A stretch of 64,000 bases of DNA from Microlunatus sp. Gsoil 973 (GTDB lineage: Bacteria > Actinomycetota > Actinomycetes > Propionibacteriales > Propionibacteriaceae): NCBI RefSeq assembly GCF_009707365.1, contig NZ_CP046122.1:3224001-3288000 (forward strand), read 5' to 3'. A program made the translations under genes and the position numbers. The first letter of the stretch is position 1. Each line of letters begins with the position of its first letter. Shown here piece after piece: positions 1 through 64,000 of the stretch. The notes below the pieces were generated by a model that did no database searches, had not been told where the DNA came from, and saw nothing but the letters and a program-made list of their open reading frames with translations.

Positions 1-33
1 CGTCCCATAGCCCGTCGACTCCTTTGTGTCTGG

Positions 34-969
34 CTATTTCTGTGATACGCCGAGCGTCCCGAGCCCCATCATGAAGTACCGCTGGGCAAAGAAGAACAGC
101 ACCAACGGAGGCAGCATGTAGAGCAGATTGGACGCCATGTAGTAGTTGAACTGCGGAGTTGCTTCGTTGAGCCCGCCCATGAAGTTCGCCATGCCGAGCG
201 AGAGTGTGTACTTCGATTCGCTGTTCAGGTAGACCAGCGGGTTGAGGAAGTCATTCCACGATGCCTGGAACGCCATGATCGTCATCGTGATCCACAACGG
301 CTTGGTCAGCGGGATCATCAACCGGGTGAAGATCTTCCAGTGGCCCGCGCCGTCGATCATCGCCGACTCATCGATCGACCGAGGAATCGAGGTGAAGTAC
401 TGCCGCGCCAGGAAGATGAAGACCGGATTGCCGAAGAAGGACGGGAGGATCAGCGGGAACCAGGTGTCGATCAAGTGCATCGCGAAGAACATCCGCTGGA
501 TCGGGATGAGGGTGACGATACCCGGCACGAAAATCGAGAAGGTGAAGAGGTAGAACCAGAAGTTCCTACCGGGAAAGCGGATCCGGGCGATTGCGTAACC
601 TGCGAGCATGGAGCTTGCCACCGAGCCGAAGACCGACAGCGCGGTGACGGTGACCGTGTTGGCCAACAGCAGCGGGAACTGGATCTGCTCGGGGCCGCGG
701 ATGAAGTTGGACCATTGGAAGGTGCGTGGCAGCAGTTGTGGAGGTAGCTGCAGGATGTTGCTGTCCGGCTTCAACGCGATCGAGATCATCCACAGCAACG
801 GCACCAACATCGTGACCGCGAGCAGACTGCACAGCAGGTACCAGCTGACCCGGGACAGGGTCATCGGCACCCGGCGGCTCAACGGGATGCGGCGCTTGGT
901 CACCAGGTCGGGACTTGGATCGAGCCGTTGGCTCGGCGGGTACGTGGTCGTGGTTGCGGGCATCGTCAT
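34..969 (-). CDS. Carbohydrate ABC transporter permease, MalG type
   Basis: A 311-residue inner-membrane permease of a binding-protein-dependent sugar importer. After a basic N-terminus there are about six membrane segments, starting near residue 35. The EAA-loop region reads DESAMIDGAGHWKIFTRLMIPL, shortened from the usual EAA..DGA......I.LP pattern that docks the ATPase. I chose the ATG at 969 because it follows a GAGGAG ribosome site and overlaps the upstream permease stop as ATGA, which implies translational coupling. No binding protein or ATPase is present; the binding protein may lie beyond position 1, and many actinobacteria share one ATPase among sugar importers. The substrate cannot be read from the sequence. 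Confidence 0.9.
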   Translation of the reverse strand: MTMPATTTTYPPSQRLDPSPDLVTKRRIPLSRRVPMTLSRVSWYLLCSLLAVTMLVPLLWMISIALKPDSNILQLPPQLLPRTFQWSNFIRGPEQIQFPLLLANTVTVTALSVFGSVASSMLAGYAIARIRFPGRNFWFYLFTFSIFVPGIVTLIPIQRMFFAMHLIDTWFPLILPSFFGNPVFIFLARQYFTSIPRSIDESAMIDGAGHWKIFTRLMIPLTKPLWITMTIMAFQASWNDFLNPLVYLNSESKYTLSLGMANFMGGLNEATPQFNYYMASNLLYMLPPLVLFFFAQRYFMMGLGTLGVSQK

Positions 970-1883
970 TTGGTCTCCTCGAACACCCACATCGACGAGG
1001 TCTTCAGCGTGACACCGGTGATGATCATGATGATCACGAAGAGGATGAGCGCCTCCGCCGTTGCCAGCCCCAGGTTCGGATAGCTGCCGAAGGCATCGGA
1101 GTAGATCTTGTACATGAAGAGGGTGGTCGACGTCCCCGGTCCCCCGTTGGTCAGCACGGCGACCTGATTGAAGGCTTGGAACGCCAGCACGAGTCCCAGG
1201 ACAAGCTGGAGAAGCATGATGGGTGTGATCAACGGGAGAGTGATCGCGAAGAACATCCGGACCGTTCCCGCGCCGTCGGTGCGCGCCGCCTCGTACACCT
1301 CGACCGGGACGTTCTGCAAGCCGGCCAGAAAGATGATCATGGAACCGCCTACGCCCCACACTCCGATGATCACGATTGCGGGCATCGCCATGTGGGGACT
1401 CTGCAACCACTGGCTCGTCGGCAGACGGAGGTCGCTGAGCAGTTGGTTGGCCAGGCCGTACAGCGGGTCGTAGATGTACTTCCAGAGGGTGAGGACCGCG
1501 ATCGACGGCAGGACCACCGGAAGGTAGAAGATCGTCCGGTACAGCTTGACGCCGGGGACGACCCGGTTGAGCAGCACAGCGAGGGCCAGACCGAAAATGA
1601 TGCCTGACGGGACGCTGAGCAGCACGAAGTACGCGGTGGCCCGGAGCGACGGCCAGAAGGTCGGGTCGTCGAACAGCATGTACCGGAAGTTGTCCAGACC
1701 GGTCCAGCGGGCCGGGCTCAGACCGTCCCACTTGGTGAAGGCGTGGAATGCGGAGCTGATCAGCGGATAGACCATGAAGACCGTGACGCCGACGATGGTC
1801 GGCAGTATGAACAGGTACGCCGTCACCGTGTTGCGTCGCCGGTGGCTCAGGCCCCGGCCTGCCGGTCGCGCGAAAGCTTCCAT
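966..1883 (-). CDS. Carbohydrate ABC transporter permease, MalF/UgpA type
   Basis: A 305-residue permease partner of the gene that follows it. It has a short basic cytoplasmic N-terminus, then six predicted membrane segments and the signature loop VYEAARTDGAGTVRMFFAITLP at about two thirds of the protein. The ATG at 1883 is preferred because GGTGGAGG lies about 8 bases upstream; a GTG at 1898 would overlap that ribosome site. It is the first gene of the two-permease operon and diverges from the LacI-type gene at 2103, whose operators lie between them. Confidence 0.9.
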   Translation of the reverse strand: MEAFARPAGRGLSHRRRNTVTAYLFILPTIVGVTVFMVYPLISSAFHAFTKWDGLSPARWTGLDNFRYMLFDDPTFWPSLRATAYFVLLSVPSGIIFGLALAVLLNRVVPGVKLYRTIFYLPVVLPSIAVLTLWKYIYDPLYGLANQLLSDLRLPTSQWLQSPHMAMPAIVIIGVWGVGGSMIIFLAGLQNVPVEVYEAARTDGAGTVRMFFAITLPLITPIMLLQLVLGLVLAFQAFNQVAVLTNGGPGTSTTLFMYKIYSDAFGSYPNLGLATAEALILFVIIMIITGVTLKTSSMWVFEETK

Positions 1884-2023
1884 CCGTGGTACCTCCACCT
1901 CTGCGCCGCGCGCGCTGCGCCGAGGCCGTCAATGTCGCCGTTGTCATTGAGTGTTGGCGACCGCAGTCGCCGGACCTGCTGATGAAGCGTCGACCCCGAA
2001 CGGGTCCGACCGACCGCCATCAT

Positions 2024-2056
2024 GTCAACGTTGACGTCGAATTGTCAACGATGACA
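2024..2056. promoter_or_regulatory. Two tandem LacI-type operators
   Basis: GTCAACGTTGAC (2024-2035) is a perfect 12-bp palindrome with the central CG typical of LacI/PurR-family operators. TGTCAACGATGACA (2043-2056) is a near-palindromic second copy. Their centres are 20 bp apart, about two helical turns. They sit between the permease operon (start 1883, minus) and the LacI-type gene (start 2103, plus), so they probably control both. That the neighbouring regulator binds here is inference. Confidence 0.7.
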
Positions 2057-2102
2057 TTCCTGATCGCCGATTCCCGAATGGGGGCCCGGTCGGAGCCGTA
2101 CC

Positions 2103-3151
2103 ATGTGCCGCATGACAGGCAGCAAAGTCGCCCTCGAGGGCTCGCCGGCCGGTCTCTTGCGGCCTCGCCCGAGCCTGAAGGACGTCGCGATCGCGACCGG
2201 TCTCAGCATCAAGACGGTCTCTCGGGCGCTGCGCGGCGAACCCAACGTGGCCGAGGCCACGCGACAGCTGGTCCAGGCCGAGGCGGATCGCCTGGGGGTG
2301 CAGGTCAACGACGTCGCGGCGGGCCTTCGCCGGAAATCCCAGGCGATGACCTCGATCGGGGTGCTTCTCGGCGACTTTGCCAACCCGTTCTCCGCGCAGA
2401 TGCTCAAGGGCATCGATTCCGTGGCGGCCACACATCGGCATGTCGTTCTCACCGCCGATGCGCAGTACAGCCCGGAGACCGAACGCAACGCCATCCGGTC
2501 CTTCCTCGCCCATCGGGTCGCCGGCCTGATCATCGCACCCAGTGGCGAGGACCTGAGCTACCTGAACGCGCAGACCGCCTACGGCTTCGCGGTGGTGATC
2601 GTCGATTCGCCGCCGCCCACTGGTGACGACGGGTGGGATTCGGTCACGGCCACGAACTTCGAGAGCACCAAGGACGGAGTCGCGCGGCTCATCCGGCGGG
2701 GGCACCGCCGCATCGGCTATCTGGGTCATCCGCGGGGTGGCATCGGCGCCAACGAACGCTGGGCGGCTATCTCGCTGCGCTGCAGGAGGCCGGCATCGAA
2801 CCTGACCAGTCAGTGATCGAGCACGATCTGGTGACCGAGGACGACGCCACGCGGGCGACGGAGCAGATCCTCTCCCAGGGTGACGTCGACGCGCTGATGA
2901 TCGACAACAATCAGCTGTGTACCGGCGTGCTGCAGTCACCGACGTACGCCCGGCGTCGGCCCGAGACACTCAGCTTCGACAACTTCGCGCTGGCGCCGCA
3001 GTTCGGCATCACGGTGATCGACAGCAACCCGTACGAAATGGGCAGGACCGGTGCTCAGCTGTTGTTCGAGCGGCTTGCCGAGCGCAGCAGACCGCCGCAA
3101 CATGTCCGCGTTCCCGCCAGTCTGATGGTCAACGACGACCCGATCTATTGA
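2103..3151 (+). pseudogene. LacI-family sugar-responsive regulator, frame broken by one base
   Basis: The N-terminal HTH (LKDVAIATGLSIKTVSRALR) and the start of the periplasmic-binding-like sensor domain (GVLLGDFANPFSAQMLKGID) are clear. The first frame runs to 2816 but turns to nonsense after GIGANER near 2757. The expected continuation GGYLAALQEAGIEPDQ is in another frame and runs to the stop at 3151. One base is missing in the stretch 2757-2765. Repaired, the protein would be about 350 residues, normal for the family. Start is ATG 2103 or 2112. It faces the sugar permeases and is presumably their regulator. A single-base sequencing error would explain everything seen. Confidence 0.8.
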
Positions 3152-3394
3152 CGTTGCAGTAACCCAGGAGCCGGGGATGCGTAACGATCTCCTGGCTGCC
3201 GGTCGCAGACACGTGGCAGTCGACGGTCAGGTCTTCATCCAGCGACAACCGCCTCAGCGCTCCGCCCACACATTCGCGGCTCGGATGATCAGCAATGAGG
3301 GGCTGGCGATGATCTTGGCCGAGACCGGAAGGCCGTTGGACCGTTGGGCTGTCGAGGCAGCGGTTCGCGGCGCGTCTGTCGGGCCCTTGATCGG

Positions 3395-3829
3395 TCATGC
3401 TCCGTCGGTACGAACAGGCTGGTGGGACTCGTAGGCCCGCAGCCAATCCGCGTGGACCTGCGGCGGATGGGCCGGCTGCACGCAAAACTCATTGCCTTCC
3501 GGATCGGCCATCACGACCCAGGACCGGTTGTCACCTTGGCCGATATCGACCCGCCTGGCTCCCAAACCCTCCAGTCGGGCGATCTCCGCCGACTGGTCAT
3601 CGGGTCGAAGATCAAGATGCAGGCGATTCTTACCGGTCTTGCACCCAGGGACCTTGATCAACAGCAGATCGGGGACCACACAGTCTTCCCGGCTGCCGGC
3701 CGGCGGCTCGACAACCCACTCGGGATCCTCGGCGTGGCTGATCACCCAGCCCAACGCCTCTGCCCAGAACCTCGCCAGTCGCCCAGGAGCCTCGGAATCG
3801 ATGATCAATGCACCCATGCGCAGTCCCAT
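3395..3829 (-). CDS. VOC/glyoxalase-like protein
   Basis: A 144-residue single-domain member of the vicinal oxygen chelate superfamily. It starts GALIIDSEAPGRLARFWAEALGW, the usual first beta-alpha module, and ends with VVMADPEGNEFCVQPA, the last strand with the conserved acidic metal-ligand position. The middle HLDLRPDDQSAEIARLEGLGARRV matches the glyoxalase-like subgroup. The start is ATG 3829 or 3817. Substrate is unknown; such proteins are often fosfomycin or glyoxal enzymes or carry no known activity. It converges on the LacI-type gene across about 240 bp with no other feature. Confidence 0.8.
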   Translation of the reverse strand: MGLRMGALIIDSEAPGRLARFWAEALGWVISHAEDPEWVVEPPAGSREDCVVPDLLLIKVPGCKTGKNRLHLDLRPDDQSAEIARLEGLGARRVDIGQGDNRSWVVMADPEGNEFCVQPAHPPQVHADWLRAYESHQPVRTDGA

Positions 3830-4069
3830 GGTGACAACCTAGGCAGCAGTGACTGTGACCCTCGACCCCTTTTCGACTGCCCGCCCGATGAGGTTCCCCG
3901 CAACCCGCATCTCCCGACACCGCATACGTCAGTGACTCCGCAAGCAAGCCCGGCGCGGCCTGTCGCCCGTGCACAGTGATAGGAATCCCGACGGCGTTGA
4001 CTCGCACGACCTCAACCGAGTTCGAATCAGGCGACGACGTCGTGATTCCCCTCACGCGATCACGAGTGA

Positions 4070-4855
4070 TCACCGCGTGGCTTCGATGAGATGTCGAGTT
4101 GAGTGAGCGACGAACGATCCCTTGGTCCGGATGAGCCGGTCCAGCTCGTCGAGCTTGTCCACGTACTTGGTGACCGTGAAATCGGGCACCCACCACACGC
4201 ACTTTCGCAGGATCCACGCCACTGCGCCGACATCGAAGAATTCCATACGACAGCGGGCGATCCTGAGGTCGGTCACCCGCAGTCCGGCCCGTTCGGCGTC
4301 GGCAGCCTCGCGATAGGGGTCGCGGCCGCTCGGCTCGGCCGGGATGGGCCCCATGAAGAAGTCGGTAAGCTCGCGCGCCGATTCCGGCCCTACATGCTGT
4401 CCGAAATAGTGCCCGCCGGGCCGGAGAGCACGACGGGCCCAGGCCCATCGAGGCCGGACCGGGTGTCTTGAGGTGACCAAATCCAAGGAGCCATCCGGGA
4501 TCGGAAGTTCGTCATTACGACTCGTGTCGATCACGGTCACACCGCGCGGTCCCAACAAGCCGCGCGCCCGTCGAACGTTGGGCGGCCAGGACTCGGTCAC
4601 GTACATATCCGGCGGCAAGATCGGCGCCTCGTTGACCACCTCACCGCCGCCGGTGTCGATGTCGAGCGCAGACCGTACGGAGGAGAGCCGCGCCGCAAGC
4701 AACCGGGCGTATCCCCATGATGGCCGTTCCTCGGTCGCCCTTCCGTTCAGCCAGGCAAAACCCCAACCGTCGACGTCGGCCGATTCGGCCTCGCTGATCA
4801 AGTCATCAAAGGAACGCACAAGTGGCGACGTTGCCTGACTGACTCGCTGACGCAC
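4070..4855 (-). CDS. SAM-dependent methyltransferase-like protein
   Basis: A 261-residue protein with a class I methyltransferase layout. ALDIDTGGGE near residue 65 is the SAM-binding motif I, VTVIDTSRNDELPIPDGSLDLVTSRHPV follows as motifs II-IV, and ALRPGGHYFGQHVG is the post-III strand. The C-terminal part is variable and should hold the acceptor site. Motif I has D-T-G-G-G rather than the usual D-x-G-x-G-x-G, which still fits the fold. The acceptor is unknown. The 240 bp downstream to the VOC gene hold no recognisable gene. It lies 20 bp beyond the TetR gene on the same strand and may be cotranscribed with it. Confidence 0.75.
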   Translation of the reverse strand: MRQRVSQATSPLVRSFDDLISEAESADVDGWGFAWLNGRATEERPSWGYARLLAARLSSVRSALDIDTGGGEVVNEAPILPPDMYVTESWPPNVRRARGLLGPRGVTVIDTSRNDELPIPDGSLDLVTSRHPVRPRWAWARRALRPGGHYFGQHVGPESARELTDFFMGPIPAEPSGRDPYREAADAERAGLRVTDLRIARCRMEFFDVGAVAWILRKCVWWVPDFTVTKYVDKLDELDRLIRTKGSFVAHSTRHLIEATR

Positions 4856-4875
4856 AACGGGTTATCAGAGACGTG

Positions 4876-5415
4876 TCAGTGGGCGGCTGTCTCGATCACC
4901 GCGCGAATCAGCCGTGAGGACTGTTCAGCGATCTGCCGGGGCGGGCATGGCCGGTCGTGTTCGAGCCACCACACGATCGACTGCACGAACATCGCGGCGA
5001 TGACGCCGGGCACGAGCGAATCTCCGGTCTGCCCGGGCAGGTGTTCGCTGGACATCCTCGCCAGCGCCGCACGCATCCGGTCGGCGAACCAGGGGCTGCC
5101 CTTGCGTCCGAGCAGCGCGCCGTACATCCGGTGATAAGAATCGACGTGGCCGAGGAAGTCGGCCCAGCGCTGATCCGGGGACCGGGCGTCGGCCGGTTCG
5201 GTGGTAGTCATCGCAGCCAACGCCTCGTCGAAGATCTGTTCGACGAGTTGGTGCTTGTCGCGATAGTTCCGATAGAACGCTGCCCGGCTCACCATGGCTT
5301 TGGAGGTGAGTTCGCCGACGGTGATCTGCTCGAACCCGCGCTCCTCGATCAGCTCGACGAGCGCGTGACGCAGCAGAGTGCGGGTGCGGAGGACGCGCAC
5401 ATCCGGTTGAGACAT
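4876..5415 (-). CDS. TetR-family repressor
   Basis: A 179-residue regulator. The N-terminal HTH reads TRTLLRHALVELIEERGFEQITVGELTSKAMVSRAAFYRNYRDK, residues about 9-52, followed by a helical ligand domain rich in Trp, Tyr and His. ATG 5415 is preferred because AAGGGGACG lies just upstream; a longer reading frame to 5472 has no ribosome site. It diverges from the quinone-oxidoreductase gene at 5552, and two inverted repeats between them are likely operators, giving autoregulation plus control of the oxidoreductase. The effector is unknown. Confidence 0.88.
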   Translation of the reverse strand: MSQPDVRVLRTRTLLRHALVELIEERGFEQITVGELTSKAMVSRAAFYRNYRDKHQLVEQIFDEALAAMTTTEPADARSPDQRWADFLGHVDSYHRMYGALLGRKGSPWFADRMRAALARMSSEHLPGQTGDSLVPGVIAAMFVQSIVWWLEHDRPCPPRQIAEQSSRLIRAVIETAAH

Positions 5416-5425
5416 TTTCGTCCCC

Positions 5426-5517
5426 TTGTCTCGAGTGGGACAACGGCGGAGATCTGATGCTTGCGCAGCCATTCGGGCACTCCGATAGTGGACAACGGCT
5501 TCGAGACAAGTTGTCTC
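5426..5517. promoter_or_regulatory. Two TetR-type operators in a divergent promoter region
   Basis: GAGACAAGTTGTCTC at 5503-5517 is a perfect 7-1-7 inverted repeat. TTGTCTCGAGTGGGACAA at 5426-5443 carries the same TTGTC/GACAA ends as an imperfect palindrome. The first lies 35 bp before the oxidoreductase start and the second 11 bp before the TetR start. The position and shared half-site make the neighbouring TetR protein the likely binder (inference). Confidence 0.7.
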
Positions 5518-5551
5518 ATTACGAGCATGATGTCAACAAAATGGAGGTGCC

Positions 5552-6523
5552 ATGCGGGCTGTCACAGTGCGTCGGTTCGGTGGTCCGGAGGTGCTCGGTG
5601 TCGAAGACGTGCCCGAGCCGACGCCATCCACAGGTCAGCTGGTGGTGCGTGTGATGCTGGCAGGGGTCGCATTCGGGGACGTGATCGTACGGTCCGGTGG
5701 CTACCCGCGACCGCTTCCGTTGACCCCCGGTCTGGAGGTGGCCGGCGAGGTCGCTGCGGTCGGTCCGGGCACCGACCAATCGCTGCTGGGCAAGACGGTT
5801 GTCGCCACCACGGTCGGGCAGGCCGGCGGCTACGCCGAACAGGCACTGGTGATGGCCGATTACACGTTCCCCGTGCCGGACCGGCTGGAGCTTGCGACCG
5901 CACTCGCCGTGTTCCAGGCCGGAGCGGTCGCCCGTGGCCTGCTGTCGGCGATGCAGTTGCGCAGCGACGACGTCGTCTTGATCACCGCCGCTGCCGGCCG
6001 GATCGGGTCGCTGCTGGTGCAGTCGGCCAAGGCTGCCGGGGCCACGGTGATCGGCGCGGCGAGCCGGGACAAGCTGACCGCGGTCACCGAGTTCGGGGCC
6101 GATCATGTCGTCGACTATGGCGATGCCGGCTGGCCGGACGAGGTGCGCCGGCTGACCGGCGGCCGCGGTATCGACCTGGCCCTCGATGCCGTTGGCGGTC
6201 AGACGACCGAAGGTGCCGTGGCCGCAGCCAGCGACGGGGGCGGCCGCATCGGCATCTACGGCTACGCGTCCGGCAAGTGGCCAGTGTTGGAGGCCCGGAC
6301 CGTCGCGAGCCGCGGTCTCACGGTGTCCGGCGCGCTGGGCATGGTCATCCGCAAGTCCGATGCCCGGCAACGCGATGACGCGATCGAGGCACTTTCTGCG
6401 GCCGCCTGCGGGGAGCTGCGCCCCCGCATCCACGCAAGGTTCCCGCTGGCACGAGCCGCCGACGCGCACCGCGAACTGGAGGGACGCCGGTCTGTCGGGG
6501 CGATCGTGCTCTCCATCACCTGA
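5552..6523 (+). CDS. Zinc-independent quinone oxidoreductase, MDR superfamily
   Basis: A 323-residue medium-chain dehydrogenase/reductase of the NADPH:quinone oxidoreductase class. It begins MRAVTVRRFGGPEVLGVEDV, has the GroES-like fold with GVAFGDVIVRSGGYP, then the dinucleotide-binding segment VLITAAAGRIGSLLVQSAKAAGATVIGAA near residues 145-175. The Cys and Glu ligands of zinc alcohol dehydrogenases are absent, as expected for the quinone branch. GGAGG precedes the ATG. It is divergent from the TetR gene with operators between, so it is probably derepressed by an electrophile or quinone-like compound (inference). Confidence 0.9.
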   Translation: MRAVTVRRFGGPEVLGVEDVPEPTPSTGQLVVRVMLAGVAFGDVIVRSGGYPRPLPLTPGLEVAGEVAAVGPGTDQSLLGKTVVATTVGQAGGYAEQALVMADYTFPVPDRLELATALAVFQAGAVARGLLSAMQLRSDDVVLITAAAGRIGSLLVQSAKAAGATVIGAASRDKLTAVTEFGADHVVDYGDAGWPDEVRRLTGGRGIDLALDAVGGQTTEGAVAAASDGGGRIGIYGYASGKWPVLEARTVASRGLTVSGALGMVIRKSDARQRDDAIEALSAAACGELRPRIHARFPLARAADAHRELEGRRSVGAIVLSIT

Positions 6524-6630
6524 TCATGGCGACAACCCTGCCAACACGGACGCAAGCGGATCAGCCCGGCACCGGCACCTCGCTACACAAGTGACCTGAT
6601 GCAAATCGACACCGTACGGTTGGGCCTGGG

Positions 6631-7434
6631 TTGACGTCCGCGTCGTTCGGTTCGCGGCGGATCGTGTGCAAAGAACAGAGGAGGGAGTTGTCCGAGCAAC
6701 GCCGGGTTCTGATCCGCGGGGACGTCGTGCAACGTCCGCGCAAACCCTGGACCCCGACGGTCCAGTCGTTGCTGCGGCACCTCCGGCTGAACGGACTGCC
6801 GGTGCCCGAGCCGTTGGGCTATGACGAGAACCACGAATATGTCGGCCTGGTTGCCGGCGATGCCGGCGATCAGGCTTGGCATCACCAACTGCAGCGTGAC
6901 GGAGTCCGTTCGGCCGGCGTTCTGCTGCGTCGGATCCATGACGCCGGCGCGACCTGGCAACCACCCGATGATGCGATCTGGTCGGTGCGTTCGCGCGGAG
7001 ACGTGATCTGTCACGGTGATCCGCAACCGGCCAACTTCGCGTGGCGGAACGGGACGGCGGTCGGCCTGTTCGACTGGGACGCCGCTCGGCCGGGAAGTCG
7101 ACTGGACGATGTGGCGTACGCATTGCTGTGGCTGGTTCCGGTCGGCGTCGACGCGGCCGAGTTGAAACGGCGCGGCTTCACATCCATGCCGGATCGTCGG
7201 GACCGGGCCGAAGCCTTCCTTGACGGCTACGGGTGGCAGGACACGATCAACGTCGTCGAGGTGGCGCTGGCCAGACACCGGCAGGCGATCGAGGAAGTCG
7301 AGATGCTGGGGCGCGAAGGACACCAACCCCACGCTGATTGGGTCGCAGCCGGATGGCCGGACCGCTGGCGATCGGGACTGGACCGGATGCGGCTGCTGAG
7401 CAACGGTTTCGACCCCCTGATCCGCGTCTGCTGA
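6631..7434 (+). CDS. Aminoglycoside phosphotransferase-family kinase
   Basis: A small-molecule kinase of the APH fold, up to 267 residues. VICHGDPQPANFAW (H128, D130, N135) is the catalytic loop and GLFDWDAA (D148) the metal-binding DxD motif. The N-terminal lobe is short, giving a length at the low end for the family. The start is uncertain: TTG 6631, GTG 6664 or TTG 6688 are in frame; AGGAGG at 6679-6684 sits only 3 bases before the last. It lies about 100 bp after the oxidoreductase. The substrate is unknown, and many chromosomal APH-like proteins have nothing to do with antibiotics. Confidence 0.75.
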   Translation: MTSASFGSRRIVCKEQRRELSEQRRVLIRGDVVQRPRKPWTPTVQSLLRHLRLNGLPVPEPLGYDENHEYVGLVAGDAGDQAWHHQLQRDGVRSAGVLLRRIHDAGATWQPPDDAIWSVRSRGDVICHGDPQPANFAWRNGTAVGLFDWDAARPGSRLDDVAYALLWLVPVGVDAAELKRRGFTSMPDRRDRAEAFLDGYGWQDTINVVEVALARHRQAIEEVEMLGREGHQPHADWVAAGWPDRWRSGLDRMRLLSNGFDPLIRVC

Positions 7435-7841
7435 TCATCGTCACCGAGGAGTCCGTACCCCGATGCCAGGCCGCGGAGGGTCTGCTCAGCCGCAATTCAC
7501 CAATCAGCTAAGGGCCGGTACGCGTTGCCGGGTGATGGCGGTCGCTCCGGATTCCACCAGTTCGACCGCGCCGGCTTCATGAACGTACGGACAGCTGACG
7601 GCGATGAGCAGAGGCTTCCACTCCGTCTCACAGGACCTTCGTCCGGCACCCGGCGATCCGGTTCAAGCGCAGCGCCCACTGACCCACTCTGTTCGGGCGG
7701 GCCATGGATCCGCGACGTCGGCGTCGCCGGGCAGGCCCGGGGCCGGGCTGTGGCTCATGACCTTCGACCCTGTGGCGGGCGAAGCAGCGAAGGTGGACTG
7801 ATCACGGGCCAGATCCGAGCAAGTGGCCTGTCGACGGGGAG
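7435..7841. other. Intergenic region with a DosR-box-like palindrome
   Basis: No gene is recognisable in this 407-bp stretch. GGACCTTCGTCC at 7633-7644 is an inverted repeat (GGAC/GTCC around CTTC) that resembles DosR/DevR boxes. A weaker relative, GACCTTCGACCC, lies at 7759-7770, about 70 bp before the next gene. Both are candidates only. Confidence 0.4.
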
Positions 7842-8948
7842 ATGAACATGGTCGAGGACGGTGGCCCGCAGCTGCTGTCCGATCACGGCAGCGCAGGACC
7901 CCGCCGCGACCGTCACTGGCGCCAGTTGCGCAGCATCGGGTTCACGGCCCTCACGATCCTGGTGATCGAGTACCTCGCGGTACCGCAGATCGTCCACGCC
8001 ACTAGTGACCTCACGCTGTTCGCTGACGCCTCGCCACTGCTGTTGGTGCTTGCCTTCATCCTCGAAGCCTGCTCGCTGGCGGCGTACACGGCACTGAGCA
8101 GAGCCGTCCTGCTCACCAACAACCGCCCCGGCTACTTCGCCCAGCTCCGCATCGATCTGACCGGTTACGGCGTCAGCCACGTGATCCCGGGCGGCGGTGC
8201 GTCCGCAGCCGCATTGCGATTCCGTCTGATGACCCAACGAGGAGTGCCGGCCACGGACGCTGCATCGAGCGCTGTGGTCCAGACGGCCGTGACAGATCTG
8301 AGCCTGGTCGCGACCTTCGCAGCGGGAGTGATCTTGATCGGACCCGCAATTGCCGACCATCCGGCCTATGCCGTGGCCGGAGCGCTGGCTGTCATCGCGT
8401 TGCTCGCTGGGGCGATCATGGTCCGCCGGTACAGCAGACGCCCTACGAACAGACACCACCCGGTCCGTCGAACTCCGGGCCGTTTCGCGCCGCGCACGAT
8501 CCTCGGACCGCGGGTATCGCAATGGATCGCACGCGTCATCAGGGACGTCGCCGGCGTGTCGCGCATGACCGCCAGCGAAGCAGCGCAACTGGCCCGCGAC
8601 CCGCGTCGCCGCCTGACCGTCTTCGGCTGGGCGGGCGGCAACTGGTTGTTCGATGCCGCAAGTCTCTGGGTCTGTCTCCGCGCCTACCACGTAACGATTG
8701 ATCCGGGGGTGCTACTGACGGCCTACGGTGCGGCCAACCTGATCGCGCTACTGCCAGTGTCGCCGGGCGGACTCGGCATCGTCGAAGGCGTGCTGATCCC
8801 GGCTCTCGGAGCACTCGGTGACACAACGGCGGCACCGGTGGCCTTGGGCGTGCTCACGTGGCGACTGTTCCAGTTCTGGCTGCCGATCCCGATCTCCGGA
8901 CTGACCTACCTGAGCCTGAAGCTGCAGTCGGTCAAGCGGAGCGGATGA
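7842..8948 (+). CDS. Integral membrane protein of the lysylphosphatidylglycerol synthase TM / UPF0104 family
   Basis: A 368-residue polytopic protein with about eight hydrophobic segments. The family hallmarks are YGVSHVIPGGGASAAALRFRLM (residues about 107-130) and the late segment LIALLPVSPGGLGIVEGVLIPAL, the P-G-G-L-G-x-x-E signature of the flippase-like MprF/YbhN group. No cytoplasmic aminoacyl-transferase domain follows, so it is not a full MprF. A soluble basic linker near residues 195-235 separates two membrane halves. The last 17 bases overlap the convergent nitroreductase gene. Transport substrate unknown; a lipid-handling role is inferred from the family. Confidence 0.85.
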   Translation: MNMVEDGGPQLLSDHGSAGPRRDRHWRQLRSIGFTALTILVIEYLAVPQIVHATSDLTLFADASPLLLVLAFILEACSLAAYTALSRAVLLTNNRPGYFAQLRIDLTGYGVSHVIPGGGASAAALRFRLMTQRGVPATDAASSAVVQTAVTDLSLVATFAAGVILIGPAIADHPAYAVAGALAVIALLAGAIMVRRYSRRPTNRHHPVRRTPGRFAPRTILGPRVSQWIARVIRDVAGVSRMTASEAAQLARDPRRRLTVFGWAGGNWLFDAASLWVCLRAYHVTIDPGVLLTAYGAANLIALLPVSPGGLGIVEGVLIPALGALGDTTAAPVALGVLTWRLFQFWLPIPISGLTYLSLKLQSVKRSG

Positions 8949-9897
8949 TCTCCTCGACCGGTCGGCGCGGAGCCGGTGGCATGGGCTCGCTCGGCGCCCA
9001 CCCGATCCGCAGCACCACCTGGGGCGAGAGGGTGCCCGCCAGGACCCGGTCACGAATGACCTGGCGGGTCGCCCCGATCTCGAGCGGCTGACTCAGCGGG
9101 CAGGTGCCCAGCCCCTCTCGGGTCGCCTCGAGCAGGACCGCGCTCATGGCCTCGCCAGCTCGCAGCTGGGACAGTCGATCGTCGGACGCGGTGCCGATCA
9201 CCACCAGGGTCGCTTCCTCGGGTGCCTTATCGGTCGCTGCGGCAGGCCCACCACCGAAATCCCGGGCCGCCTCAACCACCTCCGGCACCGGTCGGACGAC
9301 GTTGGCAGCAGGGATACCTGAGCCGCCGCTCTCTCGGGTCCAGGTTGCGAGTTCGTCGGCGTACCCCGCCAGGCCGGCTTGCGCGCGTCCCGCGGCTGCG
9401 AACGCGCCAACCAAAGCCTGACGTGCGCCAGGATCGTCGATGACGCGGAGGACGGCGCCCTGCGCTGCAGCCCGGTCGATCAGTCGGCGGCGGAACGCTT
9501 CCGGCACGGGGTAACTGCGGAAGGGTCGTCGATCCGTACGACGCCGGGGGATCTGCTCGACCAATTCGTGATCGACTGCTTCGATCTGATCGGTGAGCTC
9601 GATGGAGGCGATGCGGTCCGGGTCCCACTGGTCCGGGAGCCTCCGGACCCGGGCGCCGATGCCGGCAGCGGCCAGGCCCAGCCGGAGATGGTGCAGCGCC
9701 GCGCCGCAACTGAGCAGTAGGTCCCGCTGGTCGGCGTCGGTGACCTTGAGCCAACGCTCGCGATCGGCGTACAAGTCGATCCGTTGCTGACCGACGACGA
9801 AGAACCAGGGCTGGCTGTTGTGGATCGACGGGGCGTGCGCCGCCAGTTCGATCGCCGCCACGAGAGTCGGAGGGATGGTCCGGTGTACCTCGGTCAT
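8932..9897 (-). CDS. Acg-type FMN-binding nitroreductase-family protein
   Basis: A 321-residue relative of mycobacterial Acg (Rv2032). AIELAAHAPSIHNSQPW is the family's first signature, which in classical nitroreductases contacts FMN; EGLGTCPLSQPLEIG is the second. The protein is about twice the length of simple nitroreductases, as expected for two fused half-domains. Mycobacterial Acg proteins lack the usual flavin-access 'lid' and are thought to store FMN rather than reduce nitro compounds; whether that holds here is inference. ATG 9897 is chosen, with AGGTGG upstream. It diverges from the dikinase gene and shares a 240-bp promoter region with it. Confidence 0.85.
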   Translation of the reverse strand: MTEVHRTIPPTLVAAIELAAHAPSIHNSQPWFFVVGQQRIDLYADRERWLKVTDADQRDLLLSCGAALHHLRLGLAAAGIGARVRRLPDQWDPDRIASIELTDQIEAVDHELVEQIPRRRTDRRPFRSYPVPEAFRRRLIDRAAAQGAVLRVIDDPGARQALVGAFAAAGRAQAGLAGYADELATWTRESGGSGIPAANVVRPVPEVVEAARDFGGGPAAATDKAPEEATLVVIGTASDDRLSQLRAGEAMSAVLLEATREGLGTCPLSQPLEIGATRQVIRDRVLAGTLSPQVVLRIGWAPSEPMPPAPRRPVEEIIRSA

Positions 9898-9988
9898 GAT
9901 CGTTGCGCCACCTGACAATGCTCGTTCGATGGATCCGACCGCATCGGTCGATCACTTCAGCGTCGCCCTTGGGGAGTCCCGCCTAACA

Positions 9989-10089
9989 GGGCCTAAAGCC
10001 ATCCGGACCGCGCGCTTCCGGGGCCCGATCGTCCCGTCGCTGCTATGGCTTTCGGCTCTGCGGCCGGCTGATCGAGTGGACTTACGGTC
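9989..10089. promoter_or_regulatory. Candidate DosR-like sites between acg-like gene and dikinase
   Basis: GGGCCTAAAGCC (9989-10000) and GGACTTACGGTC (10078-10089) are partial palindromes that resemble the mycobacterial DosR consensus GGGACTWWAGTCCC. The first lies about 90 bp before the Acg-type start, the second 46 bp before the dikinase start. Neither is a full match. Gene content rather than motif quality is the main reason to list them. Confidence 0.3.
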
Positions 10090-10134
10090 GAATCGTCCCA
10101 GCCGGCGAAGCGGATGTGACCCGAGGAGAGTCGA

Positions 10135-12966
<2,832 letters not shown>

Positions 12967-13000
12967 TGGATCGTGTCCGGATGTACCTGAGGAGCTTGTG

Positions 13001-13267
13001 ATGATGCATTGGTGGTACGGCGGTATGAGTGCCTGGGGATACGCGATGATGGGCTTGGGCATGGCGTTGTTCTTGGTCGTTGTCGTCCTGCTGGTCGCCC
13101 TGCTTCGGGCATTGCGCGGCAGTCGGTGGCGCGCTGCCGATCGCCTCTCCGGACGGCAGAACCCGGAGGACATCCTTGCCGAGCGGTTTGCACGTGGCGA
13201 GATCAGCGAACAGCAATACCAAGAAGCGCTGCGCACCCTTGCCGGCCATGCTGCTCCACGGGGTTGA
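13001..13267 (+). CDS. Small membrane protein with C-terminal SHOCT domain
   Basis: An 88-residue protein: a His/Trp/Gly-rich N-terminus (MMHWWYGGMSAWG), one strong membrane segment (residues about 16-39), a basic stretch, then PEDILAERFARGEISEQQYQEAL, the short oligomerisation-type SHOCT motif. ATG 13001 or 13004 follows GGAG. It begins 34 bp after the dikinase stop on the same strand and is probably cotranscribed. Function unknown. Confidence 0.85.
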   Translation: MMHWWYGGMSAWGYAMMGLGMALFLVVVVLLVALLRALRGSRWRAADRLSGRQNPEDILAERFARGEISEQQYQEALRTLAGHAAPRG

Positions 13268-13601
13268 CCGGAGTCGGATCGGTCAGAGCCAATGATGTCG
13301 CTCTGCGCGTGGGCCGACAAGTTGGCCGCGCAATAACAAGAACTGGCCTCGCGTCGCAGATCGTGCGGGTCCGCGACCGTGGAATCGTCGGGACGGCCGC
13401 CTACTGCCTCGGCACTCCGGACAGCTCCGCCGACCAACCGGTCCCCGATCGGGCGGGACACCGTCGCGACGAGATGGCGAAAGTCCCGGCATCGAACAGC
13501 CCTTCGCTACCTCCCTCGGCCCACCGACCCGACGATGATCACAGCCAGAGACGTAGATTCCGGATCCCACAAGGATCCACCCATTTCTGGAAGGATCAAT
13601 C
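13268..13601. other. Intergenic region with a half DosR-like site
   Basis: No gene is recognisable in this 334-bp stretch. GGCGAAAGTCCC (13476-13487), read on the other strand as GGGACTTTCGCC, resembles a DosR box with one good half-site and lies about 115 bp before the DoxX-like start. Candidate only. Confidence 0.35.
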
Positions 13602-14246
13602 ATGAGCGTTCACCATGGGACGCCGATCGCGGGTAAGGCCCGCAGCACAACCAACAGGCAATCAGAGCCGGTGATGACCAAGGCACCCGACAAGGCGGTC
13701 GAGGTGTCCGCTCACCCCACCGTGACAAGCGTTGCCGCACGGCGGATCCTGGCTGTGCTGCGATTCGCGACCGGCTTCATCTTCCTGTGGGCATTCTTGG
13801 ACAAGACGTTCGGGCTCGGGTTCTCCACCACCTCCGAACGGGCATGGTTCAACGGCGGTTCCCCGACCAAGGGATTCCTTGGTTCGGTCGATGTCGGACC
13901 GTTCGCCGGAGTGGCGCACACGATCGCAGGCACATGGTGGGCCGACTGGCTGTTCATGCTGGCGTTGCTCGGAGTTGGTGTCGCGGTCATGGCCGGCATT
14001 GCCATGTGGCCGGCAGCATTCGCCGGATCGCTGCTGGTGCTGATGATGTGGGCGGCGGAATTCCCACTCGACCGGGTCACCGGTACAGGCGACCCGAGCG
14101 GATCCACCAATCCGATCGTGGACTACCACATCATCTACGGCCTTGCCCTACTCACACTCGCCGCAACCTCGGCAGGCATCACGTGGGGCCTGTCCCGCTA
14201 TTGGAATCGGCTGCCCTACATCCGGGACCACGCCTGGACCCATTGA
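13602..14246 (+). CDS. DoxX/DoxD-like membrane protein
   Basis: A 214-residue protein with a roughly 45-residue hydrophilic N-terminus, then four or five membrane segments. ILAVLRFATGFIFLWAFLDKTFGLGFST (from about residue 48) is typical of the DoxX / thiosulfate:quinone oxidoreductase large-subunit group, and GGSPTKGFL follows as in relatives. AAGGATC precedes ATG 13602. A role in thiol or quinone redox chemistry at the membrane is known for some members; here it is inference. It ends before a strong terminator hairpin. Confidence 0.8.
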   Translation: MSVHHGTPIAGKARSTTNRQSEPVMTKAPDKAVEVSAHPTVTSVAARRILAVLRFATGFIFLWAFLDKTFGLGFSTTSERAWFNGGSPTKGFLGSVDVGPFAGVAHTIAGTWWADWLFMLALLGVGVAVMAGIAMWPAAFAGSLLVLMMWAAEFPLDRVTGTGDPSGSTNPIVDYHIIYGLALLTLAATSAGITWGLSRYWNRLPYIRDHAWTH

Positions 14247-14288
14247 TCGGACAGCCACGGATACGTGGCCACATCCGGACTCCCCGAC

Positions 14289-14313
14289 AGGGCCGGCCCA
14301 GCGGGCCGGCCCT
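14289..14313. terminator. Bidirectional hairpin terminator
   Basis: AGGGCCGGCCC and GGGCCGGCCCT form a perfect 11-bp stem around a 3-base AGC loop. No U-run follows, as is common in actinobacteria. It lies between two convergent genes (DoxX-like and universal stress protein) and could terminate both. Confidence 0.8.
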
Positions 14314-14430
14314 CGACTGTCGATGCGATCGTCTTCTGACCGCTCCTGACCTACGCAGTTGATCACCCGCGCGCTGCTCACGCGTGGATGCCCGCCCGGT
14401 GATGGTCCCCGCCGGAGTCCTATGTCCCAG

Positions 14431-15361
14431 TCATACCGTCGGCACAACTGCAACAGGTCGCCCAGCTCGATGAAGCACCCGGCGAGCCGTGGATCCGATC
14501 TCGAAGCCGAGCGGGCCGGTGTGATGGCGCCCGACCACGAGCAGTTGTGCTTCGGCGGCGTGGCGTGCCAGCTGCTCGTGTGGTTGACCGTGGACATGCA
14601 GAACGGTCGCGCGAACTTCGGGATAGCAGGACTGAAGCAGTACCAGATCACTCCCACTTGAGGGCAGCCTGCAGGCACAGAGTGGTCCGGCGCCAGCCGC
14701 CGCGCAAGCGTCGGAGTCCTGGAGCACGTTGATGATGAGGTTTACTCCTCGCCATTGCGCCTCGGCAAAAGCGAACGCCACCGCCGCCGTTGTCGAGATT
14801 TCCGGGTGCCGACCGACCACAAACAGGCCCTCCTTGGTGCGCGGCTTCGTTCCAGTCCGGCGGCACAACAATCGTCGGCACAGTGGAGCGGCCGGCGACC
14901 GCATGGGAGGTGGATCCTGGCCACTCGCATCCTGGTGCTCCCGGTGCCCGGTGGCCGACCACGATCATGGCCTCATCGGCCCCCAGATCCACCAGGCCCG
15001 CAACGGGGTGTTTGATCCGGACTTCCACACCGACCATGAGATCAGGAAACTCGGCACGCAGCCGATCTCGAAGGTCGGACGCCGTCCTCCAACAACGATC
15101 TGGATCCTGTGGCGATGGATCACCATCAGTCCCGTCCGGCGAATGCCTGTCGAGCATCGCGACCAGACACAACGGCCGGTGTGCGGCCATCGCTCGCTCC
15201 ACCGCCCAGTGCACGGCGGCCCGATTGTCATCCGACCCGTCGACGCCGACAAGGATCGATCGAACCCTTGGGACCCCGCCGACCGAGTGATGCGCTGATC
15301 GCCGAAGATCATTCACCTGGACACTGTCTGGGCTGTACCCGAACCGTTGATTGGCCATCAT
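14431..15361 (-). pseudogene. Tandem universal stress protein, frame broken by one base
   Basis: Two UspA domains lie in different frames. The first (VRSILVGVDGSDDNRAAVHWA, ending GADEAMIVVGHRAPG) runs from ATG 15361 or 15358, behind GGAAGG, to about 14824. The second (VVGRHPEISTTAAVAFAFAEA, ending AQLLVVGRHHTGPLG) ends at 14431. Removing one base from the A run at 14821-14823 restores GGPVVVGRHPE and joins them into a protein of about 310 residues. The second domain has degenerate ATP-site residues (GRHPE for GVDGS). Such tandem proteins are typical members of the mycobacterial DosR regulon. The indel may be a sequencing error. Confidence 0.8.
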
Positions 15362-15483
15362 GATCCTTCCGATCTCCCAGCCAATCGCACCGAGACGGCG
15401 CCGAGTAGGGATGAATGTCCACCGGAGGCGAAGTCGAACGTCCCGAGGTCGTACGGAACGGAGCCTTGGTCACCCGCGGCGGG

Positions 15484-15499
15484 TGACTTTGTACCCGAT
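15484..15499. promoter_or_regulatory. Inverted repeat between stress-protein and methyltransferase genes
   Basis: GGGTGACTTTGTACCC has GGGT/ACCC ends and a central ACTTTGT, loosely like a DosR box. It lies in the 170-bp divergent region between the universal stress protein (start 15361) and the MenG-like gene (start 15532). Candidate only. Confidence 0.3.
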
Positions 15500-15531
15500 C
15501 ACCACCAAGCCCCACACGTCAGAATCCTGAC

Positions 15532-16296
15532 ATGGACTTTGATCTGCCGGTAGTCGCGGACCCGTCTGTCGACGCAGACCTGGCGCTCTTGCTTGAACAC
15601 CGGCCGTCCAATATCTCCGGAATGTTCGACAGCATCGCCGATCACTACGACCGATTGGACCGGCTGCTCAGTGCAGGGCTGGACGAACACTGGCGTTCCC
15701 ACCTGGTCAGAGACCTCGGATTGACTGGGAGCGAAGCCGTTCTCGATCTGTGTTCCGGAACTGGCGAGGTCGCGCTCAGTCTTCGACGTTGCGGCGCCGC
15801 GGCCGTGACGGCTGTCGACTTCGCCCCCGAGATGCTGAAGATCGCAGAGAGCAAGGCACGGAACGCCGGTATCGACGGTATCCGGTTCATCTGCGCAGAT
15901 GCCCTCCATATTCCGCTGGGTTCCGCCAGCGTCGATGTCGCCACAATGGCTTTCGGGCTGCGCAATGTCGAAGACCCGCTGGCTGCGATCGCTGAAATCA
16001 GCAGAGTGCTACGGCCCGGCGGCAGGCTGTCGATCTTGGAGCTGAGCCGGCCGCCGAGCGTCGTGCGGCGGATCTATCTGGGCTACTTTGAACATGTGCT
16101 GCCTTGGGTCGGCCGTCTGTTGTCGCACCACCGCGACGCCTACCGATATTTGCCCGCCTCGGTCGAGGCGTTCCCACCACCTGCGCAGGTCGCCGCGATG
16201 ATCAGTGCAGCAGGTTTCGAGCACATTCACGTGACTCCGGTCAGCGGCGGTGTCGCGCACTGCTATTCGGCGCGAAAGCCCAAACCAGAGGCGTGA
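15532..16296 (+). CDS. MenG/UbiE-like quinone C-methyltransferase
   Basis: A 254-residue class I methyltransferase. FDSIADHYDRLDRLLSAGLDEHWR is the N-terminal UbiE/MenG signature, VLDLCSGTGEVALSL (motif I) binds SAM, and GLRNVEDPLAAIAEISRVLRPGG is the second family signature, followed by YRYLPASVEAFP. The family methylates demethylmenaquinone or related quinones. The normal actinobacterial menG is usually near the menaquinone genes; finding it among stress genes suggests a paralogue or alternative quinone role (inference). An N-terminal extension of about 28 residues precedes the conserved part. It converges with the GH65 gene at a 12-bp gap. Confidence 0.85.
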   Translation: MDFDLPVVADPSVDADLALLLEHRPSNISGMFDSIADHYDRLDRLLSAGLDEHWRSHLVRDLGLTGSEAVLDLCSGTGEVALSLRRCGAAAVTAVDFAPEMLKIAESKARNAGIDGIRFICADALHIPLGSASVDVATMAFGLRNVEDPLAAIAEISRVLRPGGRLSILELSRPPSVVRRIYLGYFEHVLPWVGRLLSHHRDAYRYLPASVEAFPPPAQVAAMISAAGFEHIHVTPVSGGVAHCYSARKPKPEA

Positions 16297-16308
16297 TGCC
16301 GCCAATCG

Positions 16309-18701
16309 CTAGACAACGCCCGGGGTACGTGGCGCGGCGATGAGATCATGCGGAACGCGCGGTGATCGGCCTTGGGGCTGCCGCGGTGCGGGCCTTGGGC
16401 TGCGTTGAGCAGGAATTGGTTTCGTGGCCTCGTTACCGGCTTCCAACTCGACCTCCGTGCCGAAGGATCGGAACCGTGCCACGCCATTGCCGTCGAAGCG
16501 GTAGGTCACGCTCTCGCCGTCGAGTTCCACGCGTAGCACACCGGCACCGATCCGAAGACCGAAGGCCAGGCGAGAAAGGCGTGGCGGCAGCCTGGGTGCG
16601 AAGCTGAAACCGTCCGGCCCGTCTCGCATTCCGCCGAAACCGGATACCAGGGCGGTCCAGATGCCTGCCAGGGACGCCAGGTGCAGGCCGTCCGTGGTGT
16701 TGTGCTCGATGTCCTCGAGGTCGATGAAGGCGCACTCGGCGAGGTAGGCGGCTGCCAGGTCTGTGTGTCCGACCTCCGCGGCGAGGACGGCTTGCGTCGC
16801 CGCCGACAGGGATGAATCCCTGACAGTGATCGCTTCGTAGTAGGCGAAGTTGCGTTCTTTTTGATGCGCAGTGAAGGCATCGTGACGGAGGTGCATCGCG
16901 AGCACCAGATCTGCCTGCTTGACAACCTGCTTGCGGTAGAGGTCGTAGTACGGGAAGTGCAGCAGCAGGGGGTAGCCGGCCCTCCGGGTTGTGGCGAAGT
17001 CCCAGGGTTGCTGTCGGGTGAAACCGTCGGATTGCGAGTGAACGCCAAGATCCTCGTCATAGGGGACCGCGACCGCCGCAGCCGCCTGCTCCATTGGTCT
17101 GGCTCCTCATCATCAACCAGCAGCATGCGCCCGATGTCGGGATGACGCCGCACCGCATCGGCGGCGGCTCGCAGGTTCTGCTGCGCCATGAGATTGGTGT
17201 AGACGTTGTCTCTGACGATCGCGGAGTATTCGTCCGGCCCGGTTACACCGTCGATGTGGAACCCACCGTCCCGGTCGGCATGTCCCAGGGAGAGCCACAG
17301 CCGCGCGGTCTGGACCAGAAGTTCGACACCGACCTGGGCGTAGAACTCCTGATCGCCTGTCGCACGAACGTAACGGATGACTGCGTCGGCGATGTCGGCG
17401 TTCACATGGAAGGCCGCCGTTCCGGCGGGCCAGTAGCCCGAGCACTCGCGGCCGTCGATGGAACGCCACGGAAACGCGGCGCCACGCAGTCTCAGCTGGT
17501 GCGCCCGCTGGCGGGCCGCAGGTAGCGTTCGGTGCCGCCATCTCAGCGCATCTGCTGCTGCCGTGGGCGCCGTGTAGGTGAGTACTGGCAACACGAACGA
17601 TTCGGTGTCCCAGAACGCGTGCCCGTCATATCCGGCGCCGGTGAGCCCCTTGGCAGGTACGGGTCGGCCCTCGGCGCGGGCACTGGCCTGCAGCACGTGG
17701 AACAGTGCGAACCGGACCGCCTGCTGGATCCCGGGATCGCCGTCCACCTCGACGTCGGCCCCCTCCCAGAAGTGATCGAGGTAGTTGCGCTGCTCACCCA
17801 GCAAACCGTCCCAGCCCGTTGACATCGCTTCAGCCAATGCCGCGTCGGCCTGATCACGGAGGGCGGGCAACGATCGGGCCGCGGACCACCCGTGCGCGAC
17901 GAACTTGATGAACCGGAAGCGCTGTCCAGGGGCCAGTTCCAACGCGAACGTGGTGCGGCCAAGGTCGGGAAGTGCCTCCGTACTGATATCGACGTGCTCC
18001 GCGAAGTCGATCACGTGCTCCATCGCCACTGCAAGGCTGAGGCCGCTGCGAGCAGTCCGGTGGGCCAGGCTGACGCGGTGCTCGAGCACTTCGTGGGCGA
18101 GGCTGACGAGGGGGCGATCAAGACTTGCGGCAACTCGAGGATCGTTGTGGCTGGCCGGCAGCCGCTCATTGGCAACCGGCTCCGACTGCACCACTATGCG
18201 GGTAGTTCCACTGTCGCTGTCGAGTGCCTCAACCTCATAACACACTGCGGCGATCGCCCGCTGGGTCAGCGATACCAGACGTGTCGAATGCACCCTCACG
18301 GTCCTGTCGGCGGGCGATCTCCAATCCAAGTCCCGTCCCAGGACGCCCTTCCTGAAGTCAAGGCGCTGTTCGTGTCGCAGCAAGCGGCCGTAGCGGACGT
18401 CGAGCGGCTCATCACCGACCAGAAGTCGGATGATTTTGCCGTTGGTTATGTCCAGGACTGTCTCACCGGACTCCGGGTATCCGTAGCCAGGTTCGGCATA
18501 CGGCAGCGGCCGGGTTTCGAAGAAGCCGTTGAGGTAGGCACCCGGCATGCCGTGGGGCTCTCCCTCATCCAGATTGCCTCGCCAGCCGATGTGACCGTTC
18601 GACAGCGCAAACACCGACTCCGATTGTGTCAATACCTGAAGATCCAAGCCCCTGCAGGCTATGCCCCACGGCTCTTCAAGGTATGCCGGGTGGCGGATCA
18701 C
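16309..18701 (-). pseudogene. GH65 disaccharide phosphorylase/hydrolase, frame broken by one base
   Basis: About 796 residues if repaired. The N-terminal beta-sandwich starts FALSNGHIGWRGNLDEGEP. The barrel has GYDGHAFWDTESF (357-369) and GVTGPDEYSA with the general acid E491; the end has IEHNTTDGLHLASLAG. The first frame fails after DDEEPDQWS, and the expected AAAAVAVPYDEDLGVHSQSDGF continues in another frame; adding one base in the run 17082-17087 restores both. GTG 18701 follows AGAGGA. The family includes trehalose, maltose and kojibiose phosphorylases; which one cannot be told. In M. tuberculosis a GH65-containing protein (OtsB1) is in the DosR regulon. The indel may be a sequencing error. 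Confidence 0.85.
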
Positions 18702-18868
18702 TGGGCATCCTCTACGTCGTCAGCTTGACATCGCATCGTCACCAACTCCTGTTCACGACGAACAGCTCTACTACGCAACGTACTGACGGCACGCGCGTTG
18801 CAGAGTGCGGACGGTCAGATTCGCCGAGTTCCTCGTCGGATCGGCCGCAGGACGGTCAGACTGATGAG

Positions 18869-19283
18869 ATGGAGCACACAGCCACGATCACGTCCTCCGT
18901 TGTTCTCGTCAGAGATCTCGAACGCTCGATCAACTTCTATCGTGAAGTGTTCGGTTGTCGGGTCTCACTCCGTGAAGAGGACGCAGCCTTATTGCTCGAT
19001 CCTGGGGGATTTCAGCTCTACCTCTTGGCCAGGGGCGACCGTGAGCCGCACCCAGCTGGCGTGATCGGTGATCACATTCTGACCTGGGCTGTGGACAGTT
19101 CAGAAGCGCTGCGGGAATTCGAGGAAGCACTGCGCATGTACGGAACGTACACCGACACCCATATCACGGGCGGAGTGTCAGTCGTCGAAGGTCGTGATCC
19201 TGACGGCATCCAGCGTCGTCATCTCCTACCCCAGTCCGGCAGAGCACCCGAGATCAGTGCTGGATCGGCGACTGTTCAACTGA
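18869..19283 (+). pseudogene. VOC-family protein at the island's left flank, frame broken by one base
   Basis: ATG 18869 starts a single VOC domain: SVVLVRDLERSINFYREVFGC, then LLLDPGGFQLYLLARG and DHILTWAVDSSEALREFEEAL. At GRDPDG (about 19204-19211) the frame slips; the expected ending SSVVISYPSPAEHPRS lies in another frame and stops at TGA 19281-19283. Repaired length is about 138 residues. The stop is 25 bp before the first att core, so the island did not cut the gene. If the frame slip is real, translation would run through the att copy into element A. Confidence 0.75.
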
Positions 19284-19307
19284 CGAGGCGACACTCTTCC
19301 CACGCTG

Positions 19308-19350
19308 GAGCCACCTGTCGGAATCGAACCGACGACCTATTCATTACGAG
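19308..19350 (-). repeat. att core copy 1 (left end of the island)
   Basis: 43 bp identical to the 3' part of the tRNA-Thr gene at 39802-39844, from the anticodon loop to two bases beyond the 3' end. The 5' half of the tRNA is missing, so this is not a functional tRNA but the chromosomal junction left by integration. Identity with copy 2 extends 7 bases further left (19301-19307). Confidence 0.95.
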
Positions 19351-19446
19351 AGCCTCCGAGCGGCCGCGAACTGGGCTCTGACTGGAGAAAACACGTCCGG
19401 CTGAGTCTGTGGCCGTACGTCTGGTTTCGCGTGATGTCATTCCGTC

Positions 19447-19467
19447 GGGGACATCACGGGGACACGG
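19447..19467. repeat. Left arm-type repeat of element A
   Basis: Two direct copies of GGGGACA spaced 11 bp (GGGGACATCAC then GGGGACACGG), 96 bp inside att copy 1. The same double repeat occurs at 26049-26069 at the other end. In the circular form these would flank attP on both sides, which is where phage-type integrases bind arm sites. Confidence 0.65.
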
Positions 19468-19482
19468 CGAGCTCGCGAAGAT

Positions 19483-19602
19483 GATCTTGCGGCCGACCGG
19501 TAGTGGGGTGCGCGGAGGGCGAAGCCCGAAGCGCGGGGCCCCGCTGCCGGCCGGCCGTTTCGCGCGGAGCGCGCGCTCGAACCAGTAAAGAAAGTACTCC
19601 CG
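19483..19602. other. Candidate replication origin or cis-site of element A
   Basis: A GC-rich stretch with palindromes (GCGGGGCCCCGC, then GCGCG-GAG-CGCGC) followed by CCAGTAAAGAAAGTACTCCC. The same layout recurs in element B at 26489-26623, where the final 32 bp differ at only three positions. Hairpin plus conserved single-strand sequence suits a rolling-circle nick site, but a transfer or promoter site is equally possible. No gene is recognisable in 19351-20062. Confidence 0.45.
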
Positions 19603-20062
19603 AGATGCGGATGCCGCTCCCACCGTTGTTGCACATGCCGTCCGTTGACCGGGCCGCAGAGCCGGGCGGGTGATACGGCACACATCCCGTTGCGCGGCAC
19701 GAGTTGGGTCGAGGCTGACCCGGTGATGGAACCTCGAGCGGACACCGATGATCAGCGTCACCAACGGATCTATACACCGTGTGATCCCCGGCCCGGACCA
19801 GGTCGTTGACCTTCTGATCGCCGACCAGATGGGAACGGTGTTGGCCCTCGTAACAGGCATGATGATCACACCGTGCGACGCATTTGACGTGGCTCGGAAG
19901 CCGGATTTGGCCCATGGCTGGCGAGATCTCCGCCAAGTCCGCCAACCACGGTGCTCAGCCCGGTAGTGTCATGCCAACCACAGCTGTGGGAGAGAGATGG
20001 GCGCCTGGGTTCCATTTGAAGCAGTCGTCGCGACGTCGCACCGGGTCGAATAGTATGGCGGA

Positions 20063-20803
20063 GTGGCGCTCTCCGACCAGATGTTGTACGAAATGTTGGA
20101 TGCGCTGAACTCAGGATCGATGCCGGTAATCGGCCAGCACGACTGGACCAAACCCCTTCGAACCATGGACCTCGAGGCGCGGCTGGTCGTGATGGATGAT
20201 GGCGAACGAGCGGTCCGGCTCACTGGCCTCGTCGATCAGGACGACTGGGATTCTGCAGGACCGATCGGTGGCATGTCGTTCACCGCGATGGAGAAGATCG
20301 GCCATGCTGAGGGGTTGCACCCGGACCGGGAACCGATATCGCTGTCCGCCGATCACGGATGGTTCGACGACGACGCCATCGCCCAAGCGAGCACGATCAT
20401 GTCCCAAGTTGTCCCTGTTGATGGCAACCGCTTGCTCCAGTTCACCGCAATGGAGCTGGTTCGGGTCGTCATAGAGATCAGCTACAACACGCTGGTGCTT
20501 CTGGGCCCCAATCTGGCCTCGAGCGCCATCTGGGACGGCCTCAAGTACCTGCTGACGCACCGCAAGACCCGAGATGGGTGCGAGCACGCTCCCTCCAGGA
20601 TCGAAATCTCCACTGATCTTGGCTCAGGCAAGGTCGTGGGCATCATCGATACAGCTGACCCAAAGATCGCGCGAGCTGGCCTCAGGACATACCGGAAGGC
20701 AGTTGACACAGCCGGCCGGGTGGCCGGTGGTCGGAAGGTGATCATCTGGAAACCGGAGGACCAGGATGGTGTCTGGTCTGAGTTGGAGCCACCTCGGGAA
20801 TAG
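20063..20803 (+). CDS. Hypothetical protein, element A cargo
   Basis: A 246-residue soluble, acidic protein starting at GTG 20063. I recognise no family. It has no signal peptide or membrane helix. The middle holds LLQFTAMELVRVVIEISYNTLVLLGP, a hydrophobic helix region, and the end KVVGIIDTADPKIARAGLRTYRKA looks like a small alpha/beta element. GC content is lower than the flanking chromosome genes, consistent with transfer. It is convergent with the HIRAN gene, 14 bp away, and is absent from element B. Confidence 0.65.
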   Translation: MALSDQMLYEMLDALNSGSMPVIGQHDWTKPLRTMDLEARLVVMDDGERAVRLTGLVDQDDWDSAGPIGGMSFTAMEKIGHAEGLHPDREPISLSADHGWFDDDAIAQASTIMSQVVPVDGNRLLQFTAMELVRVVIEISYNTLVLLGPNLASSAIWDGLKYLLTHRKTRDGCEHAPSRIEISTDLGSGKVVGIIDTADPKIARAGLRTYRKAVDTAGRVAGGRKVIIWKPEDQDGVWSELEPPRE

Positions 20804-20817
20804 GACCTACGCGAGCA

Positions 20818-21768
20818 TCACAGCATCTCCGCCTCGGGAACCAGAATCGTCACCCTCGCTCGGATCATCCCTCCCTCGTCCTTCACCCACACCCTGGCCG
20901 CCCCCGCCACGAGTTTCCGATCGCGCGCCCACGCGAGCAGACGCTGGGAGTAGTCCACGGCCATGCTGGCGGGCACATATCCGACGACATGACCTTCGAT
21001 CACGACTGCTACAGCGTTCGGGTCGTGCTCATTCCACGGCTCCGGCACGAGGACGCAACGCTGGTCCTGCAGGGTTGTGCCCGCTGACGTGATCGGCATT
21101 CCCTTGTCCCGGAACAGCTTCCTAAAGCTCTTTGTGTGGTACGTCTCGCCGGTGACCTCGATCTGCTCGTCGAGCGGCACATCCGGCTCGATGACGGCCA
21201 TCTGTGCCAGGACGCCCTCGATGGTTGGTTTCGCGGGCGGGGCCGTCCTGGGCGGGATCGGCACGTCGGTTACGGGCGAGACGGTTTGCAACTGACTGCC
21301 AAGTGCCGGTTCTGCCGACATAGGCTGGGGTCGGACCTGGCTGGCCAGGAACTGCGCGAGCTGCTCGAAGCCTTGTCGGTCCTTACGTCTGAAGTGGGCG
21401 ATGAACTGTCGCCCGCCGGCGGTGAGGGTGAGCCGTCCGTTGGTCAGCATCGATGCTGGCGAGAAGTCCACACGCTCTAGATGTCTTAGCGGGATGATCG
21501 CGCTTGCCCCTGCTACATACGGGTTGCTGGCAGCCGCGGGGCCGATCCCGATCAAGGCTGTGCGCGCCATCGCATTCTTCGCGGTGATGATTACCGATCC
21601 GATATCGACCTCGACCGAGCACCCGTAGCCGTCCACCCCAGGAACGATGCCACCACTAGAGTCCGCGTGTCGGAAGAACTGGATAACAGTTTGATCTATT
21701 GGGGACCGATGCGCCAGCGATCCAGGCGATGCGGTTGTGTCTATCTGCCAATTCCGCGCATCGAGCAC
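20818..21768 (-). CDS. DUF4429-like plus HIRAN domain protein
   Basis: A 316-residue protein. Residues about 40-140 (SVEVDIGSVIITAKN .. IIPLRHLERVDF .. GRQFIAHFRRKDRQGFEQLAQFL) resemble the DUF4429/PH-like module. Residues about 205-290 resemble a HIRAN domain: EVTGETYHTKSFRKLF, then VLVPEPWNEHDPNAVAVVIEGHVVGYVP. HIRAN domains bind DNA ends or damaged and stalled DNA structures, often fused to helicases or nucleases; here none is fused. Free-standing HIRAN proteins occur in phages and mobile elements. Role unknown; defence or DNA repair is speculation. Confidence 0.7.
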   Translation of the reverse strand: MLDARNWQIDTTASPGSLAHRSPIDQTVIQFFRHADSSGGIVPGVDGYGCSVEVDIGSVIITAKNAMARTALIGIGPAAASNPYVAGASAIIPLRHLERVDFSPASMLTNGRLTLTAGGRQFIAHFRRKDRQGFEQLAQFLASQVRPQPMSAEPALGSQLQTVSPVTDVPIPPRTAPPAKPTIEGVLAQMAVIEPDVPLDEQIEVTGETYHTKSFRKLFRDKGMPITSAGTTLQDQRCVLVPEPWNEHDPNAVAVVIEGHVVGYVPASMAVDYSQRLLAWARDRKLVAGAARVWVKDEGGMIRARVTILVPEAEML

Positions 21769-22111
21769 GATCGCTGTTCACGACGGCTCGATCTCCGAAA
21801 CAGCGGGTAGGGGATCGGTGGCTGTGATGTCGCCAGTGCAGGGCCTGAACTCGGAAGTCCGTCTGATCGCCCGGTGACCGATCCTTGCGGACGCGACGTC
21901 TGTTCGTGATCTTGAGGTCGGCACAGAAAGATCACTGGCAGGCATGCGGCGCGAGAAGGGTGCATGGGGATGCGGTCGCGGTCATGTACGTGTTCTGGCA
22001 ACCCGCCTAGAAGGTCTCGATTGGACGACGAACAGCTCGGCCGCAGCGTTCAGGCGGCTTCGTTGGGAGCAGGATACGAGCACATCCACTCGACCTGGAG
22101 GGTGAGACACG
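21769..22111. other. Intergenic, no feature seen
   Basis: This 343-bp stretch carries no recognisable gene, hairpin or repeat. It contains the promoter region of the divergent HIRAN gene (minus) and lipoprotein-like gene (plus). Confidence 0.5.
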
Positions 22112-22537
22112 GTGCTGACGAGGACGGCGGTGTCTGTTGCGGCTCTGGGTGTGCTGTTGTCGGGGTGCGCTATCAGCGACGTTGAGATGAGCGCGTGTGC
22201 CAAGGCAGCGAGGAGAGTACCGGTGGTGGTCAGGCCTTCCGACCTGGACCAGGTGCGCAGGGGTGAGGCGAACCTGGTGGTGGATGTGTCGAGCAGTCTT
22301 CATAGACCTGTCCGGGTGACGGTCACGGCCGGATCCGCTGTCGCTCTCGACGTTGAGGTGCCGGCGGCTGAGCGGAATCGCAGCAACAATCCTGTTCACA
22401 GCTACAACTACCGACTTCCGGCGGGCCGGGTGACCGTCGTCGGTCGCAGCGGCGATGGACAACGCGGGGCCGCGAGAGTCGATCTCGGCAACGACCCGCG
22501 ATGGGTCGTAGTGATGGTGCAGGACGGGTTCCGCTGA
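22112..22537 (+). CDS. Putative lipoprotein, element A cargo
   Basis: A 141-residue protein with a short signal peptide, MLTRTAVSVAALGVLLSGC, ending in a lipobox LSGC with Cys at residue 19. The mature part is small, beta-rich and without a known family; it contains RPVRVTVTAGSAVALDVEVPAAE, like an immunoglobulin-type strand pair. GGAGGGTGAG precedes GTG 22112. Exclusion or surface roles are common for such mobile-element lipoproteins, but nothing here shows it. Confidence 0.6.
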   Translation: MLTRTAVSVAALGVLLSGCAISDVEMSACAKAARRVPVVVRPSDLDQVRRGEANLVVDVSSSLHRPVRVTVTAGSAVALDVEVPAAERNRSNNPVHSYNYRLPAGRVTVVGRSGDGQRGAARVDLGNDPRWVVVMVQDGFR

Positions 22538-22786
22538 GCGTTGACGTCTGGGATGAGGAGCCGCGGTGGGGGTAACAACCGTCGCCCCGGGCAGCTCGAC
22601 GATCATGCTGGCTGCTGCGGGTTGACCAATGTGCTGAGCAGTCACCCGTGAACCGACCGATCATCGGAACTCGCGACCTATTCACTGGGCACCACGCCTT
22701 CCCTCGAGGCCCGCCCGGGACCGGATCCCTCGGCGGGACACCTGGAGATGATGACTCGCGTCGTCGCCGGGTCGTACACTCGGGGC

Positions 22787-23041
22787 ATGGCACCTGAGGC
22801 TGCGGAACTGATCAAGGCCGGGTTAGCGCTCGACCCTGACGAGCGTGCCGTGGTGGCCAATCGCCTGTTGGCCAGCCTCCACGATGACCGTGGTGGCGAG
22901 GACCAGGTTGCGGTCGATGCCGCTTGGCGGGACGAGATCACGCGGCGTCTGGATGAGGTTCTGGACGGTTCGGTCACGCCGGTCGATGCTGATGAGCATT
23001 ACGCGCAGCTGCGGGGCCGGATCGCCGCCGGCACCGAGTGA
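22787..23041 (+). CDS. Antitoxin of a type II toxin-antitoxin pair
   Basis: An 84-residue acidic protein, MAPEAAELIKAGLALDPDERAVVANRLLASL, matching the 'addiction module component' antitoxin family (RelB/StbD-like), with the C-terminal half WRDEITRRLDEVLDGSVTPVDADEHYAQLR that should wrap the toxin. ATG 22787 fits the family start; longer versions to 22748 have no support. The stop overlaps the toxin start as GTGA, so the pair is translationally coupled. Confidence 0.85.
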   Translation: MAPEAAELIKAGLALDPDERAVVANRLLASLHDDRGGEDQVAVDAAWRDEITRRLDEVLDGSVTPVDADEHYAQLRGRIAAGTE

Positions 23042-23355
23042 CGACGCGGCAGCGGGAGCATCCTGCGGCGGTCGAGGAGTTCGACGCCGCAGTGCTGTGG
23101 TACGAGGATCGCGCGCCGGGGACCGGGCTGACTTTGATCGATCGGGCGGCGCAAGCCCGGGCTGACATTGGCGCGTGGCCGGAGGCTGCTCCGCTGTTCC
23201 CTGACTGGTCCGGACGTATCGTGGTGCGTGCGAAGGCGATCCGCGGCTTCCCCTACCGGATCGTGTATGTCGTGCACGACGACTCCGTGCTGATACTCGC
23301 CTATGCCCACGAGAAGCGTCGACCTGGCTATTGGGAAGACCGGCTCGACACCTGA
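23038..23355 (+). CDS. RelE/ParE-family toxin
   Basis: A 105-residue basic protein. HPAAVEEFDAAVLWYEDRAPGTGLTLID is the first helix pair of the RelE/ParE fold, and FPYRIVYVVHDDSVLILAYAHEKRRPGYW the terminal beta-hairpin with the YR..Y..H..R pattern. It is a probable ribosome-dependent mRNA interferase or gyrase poison; ParE versus RelE activity cannot be decided. It starts at GTG 23038, overlapping the antitoxin. As the only intact stability module in element A it may explain why the decayed element persists (inference). Confidence 0.85.
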   Translation: MTTRQREHPAAVEEFDAAVLWYEDRAPGTGLTLIDRAAQARADIGAWPEAAPLFPDWSGRIVVRAKAIRGFPYRIVYVVHDDSVLILAYAHEKRRPGYWEDRLDT

Positions 23356-23699
23356 GGTCTGTGCGGATCCGCCGCGAGGCTGAACGTTCGGTAACGAATT
23401 CGACCTGGTGGTGTTCGGCAAGAGGACTGTCGGAGGCCGGTGTTACCTTTGGTCGCAGATGGCACACACCTCAAACAAAACTGACGGGTATACCCCTGGG
23501 GTCGGCTCCCCGCTTCTGGCTGAGGCCAGCACTTGAGCTAGCCGCTTCAAACCTTCTTGGTGTGTCGTCCGCATCGGGCGTGGTTGGCGATCCTCCTGCG
23601 TTCGGGCGTTGCCCGCAATTTGGGTCGGGTGGTTGAGGGAAGCCCTGGTCTGGGTGTGCCGTGCGGGGAGGATCGCAACTGGCCGCGCGGCACACCCTC

Positions 23700-24837
23700 T
23701 TGGGTGCTGAAACGCTCGTGCAGCCGACCGACCTCGCCCAGGACGACGCTCCGGTGGGCGCCTTCCCAGGCTTCAGCGACGACGCGCCACTTGATCTTGA
23801 TCATCTGTCGCCGGCTGCCGAACACGGGTTCTTGCGCCGGGTCACCGAGGGCAGCTTCTCCGCGTTCGCCGATACGGCGGCTGCGGTGGGCAACTGCGCT
23901 CGCCGATCCGGTTGGTCGGACGGTCCGACACCATTGATCCGGCGACCGGTGAGGTGTTGTCCTCGTACGCGTCGGACGATGCGCCGTTGGGTGTCTTGTA
24001 CCGGCCGTGTGGGAACCGGCGGGCCGACGTCTACCCGCCCTGCTCCCGGGTGTATGCCCGCGACACGTTCGAGATGATCAAGGCCGGCGTGGCCGGCGGC
24101 AAGACCGTCCCGGACACCGTCGCCGACAACCCGCTGTTGTCCGTCACTGTCACCGCTCCGTCGTTCGGTGTCGTGCACGGTGCGCGGAGTCGTCATGGCC
24201 GGCGGTCGGGTGGTCACTGCCGGCCGCGTTCGCACACGGTTGTTTGTGATCATGGTCGTCGGTTGTCGTGCATGGCCGTCCATGATCAACACGACGAGTT
24301 GAACGGTGTGCCGTTGTGCTCCGACTGCTACGACTGGTCCTCCGCAGTGGTCTGGCAGTGGTGGGCGCCGGAGTTGTTGCGCCGCACGCCGAACACCCTG
24401 CGCCGCAAGCTCGCGCAGCACCTAGAAACACCGGAAAGTCGGCTCGGTGACCTGGCGTCGGTGCAGTCGCCAAGGTGGCCGAGTACCAGGATCGCGGCCT
24501 GGTGCACTTCCACGCCCTGATCCGGGTCGACGGCTCCGACGGCCCGGGCAGCCCGTCCCCGGTGGACGGCGCCACCCTGGCCGAGCTGGTCGAGCAGACG
24601 GTCCGGTCGATCCAGCTCGTCGCACCCGCCGTAGGCGGGAATGATCATGATCGGATCGTCGCCTGGGGAGATCAACTCGACGTACGGATCGTTCGTGCCG
24701 GCGCCCGGACCGATGATCCGACCGGGCCGCTGACCGAAGCCCAGGTGGCTGCCCTTGACAACCAGGGTCAGAGCCAAACACTCAGCAGTCCGGGAAGGAC
24801 TGGCCCGGGCACCCAACGCAACCACAGGAGTAGTTGA
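23700..24837 (+). pseudogene. RepSA-like rolling-circle replication initiator, truncated and frameshifted
   Basis: Homologous along its length to the intact rep of element B. Segments in three frames: AFPGFSDDAPLDLDHL .. FADTAAAVG, then DPATGEVLSSYASDDAPLGVLYRPCGNRRADV .. WQWWAPELLRR, then AEYQDRGLVHFHALIRVDG with the HUH pair. Slips are near 23895 and at 24465 (one missing T after CAG). After DPTGPLTEAQVA the match stops; the intact protein continues YLAKYATK and about 150 more residues. The catalytic tyrosine region is therefore deleted, which no single sequencing error can explain. The start is probably TTG 23700 or just downstream. Confidence 0.85.
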
Positions 24838-24839
24838 TC

Positions 24840-25085
24840 ATGGAAGCTGCAGATGGATCGGAACGCGACGATCGCGACAACGGGCTGCATCGGGTCGCGT
24901 TCGAACGCCTGCTGAAGCCGAAGGAGGTCGCAGAGTTGTTCTCGCTCTCTGAGCCGACACTCGCCCGGTGGCGATCGGAGGGCAAGGGGCCGGTTTGGGT
25001 TCAGGTTGCGCACCGAGTGCCGCGATACCGGGTTCGTGATCTTGAAACCTGGGTCAGGTCGCACAAGCGGGGTGAGGCGGCATGA
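24840..25085 (+). CDS. Excisionase (Xis), MerR-like HTH
   Basis: An 81-residue DNA-binding protein with the winged-HTH of recombination directionality factors: LLKPKEVAELFSLSEPTLARWRSEGKGP .. PRYRVRDLETWVRSH. ATG 24840 has AGGAG upstream. The stop overlaps the int start as ATGA. The C-terminal PRYR..D.. pattern matches the element B excisionase. It appears intact, unlike its neighbours rep and int. Confidence 0.88.
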   Translation: MEAADGSERDDRDNGLHRVAFERLLKPKEVAELFSLSEPTLARWRSEGKGPVWVQVAHRVPRYRVRDLETWVRSHKRGEAA

Positions 25086-26120
25086 TCGGCAAGCTGCCGT
25101 CCGGCAAGTACCGGGTCCGGGTGAAGCATCGCGGCAAGGTGGTCGCCCCGAAGTCGTTCGTCCGGCTGCGTGATGCCCAGCGCTGGGAGGACGAACAGCG
25201 ACGGCGGATTGATCTTGGTGTGTGGGTCGATCCGCGCCGCGGTGAACGCCTGGTCGCCGACGTCGCATCCGAGTGGCTCGCGTCGCGGCGCGGGCAGGTC
25301 TCGTCGTCGACCTGGACGACGGACAAGCACTTCGTGACGCACCTGACGCCGACTCTGGGCAACCTGCCGATCGGCCAGGTGACGCGGGCTCGGGTCGAAT
25401 CGGCCCTGGGTGAGCTGATCAGTGCGGGTCGTGCTCGCTCGTCGGTTCAACGGTTGGCGGCGGTGTTGTCGGGGATCTTCGGCTACGCGGTGCGTGAACA
25501 GATCATCGTGTCCAATCCGTGCGCCGGCGTCCGGGTTCCACCGGGCGCGGGTAAGCCGCCGCGTTCGGTGTCGCCGTTGAGTCGAGACGAGTTGCATGAC
25601 GTGGTTGCCGCCCAGCGAGCGTTCTCCCTCAGCGGCGCCGCAGTGACGCTGTTCCTCGGGCTGACCGGGCTGCGCTGGGGCGAGTTGCGGTCGTTGCGGG
25701 TCGCGGACGTTCAGCAGGCGCCGGTTCCGGCCGTCCGGATATCGGTGTCACCTTCGGACGGTCACGCCGAGAAGGTGCCTAGGGGTCGGCGCCGCCGGTT
25801 GGTGCCGTTGGTGCCGGAGGCCTGGTCGATCGTGGAGCCGCTGCTCGACGGCCGGTCGCCGCGTGACTACGTCTTCACCTCGCCGCAGGGCGACCAGCTG
25901 AACGAGTCGAACTGGAAGCGGAGTGTCCGCTGGGAATCGACGGCGATGGGCGCAGAGTGCACGATCTTCGGCACACGTTCGCCAATCTGGTGCTGCAGGG
26001 CGGCCTCGACGTGAAGACGGTTCAGGCCTGGCGCGGCACCTGGCTGCCGGGGACACCACGGGGACACGGGCGGGTGCCGAGGCGGCTGATCGATCGGATG
26101 CTGATCGGCATTTGGCCTAG
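25082..26120 (+). pseudogene. Tyrosine integrase of element A, frameshifted and catalytically incomplete
   Basis: The N-terminal arm-binding region (GKLPSGKYRVRVKHRGKVVAPKSF) and core-binding domain are intact, and LGLTGLRWGELRSL holds catalytic Arg I. Near 25940-25945 the frame slips; the box VHDLRHTFANLVLQGGLDVKTVQAW continues in another frame. The box GHxSxxTTxxxY expected next is missing: the sequence jumps from QAW to RHLAAGDTTGTRAG, a deletion of roughly 40 bp, and no catalytic Tyr is found. The stop is TAG 26118-26120, 12 bp before att copy 2. Loss of the tyrosine makes it inactive whatever the status of the frameshift. Confidence 0.85.
26049..26069. repeat. Right arm-type repeat of element A
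   Basis: GGGGACACCAC followed by GGGGACACGG, the same 11-bp-period double repeat as at 19447-19467 with one mismatch. It lies inside the 3' end of int, 62 bp before att copy 2. Confidence 0.65.
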
Positions 26121-26131
26121 CCAGCACGCTG

Positions 26132-26174
26132 GAGCCACCTGTCGGAATCGAACCGACGACCTATTCATTACGAG
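26132..26174 (-). repeat. att core copy 2 (junction between elements A and B)
   Basis: 43 bp identical to copies 1 and 3. It is both the right end of element A and the left end of element B. Again only the tRNA 3' half is present. Seven more bases to the left (26125-26131) match copy 1 but not the intact tRNA gene, so these flanking bases travelled with the elements. Confidence 0.95.
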
Positions 26175-26247
26175 CGCGTCCTGGGCATTCGGTTGGGCGT
26201 CCGTAGCGGTCCGGGTGAGTGCACTGGTTGCGCGGTTTGATCAAGAA

Positions 26248-26267
26248 GGGGTGCGCCAGGGGTGCGC
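26248..26267. repeat. Left arm-type repeat of element B
   Basis: GGGGTGCGC twice with an 11-bp period (26248-26256 and 26259-26267), 73 bp inside att copy 2. The same double repeat is at 39697-39716 near the other end. Confidence 0.65.
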
Positions 26268-26488
26268 TGTGCGGGCAGGGAGAGCCACCGACCCGATAGC
26301 CAGCCAACCCGCTCGACGTTGGTCGGGGTCAAGGGGGCCGAAGGCAGCCAACGGCCACGGAGCGCAGCGGAGTGCCCTTGACGCCGGCCGGCGGCGAGTG
26401 ATCATGAGAGATCGGGTCGGCGGCTCGGAGGTGAGTTGATCAGCAGACTCGGGGCATCGTCGGTCTGGTCGATGAGTTGGGACGTCTT

Positions 26489-26623
26489 GATCTTGCGGGG
26501 TCGGGGCGTCCCTTCAGTTTGCCCGGGCGGGGTCCCGGGGTGCCGAGCGCAGCGAGGCGGGGCCCCGGGTGCCCCCGGGCGCGCGCCGAAGGCGCGCTTG
26601 AGCCAGTAAGGAAAGTACTCCCG
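26489..26623. other. Candidate replication origin or cis-site of element B
   Basis: Begins GATCTTGCGG like its element A counterpart, continues through GC-rich palindromes (GGGGCCCC), then a perfect hairpin GCGCGCC-GAA-GGCGCGC (26581-26597) running into CCAGTAAGGAAAGTACTCCC. Conservation between two otherwise different left ends argues for a shared function such as a Rep nick site. Confidence 0.45.
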
Positions 26624-27137
26624 GCAGCATCTCAGGCAGGTGTCTCAGGCGGGATGGGTCAGTCTGGCAGTAGCCCGGAGGGTCGGCCCGATGCTGCAAC
26701 TATCACCGGGAACAAACGCCTTGTTGGCGGCCGTGGCGCGATCCGTCAGCACAGCGGCCCGTCAACGTGGGATCCGCGGCGCTAGACGCGGCCCCAAACG
26801 AGGCAGAGGACATCGTCACGCCTGGCCACCATGTGCGACGTCGCAGAAAAGTGCCAAGAAGACAGCGGCTCGTACGCACGTTTTGCGGCCAATGGTAAGG
26901 AGCTTTTCCACCGGCTTCGGACTGCGAATTCCTTAGTTCGACGATATGAGCTGTGTTTTGACTCTAAGCTCCAAACTGTCATTTTCGATGGCTCAGATCT
27001 TTGGATCTCGGGTCGTGGGCGAGCCAGTCGGGCACACATCGGGCGCTTCGGTACTCGTGTCGCCGATCCCGGCCGCTGAGGGTGAAGGATTCCAAGACGG
27101 GTAGCGGGCTGAAGGCCGCGGAGCGGAGGGCAGGGTT
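26624..27137. other. Upstream region of the qat operon, no gene seen
   Basis: No recognisable gene. GC content falls around 26,860-26,990, unlike both the element backbone and the chromosome, and the lower GC continues into the Qat genes. The qat promoter should lie here, but I see no convincing -35/-10 pair. Confidence 0.5.
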
Positions 27138-29183
27138 GTGTGGACTGATACCGAGACGAACATCGACTACATCAACTTCTCTACTGTGGCCGACTCGGTT
27201 GTCGAACTGATCGAGCAAGCTGAAGGCAAGCCGCTCTCCATCGGGGTCTCAGGAGCGTGGGGAGTTGGCAAGTCGTCGCTCGTGATGCTTACCAAGGACG
27301 CGCTCGAGCGACGTGAACGGCAACGCGCCCGCGACCAGGGCATCAGGGACGACGATGACTTCCAGTCGAAGTACATCTTCGTCTCCTTCAACGCCTGGTT
27401 ATACCAAGGCTACGACGACGCCCGGGCCGCGCTGATGGAAGCGATCGCCGTGAAGCTTGCGGAAGTCGCGGAGGAGCGCAAGACCGGAGTCGAGAAGACT
27501 CGGGACTTTCTACGCCGTATCGACTGGTTCCGGCTCGCCAGCTTGACCGCAGGCTCCGCCGCCGCGCTGGCCCTCGGGCCGCCACCCGTCGGATTGATAG
27601 GGCAGTTTGCGTCGCTGTTCAGTCGTGGTCGGAGGAATGGTGTCGACGACAACCTAATTGAGGATGCCCAAGGCGCTGTCACCCAGGCTGCCGGGGAGGC
27701 CAAGGGACTCCTCAGGGACAAGCCAGCGCAAGATGAGAGCCCGCGTCAGAGAATCCAGGCTCTGCGCGACTCCTTTGTGGCGGCGCTGCAGGAGCTGGAG
27801 GTCACTCTCGTCGTCTTGATCGATGACCTCGACCGCTGCCTGCCCGAAACGGCAGTCTCGACGCTCGAGGCGATTCGTCTGTTTCTCTTCTTGGACGGGA
27901 CCGCCTTTGTCATCGCTGCCGACGACCAGATGATAAAGCACGCTGTCAAGAAGCACTTCGACCAACCCGACGACGCTCTGGTGACCAATTACTTCGACAA
28001 GCTCATTCAGATTCCTATTCGCGTCCCCACCTTGGGCACCCAAGAGGTTCGCGCTTACATGTTCTTGCTCTATGTGCACAACAGCATGCTGGGCGAGAGC
28101 GAGCGCGAGCGCATCCGTATCGCCGTCTGCGATCGGTTGGCTAAGACCTGGCAGGGACTGCGCATCGACCGGGCGTTCATCCAAGGGTTGGGAATTGACC
28201 TGCCGAACGAGTTGGTGGCACAGCTCGACACCGCCGACCGCCTAACGCCAATCATGGCGACCGCGTCTGGCATCGCTGGCAATCCGAGACTGGTCAAGCG
28301 ATTCCTTAACGCACTCTCGGTGCGCATGGCTGTCGCCAAGACCCAAGGAGTCTCAGTCGATGAGGCAGCGTTGGCGAAGCTACTGCTCTTCGAGCGCCTC
28401 GCGCCAGCTGAGCTCTACCAGGAGTTGGCGACGAGCATCACTAACAGCGTCGATGGTAAGCCACACTTACTTGACGGATTGGAGCCTGAAGACCTAGACA
28501 ACGCTTCAGCCACTCCCACCGGCTCGACCGGTTTCGCTGACCTGCGCGACCAGGCGGACACGGCTACGGTGCCTGGGCCCAAGGACAAGGTATCCGGATC
28601 GCAGCGAGCCCGCTCCGAACGCGATGGTGGAACAAACCTCGCCGTCGCGCCTATCCCCGAGAGGTGGGCGACAGGTTTCGTCAGCGAATGGCTCGCGTTA
28701 CCGCCACGATTGGCCGACATAGACATGCGCGGAGCGCTCTACGTCAGCCGCGAACACCTGCCTATCCTCACGGCCGAGGATGGTCTGTCCTCCACCGCAA
28801 CCGAGCTTCTCAAGGCGCTCATCGAACATCCGAGCGAGGCCGGAGCGCTCACGGAGCCGCTCCGGGAACTGAGCGGCCCCGAGCAGAGTCGAATCTTCGA
28901 GCGACTCCTCGATCTGGCTCGTCCCATCGATGCGTGGGGAGTGCCAGATATCTTCGAGGCGCTGCTCGTCATGGTCCAGGTTGGTCCAGATCTGAGCGGA
29001 AGCCTCGCGGGTTTCCTGGGTGGACGTCCGGCCGCCCAGATCCAGCCGGATCTCATTCCGCGGATCTCCGGACAGCCTTGGGCGAGCGATTTGATGACGG
29101 CCTGGGCTGGCAATCCGGACATTGAAGCGCCGGTCAAGGCGGCCATCGCGAGCAGGTTGGGCAATGGGAACGTCGCAAAGTAG
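27138..29183 (+). CDS. qatA: QatA: KAP-family P-loop ATPase of the Qat defence system
   Basis: A 681-residue KAP NTPase. Walker A is SGAWGVGKSS (K45); FVSFNAWLYQ (81-90) is the KAP-specific strand; Walker B is LVVLIDDLDRC (224-234). A hydrophobic segment (residues about 131-157, SLTAGSAAALALGPPPVGLIG) sits between Walker A and B, where KAP ATPases usually carry membrane helices. The C-terminal 250 residues are variable. GTG 27138 follows GGAGGG by 7 bases. Qat systems (KAP ATPase, QatB, QueC-like, TatD-like) protect against phage; the mechanism is not settled. First gene of a four-gene operon. Confidence 0.93.
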   Translation: MWTDTETNIDYINFSTVADSVVELIEQAEGKPLSIGVSGAWGVGKSSLVMLTKDALERRERQRARDQGIRDDDDFQSKYIFVSFNAWLYQGYDDARAALMEAIAVKLAEVAEERKTGVEKTRDFLRRIDWFRLASLTAGSAAALALGPPPVGLIGQFASLFSRGRRNGVDDNLIEDAQGAVTQAAGEAKGLLRDKPAQDESPRQRIQALRDSFVAALQELEVTLVVLIDDLDRCLPETAVSTLEAIRLFLFLDGTAFVIAADDQMIKHAVKKHFDQPDDALVTNYFDKLIQIPIRVPTLGTQEVRAYMFLLYVHNSMLGESERERIRIAVCDRLAKTWQGLRIDRAFIQGLGIDLPNELVAQLDTADRLTPIMATASGIAGNPRLVKRFLNALSVRMAVAKTQGVSVDEAALAKLLLFERLAPAELYQELATSITNSVDGKPHLLDGLEPEDLDNASATPTGSTGFADLRDQADTATVPGPKDKVSGSQRARSERDGGTNLAVAPIPERWATGFVSEWLALPPRLADIDMRGALYVSREHLPILTAEDGLSSTATELLKALIEHPSEAGALTEPLRELSGPEQSRIFERLLDLARPIDAWGVPDIFEALLVMVQVGPDLSGSLAGFLGGRPAAQIQPDLIPRISGQPWASDLMTAWAGNPDIEAPVKAAIASRLGNGNVAK

Positions 29184-29988
29184 CGCGGGACCTGGGGCGA
29201 ACGTCTCTCTCGTCCCGCCGTGGGCCGAACCGGTGCCTGACCCCGAAGAACCCGATGTCGTTTCTGCGACAGACCTCGAGACCCCGCCTGGCCTCGAGCC
29301 ACCGCCGACCGCTGTTCGCGACCTGCTTGCGCCTGATCGGCGTTTCGTCAGCGCCCGCCGCAACTTGGGGTCGTTCGCGAAGACCGGGGACGCTGCGCGC
29401 TTGCGCCGTGGCATCGCGCAGTACGTCCGCACCGGTTACGGCGGGGCGGGAACCATGTCGCGACGCCTGGGATCTGTCTCCAGAACCGCCCGGTCGCTCA
29501 GCCAAGTTCTCGATCCAGGTGCCGCCGATCGAGGCCTGGACCGTGCCCTTCTCCAAGGGAACTCTGTAGCGGAGATTACCGACGCCGTCGTGGAAGCCGC
29601 TTGCTCCTCCGACGGCACCCTTGACGCCGAGGCGTCCCGAGAGTCGATCCGCAATGCCCTATCGGATCTCTTGGGTCTGTACAGCGATGTGGATCTTCTC
29701 AGACTCACTGACGCTCAGCGCGAGTTCGTCATCGAGAGTTTCGTCGCCCACGACGTGTATCGACGGTTCGCTCTCGACGTCGGCAAACACCTCGTAGACA
29801 ACGCCCCTACCGCCACGATCGGACTCTCCCGGCTCAAGCAAGCCCGCAACTACATCCGCCAGACGATCGCAGAGTCGTTCCGGCTCCTGCGCGAGGCTGG
29901 CCAGTCCATGACTACAGCGCACGTCCGGAGCACCGTCGCCAACGCGCTGACTAACAGCCTGGTCGTCTTTGAGGGGTATCTGGCATGA
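29164..29988 (+). CDS. qatB: QatB: Qat system protein of unknown activity
   Basis: A 274-residue protein starting MGTSQSSAGPGANVSLVPPW, a Gly/Pro/Ser-rich start ending in LVPPW that fits QatB. After a Pro-rich linker the body is helical (RRNLGSFAKTGDAARLRRGIAQYVRTGYGGAGT, then long helices to the end). ATG 29164 fits this N-terminus and lies 20 bases inside qatA; a longer frame to 29122 would be basic nonsense. Its stop overlaps qatC by 4 bases. No catalytic motif is visible. Confidence 0.9.
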   Translation: MGTSQSSAGPGANVSLVPPWAEPVPDPEEPDVVSATDLETPPGLEPPPTAVRDLLAPDRRFVSARRNLGSFAKTGDAARLRRGIAQYVRTGYGGAGTMSRRLGSVSRTARSLSQVLDPGAADRGLDRALLQGNSVAEITDAVVEAACSSDGTLDAEASRESIRNALSDLLGLYSDVDLLRLTDAQREFVIESFVAHDVYRRFALDVGKHLVDNAPTATIGLSRLKQARNYIRQTIAESFRLLREAGQSMTTAHVRSTVANALTNSLVVFEGYLA

Positions 29989-31280
29989 AGTACATCGTCC
30001 GCCCCGCCGACGCATCCTCGGATGCAAACCGCCACGGGACCACCGAAGCGACACGGGTAGAGCTGTACGCCCCGGCCGGCAAGGCGGACGGCCTCACCGC
30101 TGGCGCATCCATCCTCGAAAAGGTTCGGCGCGCCAATCTCGAGCCCAGCGACCGAGCCTGGGACTTCCTGACGATCGCTCTGGCGGCGATCGTCGCCGAC
30201 GCCGCGACTCTTCGTCGAAACAGTCCAGACGGCTGGACCCGAAACATCAGTCTCGATCTTGCCGTGGCGGAGCCAGAGACCTGGCGACCCCACATCCCCC
30301 TACTGACCAGCGCTCTAAAGTTCCTCACCACCGACATCTGGAACGTGGAGATCACAACGAGTGCCACCGTCCCCTTCAAACCATCGAAGAGCACAGCCGC
30401 ACCGAAGGCAAACTGCGTCGCGCTGCTCTCCGGTGGACTGGACAGTCTCGTTGGCGGAATCGACCTAGTTGAGTCGGGCAAGACTCCTATCTTCGTCAGC
30501 CAGACCGTCCGTGGCGACGCCGCCAAGCAGGAAGGTTTCGCGCGCCGTCTCGGTGCCGGTCTATCTTGCATTCGGCTGAACCACAGTGCTAACACGAGGG
30601 GCATCGCGGGGACTGATGAGACAAGCCAGCGAGTTCGTTCGCTCATCTTCATCGCTTACGCGGTGCTCGTCGCCTCAACCATCAAGAATCCAGATGGAAG
30701 AGCCGTAGACCTGTACGTCAACGAGAACGGATTCATCTCGATCAACCCACCGCTGACGCCTATGCGGGTGGGAAGTCTCAGCACCCGTACCGCTCACCCC
30801 CGGTTTCTGAACCTTGTTCAACAGTTACTTGATGGAGTCGGACTCAACGTACGCCTGATCAACCCTTATCGGTTGCGCACCAAGGGGCAGATGCTGGTCG
30901 AGTGCAGGGACCAGAAGCTGCTGGAGGAGCTTGCTGATCTAAGCACGAGTTGTGGGCGCTTTCAGCGATACAACTATCGCCACTGCGGGCGGTGCCTTCC
31001 GTGTCAGGTCCGGCGTGCCGCGTTCCTGCGCTGGAGTCACATTGACGGTACCGGGTACGTCTTCGGTGACCTCGGGCGCAACGACGAAGATCACGCTGCC
31101 TTCGATGATGTACGAGCTGTGGCGATCGCTCGACTCAGCGTCGAAGAAGATGGGTTCGCCTATTGGGCGGGAGGCTGCTTATCGTCGGTGCCAGCGGACG
31201 AACGAGATGCCGCCGGGATCATGATTCAAGAGGGTCTCGCCGAACTCGGTAAGCTGCACGATCATTACCACGTCACCTGA
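29985..31280 (+). CDS. qatC: QatC: QueC-like protein of the Qat defence system
   Basis: A 431-residue protein with a PP-loop nucleotide-binding motif LLSGGLDSLV (SGGLDS at 149-154), as in QueC, which makes 7-cyano-7-deazaguanine in queuosine synthesis. C323, C334, C337 and C340 (YRHCGRCLPC) form the zinc site typical of QueC. It is almost twice the length of QueC, with an added N-terminal domain of about 140 residues, as expected for QatC. No other queuosine genes are nearby, so a role in tRNA modification is unlikely. It overlaps qatB as ATGA. Confidence 0.94.
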   Translation: MKYIVRPADASSDANRHGTTEATRVELYAPAGKADGLTAGASILEKVRRANLEPSDRAWDFLTIALAAIVADAATLRRNSPDGWTRNISLDLAVAEPETWRPHIPLLTSALKFLTTDIWNVEITTSATVPFKPSKSTAAPKANCVALLSGGLDSLVGGIDLVESGKTPIFVSQTVRGDAAKQEGFARRLGAGLSCIRLNHSANTRGIAGTDETSQRVRSLIFIAYAVLVASTIKNPDGRAVDLYVNENGFISINPPLTPMRVGSLSTRTAHPRFLNLVQQLLDGVGLNVRLINPYRLRTKGQMLVECRDQKLLEELADLSTSCGRFQRYNYRHCGRCLPCQVRRAAFLRWSHIDGTGYVFGDLGRNDEDHAAFDDVRAVAIARLSVEEDGFAYWAGGCLSSVPADERDAAGIMIQEGLAELGKLHDHYHVT

Positions 31281-31304
31281 AGTTGAACACGTTCTGCCTC
31301 TCAC

Positions 31305-32087
31305 ATGATCGACTTCCATTGCCATCTGGATCTGTACCCGAACCCCGATGCCGTTGCAGCTTCCGCACAGCAGGAGAAGGTGGCGGTGCTCTCCGTCACC
31401 ACGACGCCCTCTGCGTTTCGCGGTACCGCAGCTCTCGCAGCCGAGCGGCCCATGGTTCGAACGGCCTTGGGTCTCCATCCCGAGCTCGCGCACCAACGAA
31501 GGCATGAACTGGCCCTCTTCGATGAGCTCGTAGCCACAACGCCATTCGTCGGAGAAATCGGTCTGGACGGCAGCTCCCGGTTCGCTCAGATGCGAACATC
31601 ACAGTCTCAAGCGTTCACCCACATCCTTCGATCGTGTTCCGACGCCGGTGGACGGATCCTCTCCATCCATAGCCGAGGCGCAGTCCGTCCGGTACTCGAC
31701 GCACTACGGGCGAATCCGGACTCCGGAGTCCCCGTACTGCACTGGTTTACAGGCACGGCTCGCCAAGCCGAGACCGCCATCGAGCAGGGTTGCTGGTTTA
31801 GTATCGGCACGCCGATACTGACAACCGCGAAGGGCCGCGCGCTGGTGATCGCCCTTCCTCGAGATCGCATACTCACCGAGACAGACGGTCCGTTTGCCAC
31901 ACACAACGACCAAGCTCTCGTGCCGCGCGACGTCTCACACACCCTCAGGCTATTGGCTGCCTCCTGGGCAGTCGATACATCACACGCAGAGGGCCAGATT
32001 GCCGCCAACATGGAGGCACTGTTGGCCGCGCATGCTGGCGAAGCCCCGAGGGTAATCCCCAGGCCGCAGCGTTCCGACCCCCGGTAG
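31305..32087 (+). CDS. qatD: QatD: TatD-family nuclease of the Qat defence system
   Basis: A 260-residue metal-dependent hydrolase of the TatD DNase family. Metal ligands are all in place: HCHLD (H5, H7), VGEIGLD (E84), SIHSRG (H122), LHWFTG (H146) and LTETDGP (D194). TatD enzymes are DNases of the amidohydrolase fold. It follows qatC after 24 bp and closes the operon. The next genes are on the other strand. Confidence 0.94.
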   Translation: MIDFHCHLDLYPNPDAVAASAQQEKVAVLSVTTTPSAFRGTAALAAERPMVRTALGLHPELAHQRRHELALFDELVATTPFVGEIGLDGSSRFAQMRTSQSQAFTHILRSCSDAGGRILSIHSRGAVRPVLDALRANPDSGVPVLHWFTGTARQAETAIEQGCWFSIGTPILTTAKGRALVIALPRDRILTETDGPFATHNDQALVPRDVSHTLRLLAASWAVDTSHAEGQIAANMEALLAAHAGEAPRVIPRPQRSDPR

Positions 32088-32209
32088 ATCCTCGAGGACC
32101 GCGAGGCCGCGCTGGCGGTCGAGACCAATCTGCCGTCGCGATACAACCGCCGGATCGAAGAAATGCAATCCAGCAGAGGCTCGGCGGAGCATGCCAGCGC
32201 TTGCCAGGC

Positions 32210-32632
32210 TTACTGACCCCTGTCCGTAAGTCCCCAGGATCGGCGTCTGGCCAGCAAGTTGCGGAATATGGCCTGGAGTACGCAGAATTCGTTCCCCCAT
32301 GGGTCCCTGAGCACCCAGAAGTCAAAGCCGCGTTCCTGCTGATGATCCCACCGCCTTGCGCCTAGTCGCTCGAGCCTCTGAACCTCGGCTTCGACGTTGT
32401 CGGTCTCGATGTCGAGGTGCATTCGCTCCTTCTTGACCTTGGGATCATGAGTGAGCTGAAGCAGAATTCGGATGTCAGCGTCTGGCAGTCGAAGCTGGCG
32501 GTAGGTTCCGCTGCTCGCCTGTGGGAGGCGCTCCGGAGTCGCGTCGAGTGCGGCGGACCAGAAGGTAACGCCGTGATCCAAGTCGTCAACGTCGATGACG
32601 AACTGGCACAGACGGCTTCGGTGCCCGGTCAT
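32210..32632 (-). CDS. VOC-family protein paired with the XRE regulator
   Basis: A 140-residue glyoxalase-like protein: QFVIDVDDLDHGVTFWSAALDA, HLDIETDNVEAEVQRLERLGARRW, and FWVLRDPWGNEFCVLQ. ATG 32632 overlaps the XRE gene stop as ATGA, which defines the start and shows coupling. It belongs to the glyoxalase-like branch, as does the protein at 3395. Why such an enzyme is tied to the element's regulator is unknown; it could be a sensor or a detoxifying gene. Confidence 0.85.
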   Translation of the reverse strand: MTGHRSRLCQFVIDVDDLDHGVTFWSAALDATPERLPQASSGTYRQLRLPDADIRILLQLTHDPKVKKERMHLDIETDNVEAEVQRLERLGARRWDHQQERGFDFWVLRDPWGNEFCVLQAIFRNLLARRRSWGLTDRGQ

Positions 32633-33300
32633 GGAAGCGGCTTTCCAAGATCGATTAGGTTCTGAGCTACTGCGCCGGCTTCGGCCTCGGATCGGGCCAG
32701 GACTCCCCAGCCGGTGATGACGTCGCCGTCGTAGCTCATGCCGACCCAGCGGCCCCAGGCGAAGGTGCCATGGGGGTGAAGTGCGAGGTACATGGTGCCC
32801 TTGGATCGCACCGCAGCATCGGTCGAGCGGTACCAGCCCATCAGAGCTTCGTTGTCCCACAGCCGGAGTTCACCACGCCACTCATAGCTGCCGTCCTCAA
32901 CGGGACGGGCCCGCTGCGCGTCGAGGTAGAGCACATCGCCTTGCTGGGTGATCTCCAGATGATGGGTATCCACGCGTGGTTCGTTGTTCTTCGACGTCTG
33001 CCAAGACGCCCACCAGTCACCGGAGAAGTCGAGTTCGTAGTGGACCTGTCCGGCCAGCTGGGCAAGCGAGATTTGCAGGGCGTTCGCCAGGGCGACGGCC
33101 ACCGAGAGCACCGGCTGCTGCTCGCCGGCCTCATAGCGGGCCATCTGTCGCAGGCTGATCCCAGCGGCTTTCGCCAGCTGTGCTTGTGAGGTGCCGAGTG
33201 CTCGGCGTCTAGACCTGATGACATCGGATATGTCCACACAGTCATCATCCCGGACAGACCTGTCATCTTCCAAAGGTAACGATTGTGTCACATCCGTCAT
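32629..33300 (-). CDS. XRE-family regulator with a C-terminal ligand-type domain
   Basis: About 223 residues. SDVIRSRRRALGTSQAQLAKAAGISLRQMARYEAGEQQPVLSVAVALANAL is a Cro/C1-type HTH, followed by a beta-rich domain (YELDFSGDWWASWQTSKNN .. VLYLDAQRARPVEDGSYEWRGELRLW .. GTMYLALHPHGTFAWGRWVG) that I do not recognise but that looks like a binding barrel. Start ATG 33300 is preferred; a longer version from 33342 would run into an inverted repeat, and a GTG further in is possible. It diverges from the pra-like gene, so it is the best candidate for the element's maintenance repressor. Confidence 0.82.
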   Translation of the reverse strand: MTDVTQSLPLEDDRSVRDDDCVDISDVIRSRRRALGTSQAQLAKAAGISLRQMARYEAGEQQPVLSVAVALANALQISLAQLAGQVHYELDFSGDWWASWQTSKNNEPRVDTHHLEITQQGDVLYLDAQRARPVEDGSYEWRGELRLWDNEALMGWYRSTDAAVRSKGTMYLALHPHGTFAWGRWVGMSYDGDVITGWGVLARSEAEAGAVAQNLIDLGKPLP

Positions 33301-33321
33301 CTCATACGCCGTTTCAGTCTT

Positions 33322-33347
33322 GCTAGATGTCGTGGATGGCATCTAGC
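33322..33347. promoter_or_regulatory. Operator-like inverted repeat in the element B control region
   Basis: GCTAGATG and CATCTAGC form a perfect 8-bp inverted repeat with a 10-bp spacer, halfway between the XRE start (33300) and the pra-like start (33388). The 18-bp centre spacing suits a dimeric HTH protein. Binding by the XRE protein is inference. Confidence 0.65.
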
Positions 33348-33387
33348 GTGCCTAATAAGACAGATTCGATGCTTTAGGAGGCACGCC

Positions 33388-33825
33388 ATGGCACTGCAGA
33401 AGCGTTTCCAGGTTGCCCATGGGGATGTGTTCCCGATGGGTGCGTTTATGAAGGGCTCGGTGGAGCCGGTCTCGGATTTCGATGCTCCCGCTCGGCCGGA
33501 TGGGTCGCGTCCACAACAAGTCGACAAGGACACTGGTTTGCCGTTGTGGCAGGTAACGGTCTTGGATGCCGATGATCAGGCCACACGGCGGGACACCGCG
33601 GTGTCGGTGAAGATTGCCGCCCAGTATCAACCAGTGCCTCCGGACAACACGTCGGGCACCCCGTGGCGGCCGGTGGAGTTCGTCGGTCTGACTGCTTTGG
33701 CGTATGTCGATGATTCGGGGTCTCGGCCGCGGGTGGCGTGGTCGTTCCGGGCCGATGACCTGGTGGCTCCGGGCGAAGCAAAGAAGGCCGCCCCGTCGAC
33801 CAGCTCGGGTCCGAGGGCTGCCTGA
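33388..33825 (+). CDS. Pra-like activator of replication, integration and excision
   Basis: A 145-residue protein with the conserved pattern of this actinomycete family: FQVAHGDVFPMGAFMKGSVEPVSDFD, then QVDKDTGLPLWQVTVLDAD and SGTPWRPVEFVGLTALAYV. In pSAM2 of Streptomyces ambofaciens, Pra turns on the repSA-xis-int operon. Here it heads that operon instead of standing apart, which would couple its own synthesis to the genes it controls. TAGGAGG precedes ATG 33388. It has no HTH. Confidence 0.82.
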   Translation: MALQKRFQVAHGDVFPMGAFMKGSVEPVSDFDAPARPDGSRPQQVDKDTGLPLWQVTVLDADDQATRRDTAVSVKIAAQYQPVPPDNTSGTPWRPVEFVGLTALAYVDDSGSRPRVAWSFRADDLVAPGEAKKAAPSTSSGPRAA

Positions 33826-34196
33826 TGTTGTCGTGTAGCGAGGCGGCGGCCGTCACGGAGGCGGTGTTGCGTCGGGTGCCTGGCGTTGAGTTGTTGACGT
33901 TGTCGGTGGAGATGACCGGTGGTGCGCCACGGTTGCGGCTGCACGCTCGGGAGTGGGTCGGCGGCCAGCAGGTGGCGGTGGTGCTGGGCCTGGTCGAGGG
34001 TGACCGGCGGGACGGTGATCCGCTGTTTGACCGGAGCTGGTGGGTGTGGCGGAACTGGTCGGGTCCGGTGTTTGCCAGCTCGTCGCTGGGTTGGGTGCTA
34101 GTGGAGGTGACCGCTGGCCGTGTCCACTACCCGCCCGGGTTCGAACGCTCCCATGATCATCCTGTCGCGACGTCCGGGGCGGCGACCGGATCATGA
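33825..34196 (+). CDS. Small hypothetical protein of the transfer operon
   Basis: A 123-residue protein without a recognised family. It is rich in Trp (SWWVWRNWSGPVFASSSLGWV) and Val, and looks beta-rich and soluble. It overlaps pra by one base (TGATG) and the translocase by four. Position suggests a partner in transfer or regulation. Confidence 0.75.
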   Translation: MLSCSEAAAVTEAVLRRVPGVELLTLSVEMTGGAPRLRLHAREWVGGQQVAVVLGLVEGDRRDGDPLFDRSWWVWRNWSGPVFASSSLGWVLVEVTAGRVHYPPGFERSHDHPVATSGAATGS

Positions 34197-35665
34197 TCAC
34201 CGCACCGGGCGCACGGTGGCAGTCCGCGTTTCGGTGGCTGGCCGGCTGGCTATGGCACTGCCGGATCTGGCTGGCCGTCTGGCTGGCCGCAGGACTGGTG
34301 ACCTGGGTCTCTGACACCCGCGCGATCATCGCGGTCGGGATCGCCTGTTTAGGTTTGCTGCCTGGTGTGGCTGGTGGGGTCTGGGTCGGCTTGTGGCCCG
34401 GTTCGTTCGAACGGTGGGCGGCCGGGCCGTGGCGGCGGTATCGGTGGCGGCGGCTGATGAGCCGGCGGTGGCAGTCGATGTGCCGCAATGCGCGGCTGGC
34501 CGAACGCCAGGTGATCAACCGCCGGAACCTGCAAGGTGACCGGCAGTCGGTCGAGACCTGGCGGTGCCCGCGCTTGCAGCAGGTTCGGACGTCGAGTCAT
34601 GCGGTGGAGTTGATCATCCGCGCCCGGCCCGGTCAGACCGTGGCCGAACTAGAGGCCGGGGTAGAGCGGATCGCCTCGACCTTGGATGCCGTCGCGTTTC
34701 GGTCTTGGCCGGTATCCGGGTCGGTGATCACCGCCGAGTTGATCATGACCGATCTCCTGACCACCCCGGTCAACGCGTCCATGCCGGAGGCGGTGCTGGT
34801 GGATGGGGTGCGGCTGGGCAGAGCGCAGTCGGGTCGGGATTGGTGGTTGCCGATCACCGGCCGTCACACCCTCTGCGTTGGTTGCTCCGGCTCGGGCAAG
34901 GGCTCGATCCTGTGGGGCATCTGCGCCGGACTCTCCCCCGCCGTCCACGCCGACGCCGTGCGGTTGTGGGGTGTCGACCTAAAGGCCGGCGTCGAGCTGG
35001 CGATGGGCCGAAACGTGTTCTCGGCCTTTGCCAAGACACCTGACAACGCCCTCCGACTCCTGACCGTTCTAGGGGGAATCTTGCAACAGCGCGGGGAGTC
35101 CATGGCCGGATCGGTGCGGCAACATCAAGCGCGGCCCGGTGACCCGTTGCACGTGTTGGTGATTGACGAGCTGGCCGCCCTGACCGCGTACGCACCATCG
35201 GAGATTCGGCGAGATGCGGAGCGGCTGTTGTCGTTGATCTTGACCCAGGGTCGCGCCCTCGGCGTCGTCGTGGTGGCCTTCGTGCAGGATCCCCGTAAGG
35301 AAATCGTGGCCATGCGCGGCCTGTTCACCCAAACCATCGCGCTGCGGCTCCGGTCGCGCGAGGAAACCGTCATGGTCCTCGGCGAAGGCATGACCCAACG
35401 GGCACCGGCCCACCGCATCAGCCCGGCCGGACCGGGCACCGGCTGGCTAGTCGAAGAAACCGGCCAAGTCGACCGAGTCCGTGCCGACTACTGGCCCGAC
35501 CCCCTGATCCGCCAGGTCGTCCACCACTACCCTGCCCGCGCCGTGGTGGACCTGCCACCCGACGAGAACACCGAAACCCTGGCCGGAGATCCGGCATTGG
35601 GCGGTACGGGTCGATCCGGGCGGCGACCCCGCGCGCCAAGGCAGACGTCGAGGCGTGCGATATGA
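34193..35665 (+). CDS. TraB/FtsK-like DNA translocase for conjugation
   Basis: A 490-residue membrane-anchored motor. Two N-terminal membrane helices (residues about 25-70) precede a FtsK/SpoIIIE ATPase domain with Walker A VGCSGSGKGS (K236) and Walker B LHVLVIDELAAL (D325). In AICE-type elements such a single hexameric translocase moves double-stranded DNA between mycelial cells. No gamma DNA-reading domain is visible at the C-terminus, only a short basic tail. It overlaps both neighbours by four bases. Confidence 0.9.
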   Translation: MITAPGARWQSAFRWLAGWLWHCRIWLAVWLAAGLVTWVSDTRAIIAVGIACLGLLPGVAGGVWVGLWPGSFERWAAGPWRRYRWRRLMSRRWQSMCRNARLAERQVINRRNLQGDRQSVETWRCPRLQQVRTSSHAVELIIRARPGQTVAELEAGVERIASTLDAVAFRSWPVSGSVITAELIMTDLLTTPVNASMPEAVLVDGVRLGRAQSGRDWWLPITGRHTLCVGCSGSGKGSILWGICAGLSPAVHADAVRLWGVDLKAGVELAMGRNVFSAFAKTPDNALRLLTVLGGILQQRGESMAGSVRQHQARPGDPLHVLVIDELAALTAYAPSEIRRDAERLLSLILTQGRALGVVVVAFVQDPRKEIVAMRGLFTQTIALRLRSREETVMVLGEGMTQRAPAHRISPAGPGTGWLVEETGQVDRVRADYWPDPLIRQVVHHYPARAVVDLPPDENTETLAGDPALGGTGRSGRRPRAPRQTSRRAI

Positions 35666-36651
35666 GCGGACGGCCGGTGGAGTGGGTGGATGCGGCCCCG
35701 GTTCGAGAGCATGTCCGCCGGCTGTTGGATGCCGGGTTGACCAAGCCCCAGATCGGTCGCCGTAGTGGGATCGCACCGAACACGATCACCGCCCTCATGG
35801 AGGGTGTGCACGGTCGCGGACCGTCGCTGCGGGTCCGCCGGACCACGGCTGGGCAATTGCTCGCCGTCGAGCCGGAGCTGGTCGGACCGGAAGACGGTGG
35901 CTGGGTCGACCCGATCGGCACCATGCGCCGGTTGCGGTCCCTGGTGGCGTTGGGCTGGCTGGTCAAAGTGTTGGCACAAAAGTCGGCGCTGCCCGCCAAC
36001 ACGTTCTGGCCGATCTTGGATGAGCGGGCCACCGTGATCCGGGTCGGCACCCGGGACCGGGTGATCAGCCTGTACGAGCAGCTAACCCGACAGCCGGCCC
36101 CGCCGCCCTCCATGGGTTCCACCTGGGCGCGGAACCGCGCGGCACGGCGGGCCTGGCCGCTGCCCTGTGTCTGGTCCGGGAACGGGATCGACGCCCCCGA
36201 CGCCCGCCCGGTCGACGCCCATTATCCGAAGGCGACTCCCGGCTCGCAGAGTTTCCGTGTCTTGATCGCGCCTGAAACGGTGCGGCAATGGGCTGCGGTC
36301 GTGGAACACATGTTGGACGACGACCCCGGCCTGTCGACTGCTCAAGTGGCCGCTCGATTCGACCGTGCGGCCAGCACCATATCGGCCGCGTTGCGCCGGG
36401 CAGGCCGCCCCGACCTGCGGGACCGGCTGGCCGCCAACGGCGTTCGCCGCCAACTTCACGACGACGCCCGGCGACGGGTCGACCAGGTCGAGGACCTCCT
36501 GGTCATCGAGCCCGATCTCACGCTGGCCGAAGCCCGGGATCGACTCGGCCGTGACCGGTTGGCCGAGGAACTGGCCGCAGCTGGCCGGGCGGATCTGCGC
36601 GGCCGGTTGATGCGGAACACGACCCGCCAGAAGTATCGGGAGACGCGATGA
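35662..36651 (+). CDS. HTH DNA-binding protein of the element backbone
   Basis: A 329-residue basic protein. APVREHVRRLLDAGLTKPQIGRRSGIAPNTITALMEG is an N-terminal HTH of a type common in actinophage and actinobacterial element proteins. A second HTH-like segment, LSTAQVAARFDRAASTISAALRRAGRPDL, lies near residues 220-250, and a third repeat-like stretch (DLTLAEARDRLGRDRLAEELAAAGRADLRGRL) follows. Two or three DNA-binding modules in one chain would allow binding to repeated sites. Function unknown; ATGA overlap with both neighbours. Confidence 0.7.
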   Translation: MSGRPVEWVDAAPVREHVRRLLDAGLTKPQIGRRSGIAPNTITALMEGVHGRGPSLRVRRTTAGQLLAVEPELVGPEDGGWVDPIGTMRRLRSLVALGWLVKVLAQKSALPANTFWPILDERATVIRVGTRDRVISLYEQLTRQPAPPPSMGSTWARNRAARRAWPLPCVWSGNGIDAPDARPVDAHYPKATPGSQSFRVLIAPETVRQWAAVVEHMLDDDPGLSTAQVAARFDRAASTISAALRRAGRPDLRDRLAANGVRRQLHDDARRRVDQVEDLLVIEPDLTLAEARDRLGRDRLAEELAAAGRADLRGRLMRNTTRQKYRETR

Positions 36652-36917
36652 CAGCGCTGATCGGGCTCGGCTGGATGGATGAGGCCGCCTGTCTCACCGT
36701 GCCCGAGCTGCCCTGGATTGGCCCCCGACGCGGCCAGCCGCTCGACCCCGGCGCGCTGGAGCAAATGACCCAGACATGTGATCACTGTCCTGTCCTGAAC
36801 CAGTGCCGCCACTACGTCGATCAGGCCGCTGTGTCGGCCGGCTTCTGGGCCGGTGCCTGGCGACACCTCAGCCCCGACGCCCGGGTCGAAGATGCTGCCG
36901 GTGGTCAAGTGGCATGA
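36648..36917 (+). CDS. WhiB-like iron-sulfur regulator
   Basis: An 89-residue Wbl protein. The four cluster cysteines are present: DEAACL (C15), then TCDHCPVLNQCRHYV (C44, C47, C53). SAGFWAGAWR replaces the usual G[VI]WGG turn motif. The C-terminal basic DNA-binding tail is very short. Such truncated Wbl proteins are frequent in actinophages and mobile elements, where they can interfere with host sigma-factor contacts. Coupled by 4-base overlaps to the HTH gene and rep. Confidence 0.88.
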   Translation: MTALIGLGWMDEAACLTVPELPWIGPRRGQPLDPGALEQMTQTCDHCPVLNQCRHYVDQAAVSAGFWAGAWRHLSPDARVEDAAGGQVA

Positions 36918-38449
36918 CCACCACCGGGTTCACCGACACGCCAGCCCGTGAGTTTCACGGGTCCGGGTTTCCGGGGTTCAGCGAGGACGTGCCACTGGAC
37001 CTGTCCGGGATCACCGAAGGCGCGGAGCGGGCACTCCTGGCCCGGCTGATCGACCGGACATTCGCCGACTTTGCCGACACCGCGGCCGCGGTCGGCTACT
37101 GCTCGCACCCGATCCGACTTGTCGGCCACTCCCAGACCGTAGACCCGGGCACCGGGGAAATCCTGTCCAGCTTCTCCTCGTCCGACGCGCCGCTAGGGGT
37201 GTTGTATCGGCCCTGCGGCAACCGGCGCGCCGACGTCTGCCCAGCCTGCTCCCGCGTCTACGCCCGCGACACCTTCGCCATGATCAAAGCCGGACTCACC
37301 GGCGGCAAAACCATCCCCGACACCGTCGGAGAGAACCCGCTGCTCTTCACCACCCTCACCGGACCATCCTTCGGCCCCGTGCACGGCCCTCGGAGCCGCA
37401 ATGGGCAGAAGATCGGCGGCAGGTGCCGACCACGCGACAAACCCCTGGTCTGCGCGCACGGCCGCCCGGTCGGCTGCATGTCCATCCACAATGATCACGA
37501 TCCGCGCAACGGGGCCCCGCTGTGCGACGACTGCTACCAATGGGAATCGGCCGTGGTCTGGCAATGGTGGGCACCCGAGCTGTGGCGGCGGACCACCACT
37601 GCAATCCGCCGCGCGATCGCCGTCCGCCTCGGCCTGGCCGAACACCAGCTGCGCCAGGTCGCCAGAGTCGAGTTCGCCAAAGTCGCCGAATATCAGGTCC
37701 GTGGCCTGGTCCACTTCCACGCCCTGATCCGCCTCGACGGACCCGACGGTCCCGGCTCCCCGGCACCGCTCGACGGCGAACACCTCGCTGCCTGCGTCCG
37801 TGACGCGGTGTCCGGGATGATCATCGAAGCACCGCCCGTCGATGATCACGACCAGACGCGGATCCTTGCCTGGGGAACCGAGCTGGACGTCAAGGTGGTC
37901 CGCGACGGCAACCGGACCGACGACCCAGACCGACCGCTGACACCCGAACAGGTCGCCGGATACCTGGCGAAATACGCGACCAAAGACGCCAACAGCATCC
38001 GCCCCGTTGCTCGGCCGCCGGCGCACCTAGCCCGGCTCGAATCAACCGCTCGGGATCTTGGACAGCGGGCAGTCCGGACCGACCCCGCCTCGCCGTACCG
38101 GCTGCTCCGCAAATGGGCGCACATGCTCGGATTCCGCGGCCACTTCTCCACCAAATCCCGGCGCTACTCGATCACCCTGGGACGGCTTCGCCGGGCGCGG
38201 CACCGTTACCGGCAACTCGTCGCCCAGGCCGCCCGCACCGGGGAGCCGGTCGACGTTCGGCAGATCGAGGACCAGCTCCTGGCCGACGACGCCGCGACCA
38301 CGTTGGTCATCGGCTCCTGGCACTACCAGGGGACCGGCTGGACGAACCCTGGCGACGAAGCACTCGCCACCGCGGCGGCGGCTCGGGCACGGGAGTACGC
38401 AGCTTGGCGGGCGGCACAACAGCAGACGGGAACCGAGCGGAAAGGGTGA
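36914..38449 (+). CDS. RepSA-like HUH replication initiator
   Basis: A 511-residue rolling-circle initiator of the actinomycete Rep_SA type. Zinc-finger-like cysteines lie at CGNRRADVCPAC (101-112) and CDDC (204-207). The HUH motif is LVHFHALIRLDG (H267, H269), and the catalytic tyrosine motif is AGYLAKYATKD (Y350 or Y354). It starts at ATG 36914, overlapping the WhiB-like stop. It ends 3 bp before xis. The element A copy lacks everything from the tyrosine motif on. Confidence 0.92.
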   Translation: MTTTGFTDTPAREFHGSGFPGFSEDVPLDLSGITEGAERALLARLIDRTFADFADTAAAVGYCSHPIRLVGHSQTVDPGTGEILSSFSSSDAPLGVLYRPCGNRRADVCPACSRVYARDTFAMIKAGLTGGKTIPDTVGENPLLFTTLTGPSFGPVHGPRSRNGQKIGGRCRPRDKPLVCAHGRPVGCMSIHNDHDPRNGAPLCDDCYQWESAVVWQWWAPELWRRTTTAIRRAIAVRLGLAEHQLRQVARVEFAKVAEYQVRGLVHFHALIRLDGPDGPGSPAPLDGEHLAACVRDAVSGMIIEAPPVDDHDQTRILAWGTELDVKVVRDGNRTDDPDRPLTPEQVAGYLAKYATKDANSIRPVARPPAHLARLESTARDLGQRAVRTDPASPYRLLRKWAHMLGFRGHFSTKSRRYSITLGRLRRARHRYRQLVAQAARTGEPVDVRQIEDQLLADDAATTLVIGSWHYQGTGWTNPGDEALATAAAARAREYAAWRAAQQQTGTERKG

Positions 38450-38452
38450 GAC

Positions 38453-38659
38453 ATGGAACGGATCGAAGCGGCAGATGATGAGTTGCTGCCGATGATGATG
38501 ACGTCGGCCGAGGTTGCGCGGGCGTTGAAGGTTGCGCCGTCGACCCTGTGTCGCTGGCGAGCCCGCGGGATCGGACCTCGGGTGTTCTGGCTTGGCGATG
38601 CCTCGCCACGCTATCGGCGTACGGACGTCCTGGCCTGGCTGGAACGGGTGGCGTCATGA
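38453..38659 (+). CDS. Excisionase (Xis), MerR-like HTH
   Basis: A 68-residue protein: MMMTSAEVARALKVAPSTLCRWRARGIGP .. PRYRRTDVLAWLERV. It is the recombination directionality factor that would tilt the integrase towards excision. The stop overlaps the integrase ATG as ATGA. Its wing sequence differs from the element A protein, in line with the different arm repeats of the two elements. Confidence 0.9.
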   Translation: MERIEAADDELLPMMMTSAEVARALKVAPSTLCRWRARGIGPRVFWLGDASPRYRRTDVLAWLERVAS

Positions 38660-39729
38660 CGATCCGGAAGACACCGAATGGGCGGTGGCGCGCACAGCTG
38701 AAGTCGGGTCGGACCCAGATCGCTTCCAAGACCTTCGACACGCGCCGGGAGGCGGTCGGGTGGTTGAACCGGGAGCGAGCGGGCCTCGCGGGTGGTGTGG
38801 ACCCGCGAGCTGGCCGGGAGTTGGTGAAGCATGCGATGCCCAGGTGGTTGGCCACCCGGAGGGTGACGGTGTCGAAGAATACCCATCGGATTGATGAGGA
38901 TCTGGTGCGGGTGCTGCCGAAGAGCCTGGCGGCGCGTGAACTCGGAACGGTGTCCGACCGGGAGATTGCCAGATGTTTCGAGTCGTGGCTGGCGGTCGGC
39001 CTCTCGGAAAAATCAGCGACCCGTTACCGGGCCAGCCTCTCGGTGTTCTTCGGGTGGTGCGTACGGGAGCGGCTGATTCTGGCCAACCCGGTCATTGGCG
39101 TCAGGGTGCCGAAACAATCGGTCGAACCGGTGGAGATGCTGCCGTTCACCGAAGACGAGCTCGAGGCGGCCTATCTGCGCTGGAAGGGCGAGAACGCGCG
39201 GCTGGCTGACATCTTGCTCGTCTTGGGTTGGACCGGGTTGCGTTGGAGTGAGGTTCGCGCTGTGACCGTGCGGGACCTGATGCAGGTTCCGACCCCTGGT
39301 TTGGTTATCCGGCGGGCAGCTCCGGAGGGCGTCGGCACCAAGTCCACGAAGGGTCGACGGTCGCGACGCGTTCCGCTCGCGGATCGGGTGCTGCCGATCG
39401 TCCTCGACCTGGCGGAGGGCCGGAAGCCGAATGATCTGCTGTTCACGACCGACCGTGGTGCGCAGCTGCACAGGACGCCGGTTCTGAGGTCGGTGAATTG
39501 GTCCACGACCAGCGATGGGCGCCGTATCCACGATCTGCGGCACACGGCGGCATGCCTTTGGTTGGCCCGAGGTGTCGACCCCGGAACGGTCCAGGCGTGG
39601 ATGGGCCACGAGTCGATTGCGACCACGAATCTCTACCTGCATTTCCTGGGCACGAGTGCCGATTCCGCGGGCCTTGAGAAGCTCAATTTCCGGCATGGGG
39701 TGCGCCCGGGGTGCGCGGAGGAGGTTTGA
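38656..39729 (+). CDS. Tyrosine integrase of element B
   Basis: A 357-residue site-specific recombinase with all catalytic residues: R196 (GWTGLRWSEV), H292 and R295 (RIHDLRHTAA), H318 (WMGHES) and Y327 (TTNLYLHFL). The N-terminal arm-binding domain starts IRKTPNGRWRAQLKSGRTQIASKTF. The gene ends 73 bp before the tRNA-Thr core, the usual place for AICE integrases. The right arm repeats lie inside its last codons. ATG 38656 is fixed by the ATGA overlap with xis. Confidence 0.95.
   Translation: MTIRKTPNGRWRAQLKSGRTQIASKTFDTRREAVGWLNRERAGLAGGVDPRAGRELVKHAMPRWLATRRVTVSKNTHRIDEDLVRVLPKSLAARELGTVSDREIARCFESWLAVGLSEKSATRYRASLSVFFGWCVRERLILANPVIGVRVPKQSVEPVEMLPFTEDELEAAYLRWKGENARLADILLVLGWTGLRWSEVRAVTVRDLMQVPTPGLVIRRAAPEGVGTKSTKGRRSRRVPLADRVLPIVLDLAEGRKPNDLLFTTDRGAQLHRTPVLRSVNWSTTSDGRRIHDLRHTAACLWLARGVDPGTVQAWMGHESIATTNLYLHFLGTSADSAGLEKLNFRHGVRPGCAEEV
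39697..39716. repeat. Right arm-type repeat of element B
   Basis: GGGGTGCGC at 39697-39705 and again at 39708-39716, 11-bp period, 86 bp left of att copy 3 and inside the 3' end of int. Same orientation as the left pair at 26248-26267. Confidence 0.65.
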
Positions 39730-39801
39730 CCTGTCCGATCCTCGCTGCGGGCTTCGAACGGTCTAGGCGGTTTCCCTTGGAGGTAAGGGGTTCCGCCATC
39801 C

Positions 39802-39844
39802 GAGCCACCTGTCGGAATCGAACCGACGACCTATTCATTACGAG
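39802..39844 (-). repeat. att core copy 3, within the intact tRNA-Thr gene
   Basis: The reference copy of the 43-bp core. It covers the tRNA from the anticodon loop (CTCG) to two bases past the 3' end. Integration to its left restored a complete tRNA. Confidence 0.95.
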
Positions 39845-39875
39845 TGAATCGCTCTACCGACTGAGCTAAGGTGGC
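39803..39875 (-). tRNA. tRNA-Thr (anticodon CGU)
   Basis: A full cloverleaf on the minus strand: acceptor GCCACCT/AGGTGGC, D-arm GCTC..GAGC, anticodon stem ATTCA/TGAAT with loop CTCGTAA (anticodon CGT), T-arm GTCGG-TTCGATT-CCGAC, discriminator T. CCA is not encoded. It reads ACG codons. Its 3' half is the integration site of the two elements. Confidence 0.95.
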
Positions 39876-40025
39876 GCGCTGTCCGTCCAGCAATCTGTAC
39901 GGCAGCGGCAGCCAACTATATCGACGCCGTCGCCACGGCGGAAATCGAGGTTGGCCCTGCGTCAGGGCGGATCCGTCATGGTCGAGCTGGTTCTCGATCA
40001 AGCTGCACGGCTAGATTGTCCATCC

Positions 40026-40490
40026 ATGCCCAGCGACACAGACCCCGGTGTTCGAGTGCACGACGAGCCGGCCCGCACGACCGCGGTCCGCAAGGCCAGC
40101 ACGACCTGGTCGGAGTTTCCGTCGCTGTGGCCGCAACTCTCAGCCGACGTCTGGACCTGTCTGCGGGCGGGCGGAGTCACCCGGGGTTGCCCCAACGTCA
40201 TGCTCTATCGCGACCGTCCGGACGGCGGTGTGGACGTCGAGATCGGTGTTGAGCTCCGGGTTCCTTGCGAGCTGACCGGAGCGGTTGTCGCATCGACACT
40301 TCCCGGCGGCCAGGTCGCCAGTGTCGAACATCGCGGGCCGTGGAGCCGGATGGACCAGGCGTACCAGACCTTCGACGTCTGGCGGGAGGCCAACCACGTG
40401 CCGAAACCGACCGTCCACTGGGAGGTCTACGGACCGCACTCAGACGATCCGGCCGAGCTCACCATGACGATCTTCTGGCTGCTGGGCTAA
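40026..40490 (+). CDS. GyrI-like/SRPBCC-type effector-binding protein
   Basis: A 154-residue protein resembling the GyrI-like small-molecule binding domain: VNVMLYRDRP-like region (PNVMLYRDRPDGGVDVEIGVEL), then VASTLPGGQVASVEHRGPWSRMDQAYQTFDVWREANH and a closing strand VHWEVYGPH. No HTH is attached, so it is a stand-alone binder. Start ATG 40026 is a guess from the domain; ATG 39978 is possible but hydrophobic and basic. It is the first chromosomal gene after the tRNA. Its stop overlaps the convergent hydrolase by 4 bases. Confidence 0.7.
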   Translation: MPSDTDPGVRVHDEPARTTAVRKASTTWSEFPSLWPQLSADVWTCLRAGGVTRGCPNVMLYRDRPDGGVDVEIGVELRVPCELTGAVVASTLPGGQVASVEHRGPWSRMDQAYQTFDVWREANHVPKPTVHWEVYGPHSDDPAELTMTIFWLLG

Positions 40491-42106
40491 CCACAGCGGC
40501 TGTTGTCGGGCGTTGTCCCCGCAAAGTAGTCCAAGACCTTCCTCTGCACACAACTGCTCTGGTCGAACGCCAAGTGGCCGTTGCCCTCGAAGGTGATCAG
40601 CCGGCTGGATCTCAACGCCTCGTGCATGTGCTCGGCGTACTCGTACGGAGTCGCGGGGTCACCTGTCGTGCCGAGGATGAGGATCGCCGGCCGGCCGGTG
40701 TAAACGATCTTGCGATCGGTGTCACCGGTCGATCTGACCGGCCACGTGGCGCAGGTGAAGTCCGGCCCGATGAACGGACCGAAGGTCGCCGCCCGCTTGG
40801 CTTCCCGACGCCACCGGGACAGCTCGCCGGCGACACCATGATCACGTTCGTCCAGACACCTGATCGCGGGGAAGGCGGCATTGAACTGCCCGAACTGTCC
40901 CGCCCTGTCGCGCTGGTAGTAGGCGTCCGCCCAGGCCAACAGCGACGTGCCGTTGTCGGCATAGATCGCCTTCTCCAGACCGTTGAGCACGGTCGGCCAG
41001 CTGCTCTGCGGCGAATACATGGCGAACGTCAGCCCGCTGGTGGCCAACGCCTGAGTCAGGTCGCGCCGTCCGCCCGGAATGGTGTCATGATCAAGTCGCT
41101 GCAGGAAGTCGCGAATGGTCGCCTCGACCTGCTCCTGGCTGTCGCCCAGCCGGCAGTCCTGTCGGGCACACCACGTCGCGAAGTTCCCGAGGGTTCGATT
41201 GAAGCCGTACGTCTGGCTCACTGTGGGCACGCCGCCGATCGACGTCGCGCCGTCCAACACCATCCGCCCCACCCTCTCGGGAAACAGCGTCGCGTACATT
41301 GCGCCGATCGAGGTGCCATAGGAGAAGCCGAAGTAGTTCAGCCGCCTCTGCGTGAGCAGCCTCCGGAGCAGTTCAAGATCATGAACGGTGTCCTCGGTCG
41401 AGATGTGTTTGAGGAGTTTGCCGGACCGGGCCAGACAGGTCCGGCCGAAGTCCGTGTTCAGGTCGATCAGTTGTTGGACCTCGGCGGCGTTGTCCGGAGA
41501 GTAGTCGGCGGCGACATAACGCTCCATCTGCCGGTTGGTGAAGCACTCCACCGGCGTCGAACGGCCGGTACCGCGGACATCCCAACTGACCAGGTCGTAG
41601 GACTGCTGCAGGCCGCGCGGGTCGAAGGAGTCGAGAAAGTCCACGCCGGACGCTCCCGGACCGCCGGGGTTGGTGAACAACACGCCCTCGGCTTCGGACG
41701 ACGTGCTTGGCAGTCTGGCGACGACCAGGGTGACCGCCTGCCTGCCGGGATGGCGGTAATCCAACGGCGCCAGCACGCTGGCGCACTGTTTCATCTCCGC
41801 AGTCTTCGTCGGGCAGGGCCGCCAGTCGACCGATTGATGGGTGTACGCAGCCATTGCGTGGCCCGAAGGCGGGTCGACGAACCCCGGCGGTCGAACTGCG
41901 GGTACCGGTTCGATCGGCCGACTGGTCGAGTGTGGGCCGGGATAGTCCTTGCTGTGTGGCGTACCGGGCGCGGCAACGGTGGAGGAACCATGACGGGTCT
42001 CGGTCGGACTTGGCAGTTCGCTGTTCGGCCCTCCCCCGGTGCAGCCGGTGATCATCAGCAGCAGGGCGGCCGACGCGTACGCCAGTGCTGCTCGTTGCCG
42101 GATCAC
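40487..42106 (-). CDS. Secreted lipoprotein alpha/beta-hydrolase, tripeptidyl aminopeptidase-like
   Basis: A 539-residue exported hydrolase. A lipobox LMITGC (C22) ends the signal peptide, followed by a Pro/Ser linker to about residue 85. FTNPGGPGASGVDFL is the oxyanion-hole region, YFGFSYGTSIGA contains the nucleophile S262, and the C-terminal TAP-like domain has ILILGTTGDPATPYEYA (acid) and EGNGHLAF (His). The family cleaves N-terminal tripeptides in Streptomyces secreted enzymes; many homologues are uncharacterised. Start GTG 42106 has no clear ribosome site. Confidence 0.9.
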   Translation of the reverse strand: MIRQRAALAYASAALLLMITGCTGGGPNSELPSPTETRHGSSTVAAPGTPHSKDYPGPHSTSRPIEPVPAVRPPGFVDPPSGHAMAAYTHQSVDWRPCPTKTAEMKQCASVLAPLDYRHPGRQAVTLVVARLPSTSSEAEGVLFTNPGGPGASGVDFLDSFDPRGLQQSYDLVSWDVRGTGRSTPVECFTNRQMERYVAADYSPDNAAEVQQLIDLNTDFGRTCLARSGKLLKHISTEDTVHDLELLRRLLTQRRLNYFGFSYGTSIGAMYATLFPERVGRMVLDGATSIGGVPTVSQTYGFNRTLGNFATWCARQDCRLGDSQEQVEATIRDFLQRLDHDTIPGGRRDLTQALATSGLTFAMYSPQSSWPTVLNGLEKAIYADNGTSLLAWADAYYQRDRAGQFGQFNAAFPAIRCLDERDHGVAGELSRWRREAKRAATFGPFIGPDFTCATWPVRSTGDTDRKIVYTGRPAILILGTTGDPATPYEYAEHMHEALRSSRLITFEGNGHLAFDQSSCVQRKVLDYFAGTTPDNSRCG

Positions 42107-42158
42107 GCGTCGAGGGTACTTGGCGATCAGCCAAGATCGGGGGTCTATCGCAAGTTGG

Positions 42159-43007
42159 TCAGCCCTCCGGCTGATCGTCGTTCCGGCTTCGATACGACTT
42201 GCGCGGCCCGCACACCGACGCTCGCGAACAGGTCATCACCGCACCGGAATCCCGCATCCGGACCACGACCGAATCCGACGGCACCTGGTGGGCGACGATC
42301 ACTCCGTCGCCGTCGTCCGTGCTGACCTTCGAACCCACTGCCGGTGTCGTGCGGGCGAACTCGGCGTACAAGGGATGCTCGTACTTCAGGCAGCACATCA
42401 GCCGTCCGCAGGCGCCGGAGATCCGTAACGGGTTGGCCGGCAGATCCTGGGCGCGGGCCATCCGCAGGCTGACCGGCTCGAAGTCCTTGAGAAACGTTAC
42501 ACAACACAACTCCCGGCCACAGCTGCCGATCCCGCCGGTGACCCGAGCGGCGTCACGGGAACCCACCTGACGAAGATCGATCCGAGACCTGAGGCTGCGG
42601 GCAAGGTCGCCGACCAACAGCCGGAAATCCACCCGATGGGGCGCGGTGAAGTAGATCACCACCAACTTGTCGACGTGGGCTCCGTGATCAAGGTAATCGA
42701 TCCCGACCACTTTCATCGCAAGATCATGTTTCTTGATCAGTTTCTTCGCGACGATCTTGGCCTCGGCGCGATGCCGCCGGTTCGCGTCGTCCCGGGCAAG
42801 ATCATCGGGGGACGCCCTGCCGGCGCACACCGGCAGCTCACCGAACTCCTCGTCGACCCACTCCGGCGCCCAGATGCATTCGGCCACCTCAGGTCCGGAC
42901 TCCGTCGGCACCAGCACCCGGTCGCCCACGGCGTAGGTCTGATCGCCGGCATCGAGGTAGTACAGCCGCCCGTAGCGCTGAAAGCTGACCGCCATGATCC
43001 GTGCCAT
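42159..43007 (-). CDS. RicT/PSP1-domain protein (YaaT-like)
   Basis: A 282-residue cytoplasmic protein with the PSP1 C-terminal domain. VVIYFTAPHRVDFRLLVGDLA and RIDLRQVGSRDAARVTGGIGSCGRELCC are diagnostic, with the cysteine set C-GRELCC .. GRLMCCLKYE. In Bacillus the homologue works with the RNase Y/Rny system and binds iron-sulfur clusters; the actinobacterial role is unknown. It sits downstream of rpf and holB, an order I recall from other actinobacteria. ATG 43007. Confidence 0.88.
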   Translation of the reverse strand: MARIMAVSFQRYGRLYYLDAGDQTYAVGDRVLVPTESGPEVAECIWAPEWVDEEFGELPVCAGRASPDDLARDDANRRHRAEAKIVAKKLIKKHDLAMKVVGIDYLDHGAHVDKLVVIYFTAPHRVDFRLLVGDLARSLRSRIDLRQVGSRDAARVTGGIGSCGRELCCVTFLKDFEPVSLRMARAQDLPANPLRISGACGRLMCCLKYEHPLYAEFARTTPAVGSKVSTDDGDGVIVAHQVPSDSVVVRMRDSGAVMTCSRASVCGPRKSYRSRNDDQPEG

Positions 43008-43031
43008 GCCACTGACGTTAGAGCACGACGA

Positions 43032-43060
43032 GGCCCGGTGCCAGAGAAGCGCACCGGGCC
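43032..43060 (-). terminator. Hairpin terminator after rpf
   Basis: GGCCCGGTGC and GCACCGGGCC form a perfect 10-bp stem with a 9-base loop, 120 bp after the rpf stop and 25 bp before the RicT-like start (all minus strand). No U-run. Confidence 0.75.
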
Positions 43061-43180
43061 CGTCGATTATGAACTTGTCGATATGAAGTTGTTCCAGCCG
43101 ACATGCTACCCAAACAGCCGAGGCCCAAGCTGACGGCTGGCGATCAAGCCCGGGTACCGGTCGGAGGTCTCAGAATCGAC

Positions 43181-43846
43181 TCAGAGCTCGATGCTCTGGC
43201 CGACCTCGATCAGGTCCGGATTGGAGATCTTCTTGTGGTTGATGCTCCACAGAGCGATCCAGCCGCCCTTGACGTCGTGCTTCGCCGCGATCTTGGACAG
43301 CGTGTCGCCGCCCTTGACGGTGACGTGCTTGCCGTTGCCCTTGTAGGCGTGCTTCGGCAGCTGGTAGTGCGGCGCCGGAGCCGAGTAGGTGCCGGTGCTG
43401 TGCCGCGGGGTGTAGTTGCTCGACGAGTTGCTGTTGCTCGAGTAGCTCTTGGTCGAGCGGGACGAGCTGAAGTTGTTGGAGGAGCTGTAGCTGCTGGTGG
43501 AACCGCCGTTGGAGCGGCTCAGGCCGGCGCGCGGACCGCAGACCGGCCAAGCTCCGGGCCCCTGTCCTGCCAGAACCTTGCGGGCGACCGCCTTCTGCTC
43601 CGACACGGAGGCGTTGGCCGGATTGCCGCTGCCACCGTACGCGTTCCAGGTCGACTGGGTGAACTGCAGCCCACCGTAGAAGCCGTTCCCGGTGCTGATG
43701 TTCCAGTTACCGCTGCTCTCGCACTGCGCAACCCGGTCCCACACGTCTGCATGCGCCGGGGTTGCGGTCGCCAGGCCGATTCCAGCAGACAGAGCGACAG
43801 CCGCTCCTGCACCGAGAACCCGCTTGGTGATCTTGGAGTTGGACAA
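43181..43846 (-). CDS. Resuscitation-promoting factor with LysM domain
   Basis: A 221-residue secreted lysozyme-like transglycosylase. Start TTG 43846 gives a clean signal peptide (KITKRVLGAGAAVALSAGIGLATATPAHA); upstream in-frame sequence to 44155 is not protein-like. The Rpf fold is DVWDRVAQCESSGNW .. NGFYGGLQFTQSTWNAYGG with catalytic E43. A Ser/Asn-rich linker follows, then LysM (HVTVKGGDTLSKIAAKH .. IEVGQSIEL). It cleaves peptidoglycan and aids regrowth of dormant cells in actinobacteria, which fits the dormancy-type genes at 8-18 kb. AAAGGGAAGAGG precedes the start. Confidence 0.9.
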   Translation of the reverse strand: MSNSKITKRVLGAGAAVALSAGIGLATATPAHADVWDRVAQCESSGNWNISTGNGFYGGLQFTQSTWNAYGGSGNPANASVSEQKAVARKVLAGQGPGAWPVCGPRAGLSRSNGGSTSSYSSSNNFSSSRSTKSYSSNSNSSSNYTPRHSTGTYSAPAPHYQLPKHAYKGNGKHVTVKGGDTLSKIAAKHDVKGGWIALWSINHKKISNPDLIEVGQSIEL

Positions 43847-44420
43847 GTCCTCTTCCCTTTCCTGACCTGCGCCGGCGAGATAAGGCGCACGTCGGACTGT
43901 CAGGTGCCCGACGCAGTTGGACGGCGAAGTGGCCTCATACACCGCTTCGACGGCCGAGCCGTATCTCGTGGAACCGCTGTCTGCTCCGCGACCCGGTCGG
44001 CTTGCGCCCGGACCGGTCCCCGGTTCGACCCCCTGCGGTCCACCCCCACCTATCCGCCCGGGACTTTCCCGGCATTCGGCCCCGACTTCGGACGGGTCCT
44101 GCCAAACGACCCGGCTGCGGTGAGGTTCGGCGCGAACCGGGTACGTACCAGCCACACATCGGATGTGCCTGGCTCACCCCGACCTCCGCGCCATCGGCAG
44201 TTGATAACGTTTCGGATACGGAGCAGGTGCCACCGTAGGAACCGGGCGAAGGGCATTGCAAATCCCCAAACATTGGTGGCAGCCCAGATACCGGGTCGAC
44301 CATCAATGGACCGTGGGTGTCCGATCAGAGCTCCGATAATTCCGGCTCAGTTCTTAATCAAGAGCAGGCGTGGCGGACCAGCTCCGCTCAGACAGCCCTT
44401 GTTGAGGAAAAAGAAACCAT
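43847..44420. other. Leader region of rpf, no gene seen
   Basis: No gene is recognisable. CCGGGA-CTT-TCCCGG at 44058-44072 is a perfect inverted repeat, about 220 bp before rpf. Actinobacterial rpf genes often have a c-di-AMP (ydaO) riboswitch; I looked for its GGTGAATC and GTCAGCT core motifs and did not find them. The GC-rich stretch 43,980-44,110 may still fold as a structured leader. Confidence 0.4.
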
Positions 44421-45602
44421 TCAGCCCTCAACCAGCCCGATCATCATCGCCTCGACCGCCAGCAGCGGCGCCACGTTGTTCTCCAACGCCTCCCGGCAGC
44501 CGAGCAGGGCGTCGATCCTGCGCAGGGTCGACTCGGGCGACGATCGGCGCGCATGCCGACCGATCCGCTCGCTGAGTTCGCTGTTGACGAGGTCAGCGGC
44601 GCTCCCGGTCTGCACACTGAGCACATCCCGGTAGAAACCGGTCAGCTCGGTCAGCGCCCGGTCGATCGCATCCCGCTGCAGGCGCTTGGCTCGCGCCCTC
44701 TGCTGGTCGTTCAGATCCTTCAGTGCCGCCTGCGCCTGGCGCGGCTTGGCGCCCTTGGTTCCGAACCCCAATGCCTGTTCGAGTTCCGACCTCTCACGGG
44801 CATCGAGCTCGGCGGTCATCGAGTCCGCCTCGGCGGTGGCCGAGGCGATCAGGTCGGCGGCTGCCTCCAGGCATCCTCCCAGCCCGGTCAGCCGGTCGGG
44901 GATCTGCAACACCTGGTCCCGCCGCTCACGAGCGTCCGCGCTGCGCGCCAGCGCCCTTGCCCGTCCGATGTGCCCCTGGGACGCGCGAGCGGCGTAGTCG
45001 GCCAACTGCTGTTCGATGCCGTCCCGTGACTGCAAGAGGCCGGCCACCGCGGCCACCGTCGGCGTGTGCAACTGCAGCGACCGACAGCGGGACCGGATGG
45101 TGACCACGACATCGTCGGCGGTCGGTGCACACAGGATCCAGACGGTCCTCGGCGCCGGCTCCTCGATGCTCTTGAGCAGAGCATCGGCACCTCGCTCGGT
45201 GACCCGATCGGCGTCCTCCACCACCAGCACCTGACGACGGCCGAGCGTAGGACTCATGGCGGCGCGCCGAACCAGCTCACGCACCTCGTCCACGCCGATC
45301 GACAACTGCTCGGTGCGTACCAGAGTCACATCCGGGTGTGCTCCGGACACTGCCGTACGACATTCCTGACAGTGACCACAGCCACCGTCCGGGCACTGCA
45401 GTGCGGCGGCGAAGGCACGGGCGGCATTCGACCGGCCGGATCCGGGCGGGCCGGTGATCAGCCAGGCATGCGACATCGCGTGGGAGCCGCCGGCGACGGC
45501 GCGCCGCAGCACGGAGACCGGCTGCTCCTGTCCGACCAGGTCGGCCCAGACTCCGGTGAGCACGGACTGCGCGGTCCCGGAGCTGTCGGTCACCGATGTC
45601 AT
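44421..45602 (-). CDS. holB: DNA polymerase III clamp-loader subunit delta'
   Basis: A 393-residue AAA+ fold protein. ITGPPGSGRSNAARAFAAALQC is the P-loop remnant, with Arg for the catalytic Lys, as expected because delta' does not hydrolyse ATP. CPDGGCGHCQEC is the zinc module. LVVEDADRVTERGADALLKSIEEPAP contains the pseudo-Walker B and the conserved SIEEP-like segment. ATG 45602 starts MTSVTDSSG; frame extension to 45689 is unsupported. It loads the sliding clamp with the gamma/tau and delta subunits. Confidence 0.93.
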   Translation of the reverse strand: MTSVTDSSGTAQSVLTGVWADLVGQEQPVSVLRRAVAGGSHAMSHAWLITGPPGSGRSNAARAFAAALQCPDGGCGHCQECRTAVSGAHPDVTLVRTEQLSIGVDEVRELVRRAAMSPTLGRRQVLVVEDADRVTERGADALLKSIEEPAPRTVWILCAPTADDVVVTIRSRCRSLQLHTPTVAAVAGLLQSRDGIEQQLADYAARASQGHIGRARALARSADARERRDQVLQIPDRLTGLGGCLEAAADLIASATAEADSMTAELDARERSELEQALGFGTKGAKPRQAQAALKDLNDQQRARAKRLQRDAIDRALTELTGFYRDVLSVQTGSAADLVNSELSERIGRHARRSSPESTLRRIDALLGCREALENNVAPLLAVEAMMIGLVEG

Positions 45603-45710
45603 GCCTCGATTCTGCCCGTCCGTACCCACAGCGGGCCAATGAGCAGTGCTCTGCGGGCATCTCTTGGCGCTACCCCGCCGGGTCACCAACTCCCCCGGCC
45701 CCTACTCACT

Positions 45711-46055
45711 CGACGACGCACCACTTCCGCGACGACGCACCAGTTCCTCGACGGCGCACCAATTCCTCGGTCCCGCACCCTTTCGTCGGCGGCGCACCAC
45801 TTCCCCGACGACGCACCAGTTCCTCGACGGCGCACCAATTCCTCAGTCCCGCACCCTTTCGTCGACGGCGCACCGGCTGCAGTGGGTGCGCCGCCGACCA
45901 ACCGGTGCGGCGACGACCAACGGGTGCGGCGACGACCAACCGGTGCGGCGACGACCAACGGGTGCGCCGCCGACCAACCGGTGCGGCGCCGACCGACCGG
46001 TGCGGCGACGACCAACCGGTGCGCGAACGACCAACCGGTGCGGCGACGGTAGACC
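45711..46055. repeat. 9+9 inverted array of 19-bp tandem repeats
   Basis: Nine units of the type CGACGACGCACCAGTTCCT (45711-45881) are followed, after 3 bp, by nine units of GGTGCGGCGACGACCAACC (45885-46055). Read on opposite strands both share GGTGCG-CG-CG but differ in the last 7 bases. Every unit is exactly 19 bp. In the left half units 1-4 are repeated as units 5-8 with four differences, so it has grown by 76-bp duplication. It fills the divergent region between holB and the dehydrogenase gene. No unique spacers, so not CRISPR. Confidence 0.9.
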
Positions 46056-46092
46056 AGACCGCAAGACGCCGCACGAACCGCTCCCTGCCGCG

Positions 46093-46144
46093 CGACACGC
46101 CGCAAAGATGGGGGATTATGTGACCCCTCGGCGGGATCGGGGTG
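46093..46144 (+). repeat. Dispersed 52-bp repeat, copy 1
   Basis: Starts CGACACGCCG, has GGATT in the middle and TGACCCCTCGGC near the end. It is 41/52 identical without gaps to 48765-48816 and 32/38 identical to 54333-54370 (minus strand). It lies 30 bp before the dehydrogenase start. Confidence 0.75.
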
Positions 46145-46173
46145 CCCATTCGTGTGTCGGACAGGAGCTGAAC

Positions 46174-47247
46174 ATGGCGGACAAGTCGCACCGCATCGCG
46201 GTCATACCGGGCGACGGGATCGGGCGGGAGGTCGTACCGGAGGGTCTGCGGAGCATACGGCGGGCGGCAGAACTCTTCGGGATCGGCCTGGAGTTCGAGG
46301 AGTTCGACTTCGCCTCGGTCGACTACTGGCAACAGCACGGCGCGATGCTCCCCGACGACTGGTTCGAGGTGCTGCGCGCCTTCGACGCCATCTTCTTCGG
46401 CGCGGTCGGCTGGCCCGAGGTGGTGCCGGACCACATCTCACTCTGGGGATCGTTGATCCAGTTCCGGCGCCGGTTCGACCAGTACGTCAACCTCCGACCG
46501 GTACGCCTGCTGCCGGGAGTACCGGCGCCGTTGGCCGGCCGTGCGCCCGGCGACATCGACTTCGTCGTCGTACGGGAGAACACCGAGGGCGAGTACTCCA
46601 GCATCGGCGGTCGGATCTTCGACGGCACCGATCGGGAGACCGTGATCCAGGAGACGGTGATGACCCGAACCGGAGTCGACCGGATCGTCGACTTCGCCTT
46701 CCGGCTCGCGCAACGGCGGAACGAGCACCTGACCTCTGCCACGAAGTCGAACGGGATCTCGGTGACCATGCCCTATTGGGACGAGCGGGTGGCCGCCGTC
46801 GGGGCAGGCTTCCCCGACATCCGGGTGGACAAGTTCCACATCGACATCCTCGCCGCCCATTTCGTCCTGCATCCGGATTGGTTCGACGTGGTGGTCGCCT
46901 CGAACCTGTTCGGCGACATTCTTTCCGATCTTGGTCCGGCCTGCACCGGGACCATCGGGGTGGCGCCGAGCGCGAACATCAACCCCTCCGGAGAGTTCCC
47001 GTCCTTGTTCGAACCGGTGCACGGCTCGGCCCCCGACATCGCCGGTCGCGGGATCGCGGATCCGATCGGGCAGATCTGGGCCGGCGCGTTGATGCTTGAT
47101 CATCTCGGATATCCGGAAGCAGGCGATGCGGTCGTGGCCGCCTTCGAACGCGTACTGGGTGATGGCCGGATCCGGACACCTGATCTTGGTGGAACTGCGT
47201 CCTGCAGTGATCTTGGCACGGCGATCGCCGACGCGATCACGCGCTAG
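46174..47247 (+). CDS. Tartrate dehydrogenase/decarboxylase-like enzyme
   Basis: A 357-residue member of the isocitrate/isopropylmalate dehydrogenase family. IAVIPGDGIGREVVPEG opens it. FFGAVGWPEVVPDHISLWG and LRPVRLLPGV fit the tartrate/D-malate branch better than LeuB. DIDFVVVRENTEGEYSSIGG, then VVASNLFGDILSDLGPACTGTIGVAPSANI contain the substrate and metal-binding Asp residues. The family oxidises tartrate, D-malate or meso-tartrate with NAD and Mn2+. AGGAG precedes ATG 46174. It stands behind the repeat array, convergent with the TetR gene. Confidence 0.88.
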   Translation: MADKSHRIAVIPGDGIGREVVPEGLRSIRRAAELFGIGLEFEEFDFASVDYWQQHGAMLPDDWFEVLRAFDAIFFGAVGWPEVVPDHISLWGSLIQFRRRFDQYVNLRPVRLLPGVPAPLAGRAPGDIDFVVVRENTEGEYSSIGGRIFDGTDRETVIQETVMTRTGVDRIVDFAFRLAQRRNEHLTSATKSNGISVTMPYWDERVAAVGAGFPDIRVDKFHIDILAAHFVLHPDWFDVVVASNLFGDILSDLGPACTGTIGVAPSANINPSGEFPSLFEPVHGSAPDIAGRGIADPIGQIWAGALMLDHLGYPEAGDAVVAAFERVLGDGRIRTPDLGGTASCSDLGTAIADAITR

Positions 47248-47286
47248 CGACAGCCGAACCCCTTCAGGACAACAGGAGACCTGCAC

Positions 47287-47969
47287 TCACCGTTCGTGAC
47301 CGGCAATGCCGAGCAGCTTGGCCTCCCGCTCGACGAGAGCGGCGTACAAGTGATCGGCGGGCTCGAACGTGCCGACGAAATGCCCACCCAGCTCGAGGGT
47401 GATCACGCCGATGATCCGGGAGAACGCACTGATCGCGGCGAGCATCGTCGGCTCGTCGACATCCAGCTCGAGACCGGTTGCGGCGGTGGTCAGCTGACCG
47501 CGCAACTCGCGGCCGATCGTCAGGTCGCCGGCCGGCTCGGAGTCCAGGCTGATGATCGAGAGGGCACGGTAGACGCGGGCTGCCGGGGCGACGGTGGTCT
47601 GGGGGGCGTGATAGCCGGGGATGCTGGTGCCGAAGATCAATCCGAAGCGATGCGGCTGCTCGCTGGCCCAGCTCCGCAGTGCGAGGCAGGTCTCCCGCCA
47701 CCGGCGCACCGGCGTTCGCCGATCGCGCTCGGCTGCGGCGTCCAGCACATCGGCAAGATCGTTGTACGCGTCGATGATCAGCGCGGTGATCAATTCGTCG
47801 CGGCTGGCGAAGTACCGGTAGATCGCGCTGGACACCAGATTGAGCTCGCGGGCGATCGCCCGGAGCGACAGTTCCCCGCCCCGGTCTCGGCGAGCTGGCC
47901 GAGCGCCAGCGTCTTGATCCGGCGAAGGGTCTCCTCGCGGGCGAGTTGGCGCGGCGTCTGTCCGGGCAT
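47287..47969 (-). pseudogene. TetR-family regulator, frame broken by one base
   Basis: ATG 47969 starts MPGQTPRQLAREETLRRIKTLALGQLAETGAG. The frame then fails; the expected HTH continuation LSLRAIAREL is only obtained by adding one base in the C run at 47874-47877. From there SSAIYRYFASRDELITALIIDAYNDLADVLD continues to the stop at 47287. Repaired length is about 227 residues. The C-terminal domain (DEPTMLAAISAFSRIIGVITLELGGHF) fits the TetR_C_13-like group. It diverges from the membrane-protein gene at 48093. A homopolymer sequencing error is the simplest reading. Confidence 0.8.
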
Positions 47970-48092
47970 GGCCCCATCATGACGAAAGCGAGCACTAAAC
48001 ACAACTGTGAGCAACGCTCTTGCAATCTACCGGCCAGGTGGTCATACTGATGGGGAACGACAGAGAGCAGTGCTCACATTTATGGAGGAATG

Positions 48093-48741
48093 ATGTCCAC
48101 GATCACCAGGGGCGCCCCGGTCGCCACACCGTCAGCCCCGCACACCCAAGGCCTGCTGGAGGGTGCTGGCCCTGATCGCTGCCGGTATCGCCTTCGCGGT
48201 GTATCCGATTCTGCGCGGGTCGGCTGTCGAGACGGGGTTCAGCGCGGCCGAGTTGTATGCCCGGCCGGCGTGGCTGCTGGCCCACAGCCTCGGCATGATT
48301 GGCTTCATCGCGTCGGCCTGGGGGCTGCTGGCGGTCGATCGGTGGGCCGGTCGGCTCGCCTTCGGTGGAACGCTGCTGGTGTTGCCCTACTACGGGGCCG
48401 AGGCATTCGGGTTGAACGCGATCGGCCGGTTGGCCGTGCAGCTCCACGATCCGTCCGGCGTGGCGGCGGCCGACATGTTCCGCTACCAGCCCGTCGCAAT
48501 GACAGCGTTCGCTGCCGGCCTGTTGCTGGTCGCGGCGGCCGGCGTACGCCTGCTCCTGCTGCTCCGCCACCGCCCGATGTTCCTTCGGGTCGGACTGACA
48601 ATCACAGGGCTCGGGCTACTCACCTACCTGCCACAGTTCTTCGTTCCGATCGAGGGCCGGATCGCCGACGGCATCGTGCTCGGTATCGGACTGGTGCTGC
48701 TGGCCATGGCCACGGCAAACCGGCAGAACCCGGGCCGCTGA
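48093..48741 (+). pseudogene. Six-helix membrane protein under TetR control, frame broken by one base
   Basis: ATG 48093 (or 48090), behind GGAGGA, starts MSTITRGAPVATPSAPHTQGLL, then the frame slips between about 48140 and 48160. LALIAAGIAFAVYPILRGSAVETGF continues in another frame to 48741. Repaired length is about 215 residues, with six hydrophobic segments. No family recognised. It is divergent from the TetR gene, so probably its target. GC content is normal for the genome. Confidence 0.7.
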
Positions 48742-48764
48742 GCTTCCAAGCCTTTCCCGGCCGG

Positions 48765-48816
48765 CGACACGCCGCACAAATCAAGGATTTACTGACCCCT
48801 CGGCAGGAGGGGGGTG
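48765..48816 (+). repeat. Dispersed 52-bp repeat, copy 2
   Basis: Same ends as copy 1 (CGACACGCCG .. TGACCCCTCGGC .. GGGGTG). Its right half covers the last codons and stop of tmk, so the repeat contributes the tmk C-terminus (LPRGQ). That suggests either a transcription-end function or a mobile origin. Confidence 0.75.
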
Positions 48817-49424
48817 ATCCGGGCGCGGACGGCGGCGGCGATCGCGTCGCGGGACTGGCGGGCAGGCAAGACCAGGTAGTGCTCGGGGTCACGGGCGGCG
48901 AGCCGGCGGAAGTGGTCGCGTACGGTCCGGTGGAAGTCGTCGCCGGCGGCTTCGATCCGGTCGCGGTCGGCGATACCGCCCATCAGCTCGGCCGGATCGC
49001 CGTCGAGCAGGACCGTCAGATCCGGTCGCAGGTCGTCGGTCGCCCACCGGGCGATGTGCTCCACCTCGTCCAGGTCGAGCACCCGGCCCGCACCCTGGTA
49101 GGCCAGCATCGAGTCCACGTACCGGTCGCAGACCACGACCGCGCCGCGGGCCAGGGCCGGACGGACGACCGTGGCCAGGTGGTGGGCCTTGTCGGCGGCG
49201 TACAGCAGCGATTCGGCCTTGGGCGCGAGATCACCCGTCGACGGGTCCAGCACGATGCTGCGGATCTGCTTGCCGACCGCTGAGTCACCGGGTTCGAAGG
49301 TGCGCAGGAATGCCCGCCCGGTCTCGGCCAACCAGTCGCACAGCAGCCCGACCTGGGTGGACTTGCCGGCTCCCTCGCCGCCTTCGAACACGACGAACAG
49401 TCCGTCGGTCTGCTGATCGTTCAC
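48789..49424 (-). CDS. tmk: Thymidylate kinase
   Basis: A 211-residue dTMP kinase. FVVFEGGEGAGKSTQVGLL is the P-loop, TFEPGDSAVGKQIR carries the Glu-Pro-Gly variant of the dTMP-binding EPGGT/TREPG motif, and VVCDRYVDSMLAYQGAGR is the DRY/H-S region. Start GTG 49424 overlaps the upstream gene stop as GTGA. It makes dTDP for DNA synthesis, next to topA and near holB in a replication cluster. Confidence 0.93.
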   Translation of the reverse strand: MNDQQTDGLFVVFEGGEGAGKSTQVGLLCDWLAETGRAFLRTFEPGDSAVGKQIRSIVLDPSTGDLAPKAESLLYAADKAHHLATVVRPALARGAVVVCDRYVDSMLAYQGAGRVLDLDEVEHIARWATDDLRPDLTVLLDGDPAELMGGIADRDRIEAAGDDFHRTVRDHFRRLAARDPEHYLVLPARQSRDAIAAAVRARITPLLPRGQ

Positions 49425-50827
49425 GAGACCTTCCCGGACTTGGACACCTTCGCCCAGGCTTCGAAGAAGCCCTCCCGGGCGGCCGCCTGGCGCTGCCGAT
49501 GCCGTTGGTGGGCACGGCCCAACTCGAATGCCTCGGATGGTGCGGCGAACCTGGCCTGCCGCTGTGCCTCGTCGGCAGCCTCGGCCTCGGCCGTTGCCTC
49601 AGTCAGCAGTTCGATCACCCGGCGCAGCTTCCGGGCCGCTCGGCGGTCCTTCTTGGCCACCACGATCCTGGCCAGGCTGTCGATCCGGCCGACCTCCTCA
49701 GCGCTCAGCGCGGCCGTCGTCCAGTCCACGGGCTGCGAGCGGGACTCGAGACCCGCGGCGTCCTTGACCAGCTTGTGTACCGCCTCGGACAGCAGGCCGG
49801 TCAGCGTCTCGGCGGCCGGCAGGTCGGCAACATCCGTGTCGACCCGTGGCCCTCGGACGGCGCTGACCAGGAGGTCGAGCAGTCGCAGATACCGCTCCCG
49901 GCGGAGCACCGAACGGACCCGCTCGTCATTGACCCCAGCTCCGTCCAGCGCAGACAGCAGCCAATCGAGTTCCTCGTCCAGGTCGGCCAGCCAGTCCGGT
50001 TCGAGTGCTGCAGACATCCCGTTGAGGTCTCCCCGCAAGCCGGCGGCGACGGACCGTACGCGGCCGACCGCCTCGGCCCCTTCGGCCCGGGCGGTCAGAT
50101 CGGCGATGATCAACTCGCGCAGCCGCCCGGCGAGCACGGCCTCGACGAAACTCTCGAAACTCGACCGCTCGGTGATCGGCCGCGGCTCCGGATAGTCGGT
50201 CAGTCCGGTCGCCGGTGTGCCGAGCCGGGTTGCCAGGTTGGGGAACCCGTCCACCTGCGTCCCCCCAGCGTCGACCAACACGCCGGTCAACCAGGACCGC
50301 TGCTTCGTGGTGAGTCCGCCTACGGGATCAATCGTCGTCTCCCGGTATCGCGCCGTCGTCACCCCGCCGCGTCGAACGGTGACCCGATCATCCTGCAGCC
50401 GGCCAAGCGGCTCCGTCCCTTCAGCGGCGCGGAGCTCGAAGGTCTGCCGCTCGACGCTGATCGCGGCCACCGGTCCGAGCGCACCACGCCGCCGGAACGG
50501 CATGACCAGATCGGCGATGTCCGAGGGCAGGTCGCCCACCGCGAACGGTTCGATGCGTTCCGCAGGCAGCAACGGCTGCCAGTCCGGTGCCCGCAGATAC
50601 CAGTCGCCGCGGCCCTCGATCACCCGGTGTGCCAGCTCGACACCCGAACGGATCAGTCGATGATCGGCGACATCGAGCACCGTCACCTCGGCCGTGAAAG
50701 TGGTCTCACGACCGGACAGCGCAACCACTCGCGCCAATCCGATCCCGGGGTTGTCCAGCCGGGTCGGGTCCGCAGTGAACGGCAGGTCGAACAACAGCGG
50801 CGAACCGGCCGCCCGCGTCTTGGTCAC
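49421..50827 (-). CDS. Degenerate CYTH-CHAD domain protein between topA and tmk
   Basis: A 468-residue protein. The N-terminal half (VLDVADHRLIRSGVELAHRVIEGRGDWYLRAPDWQP) matches the CYTH beta-barrel, but the ExExK start motif is not visible. The C-terminal half is all-helical and CHAD-like (ELIIADLTARAEGAEAVGRVRSVAAGLRGDLNGM .. EELDWLLSALDGAGVNDERVRSVL .. KLVKDAAGL). The conserved CHAD histidines (VHRMR-type) are replaced by VGRVRS, so polyphosphate binding may be lost. The start is uncertain; GTG 50827 is used. Coupled to tmk by GTGA. Confidence 0.65.
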   Translation of the reverse strand: MTKTRAAGSPLLFDLPFTADPTRLDNPGIGLARVVALSGRETTFTAEVTVLDVADHRLIRSGVELAHRVIEGRGDWYLRAPDWQPLLPAERIEPFAVGDLPSDIADLVMPFRRRGALGPVAAISVERQTFELRAAEGTEPLGRLQDDRVTVRRGGVTTARYRETTIDPVGGLTTKQRSWLTGVLVDAGGTQVDGFPNLATRLGTPATGLTDYPEPRPITERSSFESFVEAVLAGRLRELIIADLTARAEGAEAVGRVRSVAAGLRGDLNGMSAALEPDWLADLDEELDWLLSALDGAGVNDERVRSVLRRERYLRLLDLLVSAVRGPRVDTDVADLPAAETLTGLLSEAVHKLVKDAAGLESRSQPVDWTTAALSAEEVGRIDSLARIVVAKKDRRAARKLRRVIELLTEATAEAEAADEAQRQARFAAPSEAFELGRAHQRHRQRQAAAREGFFEAWAKVSKSGKVS

Positions 50828-50858
50828 CTGCGTACCGTGCGTTCGGGGCCGCTGTTGA

Positions 50859-53612
50859 TCATGACGAGCTCGAGCTCCCGGCCTGCTTCGCCGTCGTCTT
50901 CTTCGCTGCCGTCCTCTTGGCCGGCGATTTCTTGGCCGCGGTCTTCTTGCTTGTGGTCTTCTTGGTTGTGGACTTCTTGGCCGTGGTCTTCTTCGCAGTG
51001 GTCTTCTTCGCCGTACGCTTCTTCGGCGCGGGCCCCTTGGCACGCTTCTCCGCCAGCAACTCCGCCGCACGTTCGGCAGTGATCGTTTCGATCTCGTCAC
51101 CGCGTCGCAGGGTGGCGTTGTACTCACCATCGGTGACGTACGCGCCGAACCGGCCATCCTTGATCACCATCGGCTTGCCGCTGACCGGATCGTCGCCCAG
51201 CTCCTTCAACGGCGGCTTGGCCGCGGCACGTCCGCGTTGCTTGGGCTGGGCGTAGATCTTCTCGGCTTCGTCGAGGGTGATCTCGAAGATCTGCTCCTCG
51301 CTGTCCAGTGACCGGGAATCACTGCCCTTCTTCAGGTACGGCCCGTACCTGCCGTTCTGTGCGGTGATCTCGACGCCGTCCTCGCCCACCCCGACGATCC
51401 GCGGCAGGCTCATCAGCTGCAGCGCCTGATCCAGGGTGACCGAGTCGATGCTCATCGACTTGAACAGCGATCCGGTGCGCGGCTTGGCACCCTTGGGCGC
51501 ATCGTCGTCCAGCGCCTCGGTGACATAGGGGCCGAACCGGCCGTTCTTGGCGACGATCTTGTTGCCGGTCTCCGGGTCGGTGCCGAGTTCACGCTCCTCA
51601 CCCATCGGCTTGCTGAGCAGCTCCTTGGCCAGGTCGAGGGTCAGCTCGTCCGGAGCAAGATCATCGGGAACAGAGGCCCGACGTCCGTCCGAGTCCTCGA
51701 CATAGGTGCCGTAGCGGCCGACGCGCGCAACCACCCCGGAGTCGAGATCACCGATCTCGAAGGTCGACAGCGCCCGGGCATCGATGTCGCCGAGCTCGGT
51801 GACCAGCTTGTGCAGCCCTTCCTGATCACCTTCGCCGTAATAGAACTCGTTCAGCACGGCGAGCCGACCAAGATCACCGTCGGCGATCTTGTCCAGGTCC
51901 TCCTCCATCTCGGCGGTGAACTGGTAGTCGACCAGACGCGGGAAGTGCTTCTCGAGCAGGTTCGTCACCGCGAACGCCAGCCACGTGGGAACCAGCGCGG
52001 ATCCCTTCTTGAACACATAATCGCGGCTGGTGATGGTGCGAATGATGGTCGCGTAGGTCGATGGCCGGCCGATGTTCAGCTCTTCGAGCTTGGCCACCAG
52101 GGACGGCTCGGTGTAGCGGGCCGGCGGCTTGGTCTCGTGGCCGGAGGCGGTGATCTCCTCCGGACGCAGCGACTGGCCCTCGCTCAGATTCGGCAGCCGG
52201 GTCTGTTGATCATCGGCTGCCACCGTGTCGTCGTCACGGGACTCGACGTAGGCCTTGAGGAAGCCGTGGAAGGTGATCGTCCGGCCGGACGCAACGAAGG
52301 TCGCGTCCTCCCCCTGCGTCGAGTGGGCGTTGATCTTGACCGTGACGGTGTTGCCCTCGGCGTCGCGCATCTGGGAGGCGACGGTGCGCTTCCAGATCAT
52401 GTCGTACAGCCGGAACTGATCACCGGTCAGTCCGGTCTGGGCCGGTGTACGGAAAGTCTCGCCGGACGGCCGGATCGCCTCGTGTGCTTCCTGCGCACCC
52501 TTGACCTTGCTGGCGTACACCCGGGGCTGGTCGGGCAGATACCGGTCGCCGAACAGCCGACGCACCTGATCCCGGGAAGCCGAGATCGCCGAGACCGACA
52601 GGGTGATCGAGTCGGTACGCATATAGGTGATGTAGCCGCCCTCGTAGAGGTCCTGAGCGACCGACATCGTCCGCTGCGCTGTGAAGCCGAGCTTGCGCCC
52701 CGCCTCCTGCTGCAGCGTCGTCGTGCGGAACGGCGGGTAGGGGCTGCGCCGGTAGGGGCGGGATTCGACGCTGGTCACCGAGAACTGCGCGACGCGCATC
52801 CGGGCGGCGAGTTCCTGTGCCGCACCCTGGTCAAGATGCAGCAGTTGATCACCGGACTGCTTGAGGTTGCCGCGGTCGTCGAAGTCCCGACCCTGCGCGA
52901 CCCGAGCCGCGCCGACATGGGTCAGCCGGGCGGGGAACAGTGGCGGGTTGGCCTGTTCGCCGGCGTCGAGCGTTGCGTCGAGATCCCAATAGCCCGCGCT
53001 GCGGAAGGCGATCCGCTCCCGCTCCCGGTCGACGACCAACCGGGTGGCCACCGACTGCACGCGGCCGGCCGACAGCCGCGGCATCACCTTGCGCCAGAGC
53101 ACCGGCGAGACCTCGTAGCCGTACAGCCGGTCGAGGATCCGGCGCGCCTGGTAGGCGTCGACCTTGTCCTCGTCGAGCCCGCGCGGATTCTGCAGCGCCT
53201 CGTTGATCGCCGTCCGGGTGATCTCGTGGAAGACCATTCGGCGGACCGGGACCTTGGGCTTGAGCTCCTCCAGGAGGTGCCAGGCGATCGCCTCGCCCTC
53301 GCGATCGTCATCGGTGGCCAGCAGCAGTTCGTCGGCTCCGGCGAGCGCCTGCCTCAGTTGCTTGATCGTCTGTCGCTTGTCGGAGGAGACGACGTACATC
53401 GGCTCGAATCCGTTGTCGATGTCGATTCCGGTGCGGGCCCATTTCTCGCCCTTGTACTTGGCCGGAACCTCCGAGGCGCCGGTCGGCAGGTCCCGGACAT
53501 GGCCGCGCGAGGACTCGACGACGTACCCGTCGCCGAGGTACCCGGCGATCGTCTTCACCTTGGTCGGCGACTCGACGATCACCAGACGGTGTCCGGACCC
53601 GTTGCTTGCCAC
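50859..53612 (-). CDS. topA: DNA topoisomerase I (type IA)
   Basis: A 917-residue enzyme relaxing negative supercoils. The Toprim domain starts LVIVESPTKVKTIAGYLG; LLATDDDREGEAIAWH holds the acidic metal site; RLSAGRVQSVATRLVVDRE and GGYITYMRTDSIT with the catalytic Y330 follow. The C-terminus has several topo I-C repeats (GRYGTYVEDSDGRR, GRFGPYVTEA, GRYGPYLKKG, GRFGAYVTDGEYN) and a Lys/Ala/Thr-rich tail of about 50 residues, typical of actinobacterial TopA and needed for processive DNA binding. GTG 53612 follows AAGGAAGG. Confidence 0.96.
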   Translation of the reverse strand: MASNGSGHRLVIVESPTKVKTIAGYLGDGYVVESSRGHVRDLPTGASEVPAKYKGEKWARTGIDIDNGFEPMYVVSSDKRQTIKQLRQALAGADELLLATDDDREGEAIAWHLLEELKPKVPVRRMVFHEITRTAINEALQNPRGLDEDKVDAYQARRILDRLYGYEVSPVLWRKVMPRLSAGRVQSVATRLVVDRERERIAFRSAGYWDLDATLDAGEQANPPLFPARLTHVGAARVAQGRDFDDRGNLKQSGDQLLHLDQGAAQELAARMRVAQFSVTSVESRPYRRSPYPPFRTTTLQQEAGRKLGFTAQRTMSVAQDLYEGGYITYMRTDSITLSVSAISASRDQVRRLFGDRYLPDQPRVYASKVKGAQEAHEAIRPSGETFRTPAQTGLTGDQFRLYDMIWKRTVASQMRDAEGNTVTVKINAHSTQGEDATFVASGRTITFHGFLKAYVESRDDDTVAADDQQTRLPNLSEGQSLRPEEITASGHETKPPARYTEPSLVAKLEELNIGRPSTYATIIRTITSRDYVFKKGSALVPTWLAFAVTNLLEKHFPRLVDYQFTAEMEEDLDKIADGDLGRLAVLNEFYYGEGDQEGLHKLVTELGDIDARALSTFEIGDLDSGVVARVGRYGTYVEDSDGRRASVPDDLAPDELTLDLAKELLSKPMGEERELGTDPETGNKIVAKNGRFGPYVTEALDDDAPKGAKPRTGSLFKSMSIDSVTLDQALQLMSLPRIVGVGEDGVEITAQNGRYGPYLKKGSDSRSLDSEEQIFEITLDEAEKIYAQPKQRGRAAAKPPLKELGDDPVSGKPMVIKDGRFGAYVTDGEYNATLRRGDEIETITAERAAELLAEKRAKGPAPKKRTAKKTTAKKTTAKKSTTKKTTSKKTAAKKSPAKRTAAKKTTAKQAGSSSSS

Positions 53613-53825
53613 TCCTGGCCTTCCTTACTGCCTGCTGCTCAGAACTGCCTGCTGCTGAGAGGTTCGATTGTCAACTACTTTGATCGTCAACCACTTCGTC
53701 GACGGTTACGTCAACTGCTTCCGGGGCACTGCGCCCAGCGCCAGCCGGTCCACCCGAACGTGTCCATATATAAGGGGTGCTGCCAAATTCCTGCGAATCC
53801 GAGCAGTCCGGACAGGTCGGCAACT

Positions 53826-55397
53826 CTACGCCGTCATCAGATTGTCCACGATCAGCGACCTGACGTGGCGGAGTATCTCATTGCCGAGGTCGGCGACGTC
53901 GACGCGGAGGATGCCGGCCACCGCGTCGACGATCTGCTCAAGCGTCAGCTCACCGTCGCAGGCACCGAGTACGGCCGCCAGTGCCGTGTCCGCGCGGACC
54001 GCGCGCCGGAACCCCCGCTGCTGCCGGAAGACGATGACCGCCGGGTCCTCCGCGCCCGGCGGGCCGACGGTCTCCTGGGTGATGTCTTCGGCCAGTTTCC
54101 AGCGGGTCGCCAGCACGTCGGCGTCGCTGAGACGCTCGCTCAGGTTCACAGCATCGATCCGGTCCGCCCAGGCCGGCCCGATCGGCTGTTCCACCGGGTG
54201 CGGCCAGTCCTCGATTGTCACGACCGGTACGTCGCGGCCCGCATCGGTCAGCGTGAACCAGCCCATGCCGACCGACTCGATGCCCAGCTCATCGAAATAG
54301 TCACACCACTGCCGGTAGGCCTCCCGATACGGCGAGGGGTCAGATATTCCCCAATCTGCACGGCGTGTCGTCGAAGGCTCTCCCAGGAGACCGGCATCGG
54401 CGAGCCAGATCTCGATGTATTCGTACGCGTCCAACACCTCGCGGCGCAGGATGTGGGCGTCGCAGCCGGTCCCGCGAATCCATCCGGCGAGCCGGTCCTG
54501 CCAATCCTGACCGTGGAGCTGCGCCCAGTTGCCCAGCACCTGCAGGCTGCCCCCGGGATTCAGGCGCCGGGCGCCGTCGACGATCACCTGCCGGACCAGA
54601 TCGTCTGCGACGAGGCCTGCCTCGCGATAGGTGAGCCGGCGGTCGGCGTCCGACGGCGGGGACATCACGTACGGCGGGTTGGTGACGATCAGGTCGAACC
54701 TCTGGTCGCCGACCGGCCCATACAGACTGCCCTCCCGTACGTCGACCCTGTCAACGCCGTTGAGTCGCATGGTCGCCCTGGCCATGGCCAGGGCCCGGTG
54801 GTTCACGTCGGTGGCGACCACGCGGTCGGCGTGCCGGGCCAGGTGCAGGCTCTGCACGCCGCAACCGGTGCCGAGATCGAGCGCCGACGCGACCGGTCGG
54901 CGGATCGTCATCTCTGCCAGGGTCATCGAGGCCGGGGAGACGCCGAGCACGAAATCGGGCGGAACCGGGGTCATCGGGCCATCGAGGCCCGGCGTGAGGT
55001 CGGAGAAGATCCAGCCGCCGGCACCGTCGTCGCTGGCGTACGGCCGCAGGTCGATCCGCGCGCGGACCCGGTCATGATCGACTTCCAGGACTCGGCCAGT
55101 GATCAACTTCTCGGCCAGGCCGGGCACCGCGCGTTCCAGATCCTCTCTGTCCACCGGTTGTTGCAGCGGCCACAGCCTGGCCAGCGTTGCGGTTGGATCG
55201 TCGATGCCGCGCAGGGCGCGGAGCGCCGGAGTGGTGTTGTTCCGACCGAGCGCGGCGTGTTCGTGCTCGCCGACCAGGTCGATGATCCGGTCGACGGTGT
55301 AGTCGATCTCCGCCAGCCGCGACCGCAGCCGGTCAAAATCGTCGTCGGACAGACCGGAGCCGTCGTCGCCAGGATTGTCATCGCCGAGACGGAGCAC
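53826..55397 (-). CDS. Class I methyltransferase with NPPY motif
   Basis: A 523-residue protein. ALDLGTGCGVQSLHLARHADRVVATDVN is the SAM site and FDLIVTNPPYVMSPP the NPPY catalytic motif of N-methyltransferases acting on Gln or adenine/guanine. The N-terminal 110 residues and the C-terminal 150 residues are extra domains; the last part looks winged-helix-like (ELTLEQIVDAVAGILRVDVADL). Start GTG 55397 is a guess, 60 bp after the aminotransferase stop. One segment, TRRADWGISDPS, is encoded by the dispersed repeat. The acceptor is unknown; a ribosomal protein or rRNA is plausible. Confidence 0.8.
   Translation of the reverse strand: MLRLGDDNPGDDGSGLSDDDFDRLRSRLAEIDYTVDRIIDLVGEHEHAALGRNNTTPALRALRGIDDPTATLARLWPLQQPVDREDLERAVPGLAEKLITGRVLEVDHDRVRARIDLRPYASDDGAGGWIFSDLTPGLDGPMTPVPPDFVLGVSPASMTLAEMTIRRPVASALDLGTGCGVQSLHLARHADRVVATDVNHRALAMARATMRLNGVDRVDVREGSLYGPVGDQRFDLIVTNPPYVMSPPSDADRRLTYREAGLVADDLVRQVIVDGARRLNPGGSLQVLGNWAQLHGQDWQDRLAGWIRGTGCDAHILRREVLDAYEYIEIWLADAGLLGEPSTTRRADWGISDPSPYREAYRQWCDYFDELGIESVGMGWFTLTDAGRDVPVVTIEDWPHPVEQPIGPAWADRIDAVNLSERLSDADVLATRWKLAEDITQETVGPPGAEDPAVIVFRQQRGFRRAVRADTALAAVLGACDGELTLEQIVDAVAGILRVDVADLGNEILRHVRSLIVDNLMTA
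54333..54370 (-). repeat. Dispersed repeat, copy 3, inside a coding region
   Basis: Read on the minus strand it begins CGACACGCCG and ends TGACCCCTCG, with 32/38 identity to copy 1. It is in frame in the methyltransferase gene and encodes TRRADWGISDPS. Confidence 0.7.
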
Positions 55398-55456
55398 CCG
55401 GACATCGTGCCACGGGTTCGCCGCGCTCCCCGGTCGGTGCCCGCTGCGCCGCCGGG

Positions 55457-56602
55457 TCAGCGCAGGACTGCGGCCAGCACATCCACCAGGCGATCGACGT
55501 CGGCCTGGTTGTTGAAGCCGTGCACAGAGACCCTGATCGCCGTACCGCGGACGCTGACGTACACCCGTTCCGCGGCCAGTGCGGCTGCCACGGCCTGCGG
55601 ATCCGGCGCGTCGTCGGGCAATCGGAGACCGATCAGGTGCGGCGACCGGGTCGAGGCGTCCGGTGCTTCCAGACCGAGTGGCGCGACGCGTTCGACCAGC
55701 CGGGTCGTCAGGTCCCCAGCGTGCCGGGCGATGCGCTCCGGGCTGCAACGGTTGATCAACTCCAGCGACGCCACACTGGCCGCGACGTTGGCGAAGTTCG
55801 ACACCTCGCCACTGTCGTAGCGGCGGGCGCCCGGCTGGTAGTCGTCGGTGTAGTCGACCAGCCCGGTGAAGTTCTCGCTGCCGTCGCGGGTGATCCAGCT
55901 CAGTTCGATCGGTGTCCGATCGCGCAGCGGCGGCGCAACCCACAGGAAGGCCCCGCCGTACGCCCCGAGCAACCACTTGTAGAGCGCGCCGACCACGACA
56001 TCCGGCCGGATCTCGGTGTGCGCAAACGGAACCGCGCCCAACGACTGGGTGACGTCGACGACCAGCGCCGCGCCGACGGCCCGGCAGGCCTCACCGACCC
56101 GCACCAGATCGATGGTGCTGCCGTCGGTCCAGTGGCACCCCTCGACTGCGACGACAGCCGTGCGCTCGTCGATCACCTCCAGCAGCGCCGGGGTCCAACC
56201 GGCGGCGGACTTGCCGACCGTGATCACCCGGGCATCGTTGGCGGCGGCCACCGCACGCCAGCTGTAGACGTTGGACGGGAACTGGTCGCCGAGCAGCACG
56301 ATGGTCGATCGTGGGCGGACCGGCAGGTTCGCGGCGGCGGTGGCGATCCCGTAGCTGACCGAACCGACGATCGCCACACCGTCGGGGTCGCCGTCGAGCA
56401 GGTCGGCGATGGAGCTGCGCAGCCGGGCGACCGGCGCGAAGAAGTCGTCGACGGTGATCGTCCACGGACGACTCTTCGCCGCCAGTGCAGTCGTGCCGGC
56501 GGCCACCGCCGAGGTGGGCAGCGGTCCCATGTACGCCGTGTTCAAGTAGGCATCATCGTCAGCCAGGTGGAACTGGTCACGGATGTCCACCGGATCAGGC
56601 AT
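55457..56602 (-). CDS. Class V aminotransferase-like PLP enzyme
   Basis: A 381-residue PLP enzyme related to cysteine desulfurases and kynureninase. NTAYMGPLPTSAVAA, then IVGSVSYGIATAAANLP (phosphate-binding region), AAVVVDVTQSLGAVPF (Asp of the PLP pyridine N), and VVGALYKWLLGAYGGAFLWV with the Schiff-base Lys. RRYDSGEVSNFANVAASVASLELI and IRVSVHGFNNQADVDRLVDVL close it. No desulfurase active-site Cys loop is seen, so an aminotransferase or lyase role is more likely. ATG 56602; 18 bp after the stress-protein stop. Confidence 0.88.
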   Translation of the reverse strand: MPDPVDIRDQFHLADDDAYLNTAYMGPLPTSAVAAGTTALAAKSRPWTITVDDFFAPVARLRSSIADLLDGDPDGVAIVGSVSYGIATAAANLPVRPRSTIVLLGDQFPSNVYSWRAVAAANDARVITVGKSAAGWTPALLEVIDERTAVVAVEGCHWTDGSTIDLVRVGEACRAVGAALVVDVTQSLGAVPFAHTEIRPDVVVGALYKWLLGAYGGAFLWVAPPLRDRTPIELSWITRDGSENFTGLVDYTDDYQPGARRYDSGEVSNFANVAASVASLELINRCSPERIARHAGDLTTRLVERVAPLGLEAPDASTRSPHLIGLRLPDDAPDPQAVAAALAAERVYVSVRGTAIRVSVHGFNNQADVDRLVDVLAAVLR

Positions 56603-56619
56603 CGGGCCGCCGGAGATGG

Positions 56620-57498
56620 TCAGTGCGACAGGTCGACGACGGCAACCGGTCGGTCCGCCTCGTGCAACACCTGCCGGCTCACCGATCCGAGGAGGAGCCG
56701 CTTGACGAACCCCTTGCCGTGCGAGCCGACAACGATGAGTTGAGCGTCCTTGGACTGGGTCAGGATGGCATCGGCCGGGGAGTCCTCCACCGTCACCTTC
56801 ACCACCTCGACGGATGCCGTCTCCGGCGTCCTGGCCTGCTCCAGGGCCGTGTTGAGGATCCTCTCGGCCTCCGCGGCCTCCGATTTCCGCAGTTCGACCA
56901 CCAGCTCCGGCTCGATCGGGATGGCGATCGCCGGCGTGCGATAGGCGCTGACCGCCCGCACCGTGGTCTCCCGGGCCGCCGCCTGGGTGAGGGCGAAGGC
57001 CAGCGCCGCAGTGCCGAACTCGGAATCGTCGACTCCGACCACGATCGGTCCGCTGGTCGGGCGTTGTTCGTCCTCGCTGATCACGAATACCGGGCAGGAT
57101 GCCTCGGTCGCCAGTCGGCTGCTGACCGAGCCGAGGAAGGCGCTCTTGACCGCGCCCAGACCGCGTCGGCCGACGACGATCGCGGCCGCATCCTCCGACG
57201 CGTTGATCAGCACCCAGGTCGGCGTGCCGATGACTGAGTTGGTGGTGCAGACAAGATCAGGATGTCTCTGGTTCACCGTCGTGACTGCGGCCGACAGCAG
57301 TTCATCGGCGTAATGCTGCAGCGCCTCGATCTGTGGGCCGGCGATCGTGACGCCGTAGAAGTCGACATCGGTCGGCAACGCGATGGCATAGATGATCTCG
57401 AGTTCTGTGCCGTGCAGCTCCGCCTCATCGGCGGCGAACTCGACTGCCCGTTCGCTGATCGCCGAACCGTCGATACCGACCACGATCTTGTTGCTCAT
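56620..57498 (-). CDS. Tandem universal stress protein
   Basis: A 292-residue protein with two UspA domains. Domain 1: KIVVGIDGSAISERAVEFAADEA .. AAAIVVGRRGLGAVKSAFLGSVSSRLA. Domain 2: PIVVGVDDSEFGTAALAFALTQA .. AQLIVVGSHGKGFVKRLLLGSVSRQVL. Both carry the G-2x-G-9x-G-S ATP-binding pattern, so it probably binds ATP. It is intact, unlike the paralogue at 14431-15361. ATG 57498. Confidence 0.92.
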   Translation of the reverse strand: MSNKIVVGIDGSAISERAVEFAADEAELHGTELEIIYAIALPTDVDFYGVTIAGPQIEALQHYADELLSAAVTTVNQRHPDLVCTTNSVIGTPTWVLINASEDAAAIVVGRRGLGAVKSAFLGSVSSRLATEASCPVFVISEDEQRPTSGPIVVGVDDSEFGTAALAFALTQAAARETTVRAVSAYRTPAIAIPIEPELVVELRKSEAAEAERILNTALEQARTPETASVEVVKVTVEDSPADAILTQSKDAQLIVVGSHGKGFVKRLLLGSVSRQVLHEADRPVAVVDLSH

Positions 57499-57572
57499 GC
57501 ACTCTCCTCGTCCGAGGCCTGATCAGCCGACACAGAGCCTACGCCGCAGCCCGCCGGTGTGCACGGGAGCTC

Positions 57573-58478
57573 TCACCGCGGTCGTTGCCGGAGCTGATCG
57601 TGCCGGCTGCCGATGGGGATGATCAACGGTGTGTGCGCCACCGGGTCCTCGATCACCGTGCACGACAGACCGAACACCTCGGCGACAAGTTCCGGGGTGA
57701 TCACCGCGGCGGGCGCACCCTCGGCCACGATGCTGCCGTACCGCATGGCGATCAGATGATCGGCGTACCGGCAGGCCAGGTTGAGGTCGTGCATGACGAC
57801 CACGATCGTCGTCCCCCGGCTGTGATTCAGCTCGGCGAGCAGGTCCAGCACCTCGATCTGGTGGGCCAGGTCGAGGTAGGTGGTCGGCTCGTCCAGCAGC
57901 AACACATCTGTCTCCTGGGCCAGGGCCATCGCGATCCATACCCGCTGCCGTTGCCCTCCGCTCATGTCTTCGATCGGCCGGTCGGCAAGCGACAATGTGT
58001 CGGTCGCCCGAAGTGCCTCGGTGACCGCGTGATCGTCGGCTGCCCGCCACTGCCGGAACCAGCCCTGATGTGGGTAGCGCCCGCGACCGACAAGATCGGC
58101 GACGGTGATGCCGTCCGGCGCGGTCGGCGACTGGGGCAGCAGGCCGACGATCCGGGCAAGTTCCTTGCTCGGCATGGCGTGGACGCTCCGCCCGTCCAAC
58201 AACACCTGGCCGGAGATCGGCGCCAGCAGTCGGGCGATCCCGCGCAACAACGTCGACTTGCCGCTGCCGTTGGCGCCGATGATCACCGACAGTTGACCGG
58301 TAGGAATCTGCACCGACAGCGAAGAGACGATCACCCGGTCGCCGTAGCCAAGACTGAGATCGGCCGTGCGCAGCTCGTGCATCGTGGCGGTCGCCGCGGA
58401 TGACTCGGTCGACCTGCCCGGCGTCCTTCCGGTCGCGGGTCCGGTGGCGGGTCCGGTCGCGGGTCCGGTCGGTGTCAT
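57573..58478 (-). CDS. Iron-siderophore ABC transporter ATPase (FecE/FepC-like)
   Basis: A 301-residue ATPase. Walker A VIIGANGSGKSTLLRGIA, signature EDMSGGQRQRVWIAMALAQ, Walker B DVLLLDEPTTYLDLAHQIEVLDLL and the switch His in VVVMHDLN are all clear, and DEPTTYLDL is characteristic of siderophore/B12 importers. A 30-residue N-terminal GPATGPATG.. tail, coded by repeats, precedes the domain. ATG 58478 follows GGAGGG by 5 bases. Last gene of the fec-type operon; no substrate-binding protein gene is in the cluster. Confidence 0.92.
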   Translation of the reverse strand: MTPTGPATGPATGPATGRTPGRSTESSAATATMHELRTADLSLGYGDRVIVSSLSVQIPTGQLSVIIGANGSGKSTLLRGIARLLAPISGQVLLDGRSVHAMPSKELARIVGLLPQSPTAPDGITVADLVGRGRYPHQGWFRQWRAADDHAVTEALRATDTLSLADRPIEDMSGGQRQRVWIAMALAQETDVLLLDEPTTYLDLAHQIEVLDLLAELNHSRGTTIVVVMHDLNLACRYADHLIAMRYGSIVAEGAPAAVITPELVAEVFGLSCTVIEDPVAHTPLIIPIGSRHDQLRQRPR

Positions 58479-58480
58479 GG

Positions 58481-59521
58481 TTACCCTCCGGTTCCGTGCT
58501 GATTGGTTCTGATCAGCAGCACGATCAAGTACGGGGCGCCGATCACCGCCGTCAGGATTCCGACCGGCAGTGGTATCGGCAGGAGATGTTGGGCCGCGAG
58601 ATCGGCGGCGCTGACGACAACCGCGCCGACGAGTCCGGCCGGAATGAGTGCAGTGCCGGTTCCCCCGGTCAGCCGACGTGAGATCGGTCCGGACACGAAG
58701 GCCACGAAACCGACCGGGCCGGCAGCCGCGGTGGCGATGGCTGCCAGCGCGACGGCGAGCAAGATCAACAACAGCCGGGACCGCTGCACCGACACGCCGA
58801 TCGCGGCAGCGGTGTCGTCGCTCAGTTGCAGTCCGCCGAGCCAGCGTCCGGCGATCACCGACAGCGGGATGATCACCAATGACAGGGCGGCCAGGGTGAG
58901 CATTCCGGGGGTCGATGCGTCGTTCAGGCTGCCGGTCAGCCACACGAGTACCGACTGCGCCTCCTGGATCTGTGCCCGGGTCATCAGATAATTGATCACC
59001 GCAATCATCACCGCCGCCAACCCGATCCCGATCAGGACGAAGCGGTAACCGGACAGGCCGTTGCGGTACGCCAGGAGATAGATGGCACAGGCAATCACCA
59101 GGGCGCCGGTGAACGCGAACGCGGACACGGCCACACCGCTCAGGCCGAGGATGAGGATGGCGAACACTGCGGCCGCGCTGGCGCCGGCACTGACTCCGAT
59201 GATGTCCGGAGTGGCCAACGGGTTCCTGATCATCGATTGGAAGATCGCACCGGAGATGCCGAAGCACAGGCCGACGAGGATACCGGTGATCACCCGCGGT
59301 AGTCGCAGGTCGTAGACGACGAAGTTGTTCGCAGCCGTACCGCGGGCGGTCAGGGTACGGAACAGGTCACTGAGGCTGAGCGGAAAATCGCCGATGGTCA
59401 TCCCGAGCACGAACACCGCCAGCAGCGCGATCGACAACGCAGCGGTGACGATCATCGTCCTGCGGCGCGACCGATGGCGTACCGACCGGACGATCACCGC
59501 ATCCCGGCTGAGCGCGGTCAC
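58481..59521 (-). CDS. FecCD-family siderophore permease, second subunit
   Basis: A 346-residue permease with about ten membrane helices. RLPRVITGILVGLCFGISGAIFQSMIRNPLATPDIIGVSAGA is the BtuC/FecCD signature, and GPVGFVAFVSGPISRRL with LPIPLPVGILTAVIGAPYLIVLL close the fold. GTG 59521 overlaps the first permease stop by four bases. Forms a heterodimer with the next gene upstream (59518-60636). Confidence 0.93.
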   Translation of the reverse strand: MTALSRDAVIVRSVRHRSRRRTMIVTAALSIALLAVFVLGMTIGDFPLSLSDLFRTLTARGTAANNFVVYDLRLPRVITGILVGLCFGISGAIFQSMIRNPLATPDIIGVSAGASAAAVFAILILGLSGVAVSAFAFTGALVIACAIYLLAYRNGLSGYRFVLIGIGLAAVMIAVINYLMTRAQIQEAQSVLVWLTGSLNDASTPGMLTLAALSLVIIPLSVIAGRWLGGLQLSDDTAAAIGVSVQRSRLLLILLAVALAAIATAAAGPVGFVAFVSGPISRRLTGGTGTALIPAGLVGAVVVSAADLAAQHLLPIPLPVGILTAVIGAPYLIVLLIRTNQHGTGG

Positions 59522-60636
59522 AGTTCGGACAGCTTCTTGCGGCGTACCAGGGCGATGAAGACCGGAGCGCCGATCACTGCGGTGACGATCGCCACCTGGA
59601 TCTCCCCCGGCCGGGCGATCACTCGGCCGACGATGTCGGATCCGAGCAACAGGATCGGCGCGAGCAGCATCGAGTACGGCAGCGTCCAGCGGTAGTCCGG
59701 CCCGGTGATCAATCGCGCCACGTGCGGAATGGTCAGGCCGATGAAACCGATCGGTCCGGCGGCCGCAGTGGCGGCGCCACAGAGCAACACGACGACCGCC
59801 GCCGACACGCCTCTGGCCAACCCGACGTGCGCGCCGAGGCCGCGGGCAAGATCATCACCCAATGACAGCGCGTTCAACCAGCGGCCGAGGAACAACGCGA
59901 GAACAGAGCCGACCAGGAGGAACGGCGCGACCCGCCCGACCTCGCCGAGGTCCCGCCCGGAGAGCGCACCGACCTGCCAGAAGCGGAACTCATCGAAGGT
60001 GCCCTGATGCAGCAGGAGCAGGGCCTGGGTGATCGCGGCGAACACCGCGGTCAGCGCTGCCCCGGCCAGAGCAAGCTTGATCGGCGTCGCACCCTCCCGG
60101 CCGAAGGCGGCGATGGCATACACCAGAACGGCTCCGAGTGCCGCCCCGCCGAATGCGAACCAGATGTAGCCGGAGGTGGAACCCACACCGAGGAAGGTGA
60201 TCGCCAGCACCACCGACAGCGCGGCACCGGAGTTGACGCCGAGGATGCCGGGGTCGGCGAGCGGATTGCGGGTGACGCCCTGCATGACGCAGCCGGCCAG
60301 GCCGAGCGCCGCCCCGACCAGCAGCCCGACGAGAGTTCGTGGTACCCGCAGCGTCATGACCACCAGCCGATCGGTGTCATCGGCATAGCGATCCGGCAGC
60401 CCGGCCATCACACTGTGTCCCGACATCGCGTGCCAGAGGTTGAACTCTCCGACGGTGTCCAGCACGACCCGCGTGCTGATGGTCCGGGCCCCAACCGCGA
60501 GACTGAGCATGGACAGCAGGATCAGCGCACCCACGCAAAGCAACAGTCCGGGGAGCAGTCGGGTTGTGACCCGCGTGCGGCGGCCGGACGATGCGACCGG
60601 TCGGACGCGCTCGGGCGTGCCGGTCGCAGGGCTCAT
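59518..60636 (-). CDS. FecCD-family siderophore permease, first subunit
   Basis: A 372-residue permease. LRVPRTLVGLLVGAALGLAGCVMQGVTRNPLADPGILGVNSGAA and GPIGFIGLTIPHVARLITG are the family motifs. ATG 60636 lies directly at an iron-box-like palindrome and has no ribosome site, which suggests a leaderless mRNA. First gene of a three-gene operon for ferric-siderophore (or, less likely, heme or cobalamin) uptake; iron control is inferred from the box. Confidence 0.93.
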   Translation of the reverse strand: MSPATGTPERVRPVASSGRRTRVTTRLLPGLLLCVGALILLSMLSLAVGARTISTRVVLDTVGEFNLWHAMSGHSVMAGLPDRYADDTDRLVVMTLRVPRTLVGLLVGAALGLAGCVMQGVTRNPLADPGILGVNSGAALSVVLAITFLGVGSTSGYIWFAFGGAALGAVLVYAIAAFGREGATPIKLALAGAALTAVFAAITQALLLLHQGTFDEFRFWQVGALSGRDLGEVGRVAPFLLVGSVLALFLGRWLNALSLGDDLARGLGAHVGLARGVSAAVVVLLCGAATAAAGPIGFIGLTIPHVARLITGPDYRWTLPYSMLLAPILLLGSDIVGRVIARPGEIQVAIVTAVIGAPVFIALVRRKKLSEL

Positions 60637-60649
60637 AAGGCGAGCCTAA
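60636..60649 (-). promoter_or_regulatory. DtxR/IdeR-type iron box overlapping the permease start
   Basis: TTAGGCTCGCCTTA, read towards the permease, matches the TTAGGCTAACCTAA-type core of DtxR/IdeR boxes with TTAGGC and GCCTTA half-sites. It ends in the first base of the ATG. Under iron repletion such a box should shut off the siderophore uptake genes. Confidence 0.7.
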
Positions 60650-60721
60650 CTTCGACCGTCGGGTTGCCGGAAACCCGGGCCGTTCGGTCGACAGCGGGCC
60701 GGGTAGCTTGGAAGGGTGCCG

Positions 60722-61600
60722 GTGTCACCGTTGAACGTGCTGGGCGCCAAGTTGGTGCACGCGGTCACCGACCGCCTCGCCGGTGACGGGGCGGTCATCA
60801 CCCATGCGGTTGACGACGACGAGCCCTGGTTGCCGCTGGATTCTCCCGTGCGAAAGGTGCACGGAGACGTCGCCATGCTGATCGGCGGCCTGCGCGCACT
60901 GCTGTTGCAGTCCCTGCATCCGGCGGCGATGCAGGCCGTTCATGATCATTCGGGCTACCGTTCCGATCCGTGGGGTCGGCTGCGGCGGACCGCGGCCTTC
61001 ATCGACGCCACCACGTACGGTTCGGTCGAGCAGGCTCGGGAACGGATCGACCGAGTCCGGCGGATCCACCAGCAGGTGACCGGCACGATGCCTGACCACA
61101 CCGGGTATGCAGCATCAGATCCGGAGCTGCTGTTGTGGATCCACGTCGCCGAGATGGACAGCTTCCTGGCGGCCAATCGGGCCTACGCGATCCGGCCGCT
61201 CCCCGAATCCGAGGTCGATCGCTACGTGGCTGACATGGCGATCACTGCCACGGCACTCGGCGTGACGGACCCGCCGCTCACCCATGATCGACTGCGGGAG
61301 CAACTGGAGCAATTTCGACCACTGCTGCGCGGCACCGCGCCGGCCAGGGCGGCTGCCCAGTTCTGCCTGTGGAATCCGCCGTTGACCGGGCCGGAACGCG
61401 CCGGCTATCGGGTGCTGGCACTCGGCGCGCTGGCGATCCTGCCGGCCTGGGCCCGGGCGGAGCTCGGTGTGCCGACGTCGACGATCATCGACCGCGCAGT
61501 GCTACGGCCAAGCACGCGCGCGCTGCTGATCATCCTCGACCGGGCGTTCGAAGCCGAAATGGGCCGGCGTCCATCCGAGCCTCATCCGCGGGCCGGATAG
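60722..61600 (+). CDS. MpaB/DUF2236-family oxygenase-like protein
   Basis: A 292-residue protein of the oxygenase MpaB / rubber-oxygenase-like DUF2236 family. VHGDVAMLIGGLRALLLQSLHPAAMQAVHDHSGY .. DPWGRLRRTAAFIDATTYG is the signature region, with conserved H (LHP) and R residues that may bind heme. VHGRI-type ending is replaced by LRPSTRALLIILD. GTG 60722 is preferred, six bases after GGAAGG; GTG 60716 would be too close. It diverges from the iron-uptake operon, so it might share iron control. Confidence 0.85.
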   Translation: MSPLNVLGAKLVHAVTDRLAGDGAVITHAVDDDEPWLPLDSPVRKVHGDVAMLIGGLRALLLQSLHPAAMQAVHDHSGYRSDPWGRLRRTAAFIDATTYGSVEQARERIDRVRRIHQQVTGTMPDHTGYAASDPELLLWIHVAEMDSFLAANRAYAIRPLPESEVDRYVADMAITATALGVTDPPLTHDRLREQLEQFRPLLRGTAPARAAAQFCLWNPPLTGPERAGYRVLALGALAILPAWARAELGVPTSTIIDRAVLRPSTRALLIILDRAFEAEMGRRPSEPHPRAG

Positions 61601-62709
61601 CCGGCGGGAGCGGTCTGCGGCTGTCGCCGCTGGTAGGTCCGCTGCAGCCGCACGCGTCTGGCCTGCCACAGAATCACGGCGATGCAGATGCCGTTGACGA
61701 TCAACGTTGCCAGCGGAGCGATCGGACTGCCGACGGTGTTGGAGCTGACGAACGCCTGATCCCACCCGCCGAAGAGCAAGGTGGCGATCATCAAGGTGAC
61801 GTTGTTGGAGGCATGCAGGGCAACAGACGACTCCAGGCCGCCGGTGCGCCAGGCCACGAAACACGATGCCAGCGCGAAGATCGCCAGGTCGGCGAACACC
61901 CAGGGGTCGAAACTGCCGTGGGCCAGCGCGAACACGATCACCGACGGGATCATCGCAGCGACCAGCGCGACCTTCGGACGGCCGAACCAGGAACCGACGT
62001 TCTGCAGCACCAGGCCGCGGAATGCGTACTCCTCGCCTGCCGACTGGAACGGGATGCCGATGATCACCATGATCAACAAGATGACCCAGTGCTGGGGACG
62101 CGGCCCGATCTCCTGGCCGAACGCTACCTGGAGGACGACGAAGATCACGAAGATCGGCACGGTGATCACCAGGCAACGGGCGAACCAGCGCCAACGGAAG
62201 CGGCCCGCGACCGAGGACAGATAGCCCGGCCGGACGCCGTTGACGATCCAGTTGGCCAGCATCGCCGAGGGGATCAAGGAGACCAGGCTGATGATCACCA
62301 CTGCGAAGGTCAGTGGAGCCATCGGGCTGGTCGTGGAGATCCGACGGACCACGTCGGACACCGGAGTCCCGGTGGCGACCAGCACTCCACCGACCACCAG
62401 TCCGGTGATCACCTGCACCGCGACCGCCAGTGCCGCGCAGAGCAGCACGGTGACCAGTGGTCGCCACCAGCGGTGTCGGGGGCCGCGCAGCATGTGCTGG
62501 TACTCGACCGGTGCGGTCGGCATCGGATCGGGTTGCCGTGCCCACGCGGGGACGGGATAGCCCGGCGGGAAGCCGGCCTGCGGATAACTGCCCGGCGGGC
62601 TTCCTGGTGGGAGGTTGCCCGGTGGAAAGCCCGACGGGCCGTACGGGGCCGGTTGGCCTCCGGCAGGAGGCTGGACCGGCGGCTGGTACGGCCTGTCGGG
62701 CTGCGTCAT
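61582..62709 (-). CDS. CPBP (CAAX-type) intramembrane protease
   Basis: A 375-residue membrane protein with a Pro/Gly-rich cytoplasmic N-terminus (QPPAGGQPAPYGPSGFPPG) and about eight helices. All three motifs of the family are present: SAGEEYAFRGLVL (EExxxR), VIVFALAHGSFDPW (FxxxH) and ALHASNN (HxxxN). Abi-type members process peptides or act in bacteriocin immunity; substrate unknown. ATG 62709. It overlaps the convergent MpaB-like gene by 19 bp. Confidence 0.92.
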   Translation of the reverse strand: MTQPDRPYQPPVQPPAGGQPAPYGPSGFPPGNLPPGSPPGSYPQAGFPPGYPVPAWARQPDPMPTAPVEYQHMLRGPRHRWWRPLVTVLLCAALAVAVQVITGLVVGGVLVATGTPVSDVVRRISTTSPMAPLTFAVVIISLVSLIPSAMLANWIVNGVRPGYLSSVAGRFRWRWFARCLVITVPIFVIFVVLQVAFGQEIGPRPQHWVILLIMVIIGIPFQSAGEEYAFRGLVLQNVGSWFGRPKVALVAAMIPSVIVFALAHGSFDPWVFADLAIFALASCFVAWRTGGLESSVALHASNNVTLMIATLLFGGWDQAFVSSNTVGSPIAPLATLIVNGICIAVILWQARRVRLQRTYQRRQPQTAPAGYPARG

Positions 62710-62749
62710 AGCTGCGATTGTGTCAGTCGGGGACAAACGCCCCGGCTGC

Positions 62750-64000
62750 TCATTCGGTCTTGTCCACAGCAAGTTCCGGCTCGGTGGCGCCGGCTCCGCT
62801 GCCGCCGGTGTTGCCGGCATCGGAACCGTCGTTCTCCTCCGCGATGCCGACCTGGCGGCGGGTGCTGATCACGACCATCGTCACGACGATCGCGAAGGCG
62901 GCCAGGGCGATGACGTACCGCATCGGATTCGGCGAATCCGACAGCGAGCTCATCGACACGACAGCGGGTGCGATCAGCAGTGCGACCAGGTTCATCACCT
63001 TGATCAACGGGTTGATCGCGGGGCCCGCGGTGTCCTTGAACGGGTCACCGACCGTGTCACCGATCACCGTTGCCTCATGCGCAGGCGAACCCTTGCCGCC
63101 GGCGTAGCCATCCTCGACGATCTTCTTGGCGTTGTCCCACGCGCCGCCGGAGTTGGCCAGGAACACCGCCATCAGAGTGCCGGTCGCGATGGCGCCGCCC
63201 AGATAACCCGCGAGCGCCGGCGCACCGAGGCCGAAGCCGACCGCGATCGGGGCCATGATCGCCAGCAGGCCAGGCGTTCCGAGCTCGCGCAGCGAGTCCC
63301 GCGTCACCATGTCGACGACGCGGCCGTACTGCGGCTTGCCGGTGCCTTCCATGATCCCGGGAATCTCGCGGAACTGCCGGCGTACCTCGAAGACCACGGC
63401 ACCAGCGGCACGGCCGACGGCGTTGATCGCCAGCCCGGAGAACAGGAACACCACCGCGGCACCGGCCAGCACGCCGACCAGAACGGCCGGGGCGTACACA
63501 ACGGCCTGGGAGGTGAACTTGTCGTACGCATCAGCCAACACACCACGGATGGAGTCGGTGTAGGACCCGAACAGAGCAGTCGCCGCAAGCACGGCAGTAG
63601 CGATCGCGATGCCCTTGGTGATCGCCTTGGTGGTGTTTCCGACAGCGTCCAGCTCGGTGAGGATCTGGGCGCCCTCGCCCTCGACGTCGCCCGACATCTC
63701 GGCGATGCCCTGCGCGTTGTCCGAAACCGGACCGAAGGTGTCCATCGCAACGATCACGCCGACGGTGGTGAGCAGACCGCACCCGGCCAGCGCGATGCAG
63801 AACAGCGCGACGATCCCGGAACCACCGATGAGCAGGGCGCCGAACACCGCGGCGGCGATCACCAGCGCCGTGTAGACCGCCGAGGACAGTCCCAGCGAGA
63901 TGCCGGAGAGGATGACCGTCGCGGCGCCGGTCAGGGACGTCTTTGCGACGTCGCGGGTGGGCCGGTCCTCGGTGCCGGTGTAGTAGCCGGTCAGCGACAG
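62750..64000 (-). CDS. hppA: Membrane H+-translocating pyrophosphatase, 3' part
   Basis: At least 417 residues are visible; the gene runs beyond 64000. It starts in the window as SLTGYYTGTEDRPTRDVAKTS and continues through TFGPVSDNAQGIAEM, LTELDAVGNTTKAITKG, FANSGGAWDNAKK-type (LANSGGAWDNAKKIVEDG) and HEATVIGDTVGDPFKDTAGPAINPLIK. The Lys in GNTTKA, where K+-dependent enzymes have Ala, marks the K+-independent class. It pumps protons using pyrophosphate, which the dikinase at 10135 consumes or produces. A Gly/Ala/Glu tail of about 30 residues ends the protein. Confidence 0.96.
   Translation of the reverse strand: MSLTGYYTGTEDRPTRDVAKTSLTGAATVILSGISLGLSSAVYTALVIAAAVFGALLIGGSGIVALFCIALAGCGLLTTVGVIVAMDTFGPVSDNAQGIAEMSGDVEGEGAQILTELDAVGNTTKAITKGIAIATAVLAATALFGSYTDSIRGVLADAYDKFTSQAVVYAPAVLVGVLAGAAVVFLFSGLAINAVGRAAGAVVFEVRRQFREIPGIMEGTGKPQYGRVVDMVTRDSLRELGTPGLLAIMAPIAVGFGLGAPALAGYLGGAIATGTLMAVFLANSGGAWDNAKKIVEDGYAGGKGSPAHEATVIGDTVGDPFKDTAGPAINPLIKVMNLVALLIAPAVVSMSSLSDSPNPMRYVIALAAFAIVVTMVVISTRRQVGIAEENDGSDAGNTGGSGAGATEPELAVDKTE

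What the first reader, a model, noticed from the sequence alone, without database searches (positions are those of the whole stretch)
19308..39875. Two AICE-like elements inserted in tandem at one tRNA-Thr gene
A 43-bp core of tRNA-Thr(CGU) occurs three times in direct orientation (19308, 26132, 39802) and only the last belongs to a full tRNA. Each interval ends rep-xis-int-att. This is an accretion array: the right element keeps the tRNA whole while an older, decayed element is trapped on its left. Excision through copies 1 and 3 would remove both together.
Basis: partly seen in the sequence, partly recalled or inferred. Interest (0 to 1): 0.85.

Follow-up and report, generated by a model that had tools for sequence, protein, structure and literature searches.

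The report
Stacked mobile elements at one tRNA
Two plasmid-like mobile elements sit one behind the other at a single tRNA gene of what is probably an actinobacterium: one looks worn out, the other looks complete and carries a set of anti-virus genes, a known kind of arrangement seen here in clear form.

Summary
A 43-bp 3' part of tRNA-Thr(CGU) occurs three times in direct orientation at 19308, 26132 and 39802; only the last is in a whole tRNA. Left element A (19308-26174) is a defective AICE: its RepSA match lies in three frames and lacks the C-terminus, its integrase changes frame and has no catalytic tyrosine in any frame, and no TraB was found. Right element B (26132-39844) looks complete: TraB/FtsK, RepSA, Xis, integrase. 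A and B each have their own tandem repeats, probably integrase arm sites, matched between their two ends. These support the boundaries and speak against A+B excision through copies 1 and 3. Among same-genus genomes, G010 has an independent tandem pair at the orthologous tRNA, G003 a single sibling of B with Lamassu-type genes, and G012 one copy only. Tandem AICEs with a remnant are published (PMC3218068, PMC9513070): a new member of a known kind. Three of five elements compared at this tRNA carry a recognised anti-phage system.

The parts
39802..39875 (-). tRNA-Thr(CGU), intact; its 3' 43 bases (39802-39844) are att copy 3
26132..26174 (+). att copy 2 (shares 50 bp, 26125-26174, with copy 1); junction of A and B
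19308..19350 (+). att copy 1 (50-bp match 19301-19350 with copy 2); outer end of A
19446..19465 (+). A-type tandem repeat, left end of A (11-bp period), probable integrase arm site
   Evidence: not listed by the repeat finder at 9 nt
26048..26067 (+). A-type tandem repeat, right end of A
26248..26267 (+). B-type tandem repeat, left end of B, probable integrase arm site
39697..39716 (+). B-type tandem repeat, right end of B (inside the 3' end of int)
19533..19602 (+). conserved int-distal block of A (80% to part of the block of B)
20063..20803 (+). A: ORF of unknown function, 246 aa
   Evidence: no NCBIfam, Pfam or PADLOC match at 0.001
20818..21768 (-). A: HIRAN-domain protein, 316 aa
   Evidence: Pfam HIRAN 2.7e-6; weak PADLOC PDC-M03B 6.6e-5 over the same part
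22748..23041 (+). A: antitoxin-type protein (Unstab_antitox)
   Evidence: Pfam 6.6e-11
23038..23355 (+). A: ORF of 105 aa overlapping the antitoxin gene; RelE/ParE-like by position and look only (recalled; no library match)
23727..24750 (+). A: RepSA remnant, three pieces in three frames; last 163 of 548 residues (numbered on RepSA of B) without match
24834..25085 (+). A: Xis-like HTH_17 protein, 83 aa
   Evidence: Pfam HTH_17 2.8e-8
25082..26025 (+). A: tyrosine integrase, broken (frame change within 25918-25951; no tyrosine codon in any frame from 25942 to the att core)
26500..26640 (+). B: conserved int-distal block; 20-bp motif at 26605-26624
27138..29183 (+). B: QatA, KAP NTPase, 681 aa
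   Evidence: Pfam KAP_NTPase 5.7e-60; PADLOC QatA 1.2e-136
29122..29988 (+). B: QatB, 288 aa (start uncertain)
   Evidence: PADLOC QatB 6.2e-32
29985..31280 (+). B: QatC, QueC-like, 431 aa
   Evidence: PADLOC QatC 7.3e-95; Pfam QueC 6.7e-4, below cut-off
31305..32087 (+). B: QatD, TatD nuclease, 260 aa
   Evidence: Pfam TatD_DNase 3.2e-46; PADLOC QatD 2.9e-89
32210..32860 (-). B: glyoxalase-domain protein
   Evidence: Pfam Glyoxalase_6 5e-23
32629..33342 (-). B: XRE-type (HTH_3) regulator (start uncertain; as listed it overlaps its neighbours)
   Evidence: Pfam HTH_3 2.5e-11
33283..33825 (+). B: protein without family match; its DNA is 73% identical over 438 bp in the sibling element of G003
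33825..34196 (+). B: ORF of unknown function, 123 aa
   Evidence: no Pfam or PADLOC match
34193..35665 (+). B: TraB/FtsK-type transfer ATPase, 490 aa, Walker A motif present
   Evidence: Pfam FtsK_SpoIIIE 2.2e-7; motif; 65% to the G003 element; also PADLOC mad8 2.4e-11
35662..36651 (+). B: HTH protein, 329 aa
   Evidence: Pfam HTH_23 3.6e-7
36648..36917 (+). B: WhiB-like regulator, 89 aa
   Evidence: Pfam Whib 4.2e-6
36803..38449 (+). B: RepSA replication initiator, 548 aa (start uncertain)
   Evidence: Pfam RepSA 5.9e-148
38453..38659 (+). B: Xis-like HTH_17 protein, 68 aa
   Evidence: Pfam HTH_17 1.8e-8; located
38656..39729 (+). B: tyrosine integrase, 357 aa; HDLRHT box at 292, tyrosine at about 327
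   Evidence: Pfam Phage_integrase 1.3e-18; sequence and motif places

Best explanation
[quoted passage not shown] Each integrase recombined its circular element with the 43-bp tRNA end, leaving core 1 - A - core 2 - B - core 3 + rest of the tRNA. Shown by sequence: the map, the gene content, the element-specific repeats and the lesions in A. Inferred: A can no longer excise, replicate or transfer by itself. B can excise through copies 2 and 3, replicate by RepSA, move as double-stranded DNA by TraB, and bring the Qat anti-phage system to its next host. When B leaves, copy 2 is joined to the tRNA 5' part, so the tRNA stays whole and A stays in place. Removal of A+B through copies 1 and 3 should be rare, because IntB has no cognate arm repeat at copy 1 (that the repeats are arm sites is itself an inference).
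For: Exact copies and one tRNA. AICE genes of B in the usual order. Broken rep and int, and no TraB match, in A. Repeats match within A and within B (19 of 20 bases each) and not across A/B (13 of 20); 100 shuffled pairs gave at most 16. The B left end at copy 2 is matched by the outer end of a sole-occupant relative in G003 (78% over 391 bp), which sets that boundary independently. G012 has one core copy, a whole tRNA-Thr and no RepSA match. G010 has three copies of its own core, two RepSA, two TraB and two integrase matches at the orthologous tRNA. Right flanks match in 3 of 3 comparisons of the window with G010, G003 and G012.
Against: No excision or transfer was observed; everything on mobility is inferred. 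No genome with the same left flank and no insert was found: 6 of 6 left-flank pairings showed no tblastx match above 80 bits, so the exact empty site is not reconstructed. G+C does not set A and B (64.9% each) apart from the left flank (64.8%). The order of arrival is not fixed by the map. PMC9513070 suggests that an intact element's integrase can mobilise a tandem AICE-DAICE as one (passage).
Confidence: 0.9

Rival explanations
1. The array behaves as one composite element: IntB recombines copies 1 and 3 and carries A along (cis-mobilisation of a defective partner).
For: The geometry allows it. Joint excision of a tandem AICE pair was detected by nested PCR in Frankia EAN1pec (PMC3218068, passage), and cis-mobilisation of AICE plus defective AICE is proposed in PMC9513070 (passage).
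Against: The flanks of copies 1 and 3 share no 9-mer while those of copies 2 and 3 do. The Frankia pair is said to have closely related integrases; IntA and IntB are 36% identical.
Confidence: 0.2
2. A arrived after B, into the outer core copy of a resident B, and then decayed.
For: The final map is the same. tRNA remnants can serve as AICE sites (PMC3218068, passage).
Against: A is broken in rep and int and lacks tra while B looks intact, which is simpler if A is older. This is indirect.
Confidence: 0.2
3. Tandem duplication of one element followed by divergence, or a mis-assembly.
For: Both intervals end in rep-xis-int-att.
Against: Integrases are 36% identical, RepSA pieces 54-65%, and repeats and cargo differ. 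The genome is one contig, and an independent tandem pair exists in G010.
Confidence: 0.02
4. The A interval is not a former AICE but an unrelated integrated island.
For: No TraB match, and several inner genes of unknown type.
Against: RepSA remnant (Pfam RepSA 3.1e-66 and 2.1e-22), Xis-like and integrase genes in AICE order beside the att site, and the conserved int-distal block shared with other RepSA elements.
Confidence: 0.06

Closest known systems
Frankia EAN1pec Fean5518/Fean5534 and Streptomyces avermitilis Sav3708/Sav3728 (PMC3218068, passages)
   Same: Two AICEs in tandem at one tRNA gene; the Sav pair has integrases of different subfamilies, as here.
   Different: tRNA-Lys and tRNA-Arg instead of tRNA-Thr. 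The passages read do not describe either pair as half broken. Joint and separate excision was shown for the Frankia pair; nothing is measured here.
AICE/DAICE accretion at tRNA-Arg in a Streptomyces population (PMC9513070, passages)
   Same: Several elements with different integrases between identical direct repeats, with an outer remnant devoid of traB. Nearly the same picture.
   Different: Different host and tRNA. The passages read mention restriction-modification and AIPR phage resistance as cargo, not Qat, Lamassu or retrons (supplement not seen).
pSAM2-type AICEs (RepSA, Xis, Int, TraB)
   Same: B has the RepSA-Xis-Int order and a TraB/FtsK gene.
   Different: No NUDIX (Pif-type) match among the B proteins scanned with Pfam. 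Integration gene is tRNA-Thr (pSAM2's own is recalled to be tRNA-Pro).
Qat (QatABCD) anti-phage system
   Same: All four genes in order, each with a PADLOC match.
   Different: Carried on an AICE. The closest of 16 loci found (L051, Nocardioidaceae MAG, 81% QatA) shows no match to TraB, RepSA or Int of B in the 18.7 kb held; the other 15 loci were not examined.

Membership tests
AICE (element B) | Tyrosine (or serine) integrase next to one att site | tested here: met
   Int 38656-39729, att 39802
AICE (element B) | FtsK/TraB-type transfer gene | tested here: met
   34193-35665, Pfam FtsK_SpoIIIE above cut-off, Walker A
AICE (element B) | Replication gene (here RepSA) | tested here: met
   RepSA 5.9e-148
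AICE (element B) | Direct repeats from the tRNA 3' end at both ends | tested here: met
AICE (element B) | Excises, replicates and transfers as double-stranded DNA | not testable with these tools
   needs junction PCR and mating
AICE (element A) | Integrase, rep and tra together | tested here: not met
   int and rep broken, no match to TraB of B or of G003. Filed as an AICE remnant only.
AICE (element A) | att repeats at both ends | tested here: met
   element-specific repeats
Qat system | QatA, QatB, QatC, QatD in one gene cluster | tested here: met
Qat system | Protects against phages | not testable with these tools
   needs a phage challenge assay
Accretion array | Different elements with one site specificity inserted side by side | tested here: met

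The most novel reading that the evidence does not exclude
The tRNA-Thr(CGU) site of this genus is a stackable immune locus. AICEs with one core specificity but different integrase arm codes pile up there, and because each integrase reads only its own arms, the elements can come and go separately. Each brings a different anti-phage system into the same slot next to the outer att site: Qat in B, Lamassu-type genes in the G003 sibling, a type VII-like retron in the outer element of G010.
Probability: 0.3. Interest if true: 0.6.

Novelty: new member of a known kind. Interest (0 to 1): 0.42.

Why it matters
The array is a clean natural case of element stacking at a tRNA gene, with one element dying and one apparently alive. 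The paired repeats give a direct way to tell which ends belong together and to predict which circles can form. The siblings suggest that small conjugative elements of actinobacteria swap whole anti-phage systems at one chromosomal site, which bears on how defence islands are built.

Tried and rejected
Tandem duplication was rejected (integrases 36% identical, different repeats and cargo). Mis-assembly was judged unlikely (single contig; independent tandem pair in G010). Foreign base composition: no contrast with the left flank, so of no use. Empty-site comparison by left flank failed: the 708 bp left of copy 1 matched only G000 itself among 20 genomes, and none of 6 left-flank pairings matched by tblastx above 80 bits. 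A single-strand fold of the int-distal block was not remarkable (z -1.26; 24 of 200 shuffles fold as well). No Rfam family but tRNA reached its threshold in 19000-40200. G006 has a RepSA element next to its tRNA-Thr, but no second core copy was found in the 19.9 kb read, so it was left out of the comparison of ends. G004 could not be judged because its contig ends 83 bp beyond the tRNA match; G078 (another genus, one core copy on a 7.9-kb contig) and G164 (two mismatches) were not followed. In one search, four of the seven fetched integrase relatives (L074, L075, L078, L079) gave wrong-frame ORFs and were not used. In some searches, IntB and also L077 align in the first frame of int A across a stop as far as 26056, but not to the tyrosine. 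Host naming failed: no call names the host of G000; an actinobacterium is my inference. Literature searches: of the listings in 45, 60 and 61, no title or abstract start is about Qat on an AICE; this is no proof that none is in print.
Full report
Observation. The window lies at 3224001-3288000 of a single 4.91-Mb contig. The 43-bp 3' part of tRNA-Thr(CGU) is present at 19308, 26132 and 39802, exact and in direct orientation; copies 1 and 2 also share the 7 bp to their left. One tRNA is found in the window, 39802-39875 minus. Only the last copy is part of a whole tRNA. A search of the own genome with the tRNA region found these three places and one 80% match elsewhere.

Element B, 26132-39844. 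In order: QatA, QatB, QatC, QatD (PADLOC matches for all four; Pfam KAP, TatD and a sub-threshold QueC); a glyoxalase-domain gene and an XRE-type regulator on the other strand; two small ORFs without family match; an FtsK/TraB-type ATPase with a Walker A motif; an HTH protein; a WhiB-like protein; RepSA (5.9e-148); a Xis-like HTH_17 protein; and a 357-aa tyrosine integrase with its HDLRHT box and catalytic-region tyrosine (box assignment by eye). This meets the int + tra + rep rule used for AICEs in PMC3218068 (passage).

Element A, 19308-26174. RepSA matches lie in three different frames and stop at residue 385 of 548, counted on RepSA of B. The Xis-like gene is open. The integrase changes frame before the HDLRHT box, and from 25942 to the att core no frame holds a tyrosine codon. 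TraB of B and of G003 find nothing in A at E 0.001. A keeps an antitoxin-type gene with a small overlapping ORF, a HIRAN-domain gene (with a weak match to a candidate defence model, PDC-M03B) and ORFs of unknown function. A is therefore an AICE remnant, not an AICE by the rule above.

Boundaries and repeats. Near each end of A and B lies a tandem repeat with an 11-bp period: A-type at 19446 and 26048, B-type at 26248 and 39697. With up to two mismatches, the A pattern and the B pattern are each found exactly twice in the window, against 0.01 and 0.08 expected from shuffles; the patterns were taken from the sequence itself, so these expectations are not a blind test. I compared the two ends of five elements at this tRNA: A, B, two in G010, one in G003. 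Best 20-base matches within an element are 19, 19, 18 (outer G010), 19 (inner G010) and 16 (G003). Between elements they are at most 14, except A against the inner G010 element (17 and 18). Shuffled pairs gave at most 16 in 100, so the G003 pair is not beyond shuffling by itself. The exception fits the integrases: A and inner G010 have the highest identity of the ten pairs (40%), though by bit score A-B is slightly higher (160 against 154) and A-G010 is higher (172.5 against 161.3). Reading these repeats as integrase arm sites is an inference from the general layout of tyrosine-integrase att sites (recalled), not a test.

Excision. Copy 2 has A-type repeats on its left and B-type on its right; copy 1 has only A-type; copy 3 only B-type. 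The flanks of copies 2 and 3 share repeat words, those of copies 1 and 3 no 9-mer. So B alone is the expected circle, if any. Tandem AICEs in Frankia excise both separately and together (PMC3218068, passage), but their integrases are described as closely related.

Relatives. Of 20 genomes of the genus (G000 included), 19 had some match to the tRNA plus right flank, many of them weak or to the tRNA alone. The 43-bp core with up to 2 mismatches is in 6 of 198 genomes of the family, G000 included. RepSA matches in 12 of 20 genomes of the genus. G012 has one core copy, a whole tRNA-Thr and no RepSA match. G003 has two copies 15 kb apart around one element. Its outer end is 78% identical to the B left end over 391 bp, with a further 125 bp at 89%, and its transfer-replication region is 70% identical to that of B over 4 kb. 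Its integrase shows no significant similarity to IntB (21%, E 0.06). In place of Qat it carries genes that match LmuA and LmuB of Lamassu in PADLOC (6.6e-53 and 7.2e-112); Pfam labels them as an ABC-three-component domain (CTD7) and DUF3732, and I did not look for LmuC. G010 has three copies of its own tRNA core at about 5227393, 5246146 and 5258725, with two RepSA, two TraB and two integrase matches. Its outer element carries a reverse transcriptase closest to retron type VII-A2 (2e-58) with a DUF3800_VII match next to it (3.4e-7). Its inner element gave only weak matches, to HTH_VI, RmrA and PD-T4-9_C models. So 3 of 5 elements compared carry a recognised anti-phage system, and in these three it lies between the outer att site and the transfer genes. 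The PADLOC scans of G010 covered 20 of the 29 ORFs listed. No control with AICEs at other sites was run.

Flanks. Right of the tRNA, the window matches G010, G003 and G012 (3 of 3). Left of the outer copy, none of the 6 pairings of these four genomes match above 80 bits. The downstream side of this tRNA is thus variable in the genus, which fits an insertion hot spot, but it prevents a strict empty-site comparison.

Qat mobility. The Qat block (window 27061-32032) is 76-81% identical to a stretch of a Nocardioidaceae MAG contig (L051) in which TraB, RepSA and Int of B find nothing. This suggests that the cassette moves between contexts.

What is known. Tandem AICEs, and accretion with an outer remnant devoid of traB, are published (PMC3218068 and PMC9513070, passages). 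PMC11706625 (passages) reports a nuclease family found in AICEs and near anti-phage systems, also with HIRAN genes. The finding is a new member of a known kind. What I add is the element-specific repeats and the anti-phage cargo at one site.

Noticed in passing
26500-26640 (motif 26605-26624) and 19533-19602: A conserved block at the int-distal end. Of its 9 matches in 20 genomes of the genus, 7 lie on the same contig within about 12 kb of a RepSA gene or remnant (4 in G000, one each in G003, G004, G008); the others are in G018 (RepSA on another contig) and G005 (weak match, no RepSA found). Its exact 20-bp motif is in 4 of 195 family genomes, all of this genus, and in one of the four G000 places. 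It could be a transfer or replication locus (guess).
   Followed up: partly
L084:15383-17402 (G010): Outer AICE of the G010 tandem pair carries a type VII-like retron (RT plus DUF3800_VII).
   Followed up: partly
L029:13890-17515 (G003): Sibling of B at the same tRNA carries LmuA and LmuB matches where B has Qat.
   Followed up: partly
L029:11654-12328 (G003): A 224-aa ORF of the G003 element looks like a DEDD exonuclease (by eye, not searched); PMC11706625 describes such nucleases in AICEs.
   Followed up: no
G000:C1:4368733-4370055, 303225-303680, 109852-110686: Further RepSA genes or remnants in the same genome; the first two have the conserved block nearby.
   Followed up: no
19301-19350 and 26125-26174; G003 att sites (L029, L030): The att identity runs beyond the tRNA end by 7 bp in A; the two G003 att copies look alike for about 20 bp beyond it (by eye); 0 bp in B. 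Perhaps a trace of earlier excision from a related host.
   Followed up: no
8932-18701: Left flank holds nitroreductase-like, PPDK-like, universal-stress-like, DoxX-like and glycosyl-hydrolase-like genes close together, reminiscent of a dormancy gene set (by eye, recalled, not searched).
   Followed up: no
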